The notes under the pieces are model-generated. The model was not told where the DNA came from. It ran no database searches and worked only from the letters and a program-made list of their open reading frames with translations. The translations under genes and the position numbers were made by a program. This document shows positions 1 to 64,000 of a stretch of 64,000 bases of DNA, piece by piece (the stretch's first letter is position 1; every line of letters begins with the position of its first letter). The stretch comes from Tridacna crocea (taxonomy: Eukaryota; Mollusca; Bivalvia; Cardiida; Cardiidae): NCBI GenBank assembly GCA_943736015.1, contig OX031061.1, forward strand, positions 64,362,192 to 64,426,191, given 5' to 3'.

Positions 1-219
1 ACCACACAATCCCTACTTTTGACGCCCCTGAGAAAGAAGCCTTTTGAAAACACTGTAGGAAAAGGAGAAAATGCTGATAACCAGCATTTTCTCCTTTTCC
101 CACAGTGTTTTCTACCCTTCACAAAACAAATTTCAAATTTTCAGTCACTTTCATTTTGTCGCCTGCAAATGCTTTCAATTTGAACAGGCCTAAAATTTTG
201 TCGTTTGGTAATGAGTTAA
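1..219 (+). mobile_element. TTAA palindromic MITE, subfamily A, cut by window start
   Basis: Right end GGTAATGAGTTAA at 207-219; central palindrome at ~48-110 with one mismatch (ctgataaccag). Non-coding. Family definition: ~228 bp, TTAA at both ends, ends CCC(A/T)TT..., long central hairpin. Confidence 0.85.
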
Positions 220-299
220 CATGTTAATATGACAATTTCTTTTGCTGGTTCATAAACTTTAATACTGTAACAAATTCAAAATGATTTAAAAACAAATCC

Positions 300-760
300 A
301 AAATTACTAGATGTTCTGTCACAGACGAGCCCCAAATTTTTGTAACGAGCCAAGCGTAACGAGAAAGAAAACAAGCAACAAGCTTTTAACAATTAACAAT
401 ATTTATAGTAGTTATACAAAGACAAAAGAGTACAATAAGATTTAAGATTGAATGTAACTGTAGAAGAAGAAATAGAATAATTCCCTCAAGTCTAACTTCA
501 AAGTCCACAATCACCAAGTAAGTCACTCCTATTTATATCAGCTTGGAAAATTCTAGATTAGTCTTTTCTAGCGAGATGACATCATGGATTAGTAAACAGT
601 TTGTTTACTAATAACCTGATTCTAAGAATAACCACAATGGAAAAACCACTAAATCTTTTCCAGAACAAGGTAAAACTAACAAAACAGCAAAGAAAATTAT
701 AAACCCATCCAGATCTATCCAAACCGGTGTCATCCCACTTCTGACACCATTTATCATGCC
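300..760 (-). mobile_element. Possible LTR-retrotransposon fragment (minus strand)
   Basis: On the minus strand a stretch with TATAAATA (530-537) ends in GGCTCGTTACA (341-351) and is followed by TTTGGGGCTCGTCTGTGACA (318-337), which looks like a primer-binding region of tRNA-Pro type. Further upstream on that strand, TGGTGTCAGAAGTGGGAT (732-749) is complementary to a tRNA-Leu 3' end. No gag/pol coding is present. The two primer-like sites do not form one simple element, so this may be two decayed pieces. Confidence 0.35.
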
Positions 761-1390
761 GTCCAAAGGTTAAGATTCCAGCAGAGATTTTAGATGAAAG
801 AATTAGAGATTTGAAACAGACAAAATAAAACATACTGCTTTGTCAATTTGTAGATGGTTACTCTGAATATAAAGCTGACTGGAAACAATCCAAATTAGAT
901 AGACAGTATATGAAGAGCTGAACAATTAATTTCAAATCATTTTCGTTTGCCCTAAGTATGAAGAAATATAGTATAAATGACACAAAAGCAATGGCTTCTT
1001 TTTCCTTTTGTTATATCATTGTTTTGAAATGTGGAATTTTTAATGAAGCGCACATGTATCACTCGACTGACTCCGAAATCTGGCCCAATCATTATCTGTA
1101 CCATTTAAGCTGACTCAAGTCAAAATCATTTACATACATTTTTATTCCTTTTTTAACCTCGGTATCGCTCGGTATATGTCCCGAATGGTCTCGGAATTAT
1201 TTCGTGCGGTTTACGCCAATTTGTCTTTAACTAACTGGATAGGTTTATTCAATTTCATTTTACAAAAAAAAAGTAGTTCCAAGATTCGCGCATTCAGCAA
1301 CGGGGCTCTGCTAAATAGTTTGCCATCTGATTTTGACCCATACAGTTGGCATTAAGCACAAAAAACTTGCAACAGACATTTCGATAATTT
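761..1390. other. Non-coding, nothing recognised
   Basis: AT-rich sequence upstream of the first recognised DSCAM exon. No Ig-like exon, repeat family or RNA gene could be identified by reading both strands. Confidence 0.5.
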
Positions 1391-1620
1391 ATTGACTCTT
1401 TACCAAAAAACCAAATTTTAGACTAGTCCAAATTGGACGCATTTGCAGACGACAAAATTAATGCGACCGAAAAATTGATTCTTTTTTGGGGGAAGGGTAG
1501 AAACCATTGTGGGAGGAGAAAATGCTGATTACCAGCATTTCCTCCTTTTCCTACAATGTTTTCAAAAGGTTTCTATCCCAGTGTCCTGTAAAACCAGTGT
1601 CATTGTGTGGCAGAGATTTA
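1391..1620 (-). mobile_element. TTAA palindromic MITE, degenerate A copy
   Basis: Core ATGCTGATTACCAGCAT at ~1524 with flanking GCATTTGCAGACGACAAAAT; both termini mutated (CTCTTTACCA and GGCAGAGATTTAA). Confidence 0.75.
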
Positions 1621-1951
1621 AGCATACAAAAGAATGTTTGTTTATTTCATGATAGATTTTAATGGTTGCATTGTGAACATTATAAGGTCCGGTATCTGAA
1701 CAAAACATCCTGTATGAAAATCAATGTTTCGTTAGCCTCTAGGGATTACGATTATTTTCACATGCATTAAGACTTTCAAATGAATTAAATTGCATTAAAA
1801 CGTTAATGTTGTGAACGGAATCGCACGGTATGCTAGAATTAAAAATGAAATCATTAACCGTTATATAAAAGACATTATGACTAAATCAGTTGCCATGTCA
1901 TCATGAAATTTTCAGTGTTACATGATAATGTGTCGTACTTTGGGAAAATGG

Positions 1952-2175
1952 CGTTACCAAACGACAAATTTTTGGACTGGACCAAATTCAAAACATCTGC
2001 AGACGACAAATTAAATCTTGTTAATATGATGATTTATGACTTTGATAGGATAGAAAATATTGTGGGAAAAAGGAGAAAATGCTGGTTACCAGCATTTTCT
2101 CCTTTTCCCACAATGTTTTCTATTGGCTTCTTTCTCAGGGTCATTAAAAGTCGGGATTGTTTGATAAATAGTTAA
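1952..2175 (-). mobile_element. TTAA palindromic MITE, subfamily A/B
   Basis: Starts GTTACCAAACGACAAATTT, core ATGCTGGTTACCAGCAT, right TTAA at 2172-2175. An open frame across it is a by-product of the palindrome. Confidence 0.8.
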
Positions 2176-2239
2176 CTTCATCTCCGTGACGCATCACACC
2201 AAGCTAGTCATTGCATTATTATAGATTCATAAAAGTATT

Positions 2240-2523
2240 TTGTTAAGCAACCCGCCCGCCTGGGTGGTGAGCGTGTCGGACTCATAATCAGGTGGTTCTG
2301 AGTTCGATACCCGGTTGAGGCAAAACTTTCTTTCGGGCGTATTTTCGCCTCTCACCCCTACTGAAGCAAGTGATAAAAGTAGTCGGTGGCTTTGGAAAGA
2401 ATGTAGTGTTGGTACTGGTATGAGAAAGCCAGGAAACACATGTGCGTCACCGACCGCCATGATATGACCTTAGCGGTTAAAGTAGCGTTTACCCATATTC
2501 AACCAACCATTGTTAAGCAACCC
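2240..2523 (+). mobile_element. tRNA-derived SINE with 14-bp target duplication
   Basis: TTGTTAAGCAACCC is repeated exactly at 2240-2253 and 2510-2523 and brackets a 256-bp body. The head has tRNA-like A and B boxes (B box GAGTTCGATACC near 2300); the tail ends in a TTAGCGGTTAAAGTAGCG-type stretch. Target duplication of this length is expected for LINE-driven insertion. Confidence 0.85.
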
Positions 2524-2682
2524 CCCTGAATCCTGAGGCGGGCGGGGCCGTGGACACACAGACAAATTACCAGTAGTGAAAAGCGAAAAGCGGACTGAGC
2601 AGGGTGACCTGGATCGACACTTTTTGCAGATATCTGAAACCCTCTATTCCAGTATATCTTTAATTCAGATATAATGGTTTGT

Positions 2683-2912
2683 TTAACCCTTTCCCAAACG
2701 CCAAATTTTGGACTCATCCAAATTGACAGCATCTGCAGATGACAAAAATCAGAATTGGTACAAATTAGCTTTTGGTCTCTGATAGGGTAGAAAACATTGT
2801 GGGTAAAGGAGAAAATGCTGGTTACCAGCATTTTCTCCTTTTCTCACAATGTTTTCAAAAGGTTTCTCCTTCAGGGTCGTGAAAACCAGGGATTGTTTGG
2901 TAAAAGGTTAAA
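2683..2912 (-). mobile_element. TTAA palindromic MITE, subfamily B
   Basis: Bounded by TTAA (2683-2686 and 2909-2912); ends CCCTTTCCCAAACG and GATTGTTTGGTAAAAGG; core ATGCTGGTTACCAGCAT. Confidence 0.88.
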
Positions 2913-2947
2913 AAGTCCCAGTGTATCGTTCAATGAAGCACACTTGT

Positions 2948-3068
2948 GATTCTTTCTATTATGGTTTATCGTTCAATAAACCACGTTGTGAGTTATGAGG
3001 CGCAATGATTAAACGACTCGGTCTATCGCCCCCGTGGATTATTTATTGTGCCTCATGACTCACCTGTG
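2948..3068 (+). mobile_element. Palindromic MITE (CGTTCAATAAACCAC family), truncated
   Basis: Left end ATTCTTTCTATTATGG and arm GTTCAATAAACCACG as in the full copy at 37,160; the right arm stops at CTCACCTGTGG where a SINE follows. Confidence 0.7.
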
Positions 3069-3074
3069 GTTAAT

Positions 3075-3346
3075 TTAACACATGCACGTGTCGGTACCGC
3101 GCAGGACTTGAGAAAATGGAGTCGTGGGTTCGGTTCCTGGCTCGGCCAATTTCTTTCCAGGATTGGTGATAGCCATTGCTACTGGATTAACTTCTTTCCC
3201 ACCGGTGACCATTCTTTCGACAATACTTATGTGGAAAAGAAGCCAGTGGCTTGGAAAGAATAATGTGCGAAGTAGTGGTGAAAAGAGACTGTTGCAAACC
3301 AGCTTCCAATCAATTAATCAATCAATCAATCAATCAATCAATCGAA
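3075..3346 (+). mobile_element. tRNA-derived SINE with (AATC)n tail
   Basis: B-box-like GGTTCGGTTCCTGGCTCGGC near 3128, body shared with copies at 4,890 and 15,460 (GTGGCTTGGAAAGAAT), then a run of AATC repeats at about 3308-3346. 5' head shortened. Confidence 0.75.
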
Positions 3347-3728
3347 TGTATTACTCGAACAAAATGCCCTGAAATTGACTTCTATGCAAAGAATGAGAGC
3401 GAATATCTACATCACCGGGTATAATCGGACGGTACGGAAATTCTGTTAACGGTAAATGTCGGGTTTGACTCTTAGCCAAAACATAGCCAAAACATGAGAG
3501 CATTTGCGGATGACATGGATCAAGATCGAACTACATAGAAAGTGCATCTTAGATCTTTGTTACTGACTACGTATTACCAATTTGAACCAACAGAATCATG
3601 TATATTTCAGGTCTTTTCGGTTATATTTAAATCTGTGAGCTATATAAAGAGTTGAAAATCGTTCAAATAGTTCAGCATGCAGATGACATAAGCCGAAATC
3701 AAGTTTGGACAGTAATTCAATAGTGTAA

Positions 3729-3990
3729 TATATGGCTTGTAACATGCGAAAAGGGGCATTCGGATATTTGCGTAAAGTGTCGACTCGGATCAGCCTGCGC
3801 AGTCCGCGCACTTTACGACACTTTACGACTACATTAGATTTTATCCTTCAGTTGACTTATGCAAAACAGAAAATTACATAAAAACGTAAAGTGTCGTCTC
3901 GGATCAGCCTGCGCGGACTGCGCAGGCTGATCCGAGTCGACACTTTACGCAAATGTCAGAATGCCCCTTTTCTCGTGTTACAAGCCATAT
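3729..3990. mobile_element. MITE with two GC-rich hairpins (GATCAGCCTGCGCA family)
   Basis: Terminal inverted repeats ATATGGCTTGTAACA and TGTTACAAGCCATAT; inside, a perfect hairpin TCGGATCAGCCTGCGC/GCGCAGGCTGATCCGA at ~3898-3936 and a damaged one at ~3772-3830. Other copies at 4,595 and 58,898. Confidence 0.85.
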
Positions 3991-4594
3991 GGTTAGAGGG
4001 GTTATTTATTTCATGTGAATAATGGTCGAGTTAAACAGAAAACAGTTTTTCCGGGAATCAAGGGAGGTAACTGACTAATAGTGCGCAATGGCGGAGATAA
4101 GGAGAAGAAATATCAGGCCTTCAGCGAAGTTTATTGGCTGCAGATAACATTGATCTGTCTTTATGACCAACACTCTAGTGTCACGTTACCCTGCAATCAT
4201 CATAATAGAACAACATTAATAGTAATTGAGTTTGCACGTTGTTTCTAGAGAGAACATTCTGCGACCGTGTGTGTGTGTGCTGCAATCACGTCACGTGATA
4301 TTGCACTGTATTGTGATAAAAGAGATTTTTAAAAGGAAATGCCTGCAATTTTATATGCACCTTTTGTATTGGTCTTAATGCTTATTTCATGTTAACCTGA
4401 TGAGAGGATAGAAAACATTGCGTGGTTAGTGTGCATTGGGAAACGGAGGCTTGTATCAGTCCATTAAATTGATAATTTTTGTAACAAAAACGTTATCGTC
4501 ATCAACTACAAAAACCATGGTATGAAATCTGCAACGCAAAATATCCTAAGAGAATGTTATCAGTGTATTTTATAAATAACGACTACCTAAGAAT

Positions 4595-4855
4595 GCATGC
4601 TTCTATGTGGAAAGGACATTTGCGTAAAATGTCGTCTCGGATCAGCCTGCGCAGTCTGCGCAGGCTGATCCAAGACGACACTTTACGACTACATTTGATT
4701 TTGTGCTACAGTAGACATGCGCAAAACAGAAAATTACATGAAAACGGAGAGTGTCGTTTCGGATTAGCCTTCACGAACTGCGCAGGCTGATCCGAGACGA
4801 CACTTGACGCAAATGTCCGAATACCCCCTTTTTGCGTATGGAGGTCATATAATTT
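4595..4855. mobile_element. MITE with two GC-rich hairpins, second copy
   Basis: Same layout as 3,729-3,990: hairpins near 4632-4685 and 4752-4806, with spacer GCAAAACAGAAAATTACAT. Terminal repeats more diverged. Confidence 0.8.
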
Positions 4856-4887
4856 TACTATCATTTACGCTCCTTGTTTATGATTAA

Positions 4888-5200
4888 AGTGGTCGAATCC
4901 CGGTAGCCTAGTTGTTGGCTTGCAGGACTTGGGAACAAAGGGTCGTGGGCTCGATTCCTGGCTCGGCCAAACTCCTTAAGATTGATGATAATCATTGCGA
5001 CAGGATTCATTCTGCTCCCACCGCTGACCATATTTTCGACGATGGTTATATGGGAAAGCAGCCAGTAACTTAGAAAGAAAATTGTACGGAATACTGGTAA
5101 AGGGGACTCCTGGAAAACATGGTTAGGCGCACTGGCCGCCACGATATAACTGAAATAATGTTGAAAACGGCTTTAAACGCCGTAACAATCAATCAGTTAT
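4888..5200 (+). mobile_element. tRNA-derived SINE
   Basis: tRNA-like head (TGCAGGACTTGGGAACAAAG, B box GGGCTCGATTCCTGG), body GACAGGATTCATTC..., tail GATATAACTGAAATAATGTT and ACAATCAATCAG. Same family as 15,460 and the minus copy at 8,878. Confidence 0.8.
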
Positions 5201-5337
5201 GATGTAAGAGAAAATTTATTATAGCAGGCTGTAGCAAAGACCAGACCAAAAATTCTGGATTTTTGGGTGCCAAATAGGATGGTTTATTCCAGGAATAACT
5301 CGTTACCCAGGTTTAAATGACATTGTAGAGGAAAGAG

Positions 5338-5408
5338 TTTGAAAATATCACGGGAAAAGGTGAAAATGCTGTTAACCAGCATTTTCACCTTTTACCATGA
5401 TGTTTTTA
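5338..5408. mobile_element. MITE palindrome core fused to a tandem array
   Basis: Only the hairpin centre is present (GTGAAAATGCTGTTAACCAG with matching arm to ATGATGTTTTTA); then the sequence switches to the GTCCGTCG head of the next element. Confidence 0.65.
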
Positions 5409-6930
5409 TAGTGATCGTGCTGTGTCCGGCGTCCGTCGTCCGTCGTGCGTCGTGCGTCGTGAATCGTGCGTCGTCCGTCGTCAACCTTTTGCCTTGTGTA
5501 CGCTCTAGAGGCCACAGTTTTGGTTGGATACTCATGAAAGTTGGTCAGGATGTTTATCTCGATGAAATCTCGGACGAGTTCGAAAATGGGTCATGTGGGG
5601 TCACAAACTAGGTCACTAGGTCAAATCTTAGAAAAACCTTGTGTACGCTCTAGAGGCCACATTTTGAGTCGGATACTCATGAAAGTTGGTCAGGATGTTT
5701 GTCTCGATGATATCTCGGACGACTTTGAAAATGGGTCACGTGGGGTCAAAAACTAGGTCACCAGGTCAAATCTTAGAAAAACCTTGTGTACGCTCTAGAG
5801 GGCACATTTTGAGTCGGATACTCATGAAAGTTGGTCAGGATGTTTGTCTCGATGATATCTCGGACGAGTTCGAAAATGGGTCAGGTGGGGTCAAAACTAG
5901 GTCACCAGGTCAAATCTTAGAAAAACCTTGTGTACGCTCTAGAGGCCACATTTTCAGTCGGATACTCATGAAAGTTGGTCAGGATGTTTGTCTCGATGAT
6001 ATATCGGATGAGTTCGAAAATGGGTCAGATGGGGTTAAAAACTAGGTCACCAGGTCAAATCTTAGAAAAACCTTGTGTACGCTCTAGAGGCCACATTTTG
6101 AGTCGGATACTCCTGAAAACTAGGTCACTAGGTCAAATGTTAGAAAAACCTTTTGTAGGCTCTCGAGGCCACATTTTCAGTCCGAAACTCATGTAAGTTG
6201 GTCAGAATGTTTGTCTCGACGATATTACAGACAGGTTTGAAAATGGGATCATTCGGGGTTAAAAACTAGGTCACCAGGTCAAATCTTAGAAAAACCTTGT
6301 ACATGCTCTGGATGTCACATTTTCAGTCCAACACTCTTGAAAATTACTCAGAATGTTTGCCTTTATAATATCTTGAATGAGTTTGAAAATGGGTCATGTT
6401 GGGTCAAAAACTGGGTCAATAGGTCAAATGTTATAAACACCTTTTGTATGCTCTGGAGGACACATTTTCAGTCTGATACTCCTAAAACTTGTTCATAATA
6501 TTTGTCCTGGTGATACCTTGAATGAGTTTGAAAATGGGTCATGTGGAGTCAAAAACTAGGTCAATGGGTCAAATATTAGAAAAACCTTGTGTACACTCTA
6601 GAGGCTACATTATCTGCCTGATACTCTTCAGACTTGGTCAGAATGTTTGTTTTGGTGATGTCTCAAAAGAGTTTGATAATGGGTAATTGTCGGGTCCAAA
6701 ACTAGGTCACTTGATGAAATCTTAGAAAAACCTTTTGTACACTGTAGAGGCCACATTTTCAGTCCAATACTCATGAAACTTGGCCAGAATGTTTGTCTTA
6801 TTGATATCTCAAAAGTGTTTGATGATGGGTAATGTCTGATAAAAAACTAGGTCACTGGGAAACTAGATGGTGCATGGTTGGTCAATAAACTCAGGTGAGC
6901 GATTTCAGGGCCATCATGGCCCTCTTGTTT
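5405..6930 (+). repeat. Tandem-array element, ~145-bp units with GTCGTCCG head
   Basis: A GTCCGTCGTCCGTCGTGCGT head is followed by about ten ~145-bp units each containing CTCTAGAGGCCACATTTT and GGATGTTTGTCTCGATGAT; CTTGTGTACGCTC recurs at 5493, 5638, 5783, 5927 and 6072. Units decay toward the 3' side. It ends CTCAGGTGAGCGATTTCAGG, hairpin GGGCCATCATGGCCC, CTCTTGTTT (6922-6930). Open frames inside arise from unit periodicity. Confidence 0.88.
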
Positions 6931-7052
6931 ACAAGTTTTCTATCTGTCAAAGAACTTAGGTTGATGTGTACAACTTTCGAATCCGTCGTCTACAGGTGCT
7001 TTGAATTTGTCATTTGGTGAAAAGTTTTAAACTCATATCCCGCTGAATAACT

Positions 7053-7281
7053 TTAACCAATTACCACACAATCCCTACTTTTGACGACCCTGGGATAGAA
7101 GCCTTTACTAAACAGTGTGGGACAAGGAGAAAATGCTGGTAAACAGCATTTTCTCCTTTTCCCACAATGTTTTCTACACTTCACAAAACAAATTTCAAAT
7201 TTTCAGTCACTCTTATTTTGTTGTATGCAAATGCTTTATATTTGGACGAGCTCAAAATATTGTTGTTTGGTAATGAGTTAA
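7053..7281 (+). mobile_element. TTAA palindromic MITE, subfamily A
   Basis: TTAA at 7053-7056 and 7278-7281; left end CCAATTACCACACAATCCC; core GCTGGTAAACAGC with one central change. Confidence 0.88.
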
Positions 7282-7379
7282 ACGAAACCCTCATGCTGAC
7301 AGCTAAAGCCACTGTTCAGCTGTTCCATTTTTTTCTTGGGGGGGGGGGGGAAAGATATCGTCATTATCGAACTGTTTAA

Positions 7380-7460
7380 ATCCAAGATAGGACTGCACAT
7401 TCTGTGCTGTCTGAACTTGATCTACACTGTCCGCGAAAGGTCAGTGAGTCGCGCTTTGCA
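7380..7460. repeat. Short hairpin repeat (CAGACTGCAC/GATCTACACTGTCCGC family)
   Basis: GGACTGCACATTCTGTGCTG followed by TTGATCTACACTGTCCGCGA and GTCAGTGAGTCGCG. Related pieces occur at 13.4, 24.5, 28.9, 31.1 and 46.2 kb. Confidence 0.6.
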
Positions 7461-7554
7461 ACCAAAGTGTTAAACTTATCACAATCACTACCTGAATGAT
7501 TTTTGACGTTTCCAGTTACTTCTCCTTCATGTATTATTCCATGCAGGTCATTGC

Positions 7555-7781
7555 TTAACCCTTTCCCAAACGACAAATTTTAGACTCTTCAAAACTCAAA
7601 GAGTTTGCAGAGGACAATTTCAAATTTGATAAAAATGGCAGAAAGTTCCCAAAATGGGTAGAAAACACTAGGGGAAAAGGAGAAATTGCTCGTTACGAGC
7701 AATTTCTCCTTTTCAAATAGTGTTTTCAAAAGACTTGTACTGCAGATATGTAAAAACAAGGGTTTTTTGGGAAAGAGTTAA
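7555..7781 (-). mobile_element. TTAA palindromic MITE, subfamily C
   Basis: TTAA at both ends; CCCTTTCCCAAACGAC start; core ATTGCTCGTTACGAGCAAT; outer stem partly lost on the right (CAAATAGTGTTTT). Confidence 0.88.
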
Positions 7782-8637
7782 TGTGGATATATATACTCTT
7801 GGGTTTAAAAAAAATCTATACAAATCATAGATTAGAATGGTTCGTTGACAAGCAAAATATACAAGGAACTAAAAGTTTCGATCGAATGTCTGTATATATA
7901 CGGGCTGTGCAGGCTGAAATGGATTGATAGTTTTCACAGCTGTGTTAGACCTCCTTTTCGCAGAACCTTGTTCAAATGTTTTCAACTTGGCAAGATCTAT
8001 CATTCCTTAGATAGGAAATGAGTTCAAAGTAACATATCTTTTTTTCTGTCTTTGTTCCTTTTCCTAATGAAAATTGAAGCTTGTTGATTGGATTCCCCCT
8101 CTCTGCAGCTATAACCGTAGGACCGTTGATGACAAAACTATTCCCCCGAAACAAAAGTACACTTGTTTATCTGAGAAACGATGTTAAACTGTTGAATTTT
8201 TAAATCGATAAGATTGTGTTCGTTAAGTAATATTTCCGAAAATTTACTCTTAAAACTTGGAAAATAGTCCCTTATAGAATACAGAACTATTTATCCTACG
8301 CGCTATCTTACACATGACATGGGTTATCCGGTATGCGTGAAGTCAATAGAGGGCTGTTCCAATATTTCCCGATAATGTGTGAATAAACCCGTAAAAAGAC
8401 AGATTGACAAATTAAATTCGCTAATGGCGGAATTTCATTTCTAAAGTGTGATGGGTGATCGTTCCGCTGAGTTAAAACGAAACTGACATTTGAACGGCTC
8501 ACTGAGGGGAAAAAATAACACTTTCTTTGGAACTTCGTAATGATGGAATACTGAGAAAGGACTGTAATCCTTTCCATCACAGACTTATTTCAGAGCTAAC
8601 ATGGACCAAGATACATTTGAGCGTTTCTATGGAGTTT

Positions 8638-8865
8638 AGCTCTTTACCACACGAGAAAATTTTATACTGGTCCAAATTGAAAGCATTTGCAGACGACAAA
8701 ATAAAGGTGACCAAAAAAATAGAAATTTGCCCTGGGAAGGGTAGAAAACACTGTGGGAAAAGGAGAAAATGCTGGTTACCAGCATTTTCTCCTTTTCCCA
8801 TAGTGTTTTCAAAAGGCTTCTTTCTCAGGGGCGTCAAAAGTAGGGATTGTGTGGTAATGGGTTAA
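8638..8865 (-). mobile_element. TTAA palindromic MITE, subfamily A
   Basis: CTTTACCACACGAGAAAATT start, core ATGCTGGTTACCAGCAT, right end GTGGTAATGGGTTAA (to 8865). Confidence 0.88.
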
Positions 8866-8877
8866 CGCTAATTACAT

Positions 8878-9150
8878 TAGTTCAGTTATATCGAGGCGGC
8901 CAAAGCACCCATCCATGCTTTCTTGGAGTGTATTTTACGAGTACTCCGCACAATTTCTTTTCCAAGCCACTGGCTGCTTTCCCACATAACCATTGTCGAA
9001 AGAATGACCAGCGATGAGAGAAGTATGAATCATCTCGCAATGACTAACATCAATTCTCGGGAAGAAATTAGCCGAGCCGGGGATCAAACCCAGGACCCCC
9101 TGTTGTCAAGTCCTGTACACTACCGACTGAGCTATCGAGGCTCGGCTGAC
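8878..9150 (-). mobile_element. tRNA-derived SINE, minus strand
   Basis: Read on the minus strand: GAGCCTCGATAGCTCAGTCG head, B box GGGTTTGATCCCCGGC, then the same body as the + copies at 4.9 and 15.5 kb. Not a functional tRNA: no acceptor stem closes. Confidence 0.8.
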
Positions 9151-9188
9151 GCGCTGGGAAAGAGGGCTTAAATGCACTTCTATAATCC

Positions 9189-9416
9189 TTAACCCTTTTC
9201 CAAACAAGCCCTGGTTTTTACGTGTCTGCAGTAAAAGTCTTTCGAAAACACTGTGGGAAAAGGAGAAATTGCTCGTAACGAGCAATTTCTCCTTTTCCCA
9301 CAGTGTTTTCTACCCTTTTTGAGAACTTTCTGGCATTTTCTCCAAATCTAAAATTGTCGTCTGCAAACTCTTTTGGTTTGGAAGAGTCCAACATTTGTCA
9401 TTTGGGAAAGGGTTAA
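9189..9416 (+). mobile_element. TTAA palindromic MITE, subfamily C
   Basis: TTAA at 9189-9192 and 9413-9416; GCCCTGGTTTTTACGTGTCT near the left; perfect stem CACTGTGGGAAAAGG with ATTGCTCGTAACGAGCAAT centre. Confidence 0.92.
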
Positions 9417-9699
9417 AAGCTATTTGCCTTGCAGGTAAATTAATAATGTGGTAGAGCGGTCCTTTGACAGGCAGAAACTGATGAGTGGCAAAAAGTATCT
9501 ACCAAAGTTTTCTTTTTCACAGAGCTTGCCTCATAGAAGGGCGAACAAATATTTCATTTGGGGGAGAACATAACCTGTTGTACAGTTATCAAAAACACTT
9601 TTGGAAAAGGAGCAATTTTTCTTTTCGACACTCTTTCTGATAGCTTTCTGCTTCAAGTGAGATAAGTACTGAAGTCTTTATAGTAGACATCAATATTCA

Positions 9700-9915
9700 G
9701 ACCTCTCCAATTTGAATGCATTCGCAAACAACAGAAGAAATTTGGTTTTAATGATTGAGTTTGTCTTCATAATGTGTAAAAAACACTGAGGACAAAGGAT
9801 TAAAAACGTTGATCATTAGCATTTACTCTATTTCCGTGGAATGTTTTGAACAATCATCTCCTAAGTTTTATTTTTCAAAATAATTGATTTTCTCTTTTGG
9901 TAACGGTTCGAATTA
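9700..9915 (-). mobile_element. Relic of TTAA MITE
   Basis: CCAATTTGAATGCATTCGCA and a weak hairpin around GATCATTAGCATTTACTC match the family poorly; old copy. Confidence 0.5.
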
Positions 9916-9916
9916 G

Positions 9917-10817
9917 AGTGAATCGACCCTTAGACTTAGAAATGAACTACTAGTAAATTTACATATTGTACCAAAAGAGAAAACACACACAAAAGAAAAA
10001 ATAGACTTTTGAATAGACCTATATTCCGCTAGAATAACTGAATGACAGAAATCGTTGACCAAAGATCAAACTTTACGTTGTGTATAAACTGATCCAAGTC
10101 TATTAACCGCTATAGTACATGTTTTTTCGATCCTGCGGCTAAGAGTTGGAGAAAAAATATCCCCAATTTACGTCGGGGTTGAAAAGATAATTTTCGGTTA
10201 ATGATTCATGGCGTGCGCGCTTTAACAGAGGTCGAACAATCAAAGTATTGACGTTACTCTACGGGGTTCACGATACGGCTGTTGTAAATTTTGATATATA
10301 TTACAGCCCGCGTTATATGATGTGCATTTTTTTTAGGCATCGTAAACCAAATTTATAGATAAAACAATGAATTTATAGATAAATTTGGGTAGAGACACAC
10401 CAAAAATGACTATGACAGAAAAAGGAATTGATTATTATATCAGTGCTACAAGTTCCGTAATGTTTGCTACAGAAGATGCTTCCGAGAGTCAGATTACAAT
10501 AGGGTGGTAGCGAAGGTCTTTATACACATGAGATATTTTAATTCTTATTTGAATCTAGTCCTCCATGATTTCAGAAAGGAACAGCATTTCTGAATGGCTA
10601 AACCATGACCGTTTCATCTAATCGTAAAGGAAAAACATTTTTGATTGGCTAAACCATAATGGTTTAGCCAATCAAAAATGTTGTTCTTTTACGTTTAGGT
10701 GAAATCAACAAATTATTGACTGCTTTAAAAGCACCATTGAAGCTAGATATAAGAATTGCGTTTAGTATACCTTTTTTGTAGATTTATGTTCAATAGCATG
10801 CTATTTTCTATTTGTAG
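9917..10817. other. Intron upstream of Ig2, mostly unrecognised
   Basis: No exon seen. One hairpin at 10,620-10,692 (TTGATTGGCTAAACCA repeated in inverse) belongs to the foldback family seen at 29.1 and 55.4 kb. Confidence 0.5.
10616..10700. mobile_element. Foldback element core (GATTGGCTAAACCA)
   Basis: CATTTTTGATTGGCTAAACC and its inverse GGTTTAGCCAATCAAAAATG meet around ATAAT near 10,660, with AAAGGAAAAACA / TGTTCTTTTACG continuing the stem imperfectly. Confidence 0.65.
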
Positions 10818-10964
10818 TTATTGTTGAACAACTTGAACGATTCAGCGTCAACTTGAACTCTGTCTGGGTGATGCGTGGAGGTACAGCCGTATTCCGATGT
10901 GAAATCAATCCGCCATTTGTCAAAGATTACGTAACTGTGACGTCATGGATCCACAACTCTAAAG
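10818..10964 (+). CDS. DSCAM: DSCAM exon: Ig2, N-terminal half
   Basis: Starts after tttgtag and ends before gtacgt, phase 1 in and 1 out. It carries the first Ig2 cysteine ([12 protein letters not shown]) and the block [11 protein letters not shown], which resembles the Dscam Ig2 first half that arthropods encode in their exon 4 cluster. Only one copy is present here. This is the first exon recognisable in the window. Confidence 0.88.
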
Positions 10965-13900
10965 GTACGTATAATTATAGGCCAAGAGTTGCAGCATTGA
11001 CCGGCAACGGTTTAATATTTTTAACGTTATTTCCTTCAAGTTTTTTTTTGTTGGTTTTTAGCTCTTTAATCAACTATTTAGTGATGACCAAGCAATTTGT
11101 CGCAATGATCTTTTCATAAAAAATATCTTTTTTATCTCCAGAGGATCGCATAAGCATAACAGAAGGGGGAGAATTACATCTCCGTGACGTCAGAAAAACG
11201 GACGGGTCCGAAACATTTCGTTGTACGGCAACATGTAACATCACCCAAACAGAGAGAGTCAGTTCACCAGCCGGCCTTAACATACACGGTATTGTAGCTT
11301 TGTTTGCTTCTATGAGAGTTTCACGCCGTTTTAACCGTTTAGGTCGCGTCAAAAACGGCCGGTGCATCTACGCATCTCTCTCCCGTCTTTCTCACAGTAG
11401 TGTATACGGACACAACTATCCACTCCTTGCTTTTCTCATGCGAATCATTGGTGAGAGGCGAAAACAAAGCAGAAAGAAACTTTGCTGCAATCGGGTTTGG
11501 AATCCGCAACGACCAGGTCACGAGTCGGATACGTTAACCATCCGGGAGGGCGGCAAAATGGCACTAATTCACGCATTTGCAACGCAAAATTTTAGATTGG
11601 TCAATTTTAAAAGCAAATGCATACGAAAGACTGAATTTTGCTAAAACTAACATTTTTTTTTCATTTGAAATGGTAGATACCATTTTCTCCTTTTCCCCAC
11701 ATTGTTTTGAAATATCCCTTTTCCATTTTGTCATAAAACTCTGAACTGTGTAGAAATATATTTTCAACAGAGTATAGATCAATGAACGGACGCGTCAGTG
11801 TCATTTGATATGTTATCCCTTTACCCTATAAGGCATTTCTATGGAATCTCTAATTGACCCTAAATGATAGCAAGGATGAAGCAGTTTCTTATGTGTATAT
11901 GACACCTTTTGATAGCATAGAAAACATTGTGGCAAAAGGTGAAATTGCTTGTCACGAGCAATTTCACCTTTTGCCACAATGTTTTTCCAAAAGCTCCTAC
12001 AAGCAATGCGTAGAAATGATTATCTATGGAGCAAAGGGTTAAAATAACATGCGAATGGAAAAAATTGTGCAAGAAAATTACACAAATAATGAGATTCTGA
12101 ATGACATTTTGACCTGACCAAGTTTATAAAGTGTACATCATGGATGAATAAAGAAGAGAAATAACACAAAACAGCCAAACCTTTTGGAAAAACAGACCAA
12201 ACCACTTTCTTTACACCTATGCAATACAGCTAGATAGACGATTTGATAGAAAAAAAGTTGTTAAGTAGGTTGTACGTCTAGAAAAATAATACTAACAACA
12301 GTCAGATGAGTGATTGTTTAGAGAGTTTGTCCAACGTTATAACCTATTTGCGAGTACATTTCTAGCGTCACCGTCACTTAGTACTTTCAGTACTTTGATT
12401 CATATTGCAGACCCTCCAGCCGGTGGTAAAGGTCCCTCCATTGAAGACAACATGTATCAGGATGTACAAGCAGATATCGGGGAGAAGGTAGAACTGACAT
12501 GCGTATCGGACGGCTGGCCCCTGCCCGCCTATAGATGGTACAAAGACAACACTATGGTCAATTTGAATGACCCCAGATACTCACAGCTTGGTGGCAACTT
12601 GGTCATTTCGTCCGCCGTTCCGTCCGACAGTGGGGAGTATAGATGTAATGTGAGCAATTCAAGAGGCTCGGCAGCCGCCATCAGACAATTAACTGTTAAA
12701 GGTATTCAACCACTATACTGATGGATAATATTTAACCCTTTACCACACAATCGACGACCCAATGCAAGAACCATTTTGAAATCATTGTGGGAAAAGGAGA
12801 AAATGCTGGTAACCAGAATTTTCTCCTTTTCCCACAATGTTTTCTACCCTGCTGAAAACAAATTTCAATATTTGAGTTACATTTATTTTGTCGTTTGCAA
12901 CTGTTTTCAACTTGGATTAGTCTAGAATACAGATGAACGAAACGTAGGGATGCATGGATAGGTGAACTGGCCACCGCGATATAAGAATAATGTTAAAAAA
13001 CGGTATTTAACATAAATCAATAAATCAATTCAATTTTTCCATCCGACAGTCCATCCATCCATCCATCCATCCACCCATCCATCCATCCATGAATCCATCC
13101 ATCCATCCATCCATCCATCCATCCATCCATCCACCCTTCCATCCATCCATCCATCCATCCATCCATCCATCCATGAATCCATCCATCCATCCATCCATCC
13201 ATCCATCCATCCATCCATCCATTCATCCATCCATCCACCCTTCCATCCATCCATCCATCCATCCATCCATCCATCCATCAAAAACTTTCTCCATGAGAGT
13301 CATTAAATAATGAAATTATTCCTAACCATCAGCATTAATCATCAAGTATTTTACTAAACTTCTCAATCTTGTTTATCATTTGCTTAGATAACCCCTAGGC
13401 TGCTAAACGCGACTCACCGACCTTTTGCGGACAGTGTAGATCAAGATCAGACTGCACAGAACGTGCAGTCTGATCTTGAATCTACACTGTCCGAGAAGGA
13501 GATATAATTTCCTAAAACATAACTTTTAGATAACAATATCTGTGTTTTTAATATCGAATTGAAAATTTCTATTTATTTGTATAGCCGGAAAAGGGTAAAA
13601 TGGTCAAACTGCGTTCCTATAACTTTAGAAAATTTTCGTAGAATACGTTTTCGAAAGAACGGTTTTAACCCATTACCACACAAGAAAAATTTAGACTTGT
13701 CCAAATTGAAAGCATTTGCATACGACAAAATAAAGGTGACTGAAAAATTGAAATTTGTTTTGGGAAGGGTAGAAAACACTGTGGGAAAAGGAGAAAATGC
13801 TGGTCACCAGCATTTTCTCCTTTTCCCACAGTGTTTTCAAAAAGATTTTTTTTTTCAAGGGCGTCAAAAGTAGGGATTGTGTGATAATGGGTTAACTCCT

Positions 13901-16900
13901 TGTTGTTTGAAAACGGGATCGTTGCAATAGGGGGTTTGAATGGGACATATCGAGACATGTATGTGAGAAACGATGGTTTTTAATGGTCTCAGAAATGCAT
14001 CATGAAAAGTAGGGAAAAAAAAAGGGTCTTACATAAGGTTATGGATTTTGACATTCTCCAGATAGTCTCGTTTATTTACGACCCCGGGTAAAAAAATGGA
14101 GACATTGTTATTAGGTAAGAAACCAACGCATTTTCTCCTTTTCCCCACAGTTGTTTATAGCTTTTCTAATATGAATTTTGATAAGTTGAGCGGCATTTAA
14201 TTTGTCGTCTGCAAATGCCTTCAAACTGGGTGAGCCTTATATTTTGTCGTCTGGTTACTTAGACACTAAGGAGGGTATCATGTTATAGACTCGAAGCTAG
14301 TCATGAGCCATTTGATTTCGTAAATATGCAAAAACAGGAAAGAATTTGCATAAGAAACAATAACAGACCTATAAAAAAAAAGCTAAGAAGTTATTTAAAT
14401 ATGTATATGACAAATGATCGCGCGCATCGTACTGCGCATGTATTTTTGTCGTAGACATCGAACCAAACGTGCAACTATGTAGTTTTTGCACCCAATGGTA
14501 ACACTATTTGTGCACTGAAAGAAGTAGCACTTTGGATAGTATTGGTGAAGAGAAAAAAATGAATGTTTGAACTATCAGCGTGAAATGCTGCGGACTCGGC
14601 GTTACATATCAAACAAAGAAACAAACGCAGGAAATTCAAAGCCGAGGAAATAGAGCCGTTTCAACTTCGAAAATTTATTTTGAAAAAGGAGAAATCGCTC
14701 CTATTTTCGGGTTAAATTGACTACGATTTAAGGCGCTTTAAGTCCAGTATAAATTGAGTTTTGGACCTGTATATATCTTTTTCAAAGCCAAATTTCTCAG
14801 AAATGAGCACGTTGACCCACATCTTTTTTTAATGTGTAATATGCTGGAGACATCATCAGCTGTGAATGTGCAACGTTTATTGGTTGGTTATTTCCATTTA
14901 TTTATCGTCGCTACCGGTTGCCCTTCTAAGCGACGCCCCGAGAAGACGGTTAGTTGTTACGGGGGATAGTGCAAGGATACAGGTCGAAACTACTGAGAGC
15001 TTCGCCTGGTTCTTTGACCTGCTCGGCGTATAGCACCGTCACACGGGACCTCGGTTTAATGTCTCATCCGAAAGACTATTAGTAATTTTACATGGCCAAC
15101 CGGGAATTCGAACCCACAACCTGTAGGACAATATGTTCACGAGTCCTATGCTCTACCAACTGAGCTATATCGGCTGGTGCAACGTTTAAAAGATATCTGT
15201 CCGTTATAAAAAATGTCATATGCGTCGTTAAGTTCGATTGGATAAAAACAAAAGCCCCGGAATGACGCATGGAATGTTTGTGCAACTCCTATTCTCTCAC
15301 AGTGTTGACACTCCGTTAATTCCAATACATTGTGTTATTTCTCTGGGGAAGCTTAGTTTTAGATGAGAGGAAAAAAAAATCCAAATTAAAAGCACGCTCT
15401 GACACTTGTCAGGAATACCAACAGCCGGAACTATTTATATCGTTGCTTAATGTACTCCACGACCGCTTCGCTGAGTTGCTCAGTCGGTAGCGTACTGGAC
15501 TCAAAAGCAGAGGGTCGCTGGCTCGATTCCCGGCTCGGCCAATTTCTTTTCGAGGATTGATGATAGTTACTGCGACAGGATTCATTCCTCTCTCACTGCT
15601 CTTTGTGTTTTGACGCTGGTTATGTGGGAAATCATCCAGTGGCTTGGAAAGAATGAAGTGTGGATTACTTGAAAAGAAATTGCAGGAAGGCTTGGATAGG
15701 TGCACTAGCAACAGTGATATACCTGAAATAATGTTGAAAACTGCGCTAAACCCCAAATAATAAAAGAATAAAAAAAAAATCCACGATAGCTTCACGAAGG
15801 AACTATCAAGTTTTCATCAAAGTGAAGTTTTCTTTTTTTTACACCCGAAGATTTGTAATATATTATGAGCCCAGTCTTCCGTCCGTCCGTCCGACCGATA
15901 AGGAGATATCGGCCTCGTGGATTATTTATTTTTGCCTCGTAACACAACTGTATTTTATTGAACGATAAACCACGATAGAAAGAAGATTGTTTTTAAAATA
16001 AACCACGTTGTGAGTTATGAGGCACAGTGAAGGAACCACTCGGGTAATCGCCGTCGTGGATTTTTTATTGTACCTCATAACTCATAATCGTGGTTTATGG
16101 AACGGTAAACCGCGATAGACAGATTACTTCTTCATTTGAAAGTAATACGACTTGCGGTAGGCTAAACCATTTAACCCTTTACAAAACGATAAACTTTTGG
16201 ACTAGACCAAATTGAAAGCATTTGCAGACGACAATTCAACTCTTGCTGAAAAGATGATTGGGTAGAAAACATTGTGGGAAAAGGAGAAAATGCTGGTTAC
16301 CAGCATTTTCTCCTTTTTCCACAATGTTTTCAAAAGGCTACTATTCCAGACCCGTAAAAACCAGGGATTGTTTGGGAAAGGGTTAATGTTTTTTCATACT
16401 CTAAAATAAGACTAAGAATGACAATGATAACGCGTTGTGGATACGGAACCAGTGTCCGAAGATACTGCAGTCTGATCTTGAAACTTCGACGTACTTTTTA
16501 GGTGTTTTTTTTTCACAATGATTAAGCCCAACCAGTCACAGAATAAATATTCCAATAACATGAGTTGAAAATCCGCGACTATGTATACCATTCCAAAGTT
16601 TAATCAAAAGAATACATGGAACATGAAACACATTGAAAGTCTTTGAATTCCTTTTATCTGTATTGACTTTTAATAAATAAAAAACTGCATAAAATGAAAA
16701 TAAAATCTTCGAAGCAAAATATGAGTATTGGATTGGTTTAAATTAATTACTTTTTGTTTTTCTCCGTAATTGACAATAATTTGATTATTGATGATTTGTC
16801 AACAACAACCTTTTACGCTTTCAGTTGCATTATCAGCCACTATAAAACCAGCCCGACAAGTTATAGATTCCGGACAGTCCGCCATGTTTAACTGTACCGT

Positions 16901-19900
16901 AGCCGGAAATCCTGTCACTTCCGTTGAATGGTATAAGGATGGCGTGTTGATCGAAAAGGATGACGATAGAATGGTATTTGAAGCGGAAACTTTGTTGGAA
17001 ATTATAAACGTGCGACGTCATGATCAGGGGATGTATCAATGTTTTATGGTGAACAGTGATTCAGAAGTGCAGGCGACATCTCAGTTATTGCTTGGAGGTA
17101 TCTTGTCACTTTCCTTTTTCCTTCCCTTTTGACACTTGTTCCACGAGGTTTATGGGGCTTCTAGATACAGTAGTTTCTGGTAACCTTTTGATATTAGCAT
17201 TATTGAAAAAAAAAGACAAAGTTTTGTTTTCCATATTGTAAATAGGGTTTTGTGTTTCATACTACTGTCTTATGGTTTTCTACTAATCTAACTTTGAATT
17301 CGCAGAAGATGACTCGTGGATATATAGAGGATATTTGTTTTTTTTTCGGTGAAAGATCGAAATTTATTTCATCAAGTGGACACCATCGGTAATATTTTCA
17401 CGAGTGGCGCAGCCACGAGTGAAAATATTACCGATGGTGTTCACGAGATGAAATAAATTTCGATCTTTCACCGAAAAAAAACAAATATTCTATTTATTTT
17501 ATGCTTTTAACCCTTTCTGGGAGGAGCTTTATCAAAATTTAGTACAGTTCTTTTCCCATGTTCCCCGTGGCGTACCCCTCCCGCATAGCAGCGTTACGTA
17601 AAGCGCGAGAAATGTAAGGTATATGACGTCATATTTCCCATCTGGTCGTTAGGCACGCACAATTTACCTAGGCAACAAGAACATGAAAATCGGTATTTTC
17701 ACTGGTGGTACCAGTGTAAGATCGAAAAATATTTTCACTGCTGTTTCTCGATATCCTACCGGAAAGCATGAAATAATGCTAAATAAATGTTAAAATCAGA
17801 AACACACATTACAACCTAAATTCATTTAGATTTGTTTGAAAGTTTGCTGCAGTATATTTCAAGTGTTTTCCAAGACAACTGTCATGGATCTAATATAACA
17901 GAGAAGCACTCTTGGTAGAGAGGCTTTAAGGGATAGTTTCCTGAATACATTATCCCATTACCACACACAATCCCTACTTTTGACGCCCCTGAGAAAGAAG
18001 CCTTTAGAAAACATTGTGGGAAAAGGAGAAAATGCTGGTAACCAGCATTTTCTCCTTTTCCCACAATGTTTTCTACCCTTCACAAAACAAATGCTTTCAA
18101 TTTGGACCAGTCTAAAATTTTCTCGTTTAGTTATACAGTGCATGTTGCCACATAATACAGACCCATTTTATGTAATAAATAAAGGATATTTGTTTTTTTT
18201 TTTCGGTGAAAAGTCCAAATTTATTTCATCGAGTGAACACCGTAGGTAATATTTTCACGAGTGGCCCAGCCACGAGTGAAAATATTACCAATGGTGTTCA
18301 CGAGATGAAATAAATTTCGATCTTTCACCGAGACCCTCCCCCTCCCCCCCCCCCCCCCCCCCCCAAATATTCTATTTATTTCATGCCTTTAACCCTTTTT
18401 GGGAGGAACTTTATTAAAATCCAGTACAGTTCTTTTCCGTCATTCCCCGTGGCGTACCCCTCCTGCATAGCAACGCATTACAATATTACGTCAAGCGCGT
18501 GAAATATAAGGTATATGACGTCATATTTGCTATCCGGTTGTGAGGCACGCACAATTTACCTAGGCAACAAGAACGTGAAAATCGGTATTTTCACTGGTGG
18601 TACCAGTATAAGATCGAAAAATATTTTCACTGCTATTTATCGATATCCTACCGGAAAGCATGAAATAACAGGCATAACTTTGAAGTAGAATATCCGTTTG
18701 TTTGACATCTAAAATATTTACTAAGAGTAAAAAAGATTTCGAACCGAGTTTCTCTGCAGGGAATGCGCAAGCTGACCTGCTTTTTGCAGATGCACGAGAC
18801 CCCTATTTCTATTACGGTGATCATAAAACTTGGCCAAAAAAGCGCGACGAAATGTTGTACATTTTGTTGCGCTTTTTTGGCAAAGTATTATGATTACCGT
18901 ATACCCAGTTTAGCCCATTTTGGAACTAATTCTTTTACAGCGGCGCATCCTGTGATCGACGGATTTAACGATCTCTTTAAACAAATTGGGCAGCGGACCA
19001 GCATGCGCTGTATTGCAGCTGGTAACCCGACTCCGACAATACAATGGTTGTTAGACGGAGAACCAGTCCGAGAACAAAGCCACGTCAGTGTTGGTGATTT
19101 CACTATGGCATCCGGTGACGTAGTTAGTTACGTCAACATTACAAGTGTCGAGCGGCTCGATGGCGGGGAATACAAGTGCATTGCAAGTAACAATGTTGGA
19201 AGAGCGGAGCATACAGCTCGCCTTAACGTTTATGGTAAGTCTTATCGTTTTGGTAACTTCATGTGAGACATTATCTGAATATCAGTCGAAGATTATGAAA
19301 GTTTTCAGATGAAATAGACATTCTTTGGTGTTTATATATTTGCAAATTCTACTTCTTACCACGAAAGAAAGCATGAAGCCTGTAGCAGACTTCGTATACA
19401 TGTAACAGTAACTATGTAACAGCTTTTGTACTCGCATGAACACAAAAATGCTCAGTTTTTTTATCACTATTAAAGATCTAGAAATATAATGGGACGTTAC
19501 AAGATGTCTTTGTGTAATTGATTATTGCGTAGAATGACCTAGACCAAATGATACGTGGTGGGTGGTTTTGACAGTGTGTTATTCTTGATACGAAAAAAGA
19601 ACAAATTGCAAAAAATTGTTATTAGAAACAAAACACAAACAAATAAACAAAACTGACCTCGATTTATTATGTATAATATTCCTTCGATCCAGTCAGTGAT
19701 GAATAGATTAGATAATAATAATAATAATAATGATAAAAGTAATAATAATAGCATAATTTTCTTATAACTGCGTTTATCACGTTTATGACGCATTTCCAGC
19801 CCTCCTTGTTGCATACACTTGAATTTATTCAGGAAAAAAAAAAATGCGTCATCCTGTCTGCATCTGCTGCTACCATACATGTACGTGTAAAAATGCAGTG

Positions 19901-22900
19901 TCCCCTTCATTGTCTAAAAGCTAAGGTTCATATGCACTGAATTACAATTAAGCTGGAGAAATGGTCGGATATTGTCGAGCTAATTGCATGTCAATTGTCC
20001 CCAAGATTTGCCTTGTTTTCTTCATTCGACCCTTTACCGATCGACCCCGGGTTTTTACGATTCTGATGAAGAAAGTTTTCGAAGACAGTTAAGGGAAAAA
20101 TTGTTTTAACGTCTGCCCATTTACAAACAGCTTGTATATCATTTGAACCATATTTGTTTTGTCGTCTGCAATTGCTTTCAATATGGACCACAGTAAAATT
20201 TTGCTGACTGATTAAGACTTAGATTTTAAAAAAAAAAATATCTAGGCGACGTGACAGGCCGGTGAGAGGATATTATCTGACAACATTTCCAACGGAAATT
20301 CGACACGCACGCAACCCATTGAAATGTGATTCATTGCTGACCCTTAAACAGATAATAAAATTTTAGATTCGGCCATTTTAAATGTACTTGCCGATGACAT
20401 TTTTTTAAAACTAGGCTCTAATAGGAAGATTTATATTTCAAAGCAAAATATTGTGTAAAACGGAGAAAATACTGGTAATCAGGATTTTCTCCTTTTCCCA
20501 CGTTGTTTTCTAAAACCTGGGTCGCACAGATTATTTAGTGAAAGGTTGAAAAAAAAAAAAACCGCGGCAATCCAAAAGAGGTCTCGCCATCAAGTTTTAC
20601 GACTGGAAAACTTTTCTTTAATTAACCCTTTCCCAAACAATCCCTGGTTTTTACAGGTCAGGAATAGTAGCCTTTTGAAAACATTGTGGGAAAAGGAGAA
20701 AATGCTGGTAACCAGCATTTTCTCCTTTTCCCGCAATGTTTTCTACCCTATCATAGACAGAAATCATCTTTTCAGCAAGAGTTGAATTGTCGTCTGCGAA
20801 TGCTTTCAATTTGGTCTTGTCCAAAAATCTGTCGTTTGGGAAAGGTTAAAATATACAAAGCAAAGTTAAGCCGAAGAAAAAGCTTCACAACACATTCAGT
20901 CCGGAACGGTAAAATTTTTTCAAGTGAAACAATACTTCAAATCGAAATTATTATCTAGGTTGTCTTCTTTCTCAGTGTCGTTTAAACCCGGGATTGTGCG
21001 GTAAAATATCAATAAATCCATTACGACAAAATCCCTACTTTTGATGACCCTGAGAAAACACTGCATTTTACCAGCATTTTCTCCATTTACAACAGTGTTT
21101 TCTCCCCTCCACAAAACAAATTTCAAATTTTGAGTCATCATTATTTTGTCGTCTGCAAACGCTTTTGATTTGAACAAGTCTAAAATTTTGTCTTTTAACC
21201 CATTACTACACAATCCCTACTTTTGATCCTGAGAAAGAAGCCTTTTGAAAACATTGTGGGAAAAGGAGAAAATGCTGGTAACCAGCATTTTCTCCTTTTT
21301 CCCACAATGTTTTCTATCCTTCACAGAACAAATTTCAAATTTTCTGTCCCTTTTATTTTGTCGTCTGCAAATGCTTTCGATTTGGACAAACCTAAAATTT
21401 TGTCGTGTGGTAATGAGTTAATTGAATCTCGATCATCTAAATACCTGACTCAGAAATGTGATCGTATGACCATTCCGATATTTACGACTATAGGATTGGT
21501 TATTTGCCTTTATTTATCGTCGCTACCGGTTGCCCATCTGAGCGACGCCCCCAGAAGACGGTTAGTTGTTACGGGGGATAGTGCAAGGATACAGGTCGAA
21601 ACTACTGAGAGCTTCGCCTGGTTCTTTCACGTGCTCGGCGTATAGCACCGTCACACGGGACCTCGGTTTAATGTCTCATCCGAAAGACTATCAGTAGTGT
21701 TAGGTGGCCAGCCGGGGATTCGAACCCACAACCTGTACGACATTTTGTTAACAAGTCCTACGCTCTACCTACTAAGCTATATCGGCTGGTACGACTATAT
21801 ATAGGAATACTATGAGACCTGTATTGTACCACGTTTTATAACGACGCGGCCCCCTGAAGCCACGCAATTGGATGAGACTTGTGTTGCTTGTAAACGGTTT
21901 CATTATCGCAGAGAGCATGTTATCCCTCATTTCTTCAACATTTATTAGCTCTAGTTACAAAGGATCAATCGCTAAGCCCCAATAGTTGTATTTCGAGCTA
22001 TGAAGTAGGACAAACTGGTTTGTGCGACCATTGTTTCACATTGCTCTTCTTATGAGATCCGTCAAAACAAAGAGACAATTATGCATTGTAAATCACTCCT
22101 CAATTATTGACTACTTTTTTTTCACCACCTTTATCAAGAATATTCTTAGTCTTATTTTCTTTTTTTTTCTCTAAATTTGAAAGTAACGCAACTTTTGAAT
22201 GGCTAAACCAAATAGTTTAGCCTATCAGAATTTGTATTACGTTCTTTATAGATCTATGAATAAAACTCAAAACAGTCCTAAGAATTTTGGTGAACATTGA
22301 CCCTGGCATAATACCAATAAAAAATGGCTCTCCATCTCTATAGTATCATCGTAATATTTCTTAACCCTTTACTCCACAGATACTCATTTCTACGCACTGC
22401 TTGCAGAAGCCTTTGGAAAACATTGTGGCAAAAGGTGAAATTGCTCGTGACGAGCAATTTCACCTTTTGTCAAAATGTTTTCTGTGCTTTTCTATGCTAT
22501 CAAAAGGTGTCATATACATATAAGAAACGGCTTCACCCTTGCTATTATTTAGGGTCAATTAGAGATACCATAGAAATGCCTTATTGGGTAAAGGAATAAA
22601 CAGATGTCAAACCTGACTAATACATGTGACGAATAGTTATTTAGATATCAGTATTTATGTTAAGTTAGGATGACCCGAGTCAGCGGTAGATAAAGCGGGA
22701 ACAGCAAGTTTGTTAAATCTATGTTTCACGTTGTTTTCTTTTTGTAAGGTCTTCCAGATACTTAAAATGAGGAGTCTACAGTGGATGACGACGTGTATTT
22801 ATTTACTGTTGATTATGATTTTTAAATCCCATTGAATATACTGAGTTTATAACCTTTGATGTCTACTTAAAATGTAGTGTTTTTATTGTATTTCTTGAAA

Positions 22901-25900
22901 TATCAAAAGGGATTCATACCAAGAATACTTCTGCCTGGGACTAGTTTAGTCTATAATAGAGACTGCAAGGTAAAGAACCAGAAATTCCATCACAAGCTTA
23001 GGTTATAGATTATATCAAACTATCTGGAAAATGTCCATTTTGATTCTTTGAAAATGTAGCGTTAATTTATAATAAAATTTCATCTTTTTGTTCTGTTTAT
23101 TTTTGAAGGTATTCCCTACATTCGAGAGATGAAAAACGTGACTGCTACAGCCAATGAACCATTGTCTATCAGATGTTACGTCACCGGCTATCCACATAAA
23201 AAGATCACGTGGTCTAGAGGTATCTCAGAAAACCACAACTAAGTCCTTAGCTTCAAATCACCATTGCAAGGCATCAAACTATTGAAGCTATGCTATCCGT
23301 TTCAAATTATTAAAAAAAAAAGAAAAACATATTAAAACATTTCAACACTAGCATGTCTTTTAAGGTTACCATTTATTAGATGCCAGTCAATGTTGCCAAT
23401 GATGAATCTGCCAGAAAATGATTTTTGTTTTACCAAATAAATGGATTTTTTAAATCTTACAGCAAGTGTTATTGAGCTTGTGTAAACTTATTTACAGCAT
23501 AGTAACATCTTGAGGCAAAACTGATTTTCATTGTATCGCAATGTATTATTTAATTATTTACACACTTTATTGCCCCGACTTTAGATTTATAGATAAATAG
23601 TATATGGAACAACTAGTAGAAAATAGTTAGATTTAAAAAAAAAAATAAATAGTATATGGAACAACTAGTAAAAAAATAGTTAGATTTAAAAAAAATGGCA
23701 GGGACCAATGGAAATGACGACTACACGGTTAACCCTTTCCCAAACACGCCCTGGTTTTTACGTGTCTGCAATAAAAGTATTTTGAAAATACTGTGGGGAA
23801 AGGAGAAATTGCTCGTAACGAGCAATTTCTCCTTTTCCCACAGTGTTTTCTACCCTTTTTGAGAACTTTCTGCCATTTTCTCAAAATCTAAAATTGTCAT
23901 CTGCAAACTGTTTCAGTTTGGAAGAGTCGAAAATTTGTCATTTGGGAAAGGGTTAAATATACTCAACTAATGTTATGTTATGTAGAAGGTTAAACTGAAT
24001 AATATCTGCTCGAATGATACATTTGAATAGATGTAACAGAACCTTACAGATGTCATTGGCAACTTTAATTTTGAATTTTGTCATTGGAAAAATGTAATAT
24101 ACTACTACTTCTGATTTTTTAACAGACGGCCGTCAGCTCCCGTTCAACCATCTACAGAAAGTTGTTAACGATACTCTTATTATACTGAAAGTACAGAAAC
24201 GTTTTGACGAGGGGAAGTACACATGTAGCGTTGTCAACAATGTTGGAATGGGAATGGACAGAAGTGTCTTCATTAGCGTTGTTCGTGAGTATCTGTTACC
24301 CTTAACCCTTTCCCAAATGGCAAATTTTGGACCAGACCAAATCAAAAGCATTTTGCAGATGACAAATTAACATGAGCCAAAAGTATGGTTTTTCTACATG
24401 ATAGGGTAGAAAACATTGTGGGAAAAGGAGAAAATGCTGGTTACCAGCATTTTCTCCTTTTCCCACAATGTTTTCAAAAGACTTCTTTTCCTGACCCGTA
24501 AAAACCAGGGATTTTTTGGGAAAGGGTTAAAATCCATGGACTTTTGCGGACGGTACAGGTCAAGATTAGACTACACAGAAAATTTGATTTATGCGGTCCA
24601 CTTGAAATAATTTTGAAACAGTCAATTAAAAAAAAAAGCATGTAAAATGCAGGGCTCGCCGAATATCGCTTTGCGACATCATCTTGAAAATCAAAGAAAA
24701 AGTATATAGGTTGTCTGCAGATGGTTTGTTAATGAAATAAGGTAATTTAAATTGAAAAAAAAAATATATAATGCAAGTTGGAATGGTTTGGGCTCATTAA
24801 GGTATCCCACTTCATTTCCAAATCACGAAGATGAAGGTATATGTAAAGACATTACAAGTTTTAATCCAATAATTTCCCTTGCAGAACCTCCCGTAATTGA
24901 CCCTTTCAATATTCCGCCAAAGATACAAGGAGACCGTGTTACCCTTCCCTGTGCAATCAGTAACGGTGACCCACCTATCAACATTACATGGACCAAGGAC
25001 GATGCTGAAATACCACCGGATGTGGGCATTGTTGTTGAGGTAAATATTTCACATCTTTACCAGTCCAAAATAGTTAAGCTTTCTCGAAACTGGAATCATG
25101 GAGCTCTTACACGCTTATAAAGGCACAGTTTACAGACTTCCGAGTTCTCTGTAGCTGTTAAATTCAGCTCAGACTTTTTTCTTTTATTATGCTCCCCGAA
25201 GGGCGAGCATATAGTCGCCGCTTCGTCTGTCCGTCCGTCTGTCCGTCCGTCCGAAGCGATTTCTCCACAACCCTTGGACCAAATTGGATGAAACTTCATA
25301 TATGAACTCCTTGGGGTAATGCGCCGATATACTTTTCCCGGATTTTCAATTTGACCCCGTGTCATGGAAAAAAGGGGCTTAATGCAAAATTGCAATTTTT
25401 ACCAATATCTCATTCAGTTTTGGTCAGAATATCATGAAACTTCATGGTTATATTGTTTATGGAAAGTCTTAGCATGTGCCCTTGCTATTTTTAATCTGGG
25501 CATTTTTTAAGTTGACGTTCTGTCATGGAAAAAGGGGGCTTCTTGCAAGATTCCAATTTTTACTAATATTTCATTCAGTTTTGGTCAAAATTTCATTAAA
25601 CTTCATGGTTATATTGTTTTTTAAGAGTTTCACCATGTGCTCTTGTTTCTTTATCTATGTGTTTTTCAATTTGACCCTCTGTCATGGAAAAAGGGGGTTT
25701 CTTGTAAAATGAAAAAGGGGCCCTAATGCAAAATTGCAATTTTTACTAATATCTTGTTCAGTTTTTGTCAGCATTTCATGGTTATATCTTGTTTTACAAG
25801 TTTCAACATGTGCCCTTTGTTTTTGCAATCTATGAATTATTAATGCGCAAATACGTCTTTCCTGGTTTCTTAAATTAAGGCTGCATCACGGAAAAAGGGG

Positions 25901-28900
25901 GCTTCATGGAAAAAATTGTTTTTCACTAGTTTCTCCTTTATCAGTGCTCAAACCTTTGTGAAATTTCAAATCTGAACTTATTGGATCGTTGCCCAGGTAC
26001 CTCTCTTCCTTTTTCTCAATTTCAGGCTGCGTCTCGGAAAAAGGGGGCTTCATGTAAAAATTTGTTTTATGTAATATTTAATACATGACTGCTCAAAATT
26101 TTATGAAATTTCGAATTTTTAATTATTATTAAAAAATGCTACAAACCACACACCCTTTGTATTTATTGCAATGATCCAATACTGTCTTATGGGAAAAGGA
26201 GGCTTAAAGGGGGCTTATTGGGCTTATTGTCCTCTACAAGTTTATGTTGGCTATCTCTAAGATAGTAATTGCCTTTTCACTTCAAATTTTTGGGGGCATG
26301 AACAGCTTCTTCTAGGATAAAAGAAGTGAATTTATATCAATTTCTTATATTTTATGACAAGCACTTGTTCGGGGAGCATAACCCATCTCTGACGGCTCTT
26401 GTTTCTATTAATTCTTATCTCATTCTAATTGTCCACTATTTCATTCTTCAGACTTCAGGACCGTACAGCAGTTTGTTGAAGATAGGAGATGTAAGTCCTA
26501 ATCATGACGGAAATTATACTTGCCACGCCTCCAACTTAGCGGCCAGCACCAGTTATACCGCAGAGCTACATGTCAGTGGTAAGTTTACCTCGAAATGTTG
26601 CTGAGAATTACTATGTTCTTTAACCTTTTCCCACCCTATCTCGTGTCATATCGACACTAAGCGAAAATCGTTTTCAACAAGCATTGTGGGATAAAGAGAA
26701 TAAACTGGTAATAAATATTTTCTCCAATTCCTTTAAGGTTTTTTACCTGTCGCAATACTTTGGTTTACCTTTATAAATTTCGAAAAGTGATCTGCAGAAT
26801 ACTTTAAACCTCGAACAGTCTAAACACTTGTTGTTGAAAGGGGTTAAAAGGAAATTTTCAGATGTTTTAATAAAAACTTACAATGTCCTTGGTAGTGCAT
26901 CTAAATTTTTCGATGTTGTAAGTCTGTGCCAGGCGACGAAATTGTAGACTTGTCCATATGAAAGCATTTGCAGATGACAAAATAAGTGTGGCTAACTGGA
27001 TGGGTGGAAAACGTTTTAGGATTAGTTTTAAGTGCAATATTTTCTCCATTTTCCAAAATGTGACCAAGAGCCTTCTTCCTCAGTATTCTTTAACCCTTTC
27101 CCAAACAAGCCCTGGTTTTTACGTGTCTGCAGAAAAAGTCTTCTGAAAACACTGTGGGAAAAGGAGAAATTGCTCGTAACGAGCAATTTCTCCTTTTCCC
27201 ACAGTGTTTTCTACCCTTTTTGAGAACTTTCTGCTATTTTCTCCATATCTAAAATTGTCGTCTGCAAACTCTTTTGGTTTGGAAGAGTCCAAAATTTGTC
27301 GTTTGGGAAAGAGTTAAACATAGGGATTCTTTGTTAAATGGGAAAAGGGACATTCTTAGAATTCGTACCATGAATCTAATGCTCTTGTGAAAGAAATGGC
27401 TGACTGTACTATTAAAGTATGTTTTCTCTGCGAGCGTGAAGGAACGTATAACAATATATCGTCGGTTTGCTTCCAAAACCTCGTAACTACAGCTTGTAAC
27501 AAGCTGTAGTTACGAGATTTTAGAAGCAAACCGACGATATATGTTTTTTTATTTTTCTGTGATAGATCGATTTTTTTTCATCGAGTGAAAGTCATCGGAA
27601 ATATTTTCACGAGCAGCACAGGCTTGCCTACAATATTAGAGTACGATGTTCAAAGCATGAAATAAATATAGATCTTTTATCGAAAAAGAAAACCCATAGT
27701 TTTTCATTTTTCTATCGTTATTTTTAGTTGGGACTTTAACAAAAAAATCCAGTACAGTTATTTTTGGTAATTTTCCGCAACATACTCACCATACAAGGCA
27801 ACATTACAATACAATGCATTTGCCAGTTCACACAGAGAAAATAAGTTCGGTGTTATTGACCAGTGTTGTAAAAGTATGGTGGTTGAATCAGTTTGAGAGA
27901 AAATAAAGTTCAGTGAATCAATAAAAAGGAGAAAAACCAATTTTCAAATAAACACATTATTCCATATATTTTTGCAAACTTATTCCTCCGCACTATTGTC
28001 ATCAGCGTCAGCTGTTTATTCACATCCAAAGTGATACAAGAAATGAAAAAAAAAAAAACACTCAAAAACCTAAAATAATTAGTGTTAATTGACATTTTGA
28101 AAAGGTTTTTTTTTTTTAAATTGATAGTTATGATAAATGTCTGAAAATAAATCTGATGCATTTGAAAGGGCTAAGTGCAGGAAGTTCGATACCAGTGAAT
28201 TTATCAAATCGGTAGAATTCACAGGATGGTATGATTTATGATTACAAAGAAATATGTTTAAACTAAAATTCATTGGTCGAAATTGTAAAATGATCAAACC
28301 TGAATCCACCATTATTAACCGATAAACTACCTGAGAGCATAGAATAATCATTTGCATTTCCCCGCTTGGTACCAAAAGTTAACTGAATGAATGATTGTAA
28401 ATATTTATTTAGGTGGCTGTCTCTGGTGATACAAACATTTTGATATATATTTTTTTTTATCTAATTTCAGTGCCACCAACCTGGGTCCATGAACCCGAGG
28501 ATATTAACGTGATACGTCTAAAGTCTGTGTTTATAAACTGTATGGCAGCAGGTATCCCAGATCCGAACATCACTTGGAGCAAAGAAGAGACTACCGGTAT
28601 TCTCTTAGATTTGTTAACCATAAACAAGCCACAATACACTTTAACTCATTACCACACAATCCCTACTTTTGACGCCCCTGAGGTAGAAGTCTTCTGAAAA
28701 CATTGTGCGAAAAGGAGAAAATGCTGGTAACCAGCATTTTCTCCTTTTCACACAATGTTTTCTTCCCTTCCCACTTGAAATTTTAAATCTTAATTCACTT
28801 TTCTTTTGTCGTCTGCAACTGCTCTCAATTTGGACCAGTCTAAAATTTTGTCGTTTGGTAAAGGGTTAACACTTTGTTACATGTGACTCATTGCAGTTTT

Positions 28901-31900
28901 GCAAACAGTTTAGCTCGAGAGCAGACTAGACTGAACAGAACATGCATTTTTATTTGATCTACAGCCTACACGAAAAGAACAGTTGAAAGCGCAATGAAAG
29001 GTTTTTCTCAATGACTGGAAAGCTCATTTGGTTTATGTAGCGTAGGTTTGTATTTTCATAACTTCTCTCTGTTACGTGGCTATTTGAGCCCAAGTAGCAC
29101 AGTCGGTATCGTACAGGACATGAAAACCGGGGTCCAGATTCACCAACCATTCTTAAGAACGTTCTTGGTCTTATTCTTCAAGATTTCCTGACTGTGAAAG
29201 TAACAGACCTTCTGATTGGCTAAACCGTTTGGTTTAGCCAATCAGAAGTTCTGTTACTTTCATAATGACAAGATTGAAAACCAGGGTCCATATTCACCAA
29301 CCATTCTTAAGAATGTTCTTGGTCTTATTCTTCAAGATTTCCTGACTGTGAAAGCAACAGACCTTCTGATTGGCTAAACCATTTGGTTTAGCTAATCAGA
29401 AGTTCTGTTACTTTCATAATGACAAATTCTGAAGAATAAGACTAAGAATGTTCTTGTGATTGGTTGGTGAATACGGTCCCAGGAGTCGCTAGTCGATCCC
29501 TGGCTCGGCCGATATCTTTTCAAGAATTTGTTGATAGTCTTTGAAAAAAGGTTTCATTCCTCCCTTACGGCTGACCATTGTTTCGACGATTCTTATTAAG
29601 GAAAGCCGGCATTAACTTGTAAAGAATTTTTACTGGAAAACTGACAAAAAGAAACTCCAGGAAAGCATGTATTCATACACTGACCGCTTTGATAGAACTG
29701 ACATAATGTTGCAAATAAGTATAATCTGATATTCGTTAAATTCTGGATCACTTAGGGTAAATGCTCTACCGATGACATTTTTCTTCGCGCAGGTCTATCG
29801 CCACATCAGTATGACCAGTTAGATGCCCAGGAGAATGAGAACTATCGTATCCATGACAACGGCACACTAGAAATACGTAATGCCAGGGAAGAAGACGATG
29901 GAAACTATTTGTGTCAAGCTAACAATGAAATTGGACATGGAATCAGCAAGATTATATATCTAACCGTCCATGGTAAAACAATTATTTCTTACTACAACAA
30001 CCTTGTTTTACTCTGTATCACACTATACAGGTCATAGATTTTTGACTTGTCAAAATTGAAAACATATGCAGACGGTAAACGATATATGGCTGAAATAATC
30101 GAAACTGTATTTGATGGGGAGGAATAACCTGTTGGAAAAGGAGAAAATGCTGTTGAGCAGCATTTTCTCCTTTTCCTATAGTGTATTCAAAAGGTCTCTT
30201 TCTCATGCTCATTAAATCGTGGGATTGTGTGGTAAAGGGTTAAATTACTATGAGGAGGATGGCTTTCGAAAACATCATAGGAAAGGATAGAATACTGGTT
30301 ATGAAGATTTCCTCGCTGTTCCTCTTTGTGAATTTAGAGAATATTGTTCGAATACAGATAGAAAAATAATACACAGAGGAAAAGATGGCCAGGTGTGCTT
30401 ACTGCAGCATTATACTTATAAACTGGCGTTAACCACCAAACACTAAAAACAAGCAAAGAAATCATCCATACTTTTTACTTTAATACAGTTCCAGCTCGCT
30501 TTGATGCACCAGAGAAGAACTACACTGTCCTCCGAGGTAGTAACTTGTCTATGGACTGCCAGGCGATAGGCGACAAACCTTTATCTGTGTCCTGGAACTT
30601 TAAAGAGAGTACTGTGGGAGATGGTACCGTGGGCAGGTAAACAGTTTTCTTGGCCCTCCTGCTCTAAAGCGTGACTAGTATCTTCTTTTTGTCGTTTTAT
30701 CAAGTGTGATTGGACAGTGGTAATGCGTACCCAACGACAAAATTTTAGAATTGCTGATATTTAAGGCATTTGCAGATACATAAATTCGATGGGTGAGTGC
30801 AACACTAACCTAAGTGCCTATACTTTGTATAGGCACTTAGGATAGTGTTGCACTCACCCATCGAATTGCTGTGGCTAAAATGGTAAAAATTGTCTTGAGG
30901 AGTGTAGAAACATTGAAGGAAAAGGAGAAGATGCTGCTCACCGTCATTTTCTCCTTGCCCTAGAATGTTATTGAAGAAAGTCTTTCCAAAGGTCGTGAAA
31001 ACTAAGTATTTTTTTAATTAAAGGTGAACCCTTTTTATCACGGTACTAGCTACATAAACAGCTTCTATTGACGGCACGGATCAAGATCAGACAGCACAGG
31101 GCTTGCTATTTGATCTATTTGATATTGAATGTAGACCGTCCTCTTACTTGGTTGTACGCACAAGTTGTGAACAGAGTTTTATTGATTTTCAGTGGATTTT
31201 CAATTAGTATATATGCGGGCTCTTTTTTTATACTACGAAATTAATATGCACGCTCATTGTGTAAATACTTCGGATGATGAGATAAACAAGCTGATAACTT
31301 TGAAAATTTCCTTTTAAGGCATACAGTTGTGGTGCAGAATACGTCCCGAGGCAAACTTTCACAGATGTCACTGAGACCTGCACTAAGAGAGGATACGGGA
31401 TTATACACCTGTACCGCTAAAAACGCATTCGGTTATGATACGATGTCAATGTGGGTTATTGTATTAGGTAAGTCGGATATTTACCCTTTACTAGACAGTC
31501 CCGAGGTTTACGTTCCTTCAAAAGCCAGTATGGCAAAATATTGTCGGATAAAGAGAAAGTGCTGGTAACCCGCATTTTCTCCTACACCCAAAATGTCTCT
31601 CTACCTCTCCAAAAATCTTTTTTTTTTCGAATATCATTTGTCATTTGTAAATGCTCTAATTTGGCATTTCAAAGTTCTAAAGAAGAATGCTCACAATTTC
31701 GGAAGTATATATCGAAGATTAGACCTAAATCTACAGTGTTTACTAAACATGGGGGATCGAGTCTTATGAGCAGCCAAAGGCTTAAAGGAATTCAATTTAA
31801 ATTTTAGAACCCCCAGATGCGCCAGCGAACTTGACCATACTGGATATCCAGAGTCGACTTGTGAAACTGTCCTGGGACAGACCATTTAATGGAAATTCCC

Positions 31901-34900
31901 CGATCTCTAATTATATTATAGAATACGAAAACACGACAGGTAAGCTTGGACGTTTCTTTGATTAAATCAAATACAATGGCAGTATTTGTTTCTATGCACC
32001 TTTATAACTTCTTTTTGATAAAATGTATCTATTTAAAACAGTGCCATAAGAATTATCAACCCGCTGTTACCATAGACTTATCAAATAAAGGCAAGTGGGT
32101 TATTTCTGCAAAACCCGAGAAATTGCACACAGTTACATTTTTTACTATAGCCGCAACACGATTGCATCATCCCTCGTTTTCATCCTATGCTCATTCTTTT
32201 ATCTATTTGCTTTTAATTTTGATGAAATTAAAGTTCATGATAAAGATCCCATTTGTAATATGTTACTGTTAGAGAATTTCAATTCTTTCTTCTTTTCGTA
32301 ATATCTTTAAGAAAAAAATGACAAGAGTCGATTTCCCTCAAATTATTGAGATGAAACATTAAAAAGAATCGGTCAAGAGACATCAGCTTCGAATGAGATT
32401 ACATGATAGCCTAATTCTAGATTCATGTGCTTTAAATGTGTCATTTTCACCTCTCTAGAGATGCTTCAAAATTATTCTAGACGATGTTGAAATCTTTTAA
32501 CATGTCATTCATGTTTCACAGATAAAAATAGAGGCCCAGTAAGGAACATCACAGTACCCGGTAATTTACTGACCACAACATTAGAGAATCTTCACCCTGC
32601 CTTCAGATACAACATAAGAATTCGTGCCAATAACTCGATTGGTCTTGGCTTAACAAGTCATCAAGTCACTGCAGTTTTATTGGAGGAAGGTAAAATTTTT
32701 CCACGTTGAAACTCTCAAAGGTGTTGATTTGATAAATGCTAAGCTGTATATCAGAGATGAGAAATCCTTTTTTTAACTCTTTACCAAACAACAAAATTTT
32801 AGGTTTGTCCAAATCGAATGCAGTTGCAGGTGAAAAAAAAAAAGTGACTGAAAATTTGAAATATGTTCTGTGAAGGGTAGAAAACATTGTGGGAAAAGGA
32901 GAAAATGCTGGTTATCAGCATTTTCTCCTTTTCCCACAATGTTTTCTAAAGGCTTCTTTCTCAGGGGCGTCAAAAGTAGGGACTGTGTGGTAATGGGTTA
33001 ACACTAAAATTGATATAAGAAATATCAGATTAATCAAAGGTTCAATGAAACTTTCATCTCACTTTTGATTTAATCTACACTCTTTCTTTATCACTTTATT
33101 TGTAAGAAATGAAGAAATATGATCAGACTGTTCAATGGAAAGGTTAAAAAAGCAACAAAAGGTCACTTACTTATTAGACCATCAGAAAATATGATTAGGA
33201 AATGATAAAGTTAAAAAACAACAATGGACATGAAATTATTCTTACAAAAAATAGATGAAAGTAAAAAAAAATGAAACGAAACAAAAAAGGTCAAACTAAT
33301 AGGCAAAGATTTTTCATTTATGTTTCTCATTTAGCACCAAGTGGTCCGCCTTTAGATGTTGAGGTTACTGCAATTGGATCTCAGAAGTTAAGGGTGGCGT
33401 GGAAGGTATGCATATAACTAGTTTTTCCCCCACATACTGATTGGTATATTTGCCTCTTTTACAACAAACCATTAACCCATTACCACACAATCCCTACTTT
33501 TGACGCCCCTGAGAAAGAAGCCTTTAGAAAACATTGTGGGAAAAGGAGAAAATGCTGGTAACCAGCATTTTCTCCTTTTCCAACAATGTTTTCTACCCTT
33601 CACAAAACAAATTTCACATTTTCATTCACTTTTAGTTTGTCGTCTGCAAATGCTTTCAATTTGAACAAGTCCAAAATTTTGTCGTTTGGTAATGGGAAGT
33701 GAAATTTGTTTTAGGAAGCTAACATTGATAAAAAAAAAGTGAAAGGTTCCTGTTTAGTATATCTCTTACACGTACGCTATCATTCAAAAAGATAAAAAAA
33801 GGAATAGTATAGGCGTGTATATGTTACAGCCAATTTGTGAAATCAGCCATTTCATGAAATGCCTGAAAATTTTAGCCATTCCGTGAAATGCCTAATTCAT
33901 TCAGCCATTTCATGAAATGACTAAAATATTTCAGCCATTTCATGAAATGGCTGGAAATTTGCTCTAGCTATTTCATGAAATGGCAGAAACTCAAAATTAT
34001 ACACGTATTACTTATTTTGAACATATTACGTGCGTAAATTGATTTTGTTGATTGTCTAATTTTTGTGGATGATTTTTATAAAAAAAAGCACATAGTCTTC
34101 ACTATAGATCTTTTGTTGGTATTGCTTGGCTTCAGACAAGACAAATTTGAAAGTGGCTAAAATATTCAACCCTTTACCAGAAGACAAAATTGTATATTTG
34201 CCAAAAGTGAAGAAACTAGTCAATGAAAAATTGGCTGGGCATTAACCCATTACCAGACAACAAAATTTTAGACTGGTCCAAATTCAAGGAGATTACAGAC
34301 AACAATTGATTCTGTATTTAAAATGAAAAACAAGTGCTATAAAAATAGAAAACATTGTGAGGAAAGGAGAAATCACTTATTAACAGCAATTTCTCCTTTT
34401 CCTTTACATTTTCCTTTTTTTTTTGCGAAAGGTTAAATGCAGGGTTGTGTTTAAGGAATAAAATAGTTGAATTCCGGCAAGTCAGCTTTTTTTCATGTTT
34501 TTTATCCAGCATTTATGTAGGTTATTACTAACACAAAGATAGTTTCCATAACATCACCCGTGATCAAAGTAACCTATAATTGGATAAGTAACTACATGTA
34601 ATTACATTAGGATGTTTTCACTCATGTATAGTTTATACTACAGATAATCTTTTGATCTGTTACATTAAAGTTATCCTTTAATTGGAGAATATTTGATAAG
34701 AAAATCAGTCAATCAAACAAACTAACATTTAAAAAATAAACAAGCAAACAACTTATCAATGTATCTTTCCTCAAAAATAAACAAGCAAACAACTTATCAA
34801 TGTATCTTTCCTCAACAAACCATTGAATAAAATATTCAATCATTCAATCGAAAATGTAATGATACTAATAAATAAATAAATAAATAAAACTAAAAGGAAT

Positions 34901-37900
34901 CAATTACAAAAACCACAACATCATCAGTTTTCTAATAAATAATGAATCAATTCATTGATATACCAATTTAAATAAACTCTAGAATTTTTACACAGATTGG
35001 CTGAAAATCCATCAGACAATCTGTGTAATATTGACGTCAGAATTCCAGCCATTTCTTGAAATGGCTAAAAATTTCAGCCATTTCATGAAATGGCTGACTG
35101 GTTTAGGCATTTCTTGAAATGGCTAAAATGTTTCAGCCATTTCATGAATTGGCTGATTTCACAGATTGGCTGTAACATATATATAATAGGCGTAAATATA
35201 GCACATTCCCTCCAGATGTTGCTAGATTATCTCTCAAAATACGAAAGAGATAAAAGCTCATTATTATATTCTGTTATGACTTCTATTGATATCATGCCAT
35301 TTGCTCAAATATCTTGAGTTACCCTAAGTTAATTTTCACTAACCGTTTTTGAAAAGTACTTATTGTTACCCTTAATATATTCTGAACTTGAAAGAAACCA
35401 GTTGTTTCAGCAAATCAGAAGTTAAGATTTTCAAATCTAGAGTAAGAAAAAGAATTAACCCTTTACCCCAGAAGACATTTCTATGGTATCTCTAATTGAT
35501 CCTAAATAACAGCAAGGATGAAGCAATTTCTTATGTGTACATGACACCTTTTGGTAGCATAGAAAACATTGTGGCAAAAGGTGAAATTGCTCGTCACGAA
35601 CCCTAACCCACCTTTTGCCACAATGTTTTCCAAAGGCTCCTACAAGCAATGTGTAGAAATGAGTATCTATGGAGTAAAGGGTTAACTTACGATGGTTTAT
35701 GAATTATGTGTCTAAGGCTTCCAAATTCAGTCCAGAAAACATAACTCATGTTCCATATGTTTTCTTAATGATCAAGAAGTGTTGATTTTGCAGCCTCCAG
35801 CACTTGAGCACAGAAATGGTATCATACTGAGATACTTTGTGGGCTACAAAGAAACCCATTCCACCACACAGTTTAGGTTCATACCAAAAGATGTTGTGCA
35901 GGAAGATGATCCCGAGGATATGGTTTCCGTTTTAATTCCAAACCTTAAGAAGTTTACAGAGTATACTGTGAATGTAAAATGTCAAAACAGAGAGGGTGTT
36001 GGACCTACTTCACCTGATATAAAAGTATCGACACTAGAAGATGGTATTGTTCTATTTGTTATATCTTTCTTGTTTATATAAAGTTATTTTTTTCTAATTG
36101 AATTTATGACAGGAATGGGCATGTCCATAGAAAGTAGTGGATTTATTAGTTCTGGTTCTTCTCAGGATCAATTAGAGCAGCATCTGCACGGGTTTCATTC
36201 ACATCATATTTAACCTGAAAATTTCTCGTGCCATATATCTACCCTTTCACATTTTTTTTTTCATTTTGTCATGAAATTCCACTGATAACTTGACCTTTAT
36301 TTCATAACTTGACCCTTATTTCTTTTTTTTTCTATAGTTATGATAGTCTGCTACGTGCGATATGAGGTGTAAAATAATTGTGCGCAGTTAACCCTTTACC
36401 TGTTATGCCAATTTGAGACTCTTCCAATTCAGCAGCAAATAAAGATATGATGTCAAAAATATGGACAAATGAGGATACAAATATCTGATTGAGTAGAAAA
36501 CATTGTGGGAAAAGGAGAAATTGCTCGTTACGAGCAATTTCTCCTTTTCCCACAATGTTTTCAAAAGCTGTCTGTTGTTGATGTGTCAAAATGAGTATCT
36601 ATGGAGTAAAGGGTTACAATATCAAGAAAATGTGGTTTATAGAAACTCCTCAATTTTGTCGATAGGGGCGATTCAGAGGGTATGAAGATTAATACCACGT
36701 TGAAACCGAGCAAAGACTAAAGTATTCAGCTGCTTTCTCGATATCTTAAAATTGATTAGAATCTAGCGAGCGAATTGAAGTCTTGAATTGTTCTATGTCA
36801 ACATGTTAATCAATGCAACATTATCCTTTTCTTTTATTTTAAGATTCACTAAGGAACAGGCATGGGGGTTTGATTAAGTCCAAAAACAATTCTTTTAACA
36901 ATGTTTTCAAAGATGCATGAAGCAATAGATGCAGAAGAATTACCATATAAAGTTGCTACTTCACTAACATTCATACATTCTACATTGTTGCAGTCCCAAG
37001 CCAGCCCCCGGAAGGTGTTCAAGCCTTTCCTCTCAGCTCCCAGGCCATCAAAGTCATATGGGGTCCCCCACCTTTATTCACACTCCATGGTGTTTTACAA
37101 GGATATAAAGTATTGTACAAGCCTGTCAGAATGGATGAAGGTAAATTTAAGAAATAATATTCTTTCTATCGTGATATATCGTTCAATAAACCACAGTTGT
37201 GAGTTATGAGGCACAATAAATAATCCACGAGGGTGATAGCCCGAGTGGGTTATTCATTGCGCCTCATAACTCACAACGTGGTTTATTGAACGATATACCA
37301 CAATAGAAAGAACATTATTTCGATTCTAACTTTGCCAATTCTTAATGAAAGAAAAACAAGTTCAAACTAAGAGTAAAACGCGGATGAAGATTATGTTCCA
37401 TTGAATAACTCACTCATTGAATGACGTCACTCTACATGGATTGTCGCAGATTTTACCACGTTTTCCATGCACTGTGTTTATAGAGCCAAAGTCGCGTGTC
37501 ATGTTAGAATATACAATTAATTACATTTAATGTTTTCATTTTGATTGTATCTATTGTCCATAGAAGCACTGAGCTTCATACTGCTTAAAATCTTGGTCAC
37601 TTAACCCAGATGAGGACGTCATTACTAAACAGTAATCAGCTTATGCTCTACTCAATCCTGCACAAGTACAAGTACCTCGTAAAAATTGGAATATTTTATT
37701 TACCACCCTTTATAAACTTTGCTCTATTTCTTACATCTGAATAAAAAATAAGACTTGATTTTCTAAACCAATTAACTCTTTACCACACGACAAAATTTTA
37801 GACTGGTTCAAATTGAAAGCATTTGCAGACGACAAAATAGAGGTGACTGAAAAATTGAAATTTGTTCTGGAAAGGGTGGAAAAAACTGTGGGAAAAGGAG

Positions 37901-40900
37901 AAAATGATGGTTACCAGCATTTTCTCCTTTTCCTACAGCGTTTTCAAAAGGCTTCTTTCTCAGGGGCGTCAAAAGTAGGGATTGTGTGGTAATTGGTTAA
38001 ATAAGATAATGAGAAATTATGTATAACTACCTTTAACTATGAGTAAAATTCATTGTTGTTAAATCTTGAATCTTCCTAGTCTACATTGCAAATATACAAG
38101 GACTTTTGCTAGAAATGCCAAGGATTAAATTGCAGACGAAACAGATGCAAGTCATGTGAGATCGACAAACCTGGAGGTAACCATTGACAACCTTGAGAAA
38201 TACACAAACTACAGCATTCAAGTTCTAGCATTTACTAGAAAAGGAGAGGGCGTTAGAAGTAACGCTATCTATGTCCTCACAATGGAAGACGGTAAACATT
38301 ACTCTTGTTCTTGATGACCATTCTAGACAATTATGCTCAGGATAAACTAAATATCTGACATATTTGCCCATTTAACACATACAGAAACCAAATGAAAATT
38401 TTGGCCATTATTCAAAGTTCAATTAATGCGTTTTGAATGTCTTTTTACTGGAAAAAATACCGTGCACAGTAGATCCAACATCAGGGTGCACATTCTGCAG
38501 AGTTATTTTGTGATGTACAATGTCTGCAAACCTGTCTTAAGTCGCGTTAACCCATTACCATACGACGATACTTTAGGCTTGTCCAAATCAAAAGCATTTG
38601 CAGACGACAAATTTGAAATTTGTTTTGTGAAGGATAGAAAACAATGTGGGAAAAGGAGAAAATGCTGGTTACTAGCATTTTCTCCTTTTCTCACAGTGTT
38701 TTCTAAAGACTTCTTTCTCAGGGGCGTCAAAAGTAGGGATGGTGTGGTAATGGGTTAAGCAGGCTTTTTGTTTACTTTTAAGAAATTTTAATTTTGTTTT
38801 TAAGATCCTTTACAAAGCTGTCGTTTGAAACTGTTCTCTTTTGATTTCTTTGGGAAAAATGCATTGATAATAAATACATCGATTTTCCTAAAGACGTCTT
38901 CTGAAGTACAGATCCTTAATAACTATTGTCATGGGGATGCTTTCATTGTCCTTTGCTCGGACTGCTCGTGTTTTTTTTTTTTGCGAAAAGTTTATTTGTG
39001 GTGCCAATGTTTTTTTAACCTTGCGCTTGTTTTTCTGTACCAACTTAACAACTTAAACCAATTTGAAATTCGCAGAAATTAGAAGCAAAAAAAGGTCATT
39101 TTAGAATGCAGGCATACATTTCCTTTTGCACTTAAGTTTGGACACTTTAGACGCCTTTCTTTTGAAACGTACACGTATTATTTGTCCCTTCCTGGACTTG
39201 AACCTTTTGAGAAAAACCTATTTTTGTCCATTGGTCTGTCCATCTATTTATCTATCCATTTAGTATTTCATTTTCTTATGTATGCAAGAAGTTCCATTTT
39301 TTTGTGATTTGATTTTCGTAAACATGAATCGAAACCAAAAGGCGTTTTTCTAAGGACACCCTGCAACTATTTGCATTATCGGCTTTAATTTCCTCTACGG
39401 TAAAATGCATTGGCAAGTAGTAGCCAGTTGAGTTATTAAGTTCCTCAAAGGATTTTTTTTCTTCTGGTTTTACAGTTCCGGGGCGACCTGCAGGAATTAA
39501 AGCCTTGCCTATAAACAACAACAGCGTGCTAGTGTCATGGTTACAGCCACACAATCCCAGCGGCGTTCTAACATCCTACAACATATATTTCAGCAACACA
39601 TCAGCTACAGCTCAAGTAAGATATAGAGGATATTTGTTTTTTGGTGAAAGATCTAAATTTATTTCATCGAGTGACCAGTCTTTCATCTAAAAAAACAAAT
39701 ATTCAATTTATTTCATGTGTTTTACCCTTTCTGGGAGGAGCTTTATCAAAATTCACTACACTTCTTTTCCCTTATTCCCCGTGGCGTACCCCTCCCGCAT
39801 AGCAACGTTACGTCAAGCGCGAGAAATGTAAGGTATATGACGTCATATTTCCCATCTGGTTGTTAGGCACGCGCAATTTACCTAGGCAACAAGAACGTGA
39901 AAATCGGTATTTTCACTGGTGGTACCAGTGTAAGATCGAAAAATATTTTACTGCTATTTCTCAATATCCTACCGGAAAGCATGAAATAAACACTGTATTT
40001 TCTTTTCCAATTAGGAATTATTGGTACATTTTAACTACATAACATTATTGTTGGGATCCATGGACAGTTTCATTTTGTGTATACGACCGTACTTTAACCA
40101 AAGATATAAATGGAACGCTCTGGCTAAATGTGTTTTTATGCCCGTATTTCGTAATAGAAAACAAGCCACCGCATAAAAATCAACAGTGCGTATCAACCAA
40201 TTTTTTCTAGAGTTAACCCATTACCACTCAATCCCTATTTTTGACGCCCCTGAGAAAGAAGCCTTTTGAAAACGCTGTGGGAAAAGGAGAAAATGCTGGT
40301 AACCAGCATTTTCTCCTTTTCCCACTGTGTTTTCTACCCTTTCCAGAACAAATTTCTATTTTTTAGTAACCTTTATTTTGTTGTCTGCAAATACTTTCGA
40401 TTTGGACAAACCTAAAATTTTGCCATTTGTTAATGAGTTTAACTCGTCGTTTGACATTTGGAAAATGACTTCTTACAAAAGGTTTCTACCTAGGTCAGCC
40501 CATGCGCTCGCACTCCTCAGGCTGATCTGGTTGGTTTGACACCCATTGCAGATGCATTAAATTTTTTTACACACGGCACTGCTCATACAGAAAATGACAT
40601 TGTATGGCCATTCTTGTCTTAATATCTAAATTTTTCGGTAGGGGTGTGCTTTATTCGAAACCATTTAATTTTACGAGCAATACGGAATAATGCCGTACAA
40701 AGAGTTTTATTATTGCTTATGATGTATCAGTTGAAATATATTGACAGATAAACATTTAGAACCACCGATAACAGGTTGTCCTCTGCACATTCCACATAGC
40801 TGAAAACAAAAATGTACATGTTGAAACTTATGTGAGCTATATAAATAGAAATGGCATTTTTATTAAAAAAGAAAAACTCATTTATTTCAAACCTATTGTG

Positions 40901-43900
40901 TTTTTTCTCCCCAAGTACCTCGCTTATAGTTCATTATAAATTTAAAGATGAAGCACAGGCTGATATTAATAAATACTAACATATACAACAAATTGATTGG
41001 ATTGAAGCTACTTTTAGTTGCCTATAAATGATAAAATGAAATCACCCTTACTCCGCTATTTACCACGAAAATGAATCTTTTGTTTTCCCTCTAAATTGCA
41101 CGTAAACATAATATAGATTCAGTCGGCTTACACGTAATATTGTTTTACAACAATAAGTGCTACAAAATGTATTTATAATGTAGTAAAAACCTATTAACCC
41201 ATTACCAAACGACAATATTATATACTTGTTCAAATTGAAAGCATTTGCAGACGACAAAATAAGTATCTGAAAATTTGAGATTTGTTTTGTAAAGGGTAGA
41301 AAACATTGTGGGAAAAGGAGAAAATGCTGGTTACCAGCATTTTCTCCTTTTCACACAATGTTTTCTAAAGGCTTCAATCTCAGGGGCGTCAAAAGTAAGG
41401 ATTGTGTGGTAATGGGTTAATAGACTACAGACTTAATTCTTTAAGCCTGTACTGATGACATTTGAACGAGCGCTATGAAAAACTGAAAAAGTTACATTTC
41501 GTCAAATATTTGGAAATTAAGAGACATGTATTACATCTATTTCATTAGTAGTAATTTTGTGGCCTATTTTTGAAAAAACCATTATACTAAGGCTTATTTC
41601 AGGATTTTTCTACCCATCCTACAAAAAAAAATTAACGCACACCATCAGTACCTGTAATGCAACGGTACAGTATTTCCCAGATAAAATCTTTATTTTGAAT
41701 TTATCCATATCAATCGGTACGTTTTTTTTTTTGTGGAAAATATATTTTACTTCATATTTCAGGAGATCAAGATTGAGGTGGAGCCAAGTGACGTAAGTTT
41801 TGTGCTAAGTTATCTCGAAGCAGACGTAAATTACTGGGTTAGGGTAACTGCAAGCACCAGGATGGGCGAAGGGGAGAGCACTCAGATTGTCACCGTCACG
41901 CCTATAAATAGAGGTAATACTGCTTGTTTATAATTTACAAGTTTTACACCGTGGCAGTATTTGCATTATTGTTCTTAACCCTTTCCCAAACAATCCCTGG
42001 TTTTTACGGTTCTGGAATAGTAGCCTTTTGAAAACATTGTGGGAAAAGGAGAAAATGCTGTTAACCAGCATTTTCTCCTTTTTCCACAATGTTTTCTACC
42101 CTATCATAGACAGAAATCATCTTTTCAGCAAGGGTTGAATTGTCGTCTGCAAATGCTTTCAATTTGGTCTAGTCCAAAAGTTCGTTGTTTGGGAAAGGGT
42201 TAATGCAGTTATGCAGTTAAAGTGGATTCCGATTTATTTAAAACGGGTTACAACTGCTGCTTTTATGACGACAATTTTTATGGTGCTTTTAGGGTAGTGG
42301 ACCCGTAATACTTCTAGTGCAGCATGGCATAAAATTTCTTGACAGTTGATAAAGATAGATTTATACAGATATAATATTTTTGCACATTTTTAACCGACCA
42401 GAAATTCCTTCTATGTCTATATGGAAATTATTTGTTGATATTTTTGTTAGTTTCATGAAAAGGGAGGTAATTATCATATCCTTTTGTAATGAGAATATAG
42501 TGGTTTTAGATTTATAAATGATAATTCTAGGAAAGGCAAAAAGGAAAAAGTGGCTCGGTGAAAGTATTACAATAATACTCAATTTTAATCTCAACAAATT
42601 TTATAGGAAAATACTACAATAGAAATAGCCGTTTTCTATTACGGATCCGCTACGTTAAGTATGTTGCCACTTTGTTGAAGTTAACATCTTGTTTGCAGCA
42701 TGTACAGATATAGAATGAGATGAAAATATAGGGTAGTCACCAAATTACTGGTTAATTTATCTTAAAGATCTTGAATTATGAGTCAAGTTCTGTGAAAACG
42801 TGTATCTGCTAAAAGTATTGACCTCAGTCTCCCTGGCCATTTCCTGAAGGGTAGCCTCGGTCCGAACTTTTTTTTGTTGGTAAATTTTGTGGATGTTCAA
42901 CGCTCATTCTACTTCATGTTTAAGTTGATAAGCAGACAAAACAAACCCATAATAAATTACGACTTTTTTGGTATAATGCATTGTAAAGATGTATTCGACA
43001 GTCCATTAACCCTTTACCCCATAAGGCATTTCTATGGTATCTCTAATTGACCCTAAATAATAGCAAGGATGAAGCAGTTTCTTATGTGTATATGACACCT
43101 TTTGAAAGCATAGAAAACATTGTGACAAAAGGTGAAATTGCTCGTCACGAGCAATTTCACCTTTTGCCACAATGTTTTCCAAAGGCTCCCATAAGCAATG
43201 GAGTAAAGGATTAATTTGGAACAAACTCAAACTACATAAATATCAAAATTCTTGCACACGTTGAAACTTAAATTTCTACAGATTTCATAAAAATGAATTC
43301 ATTGCATAATTACACTTAGTGTAAAAAATGTACAAATTTCATATAATTATTAATTTCAATAATTTCAGTTCCCGCCCGAATTACAAGTTTTTCCCACGAG
43401 TTTATAGCATCTTGGCAAGATAATTTATTACTGCCTTGTACAACTGTTGGAGAACCTCAACCGGAAATAGTCTGGATGACAAGGTAGGCTTCGCCTTAGG
43501 GAAACTATTCTACATACAACAAATGTTGACTCGTTCGAGTTGAAAGTGTTTTTCCGTTATGATCATAAACGATGAGAATGTCTAGCAAACGGCTGAAATG
43601 GAAGTACATCGACTTATTATTTAACTTCCCTATTGAACCCTTTAGCCCATAAGGCATTTCTATGGTATCTCTAATTGACCCTAAATAACACCAAGGATGA
43701 AGCTGTTTCTTATGTGTATATGACACCTTTAGGTACTTTTGATAGGAAAGAAAACATTGTGGCAAAAGGTGAAATTGCTCGTGACGAGCAATTTCACCAT
43801 TTGCTACAATGTTTTCCAAAGGCTCCTACAAGCAATGCGTAGATATGAGTATCTATGGAGTAAAGGGTTAACATGTACAAGACAGTGGCGTATTTTGCTA

Positions 43901-46900
43901 CTTCAGGCTATTATATAACATACAAATATACATTGATGAAAGCACCGTGTACAGGGTGATTCATTGATGCCTGATACCTGATAACGTACAAATATACATT
44001 GATAAAAGCACCGTGTACAGGGTGATTCATTGATGCCTGATACCTGATAACGTACAAATATACATTGATAAAAGCACCGTGTACAGGGTGATTCATTGAT
44101 GCCTGATACCTGATAACGTACAAATATACATTGATATAAGCACCGTGTACAGGGTGATTCGTAATACCTGATACAGTTTCAATCCCTAATAATCTTTCCC
44201 TGTGTAAAGAAAGAAAAGGTCTGATTTGTTTTTAGCAATACTCTCAACAAAGTATTTTAACTTCCAAAATTCTATCTGGTCCTTTAAAACCTTTCGGGTG
44301 GATTTTTTTTCTGATACTGTTGGTGCTTTTTTTTAAAAGAGAAAGGAGCGATGTTTAAACAAGGTAGAACCTTAACAGTGTTTGACTTGATCAAGTCTAC
44401 ACCATTTCATTGTACAAAACATACACATCAAAGGTATAGGTTAATGTGCAGACATCTGGAAAAAAAAAATTGACTGTATGCTTTCTTCCATTGTCAGACA
44501 AGGAGTGATTGAGGACAATGACCGACGGCAGATACTGGAGAATGGTTCCCTGCTTCTGGAGTCAGTAATAGGTAGTGATGCCGCTAACTATACATGTAGA
44601 GTGGAGAATACATATGGGAGTGATGTAATAACCTATAGTGTTAGTGTACAAGGTAAATTTACATTGATCATTTAAATGTTTATTTAACCCTTTACCCCAT
44701 AAGGCATTTCTATGGTATCTCTAATTGACCCTAAATAGCAGCAAGGACGAGCAATTTCACCTTTTGCCACAATGTTTTCCAAAGGCTCCTACAAGCAGTG
44801 CGTAGAAATGAGTATCTATGGAGTAAAGGGTTAACTCTTCAACCACACGACAAAATTTTAGACTGGTTCAGACTGAAAGCATTTGCACACGACAAAATAA
44901 AGGTGACTGAAAAATTGAAATTTGTTCTGGGAAGTGTAGAAAACACTGTGGGAAAAGGAGAAAATGCTGGTTACCAGCATTTTCTCCTTTTCCCACAGTG
45001 TTTTCAAAAGGCTTCTTTCTCAGGGGAGTCAAAAGTAGGGAGTGTGTGGTAATGGGTTAATTCTATTGATTCAAATGTATATGCGTTGATTATCAAAAGC
45101 TGTTTTATGAACTTCGAATCTTTAATTTTTATTTCCATTAACTTTCACTTAGACTGTTAAATGGCCATATAACATTTTATCTTTTAACTTCTACTGTTGT
45201 CTATGCAAAAACAGCCGTTGCAGATTTTGTAATGAATCACACGTTTAAGACGAGTGTCACATAGTTTGTTCATTCTTCAAAACATTGAAAATATAAGTTT
45301 CCATAACTACAAAAATGCTGACCCATATTTCCAGATTGATGGTCGTGAAGAGATACAGCTTCCTTTAGATGATAAATATGATTATGTGAAGATTACAAAT
45401 TTAAAAATAGTGAAACGTATACAAGCTTCTTTGAACTGTTCGTCATTCAGTAGGCATACACCTGTCCGCGACCCAGATAGATCTCGTTCATATAAATTCC
45501 TTGCACATGAACTAATGGGCATACCTTTTCGAATATAATTTCAGTAATTGCACTCTGTAGATCAAATTTCAAAATGCATGTTCAATGCAGTCTAATGTTG
45601 ACCTACACTGTCTGCAAATGCTTACATAGAAAACTAAGGTTTTAACGATTTAAGAAAACAATTAAGAAAGAAAATAAAGGGACTGTTTTATTACCATTTT
45701 ATGCATATAATTTAAACCGTTTCCTTTTCATATTGTGCTAACAGTGGACACAGAATCGAAAAGTAAGTAAAGAGCATGTACGAATTAGAGAAAAGAAAAG
45801 GAAAAAAAAATGTTAAAGAATAAGAATATGCAAATCTTTCTTCTTCATGAATTTTGCCTACAGGTTTATAGGTCCTAGTTGCAAACGTTGATTTGTGTTT
45901 TAACTATTATTCTACTAAATAACTAAATTAACCCTTTCCCAAACGACAAATTTTAGACTCTTCCAAACACAAAGAGTTTGCAGACGACAATTTCAAATTT
46001 GATAAAAATGGCAGAAAGTTCTCCAAATGGGTAGAAAACAATGTGGGAAAAGGAGAAATTGCTCGTTACGAGCAATTTCTCCTTTTCCCACAGTGTTTTC
46101 AAAAGACTTGTACTGCAGACACGTAAAAACAAGGGCTTGTTTGGAAAAGGGTTGAGTCCTTTAAGTCGATAGTTAAAACACAAATGTTGCTATTTCACCA
46201 TGGTCTTTTGGGTGGAAAACATATTTTTAGTGGACAGTGTAGATCCAAGATCAGACTGCACGTTCTGTGCAATCTGGTCTTGATCTACAATGTCCGCAAA
46301 AGGTCAGTATGTCACGTTTTTGAGCCTATGCTCTCCTATGGGGGAGTTAACTATCCGACGAAATGCGAGGCTTATTCGATTCAAAAGAGTTAGCTTATGA
46401 AAATAGGAAACTGGTATGAGATGAGCTAAGGTTCTCTCATAGAAAACAAAAATAAAAAAATAGTAAACAAAAAGCAATTTTTCCATTTCTTACAATAATC
46501 GTTAAGAGTTCCACTTTTGACATAGTAAAACAGGTCTTTGTTGTTAGAAGGTTAAACTGCATTTCCAGCACCAGACATCATGATATAATTTACTTCTGCT
46601 AAAGTTTTCTAGTAAGATGTCTACATCGAGTCAGCATGTCCTCCTTTTTTGTCAATCCTTTAAATGCTTTTTTTCTCATGTCTTTTAAAACAAGCGAATA
46701 TTCAAAAAAAAAAAAAAACTAAAGGAGGACTTTGGTTTTATTTAATCCACAGCTGCTCCGAAACCCCCAGTATTGTCAGTGGTAGCTGTGACGTCATCAT
46801 CAATACAGGTCAATTGGCTATCAGGTAGCAATGGTGGAAGTCCAATACAAGGTAAGTACTGTAATCAACACAATATAATGTGTATGTAAATATGTTTCAT

Positions 46901-49900
46901 CATGATACAGGCGTGGATGAAATCTTGGTCCATAATTATATCCTACTTCATTTAACATGATCCTGACCTGTATGCCAAATGAAATAGTAGGTATATAAAT
47001 AGAATTCCGACTTTTATTAGGGAACTTTCACGGGAAGGTAGCGATTAGAATTTAATTTGTGCATATCGTACGGAAAATTTCCGCGTCTATTCGACACAAA
47101 ACTGAAGGCCTGTCTTATGCAGAGGTTAGAAATAGAATTTTTGAGATTGCTAAAGTATGCTCTCGTTCAGCCTTATGTTGTAAATTTTGCAGGTTTTGTG
47201 CTGAAATACAGAAAAGAGCATGATATATGGAAAGAAGTTCACCTTGGATCAAAGAATAGAACATTTACAGATAATAACTTACTCTGCGGAACAGGCTACA
47301 AATTCTCTATTACAGCATACAATAAAGTTGGCCACAGTGGACTGAGCAACATGGTGTCAGCAAGGACTAATGGTTCAGGTACACATATTTACTATTTTGT
47401 GATGACAATAAATGATTTACTTAAAGGTGTCAATTATTTTGTTGTCCCAAGTCTTCCACATATGGTATTTGTATAGGGGAAGGGGGTTCACAAATCAAAT
47501 AATTTCCCGATCTAATCTTACATTAATCAAATATATATGTCTCTGGAAAAACAATGTATGAATTTCAAAGCTGACGTGGATTTATGATGTTATGTATTTT
47601 CTCTGGGATACTTTTGAAATTGAAGGAGACCTCTTCAACATTTGATGCTTACTTGGCATAGCGGCACCGTGAAGCCATGTAATCTCGTGATTTTTGCAAT
47701 GATGCTTTGTGAGGATACTTTTTATGTTTTCTGTCATGTCACTCTAATGAATGAAACACTATTTTAAGACATATTTCATTTCTTAGCTCCAGTAGCGCCA
47801 CCTATGAGTGAAATACTGAGAACAGCAAATGTTACATCGATTGAGCTGGATCTACGAACATGGCAGATAGATTTTTGTCCAATCAGATTTTATTCCATCA
47901 AGTACACAATACTTGGAGATGAAAATAACTGGGTTGAAGTTACGAACAGCGTCAGCTGGAACACGGTATTTCATAGTTATTTAGATTGGAATCAACAATA
48001 TAGAGGACAATCAACTGCTTGTAATTTTTAATAAATCTGTCACTAGAATGGGATGAGATGCGCGTGAAAAAACGAGTCCGAAGAACATCCAATCTTATTC
48101 CAGTAACGGGATTTAACCCATTACCACACAATCCCTACTTTTGACGCCCCTGAGAAAGAAGACTTTTGAAAACACTATGGGAAAAGGAGAAAATGCTGGT
48201 AACCAGCCATAGTGTTTTCTACCCTTCCCAGAACAAATTTCTTCTTTTTTGTCACTTTTATTTTGTCATTTGCAAATGCTTTCAATTTGGACCAGTCTAA
48301 AATTTTCTCGTGTGGTAAAGAGTTAAAGTAACTACTTGATTATCCTATTTAGTGTATTTCTAACTCAACCTTTTTTTCCAATAATTATCAAGAGTCGTGC
48401 AATATTAGCAATATAGGAAATATTCTAAAACTTTATCCTCTCTTGTGATAATGCAAACATTGTCATCAATAGTGGTGTTATTCCCTTTGAAATTCCAGTA
48501 ATCCACTAATAAGAATGTAATAAATAACATTACAAATTTCAAAAGAACCTTGAATCCTTCTTCACACTGACGAAATGTAGCTCGGAGAGATAAAGAACAT
48601 ATTACTGAAGAACGAATCTTGCTTCTAGAGACAATCAACAACTGTTCCTGTTTATCTCTTGCACAAGCGGAACCGAGATTGATTTTAGTTATCATGAGCT
48701 TGGGCTTAATGCTAAAATGTTGCTAGGATTTTTGAAAGGATTATAAAAATTGTAACAAGGCAAAAGACGAATAGTGTATGATATTTTGCGAACAGTTTGA
48801 GGAAGACCACAAGCTGTTTCTAGCAGTTAGTAGAATCAATAAATTCTAATAAGTCATTCTGGAGTAATAAACAGAAAGAAACTAACTTTGTGACGTGACA
48901 AAACTTTCGACTCTTGGCACAGGTCAGATACAAAGATTTTCGGTTTTATACCACTTGCAACAAGTTACGTAAAGATTATTTTCGGATACCAATTTGTTTG
49001 CTAGAGTTATTTTGATAAGGAACGGAAGGACTTGTTAGGAAACAATCTGTTTATCAGGCTCAGTATATACAATGATTATTACATCAGTTCCTGTTTTCAA
49101 AAATGTATTTTCGATGTACACACAACACAAATTCCGTTATGGAGGTGTTACTGATGTATCTGTGTTTGAACATTTATTGTCTACATATAAATATCAGGAA
49201 GCACATTGTAAAGGAATTAGTGGATTTGTATTAATTATTAATCCATTCAATGTTTAGATGATGTAGTCAAATTGTCCTTGAATTACTTACCGACCCAAGT
49301 AGGGGTTACACTTTTAGAAATAACTAGAGAGATTTTAACAATTCCAGGTTATCGTCTGATGGTAGCTATTACACATGCATATCGTTTAAGACTGTTTTTG
49401 GACATTTTCGGAGTTGTCTTTTACGTGTCGGTTTTTTTTCTTATTCAGACAATATTTACTGTAGAAGATCTACACCCAGCGACCAGATATAGAATGAAAG
49501 TGTCTGCACACAGTCATGCTGGGTCAACTGAGTGTAACCTCATCTTCTCAACTCTAACATTTTCTGGAAGTAAGAACTTTCAAACTTCGTACGTAAATCT
49601 CAAACCCCCCCCGCCTCTTTATAAAATTGGTTTCATAAGAAAATTAATAATATTTTCAAAGACTGCCATTTCATCGATAAGACCTTTGAATTGTATTTTA
49701 AGTACTTTTCACGCATAACCAAGTAATCCTTCGTTTTCACAACCCTTTTGAGTCTTTTTGAAAACCTTATGGGAAAAATCTCCGTCAATTGAACCACATA
49801 ATTTTATAATATTTCTTCTGCAAATGCTTTGAATTTGTACGATTCTGAAATGTCCTCTGTTGGTAAAACTAAAAACAACATCGAAGACAGCAATAGAATA

Positions 49901-52900
49901 TGTGTTTTTCATGCTTTGAGAATAAACAGTTACATTTTTGTTCTATCCAGGAATAAAAGTTAGATTCTGGTTTACTTGAATTTTTCGACACTAACGGCAA
50001 TGCAGATTCAAAAGGAAATTACCTGTTGCCTTGTACAAACATATATTGGTCTAAATCGTTTGCGAAAGAAATAGGTTTCACATAATGAAAAATAGTTGTT
50101 CCTTCAATATCATACAGGTACATTGGATCCTCTGTATGTCGTACATAAAGACGAAGTTTACTTTTATGAGAAGTTGCACATTATGGTGCCACTGTGTGGA
50201 GCTTTCTTAGTCCTTATTGTGCTGTCTGTTGGAATAGCATTGTTTTGTACTAGGAGACGTCAACTTATACGATATAAAGGTAATTAATGAAATCATTATA
50301 AAACTTCCCATAATCTAGAGGAATCCCCTGGTACGTTGATTTTTAGAAGTACCTTTTTCGATGTTATCGGTAATGTTGATTTTAGTATTTCCCACAAGAT
50401 ACAATTAATTTTCAGTCAGAATTGCATTTAGATGTGTTTGCATAAATCAAGAAAAATAAACAATAAAATACAGTTTATGATTATATTTTGCTGGCGAATA
50501 AAAGTAATTGCATTTACCCGAAAGGTTGATCAGTAGGAAACTCTATCATTTCACACCTCTACAGACAACGAGATTATCGCTGGAGGTTCTTTATCGTCTG
50601 TCTCCCTTTCCGGTGCATTTTGACGGCGTCTCAATCATTATACTGAAAGCCGTATAGCCTAAATAATAGATAAGTGAAAAAATATTACAAATGCACTTGC
50701 ACTGACGTTACAGTATGCTTGAATTATTACCTTTGTTTACTGTATGTTTAGACATTATGAAAAAAATGCTTATTTCAATAGAAATTGTAAATGTTCAAAT
50801 TAAATTTATAGGTTCCGCAGAAAACATGGAGATATGTTGATAAGACAAGCGACAATAATTGAAATATTTTGACAAAGTTATGCTCCTTTTTTGACATAGA
50901 ATTTTCACTAACAGCAACAGCCCCCGAGGGTTGGCATCCGCATGCAGTGCTCTTGTTCCAAGTACCTTGATATCCTAGTTTCATCTACCACAATATTGAT
51001 TTGTTCATTTCTCATTTGGTTTGATGGACCAAACGTCTAGACTATTATACGCTCATGTGTTGAAACGATTTCAATTGCTTATTTTAGTGTTGTATTTTTC
51101 TTTAAAGAAAACAGCTCTAATATCAGACGTGATATAACAGCAGAAACGTCGTTAATGAATGACCTAGACAAACGTATCAACTATGAATTAGAGAGTCCAC
51201 AAGATGGTCGATTCAACAGTCGCAATGTGAACCTTTTGATCTCACTCAACTCAGATGAAAACCTTGTGGGTAACAATGGAGCCTGGTGTTTCCATGACAG
51301 CAGTAAAACAACAAGTGATAATGCTTCTATTGGTCGTTCTGGAATAACAGACACCTGTAAGTAAAATTATGATTGTAATGGAACATGAAAATGATGTAAA
51401 TGGAAGTGTCTTCTATACTTTTCCAAGTCCTCCCTTACATTATAGGCCTGTTCATTGATTGAAATTGGTCAGCCAATGAAAATTTCGACATTTTGTGATA
51501 GACAAATGGAGCTGAACGAACCCTGTTGCAAAAAAAAAGTGCTTCTCTTCTATAACATTACTACATGTACATGTAAAACAGAGGCAATGGGCAAATGCAC
51601 TACTTTAGTAACAGTGTTTGATGATCGACCGACAAAAGTTGTCGGTTTCTGTAATAGACTTAAGAAGCTTCATTGGCCTAAGTCTAAACAGATTGAAGTG
51701 GTTAAACAGAAAGAATGATAAATTGAAAAGGAGAGCAGGTCCGACTGTATGTATCTTTGACAAACAAATCATAAAAGCTTTAGACTCATCTTGATATATC
51801 TTTGCTTGACAATCAAATTTTAGATTTTGCATTTAGAAGCATTTGCAGACGACTGTAATTAAATCAAAAGCTCATGGAAAACATTGCAAGAATGGAGGAA
51901 AAACGACAGATCCCATTTTTTTTTCCCCAAATTTTACGTACAATTTTAGTAAAGTCTATCTTCTTTAGGTTTGTAAAAACTCCTGATCATTTAGAAAGTT
52001 AAGCAGTTGGAAAGAATGATGATTTGGAACTACTCTGAATTTTTACGATAGTAAAATAATTAACACGTCAAACCAGATAAAGATATCATCATTCAATGTC
52101 TAATTTTTAGAGAATGTTCTATTTTACTGTCTTTCTTTTGTTTTTAGATGAAGATGCTAATATTAATCCGTACGCTACATTTAATGAACTGAAGCTAGAG
52201 TTCAATGAAAATCCAACCTACCACAAAGCTGACCCGAACTCAGATGATGATTCAGTGAGTTTAGAGAAGGCAGAAGCACAAAAAGCAGTAAGTTTATCAC
52301 TTCAAAACTTCGAACTTAAAATATCTTCATTGCGTTTACAGATTTTGGAAGTGCTATGTCCAGTTTTGACAAAACTGACTAATGCCAATTAGCTTTTGGT
52401 ACGGCTCGCTTTCGGTGTGTTGAACAGACAACAGACTGATTTATCTTGAGTAAAGGTCTGCAGTCTGTAGCTTTTTACAGTCCTGTAGTAAATATCTTTC
52501 TGGAACAATTTAAAGATATTAAAGATAAGGATTTCATTTCTTTTATAGCACCATGGGCTGCCAGATGCTATTTATTGATGGCTTAATGTCTCTGTATAAC
52601 CTACCCTACATTCAAAAACCAAACATACACGAGCATTCACCAGAAGTTACTAGCTGTTATAAACATAAAGCAAAAAAATTTCGACTTCTTACTACTCTAG
52701 GGAAAAGGGCTTTTGAAACATTTTGGCAGAGGAGAAAATGCCTGAAACAAACATTTTCTACTTTTCTGCCAAGTTTTTTTTTTTGCATTTGAGAGATAAG
52801 TTTTATCACTTTTGCTACACTTCAAAAGTCGCCTTTTAGGGTTTAGACTTAAAATTTATTTTTGGATAAAATTTGGATAAAATTTGAAGTGCTTTCCTCC

Positions 52901-55900
52901 AAAGACGGATAGGACGTGTTCTTTTTTTGTAAAAATGTTCAATCACAATCTGTTATAAAGTGTTTCATTTATCACAGATGCTTGTTCAGTTGGAGAAATC
53001 AGATGAACCGAAATATGTGTCTAAAGGAACCAGCCCAGACAATCTGGATCATCATAGTTACGACAACCAAGGTGACACTTCTTTTTTTTCATAGATTTAC
53101 CTTTATTTTAGAATGATTTTATTTGGTTTCTATGTACATGTGCTTCTCTTTAAAAGGAACAATGTGGTTAGGGTCATTGCAAGTCAAGATCAATGATTAA
53201 CACTAGTTATACTAGTGAAACCTACAACACACAAAAAAATAATATATAGCTGTCTTTACAATATGTTAAGAGATTTTATGTCACCGTATTACGAGCCTCG
53301 CCCTGTGAAAAGGGGATCTTCTTCATCTTTGAAAAGCAAAGATCCAGGTAAGCCTTCGGAGTTCTTGCTCGCTGACATGGTTGAAACTTTTTCTACATTT
53401 TCAGCGTTTTTAGGATCCATTGTATGTGGGCATTAAGGAAATTGTTAGAATAAATTGATGTCATTGATTCGCTATTATAATATTATATTATGATGACAGG
53501 CCTGAAAAAAAAGCATCATAGAGATGCTGTAAATCCGCTTTAGCAAGCGCATGGCTCATATTTTCTATGCTTCCTAAATTCATAACTGAGGTAAAACTGT
53601 CTGTATTTCAGCGATGGTGCTAAGCCCACGGAAGTACGCAAGTGCGGACCAAATTCATGCCTTATTTACCATGGCTCCGCCTCGACCACAAAGTGCTTAC
53701 AGTAAAAACAGAAGTCATGGAACAAGGAGTACTCCAAGTGATAAAGGTACATACACTGGAGTAGTTGCTTTGTCAGAAAAAAAAATGTATTTTGACATTT
53801 TTTTACGTGAGGCTGCAATACGTGCACTTCAATGTTAATGTCGGCTTTAAGTTGACAGCAAATATCAATACTAGTTTATATCATCAAAAACATATAAACA
53901 TAGAGTAAAATATGTTTCCATGTCACGCTTGTCCTCGGTATAGATCAGTATCACGCTTGTGCTCTTTGCAGGTTTGTTGGTATTATGTTTTTTCTCTGGG
54001 TAGGTTTGTTGGTATCAAGCTTTATTTTGTGATAGAATTTTTTTATTGAGGAAGGTATATAAAGTAGAAGAAAGAGTGCAATTTAATCGGTTAATGTTTT
54101 ATTACATAGAATTATTTCAGAAATGTTTGGCCAATTACAAGTATCATAAAAGAGATTGATTTGTTAAAAAAGATTTTTTTCCAAAAGCCAAATGAGAAGG
54201 CGTCCATGAAATTCACAGGCATTTCTCAGTCCTTCTAATGTTACGGGAGACCACTCCTTTCTGCATGGCATACTCCCGATTTAAATACAATACCTGGCTA
54301 CTGCGTCAGGGAGATATCTCTTTGGCTCAGTGGTTAGGGTATTGGCTTTGCGTCCGGGAGTTCGGAGCTCGAATCCCGCTCCGATCCTTATTTCTGCCAT
54401 GCATTTATTCATTTGTTTCTTTGTTACGGACCTCGTTCGTAAGACTAAATAGACTTTAAGCCGATTTAATCAGTATGTTATGTAATTTGGAACCTTCAGC
54501 GTTGAGTTTTGGTTATTATTTTTTTTTCAAATTCACTTTTAGATCATTCTCATTAATGCTTTGAGATGAAGTTGTTCTTGAAGACCATTAGACTCAATTA
54601 TATTGGTTATTCATTTCTTTCGGGTTACGGAAGAAAAAAATAAGGATGTTGTAGACACCCCTATTGTAATAATTATAAACAAAGTTCTTCCTAGGTAAAC
54701 AAATGTTATGTTCCTTTTTTTCATAGAACTTCAAAAAAAGCATTGTGAGAAATTGAGCCATGCTATTGGAATGGTGGGTTTAATTCATTAACGTGATGCA
54801 GTTCTATGACAATGAAGTCATCACATAATCACATTTTTGTAGATTCATAAATTCCATTTGTGTAACGTTCGATTGACTCAAGAGGTAAAATGGTCCTTTG
54901 ACATGCAAATTGATAATTTGTATAACCTTTCCATCAATCGGTACTTGTTGAAAATGCATCAAATCTCGTTTTTTATAGAACATGACTCCTCAATAGTAAA
55001 AAATTACAATGCCATATATTTAGTTTTAGGCTAGGTAGAAGAGTGTGATAATGTGTGATATAGTAAGCTTTCGTTCCATGTTATGTCACAGAGATTTGGG
55101 CGAATATCACAAACCACTCTCGAAATCAATCTAAGTTTAATTGTAAATTCGCGTGTAACATAATTATGAAGTGCTGAAACTTTTTCTTGATTGGCTTTTA
55201 AGAAACTGTACTCTTCTAAAATTTCTTTCGAAATTTAAGAGAAGTGTTGAGAAAGAGAAAAAAGAATGCAGTTTAGCGTGATGAGTGAAAAAGGGTTAGG
55301 AGCATGTATTCACCAATCACTTCACCCTAAATTTGTATTCTCAGTCTCACTCTTGACCTAAAAAGTAACACAACTTCTGATTAGCTTAATCATGTGCTTT
55401 AACCCATTACCACACAATCCCTACTTTTGACGCCCCTGAGAAAGAAGCCTTAAGAAAACATTGTGGGAAAAGGAGAAAATGCCGGTAACCAGCATTTTCT
55501 CCTTTTCCCACAACGTTTTCTACCCTTCACAAAACAATTTTCAAATTTTCAGTCACTTTCATTTTGTCGCCTGCAAATGCTTTCAATTTGGACCAGTCTA
55601 GAATTTTGTTTTTTGGTAAAGAGTTAACCAATGCAACATTCGGTTACTTTGATTAAAAAGTAACACAACTTCTGATTGGCTAAATCATGTGCTTTAACCA
55701 ATGCAACATTCGGATACTTTGACAATTGGCCTTATGATGGTATTGAGAATGGTGGTGAATACGAATCTTGTTGTTTAATAGGCAGCCAGCGTCATAGTCT
55801 CATATCCAGTGTAACAACAGTATCAAGCTCAAGGGACGAGCTGTTGGAGGCATTTGAAAACTTAAACAGAAATCCCCCACCCCCTGTTGTGTATGAGACA

Positions 55901-58900
55901 GAGGCTGATTCCCTCTCACAACCTACAGATAGTTCTACAGGTAAAATAAGTAATCATCTTTAACTCTCTAACGGACGATTTATTTTCGACTATTCAAATA
56001 GACGTGTTTGTTCCTTTGTTTGTCTGTACAGTCTTAAGGCTGTTTTTTTTAAACATTTCAGTCAATACCGCTGTGGTTGGTGCGCCTATCCATATTTTTT
56101 TCCGGGTAAATATAGGGGCATTTCGCATAAAATTCTTCCCAAGCCACTTGCTTTACTTTCCTAAATAAACTTCGTTGAAACAACGATCACAGGTGAATGA
56201 ATAATTTCTCAATGACTATAATGACTCTGCGGAATAATGACTATAATGACTGTTCAGAATAAAAATGGCTGTGCTGGGATTTAAACAAACGAACCTGGTC
56301 TAAAGTTCTGTACCCTATCGACTGTGCCAACGGGCTTCGCTTGCCTAAATTGTATGTATCTACAGTAGACAAAACAAACAATGTGTCTGAAATTTCGAAG
56401 GGTATAAACCTATTTCAAAAGTAGTATTATTTGGTTGGTATTGTTCTTATAACATGGATAAGGATGTGTACTTTAGTGACCCTTCCTCTTGATTTAGGCG
56501 ACCTAGTGACCTAAAAATTTTTAAGTAATCTATATCAAATATATGTTTCTCGAGAAAACTGTCGCTCCTCTGATAAATCCAATAGTGATGAGGAGATGGA
56601 GAAGTAACAGTGATGTACACCCTGGCATGGATTCAAAGATAAAAACGATTTCTATTGACAAATCTGGATTTTGGAAGTGTTCCCTCCTCATCAGTATCGG
56701 ATAAATCAGAAGCCGGACAGATTTATCGAGAGACAGTATATTTGATAAACGATTACTTAAACGTTTTAAAAAGGCTGTGTTGATCTTTGAATTCATGTCA
56801 GTGTTTTTATAAGTATTCTTGAAGCAAGGCAGAAAATGAATACTTATTTCCCGACCCTTTGAAATGGGTGAGGTATTTTGAAAAGGTTACAAAAAGAGAC
56901 AAATACCACCTGAATTATCATATTAAGCAGGCATTATTCCAGTTGAATAAAATAATTAGTGATTTGAAATAAGCGAATAAGTTTCTGTAAAGGCTCTGAC
57001 CCCAATGGAAAGGAATGTTTTAATAAGCTGTTTAAAAATGAACTGCGTAGGCAAGGAATGGTTTTAGAAGATACCACAACAACACAAATTCGGAAGAGGG
57101 AACGAAAAGGTAGAGACTTACAACTTACAAAACATTAAAGCGAGGTGAGCAAGTTGATGCTAAAAAGTCACTGAATAGGCCCCAAAGAAGTGTCTCGTAT
57201 ATAGACAAATTTTGATTTTAGAGATGACTCCTCCACCTACTCATCAGTGTAACATAGACCGTTGCAGTATATAAGATGAACCATTTAAACGGAGGAATAA
57301 TATGCAGTGCCATAAAAGGAGCGTTCATCACCAGGACCAGACTCTGATGCGGAACATTCCGAGGATATGGAGGAATTTTGAAAAGGGGGTATCAAAACTT
57401 TACCAACAAATCAGATTAAGTCTGAGCACTACGATTTCCGGTCAACCTATTGGAAAGCAGTGGGTAATATCTTAACGAACAGGATGGTGTGATTTAATGC
57501 ATTGATGAATGATCCAGTATACAAGATTATGAGCAAAACGTCCAGCGATCTGATGGACATGGCGGATTTTACTGGAGCCCAAGCTTGGAAATATGCCATC
57601 AGCAAACGCTAATATCTCTTGGCTTCAATCCTTGATGACTTTGACACACCGGCAGTCGAAACATTTGAAGATAATCTTTAAATGTGCTGAAGTGGCCATA
57701 TCAGAAAATAACTAAATAATGCAATCCATTTTTTTTTTAACAAATGACATTGCATTCCAGTGCTTCTCTTTGTTTAAATTTAGATGAAGCGGAAATGCTT
57801 CATGTACTTGACACCTCTATCGATAGGATTTTGATTAATTGGCTTATTTATCTACATCTACATTCCTGAAGATTATTATATCACTTTCCCAAACAGCAGG
57901 CGCCACGTGTTCTTTTGAGGTTCAGAAATGCTTCCTTAACTTTGACACCTCCCTCAGATGAAATGTTGATTAATGAGCTTGCTTACCTACATAAGTAGGT
58001 CAATAGGTCGCCTAGTTCGAGAACAGGGGTCGCTTAAGTACATATTCTTATCCATGTTATAAGGACACTACGACCCATACTATACTACTTTGGGAATAAG
58101 AGAAAACGCTGGCTACCAGCATTTCATTTTCCAACGGTGTTTTTCGAGGTTTTTTTTTTGGGGGGGGGGGTGATAAAAGCATGATATTTGGAAACTGCAC
58201 GTCTATTCCCGCTAATTTCATTTCTTTCTCCATTATTGTAGGAACAGAAGCTGGAATATGCTTATTCACACAGTCTCCACCCCAGCCTGACGAACAAAGG
58301 GAAGCGTCGTGCGAAGTCCCGCGATATGAAAGTAAGTAACTGTAGAATTAACAGCTTTAAGATCAGACAATTATACAAATTCTTTCGGCACTGTCATCTT
58401 TTTCAAGCAGTTACATGTGTTGTCTTATTTCTATGTGTCTGCATGTCTTACAAAGAATTGATTAAAAATTGCTATGTGCACAAATCGATGGCTGAGTGCA
58501 ACACTATCCTAAGTGCCTATAAAGTATAGGCACTTAGGATAATGTTGCACTCACCCATCGAAATGCATTTCATTCTTTGTCGATTATAATATTCAAAACT
58601 GTAATAGTTTTTTTTTTCTTTTTTTTTTTGTTTGTATTTAAGAACTGAAATTGGTCATCTTCAATTTTAGAGATAAAAGTTTGATAAATATCGTTTTAAA
58701 AATAGTTTCAAGAAAATCGAATGAATTATGCTCTTTGAAAAGGGGCTTAATGCATCTGGGAAAAAAGTATCGACCAAGAGCAGTCAGTGCACTCTGCACA
58801 GGCTGATATTGGAACAAAACATTTTACACATGTTAAGGTACATACAACATCACGAGTCAGTCAGACTTTTGGAAAAAAAAAATGATTGTATGATTTCATA

Positions 58901-60018: not shown

Positions 60019-61370
60019 GTATCAATAATCATAAATATTTGAATGAGTGTCTAGGTAACTGACTAATGTCTAACTATACATATGAAAATTACGAGTTCAT
60101 ACAGTAATTATGCATCTTTGTGTCAATTCTAAATGCAAAAAAATATAACCTGAAAACTTATAGAACTTTAGAAACATGAGCACGTCAATGTCGTTCTCAC
60201 GATTGCAACAATACAGATTAAATAATCTGCTTAAAATCGCTTTTAATTAATTAAGCATTTAGGGTACAAATCAAGCCAAGATGACGCTCAAACTTGAAAT
60301 ACTTTTTATTGTCTACAACACTGTTTTAGACACTTTACGTATGTCAAAGTTTGCAACTTTACTACACACAAGCTATCCCAAATAAAACGTCATCATTCAG
60401 TGACCGTGTCCTCATTTTCAAACATGCAAGCACACCAACAAAATTTCTTATAGATAAGGCGTGTAGACAAAAATAATGAATGCAGCAACCACCCTTCTGT
60501 TCATTTTTTAGGATAAAAAATGCATACTTGAACTATTTCTGCTGATCTATTAACGTTCAAGCTAAACTTTAGGCTGGTTTTCCAATCTGTTGGAAGATTT
60601 TATCGATTTCTACAGCAATGAATGACTGTTTCTTTTTCATCTCTATGAAAACATGTACCATAAGGTGGTAAAATCACGGTTCGATGATAGTCAATGTTCA
60701 ATTCGCAGTCATTTCTTTTTTCACAAGTATCTAAATGTGTTCTATCAGAGGCTTCACTTGTTCCAATATGGAAAAAAGTAATGGATAATTTTTGCTTTTG
60801 CATTTGTGTTACAAAATATACATGGTTTGTTAATTTAAAAAAAATCCTATAAAGTAAGGAGAAATAGTGATTACCTGCATTTTGCCATTTAGCGAATGGT
60901 TTGTAGTGCTTTCCTCATCAGGGTCTTTCAAAAATGTTATTTTTGGTTCGTGATTTTTGCCAACATTGTTGTATATAAAAAACATCAGAGTTTTCAAGTT
61001 TAGTTTGGATGACAGGCTTCCGGACGGAAAGTATAACTTATTTTCATGTTAACATCCGCGACTGTCCTTTTTCCAGGACTTAATGCAGTTCTCTAAATTT
61101 TGATATGCAAAAGAGACAGCATTAAAACCAGTAGAAATAAATGCCGCACATTTTCAAAGCTTTGTATACAGATTTTAAATTGTTACATGTTTTTTTTTAA
61201 CCCTTCACTAAACAATTCCATAGTTTAGTGACCCCTTTGGGGATTGCTTCTGAAAGCATTGCACTCTTTTTCCTTCAATTTTTCTTTTCACAGACAAATA
61301 CTTTCATAGAACTCTGTACATCAGACGTTCTAGTGAAAATGACACATTTACTTTTATTGTATTCTTATCA
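60019..61370. other. Downstream of last exon, no gene recognised
   Basis: A TGA at 60,060 closes the read-through frame. AATAAA at ~60,382 could serve as a polyadenylation signal if the gene ends here. Two MITE relics (60,835-60,960; 61,198-61,345) are present. No further exon with family similarity. Confidence 0.45.
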
Positions 61371-61379
61371 GCGAAATCC

Positions 61380-61692
61380 TGTTATTTCGCGGTGATTTTT
61401 ACCTCTAATGGTGATAAACATGGTCTCGTCAGTAGTCATAACGATCTAGTTTCAGAATGTTTGTTTGCCCTACCTTTTTTCCCTGTATTATTTCGCGGTG
61501 ACTTTTACCTCTAATGGTGATAGATATTTTGTCTCGTCAGTAGTCATAACGATTTAGTTTCAGAATGTTTGTTTGCCCTACTTTTTTACCCTGTATTATT
61601 TCGCGGTGAATTTTACCTCTAATGGTGATAAATATGGTCTCGTCAGTAGTCATAACGATTTAGTTTCAGAATGTTTGTTTGCCCTACTTTTT
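61380..61692 (+). repeat. ~107-bp tandem repeat x3
   Basis: TTATTTCGCGGTGA(T/C)TTTTACC, GTCTCGTCAGTAGTCATAAC and TTTCAGAATGTTTGTTTGCC occur three times in order, ending where the next array starts. Confidence 0.9.
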
Positions 61693-61693
61693 T

Positions 61694-64000
61694 TAGCTCA
61701 CCTGAGCACGAAGTGCTCAGAGTGAGCTATTGTGATCACTCACCGTCCGTCGGCGTCCGTCGTCCGTCCGTCGTCCGTCCGTCGTCCGTCCGTCCGTCCG
61801 TCGTCCGTTCACATTTTCTTGTTTACACTCTAGCATCTACAAATATCAACCAATCAGCACCAAACTTGGTCAAAGTGTGTATGACCATAAGATCTCGGAT
61901 GAGTTCGATTATGGGTCAAATCGGACCAGAACATCTGGAGTTATTTGCCCTTGAATTAAGAAAATTGCTATATTTCACTTTGTTTACACTCTAGCATCTA
62001 CAAATATCAACCAATTAGCACCAAACTTTGTCAAAATATATATGACCATAAGATCTCGGATGAGTTCGATTATGGGTCTAATCGAACCAGAATGACCAGA
62101 GTTATTTGCCCTTGAATTAAGAAAATTGCTATATTTGACTTTGTTTTAACTCTAGCATCTACAATTTTTAATCAATCGACACCAAACTTGGACAAAGTGT
62201 GTATGACCATAAGATTTCGGATGAGTTTGATTATGGGTCAATACGGACCAGAACATCTGGAGTTATTTGCCCTTGAATTAAGAAAATTGCTATATTTCAC
62301 TTTGTTTACACTCTAGCATCTACAAATATCGACCAATTAGCACCTAACTTTGTCAAAATATATATGACCATAAGATCTCGGATGAGTTCGATTATGGGTC
62401 TAATCGGACCAGAACGACCGGAGTTATTTGCCCTTGAATTAAGAAAATTGCTATATTTGACTTTGTTTTCACTTTAGCATCTACAATTTTTAACGAATCG
62501 ACACCAAACTTGGACAAAGTGTGTATGACCATAAGATCTTGGACGAGTTTGATTATGAGTCAAATCGGACCAGAACATCTGGAGTTATTTGCCCTTGAAT
62601 TAAGAAAATTGCTATATTTCACTTTGTTTACACTCTAGCATCTACAAATATCAACCAATTAGCACCAAACTTTGTCAAAATATATATGACCATAAGATCT
62701 CGGATGAGTTCGATTATGGGGCTCATCGGACCAGAACGACCAGAGTTATTTGCCCCTGAATTAAGAAAATTGCTATGTTTGACTTTGTTTTCACTTTAGC
62801 ATCTACAATTTTTAACGAATCAACACCAAACTTGGACAAAGTGTGTATGACCATAAGATCTCGGACGAGTTTGAGTATGAGTCAAATCAGACCAGAACAT
62901 CTGGAGTTATTTGCCCTTGAATTTAGAAAATTGCTATATTTCACTTTGTTTACACTCTAGCATCTACAAATATCAACCAATTAGCACCAAACTTTGTCAA
63001 AATATATATGACCATAAGATCTCGGATGCGTTTGATGATGGGTCTCATCGGACCAGAACAACTGGAGTTATTTGCCCTTGAATTAGAAAAATCGCTATAT
63101 TTGACTTTGTTTTCACTTTAGCATCTACAATTATTAACCAATCAACACCAGACTTGGACAAAATATACATGACCATAAGATCTCGGATGAGTTTGATTAT
63201 TAGTGTATTCAGACCAGAACAACTGGAGTTATTTGCCCTTGAATTAAACAAATTGCTGTATTTGACTTTATTTACACTCTAGCATCTACAAATATCAACC
63301 AATTAGTTCCAAACTTGGTCACAACATATATGACTCTAAGATCTCAGATGAGTCCGATTATGGGTGACCAGAACAACGGGAGTTATTTGCCCTTAAATTA
63401 GAAAGTTTTTTTTTTTTAGAATAGTTCTTAGGCTGGAGCATAACTTTGTCATTTCCAGTCCAATTTACTTGAAACTTGGCATTTGTGTTTATTGCAATAA
63501 AACAGAGTGCAGTGTGAAAGAGCCATAACTCTACTTCATACTGTCTATAAGTTAATTCCCTTTGATTGAAATTTTTACAGCATTTTCTGCTTGTCTGGAA
63601 TATAACTTTGTCATCTACAGCCTGAACATCGTCAAATTTGATATGCATGATTGTTGAAAAATTATAGAGTGCACTGCACAAGAACCATAATTTCCTAGCA
63701 CAAATTTTGAGTTATTCCCCCTTCATTTTTATAGCATTTCTTGCTTTGTCAGGAGCAAAACTTTGTCATCTTAAGGAGGAATGACTGGATATTTGGTATG
63801 CTTATTTGTTGCAATAAGAATTGTAACTGTACCTTGTGCTGTCTTTAAGTTATTTCCCTTTGAATGTCATTTTTACAGCATTTAGTGCCTGCCCTGAATA
63901 TAACTGTTATCTTAAGTCAGAACGACTTCAAACTTGGTATTCATGTTTTTTGCAATATTACAGAGTACAGTGCACAAGAACAATAACTCTACATAGCAGG
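61694..64000 (+). repeat. Tandem-array element, ~160-bp units with GTCCGTCC head, runs off window
   Basis: TAGCTCACCTGAGC start, short hairpin GAGCACGAAGTGCTC, GTCCGTCGTCCGTCC head, then about ten ~160-bp units with TTTACACTCTAGCATCTACA and GACCATAAGATCTCGGATGA to ~63,410, followed by a second set of diverged units (AACTTTGTCATC, ACAGCATTT) to the window end. Open frames here are periodicity artefacts. Confidence 0.88.

What the first reader, a model, noticed from the sequence alone, without database searches (positions are those of the whole stretch)
1..61345. MITE hairpin arms co-vary between subfamilies and between copies
The ~28-bp stem stays self-complementary while its sequence changes: GTGGGAAAAGGAG vs GTGGCAAAAGGTG on the left is matched by CTCCTTTTCCCAC vs CACCTTTTGCCAC on the right; AATGCTGG/CCAGCATT vs ATTGCTCG/CGAGCAAT; and copies with CACTGTG on the left mostly have CACAGTG on the right, whereas CATTGTG copies have CACAATG. 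Paired change at six or more positions, even between individual copies, implies arm-to-arm conversion or selection for the fold.
Basis: seen in the sequence. Interest (0 to 1): 0.72.

Follow-up and report, generated by a model that had tools for sequence, protein, structure and literature searches.

The report
Million-copy DNA hairpin with matched arms
A short mobile DNA element, present about a million times in this animal genome, carries a hairpin whose two halves change together because one half is sometimes copied onto the other and because lines that keep a well-paired hairpin appear to be the ones that spread.

Summary
The window has 51 copies of a ~229-bp TTAA-flanked, piggyBac-type MITE with an internal 61-bp palindrome. 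Five stem pairs differ between subfamilies, on both arms; all five subfamily consensus stems pair 30/30. In individual copies most stem changes are one-sided (43, against 2 paired). Yet exact genome counts show pairing: among otherwise perfect 49-bp hairpins (68,413), A>T at position 12 is on the left arm only in 622 and on both arms in 47 (5.7 expected if right equals left), while an unpaired double control gives 1 (1.7 expected). Twenty of the 47 have unrelated flanks. One copy has three clustered paired changes and the spacer T becomes A too often: footprints of arm-to-arm template switching. At my rough rate switching is too slow to keep stems perfect, so a filter on spreading lineages is inferred. 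Unexpected: about 1.2 million copies, 21% of sampled bases, and an inner stem that changes 2-6.5 times less than comparable bases. New variant of a known kind.

The parts
1..219 (-). MITE copy, subfamily 5C (cut by window start)
1393..1616 (+). MITE copy, older
1952..2175 (+). MITE copy, cluster 11
2683..2911 (+). MITE copy, cluster 10
5305..5406 (-). MITE fragment with hairpin, degenerate flanks
7053..7280 (-). MITE copy, subfamily 5T
7555..7781 (+). MITE copy, subfamily 8
8637..8865 (+). MITE copy, subfamily 5C
8747..8807 (+). 61-bp palindrome (30-bp arms, spacer 8777) of the copy above
9189..9416 (-). MITE copy, subfamily 8, perfect stem
9688..9850 (+). MITE copy, old
11580..11756 (+). MITE copy, old
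11814..12042 (+). MITE copy, subfamily 1
12732..12936 (-). MITE copy
13665..13895 (+). MITE copy, subfamily 5C, perfect stem
14058..14255 (-). MITE copy, old, right arm largely deleted
16171..16386 (+). MITE copy, subfamily 9
17950..18131 (-). MITE copy, subfamily 5T, perfect stem
20029..20218 (-). MITE copy, old
20340..20518 (+). MITE copy, old
20622..20847 (-). MITE copy, subfamily 9
21015..21193 (-). MITE copy, subfamily 5C, partly deleted hairpin, abuts next copy
21195..21421 (-). MITE copy, subfamily 5T
22361..22598 (-). MITE copy, subfamily 1
23729..23956 (-). MITE copy, subfamily 8
24302..24530 (+). MITE copy, subfamily 9, perfect stem
26620..26846 (-). MITE copy, old
26921..27083 (+). 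MITE copy, old
27090..27317 (-). MITE copy, subfamily 8, perfect stem
28641..28869 (-). MITE copy, subfamily 5T
30008..30243 (+). MITE copy, diverged flanks, inner stem intact
30865..31011 (+). MITE copy interrupted on its left by another palindrome
31483..31665 (-). MITE copy, old
32773..33001 (+). MITE copy, subfamily 5T
33472..33697 (-). MITE copy, subfamily 5T
34243..34449 (+). MITE copy, old
35455..35685 (+). MITE copy, subfamily 1, clustered change in right arm
36388..36616 (+). MITE copy, lone member of cluster 2, perfect stem
37772..38000 (+). MITE copy, subfamily 5C
38547..38758 (+). MITE copy, subfamily 5T
40213..40439 (-). MITE copy, subfamily 5C
41194..41420 (+). MITE copy, subfamily 5T
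41975..42203 (-). MITE copy, subfamily 9
43006..43194 (+). MITE copy, subfamily 1
43636..43871 (+). MITE copy, subfamily 1
44747..44834 (+). MITE fragment, subfamily 1 type, abuts next copy
44833..45060 (+). MITE copy, subfamily 5C, perfect stem
45928..46153 (+). MITE copy, subfamily 8
48113..48326 (-). MITE copy, subfamily 5C, left arm partly deleted
52675..52834 (-). MITE copy, old
55399..55627 (-). MITE copy, subfamily 5T; the joined flanks match a repeat unit at 55654-55722 that lacks the insertion
58087..58159 (+). MITE fragment, old

Best explanation
The hairpin is a conserved internal part of a very abundant TTAA-type (piggyBac-like) MITE. Its two arms change together through two processes. 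First (shown by footprints), in individual copies one arm is now and then copied onto the other, most simply by replication template switching at the hairpin; this turns a one-arm change into a paired one or erases it, and can invert the 1-nt spacer. Second (inferred), only lines whose palindrome is intact keep spreading, so each subfamily starts from a perfect stem, while inserted copies mostly collect unpaired changes. The inner stem (positions 12-27) is also held in sequence. What the palindrome does for spreading is not known; a DNA-level role in mobilisation (dimer binding site or extruded hairpin) is my best guess.
For: Five of five subfamily consensus stems pair 30/30; fixed differences at five stem pairs are on both arms, while private changed pairs are 43 one-sided, 2 paired, 2 both-changed unpaired (0.28 paired expected, P 0.028). 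Genome counts in otherwise perfect 49-mers: none 68,413, left-only 622, paired 47, expected 5.7 (right-only assumed equal to left-only); control double left 12 + right 13: 1 observed, 1.73 expected from 622 and 190. Twenty of the 47 examined: flanks at least 17% apart, none of 190 pairs under 5%. Copy L066: three paired changes within four stem positions; its arm string occurs 3 times in 1.05 Gb, twice as the two arms of this copy (the third place was not examined). Spacer T>A: 5 of 63 young copies against 0.78 expected (one of the five, 21015-21193, has a damaged hairpin); pooled 22 of 30 changed spacers are A, flank share 36%. Copies with 6 or fewer stem changes: 15 paired, 4.8 expected. Simulation: switching at about 3 per hairpin per unit divergence leaves about 11 mismatched pairs and 4.5% perfect stems.
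Against: The filter is inferred from perfect consensus stems and a rough simulation whose rate rests on few events. Copies with the inverted spacer are not better paired: mean 4.5 mismatches (17 copies) against 3.1 for T-centred ones (125). In 16 older window copies paired changes are at chance (7 against 5.0, P 0.23). Outer stem changes in copies are as frequent as flank changes (66 observed, 62.0 expected), so pairing gives no protection in place. No autonomous partner with the same TIR was recognised in the 30 loci examined of 118 transposase matches. In the nine of these whose ends match over 12 or more tip bases, no palindrome lies between the ends, so the hairpin is not a general piggyBac feature here. 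Terminal repeats are not clearly constrained (observed/expected left 0.90, right 0.68), which is odd if copies are on moving lineages. Right-arm-only counts at positions 12 and 20 were not obtained and are assumed equal to the left arm; of 20 'left-only' copies examined one (L141) is a right-arm change with an inverted spacer.
Confidence: 0.6

Rival explanations
1. Selection for the fold alone: each arm mutates independently and a second, compensating point mutation is favoured in spreading lineages; no arm-to-arm copying.
For: All five subfamily stems perfect; four of the five fixed pair changes keep pair strength (A-T to T-A, G-C to C-G).
Against: A three-base paired cluster seen in one copy only; excess of complement spacers; paired doubles in 20 of 20 examined copies with unrelated flanks while unpaired doubles sit at chance.
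Confidence: 0.15
2. Arm-to-arm switching alone, with no function: palindromes persist because they repair themselves.
For: Same footprints as above.
Against: One-sided changes far outnumber paired ones (43 to 2, 75 to 7); simulated stems at the estimated rate are only 4.5% perfect; if the missing inner-stem changes had been removed by unbiased copying, about as many should appear as paired changes, but position 20 has 2 paired and 95 left-only.
Confidence: 0.12
3. The palindrome is a two-fold symmetric protein-binding site (transposase or host factor); arms co-vary because both half-sites follow the same protein.
For: piggyBac and piggyBat transposases bind palindromes with paired cysteine-rich domains, and piggyBac ends carry 19-bp palindromes (PMC11707139, passages). 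Here the conserved blocks are two 16-bp half-sites around a 7-bp tip.
Against: 61 bp is much longer than 19 bp; variable positions stay paired as well; does not explain recurrent pairing in single copies.
Confidence: 0.2
4. RNA-level role: the folded transcript feeds a small-RNA pathway (as proposed for hairpin MITEs such as Made1/mir-548, PMC1784062, search listing only) and is selected for that.
For: Very stable fold as RNA, -52.3 kcal/mol against -13.0 for shuffles; copies lie between DSCAM-type exons.
Against: Also a strong fold as DNA; no Rfam match in the window at gathering scores; four of five fixed changes cannot pass through a G-U pair; no expression data.
Confidence: 0.08
5. Artefact of sequencing, library preparation or assembly (in vitro copying of arms, collapse of repeats).
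For: Hairpins are hard to sequence; not testable here without reads.
Against: One-sided changes are kept in hundreds of copies (622), the unpaired control is at expectation, and changes at the tip are not raised (15 observed, 22.3 expected).
Confidence: 0.04

Closest known systems
CMITE, coral piggyBac-type MITEs (PMC2872659; abstract, outline and passages read)
   Same: TTAA target site; internal region more conserved between families than the ends; can form tandem arrays; internal region of unknown role.
   Different: About 100 bp; the words palindrome, hairpin and secondary structure do not occur in that text; the 60-bp internal consensus printed there has a longest perfect stem of 5 bp and no match beyond 7 bp to the two of our consensuses compared. 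Ours is ~229 bp with a 61-bp palindrome.
DINE-1 of Drosophila (PMC2374699; passages read)
   Same: Non-autonomous element whose hairpin stem differs in sequence between groups but stays paired; authors infer compensatory mutations.
   Different: Inserts between TT, stem 7-11 nt near the 3' end, compared between species; here TTAA, internal 30-bp stem, within one genome.
Template-switch (quasipalindrome) mutation (PMC8794818 abstract and start; PMC8604942 abstract and passages; PMC3820800 search listing only)
   Same: Arm homogenisation, paired multi-base changes and spacer inversion.
   Different: Described in what I saw for yeast genes and RNA genes; here in a repeat with tens of thousands of identical hairpins in one genome.
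piggyBac and piggyBat transposon ends (PMC11707139, passages)
   Same: TTAA superfamily; palindromes bound by transposase dimers.
   Different: 19-bp palindromes near the tips; here one 61-bp palindrome in the interior.

Membership tests
piggyBac/TTAA MITE superfamily | TTAA at both ends (target duplication) | tested here: met
   18 of the 20 clustered window copies with both ends readable (of 31 clustered) have TTAA at both; the joined flanks of 55399-55627 match a repeat unit lacking the insertion, with one TTAA
piggyBac/TTAA MITE superfamily | Terminal inverted repeats with CC[C/T]T at the tip (definition as printed in PMC2872659) | tested here: inconclusive
   Consensus tips CCCTTT in subfamilies 1, 8, 9, but CTCATT left and CCCATT right in subfamily 5
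piggyBac/TTAA MITE superfamily | Mobilised by a piggyBac transposase; autonomous partner with the same ends | tested here: inconclusive
   118 transposase matches in the genome, a lower bound; ends examined in 30 loci, several TTAA CCCTTT..., none recognised with this element's TIR. In L033 the best end pair does look like it, but those ends belong to two whole MITE copies beside the gene
MITE | Short, terminal inverted repeats, uniform size, high copy number | tested here: met
   ~229 bp; 90 copies in 80 kb of genome sampled at preset places
CMITE | Internal region more conserved between families than the rest | tested here: met
   Stem identity 0.83-0.97 against flank identity 0.47-0.77 between four cluster consensuses; compared with flanks as a whole, not with TIRs alone
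CMITE | Sequence similarity of the internal region | tested here: not met
   Only 7-bp matches to two consensuses
DINE-1 / Helentron | TT insertion, subterminal repeats, 3' hairpin with 7-11 nt stem | tested here: not met
   TTAA ends and internal 30-bp stem
Template-switch mutation | Clustered paired changes making both arms alike | tested here: met
   L066; 47 paired doubles against the control
Template-switch mutation | Spacer inversion | tested here: met
   T>A excess at the 1-nt spacer; a 1-nt inversion cannot be told from a T>A transversion in any one copy, and A-centred copies are not better paired
MITE-derived microRNA | Processed small RNAs | not testable with these tools
   No RNA data; no Rfam match in the window

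The most novel reading that the evidence does not exclude
The inner stem is a self-preserving DNA module: in about a million copies, even in inserted ones, it loses sequence 2-6.5 times more slowly than bases in the same sequence context nearby, because the hairpin is repeatedly rebuilt or protected in the chromosome (by arm copying plus an unknown bias or bound factor), so the palindrome outlives the transposon that carries it.
Probability: 0.2. Interest if true: 0.85.

Novelty: new variant of a known kind. Interest (0 to 1): 0.6.

Why it matters
Whether paired changes in stems come from two selected point mutations or from one template switch is an old question, usually studied in few genes (recalled). 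Here one genome holds 68,413 exact copies of a 49-bp hairpin, so paired, one-sided and control double changes can simply be counted. The result favours recurrent switching on top of a filter. Compensatory change alone is then weak evidence for a functional fold. The element, at about 21% of sampled bases, is also on the scale of human Alu (recalled comparison).

Tried and rejected
Chance or independent decay: rejected by the permutations across all copies and inside flank clusters and by genome counts with the unpaired control. Age differences among copies as the cause of the paired excess: rejected, the unpaired double control is at expectation (1 against 1.73). One amplified paired subfamily: rejected, 20 of 47 examined, all with different flanks. 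Conversion between copies of different subfamilies as the cause of the cold inner stem: no copy with the full set of another subfamily's alleles at positions 11, 18, 23 and 28 among the 31 clustered window copies or the readable ones of 39 fetched subfamily-8 copies (read by eye; L064 has one foreign-type base on one arm). Base or triplet composition as the cause of the cold inner stem: rejected (34 observed, 75.2 expected with triplet context). Rfam, one IMG/VR pattern scan and one prokaryote-genome pattern scan: no match. A branch count on the flank tree gave internal changes 6 paired, 8 unpaired and terminal changes 11 paired, 153 unpaired; six of the 8 unpaired internal ones lie on the two root branches and come from where the tree is rooted, so I do not use it as support. 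Dropped rows: CpG sites and variants shared by two or more copies of a subfamily were left out of the rates; variants above a sharing limit; one search used 204 of 247 copies (at least 25 readable pairs), and near-duplicate copies (L109) remain in its older class; one search kept 67 of 83. The inner-stem boundaries 12-27 were chosen after seeing the table (39 new, 5 window copies; 27 observed, 61.8 expected) and searches are later data, still includes the 31 window copies.

Full report
What is there. The window (G000:C6:64362192-64426191 in an unnamed 1.05-Gb genome) carries immunoglobulin and fibronectin-III exons of a DSCAM-type gene on the + strand; the organism was not identified. Among the exons lie 51 copies of one short element. 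A full copy runs from 140 bp left of the palindrome centre to 88 bp right of it, 229 bp with a TTAA at each end. Of 20 clustered copies with both ends readable, 18 have TTAA at both. The joined flanks of copy 55399-55627 match a neighbouring repeat unit that lacks the insertion. Ends and target make it a piggyBac/TTAA-type MITE, with the reservation that one large subfamily has CTCATT/CCCATT rather than CC[C/T]T tips.

The hairpin. Each well-kept copy has an internal palindrome with arm AACAYTGTGGGAAAAGGAGAAAATGCTGGT or a subfamily variant of it, a 1-nt spacer and the complementary arm. The copy at 8742-8810 folds as RNA at -52.3 kcal/mol (shuffles -13.0) and as DNA at -35.4 (shuffles -6.1).

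Subfamilies. Flank distances, without the hairpin, over 45 copies give four clusters with at least two copies (17, 5, 5 and 4); the largest splits by stem position 5 into 5C (8) and 5T (9, two of them mixed at position 5 and placed by flanks). Between cluster consensuses flanks are 0.47-0.77 identical and stems 0.83-0.97. All five consensus stems pair at 30 of 30 positions. They differ at five stem pairs, on both arms each time. Two pairs (23 and 28) are shared by subfamilies 1 and 8, although the flank tree puts 8 with 9 and copy 2683 (93% bootstrap): the same double change arose twice, reverted, or was exchanged.

Individual copies. Relative to their consensus, the 31 clustered copies show 43 one-sided changed pairs, 2 paired and 2 changed on both arms without pairing. 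To avoid choosing copies by their hairpin I searched the genome with the left flank of subfamily 8 only (the best 40 listed of 656 candidates), fetched the 39 other than the window's own and pooled them with the 5 window members: 75 one-sided, 7 paired (1.7 expected), 2 unpaired doubles. Three of the 7 lie in one copy, L066: TGTGG became ATTAG on both arms. That arm string occurs three times in the genome, twice as the two arms of L066. In the copies in hand with at least 25 readable pairs and at most 6 stem changes (154), 15 paired changes stand against 4.8 expected; 9 against 3.2 after dropping diagnostic positions and position 29; in the 50 with more changes, 38 against 24.8. In 16 older window copies alone, with diagnostic positions dropped, 7 against 5.0 is not significant.

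Exact genome counts. The tool states that pattern counts are whole. For a 49-bp hairpin (stem positions 7-30, centre T on either strand): 68,413 perfect; A>T at position 12 on the left arm only, 622; on both arms, 47. With right-only assumed equal to left-only, independence predicts 5.7 (P 4e-27). A control double with the same left change and the neighbouring, unpaired right position 13 occurs once, against 1.73 expected from 622 and 190. So the excess is specific to pairing. I fetched the first 20 of the 47 listed: no two flanks are closer than 17%, so these are separate events or very old ones. Twenty left-only copies also have unrelated flanks (closest pair 12.5%); one of them, L141, is a right-arm change with an inverted spacer. 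Position 20 has 95 left-only and 2 paired (0.13 expected).

Spacer. In T-centred subfamilies 5 of 63 copies have A at the centre (0.78 expected from flank T>A), 1 has C. Over 168 pooled copies (188 minus subfamily-1 type and gaps), 22 of 30 changed spacers are A, against a flank share of 36% (P 4e-5). Against the simple reading, A-centred copies are not better paired (4.5 mismatches, 17 copies, against 3.1, 125 copies). In the later second random set the centres are T 37, A 6, C 6, G 3, gap 7, a weaker excess and partly subfamily-1 copies. Centres are A in 4 of 20 perfect, 3 of 20 paired and 1 of 20 left-only copies (these patterns admit only T or A). Spacer inversion with arm homogenisation is the described footprint of template switching in yeast (PMC8604942, passages).

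Rate. A toy simulation of point mutation plus whole-arm copying shows that about 3 switches per hairpin per unit divergence (my estimate from the spacer excess, doubled for switches that leave no inversion) leaves about 11 of 30 pairs mismatched and 4.5% of stems perfect. Five perfect consensus stems therefore need something more; I infer that lines with an intact palindrome are the ones that spread.

The inner stem. Positions 12-27 change less than expected from flank rates in the same triplet context: 34 observed, 75.2 expected over 70 copies, more so on the left arm (9 against 37.5) than the right (25 against 37.7), while positions 1-11 are neutral (66 against 62.0), the tip is 15 against 22.3, and the terminal repeats are 0.90 and 0.68 of expectation. 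In subfamily 8, with the right flank (not used in the search) as yardstick, it is 27 against 61.8 for the inner and 44 against 47.6 for the outer stem. In the genome counts the same change in the same triplet (GAA) is 6.5 times rarer at position 20 than at 12 (95 against 622). Copies outside the clusters, too, keep the inner stem better (0.90 identity against 0.68 for flanks and 0.83 for the outer stem, 20 copies; flank identity there may be lowered by unsampled subfamilies). If the changes were all made after insertion this would be a protection in place; if many were made on moving lineages it is ordinary constraint. Neutral outer stem and left terminal repeat speak for the former, the widely diverged flanks around perfect hairpins for the latter (20 of the first 23 listed, all in the first 0.8 Mb of C1; identity to the nearest of five consensuses 0.60-0.98). 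I leave it open.

Abundance. Forty stretches of 2 kb at preset positions contain 90 copies at score 28 or more, in 30 of the 40, covering 17,138 of 80,000 bases; the reversed sequences give none. This extrapolates to about 1.18 million copies (0.89-1.48 million). In those stretches 13 of 60 neighbouring pairs abut, in the window 2 of 50, as if one copy at times inserts into the TTAA of another, like the tandem arrays of coral CMITEs (PMC2872659).

Comparison. Coral CMITEs share the TTAA target, the conserved interior and tandem arrays but not the sequence or a long palindrome. DINE-1 is the precedent for a transposon hairpin that changes sequence yet stays paired (PMC2374699). Nine paper searches on MITE, piggyBac, palindrome, hairpin, template-switch and bivalve, mollusc or clam terms (several lists capped) listed no paper whose title or abstract start describes this element; I saw passages or abstracts of six papers only (PMC11707139, PMC8794818, PMC8604942, PMC2374699, PMC2872659, PMC10294476).

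Noticed in passing
3917, 4655, 4776, 58970 (centres): A second palindrome family (arm ...GTGTCGTCTCGGATCAGCCTGCGCAG), spacer 1-3 nt.
   Followed up: no
10658, 22211, 29227, 29382 (centres): A third palindrome family around TGATTGGCTAAACC; 10658 and 29227 differ by T/C at two stem positions on both arms, so paired change may be general for hairpin repeats here (read by eye).
   Followed up: no
30824 and 58523 (centres): A palindrome of about 80 bp seems to be a complete insert; at 30824 it interrupts a copy of the MITE.
   Followed up: no
17410, 18266 and 27498 (centres): Further palindromes with 26-28 of 30 arm positions paired and 1-3 nt spacers.
   Followed up: no
5492-6856, 25343-25710, 43915-44174, 61382-61694, 61819-63404: Long tandem arrays with 145-, 161-, 66-, 108- and 161-bp units.
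   Followed up: no
12314-12721, 16785-17132, 18706-19266, 24746-25120, 35716-36081, 47042-47476, 49242-49718: Open frames on the + strand with Ig and fibronectin-III domains, including the DSCAM C-terminal Fn3 model: exons of a DSCAM-type gene.
   Followed up: partly
L014-L019, L023 (genome loci): Autonomous-looking piggyBac-type elements of about 2.76 kb with TTAA CCCTTTATATAC ends and transposase matches without stops; no palindrome of the scan between their ends.
   Followed up: partly
stem positions 12-27 of the copies: Inner stem changes 2-6.5 times less than comparable bases in the same context, the left arm least; cause open.
   Followed up: partly
random stretches L039-L058 and L098-L117: About 21% of sampled bases belong to this one MITE family; 13 of 60 neighbouring copies abut.
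   Followed up: partly
48113-48326: A copy with a 15-bp deletion in the left arm whose remaining left arm matches a right-arm change that it shares with copy 8637-8865, as if one switching event both copied and deleted.
   Followed up: no
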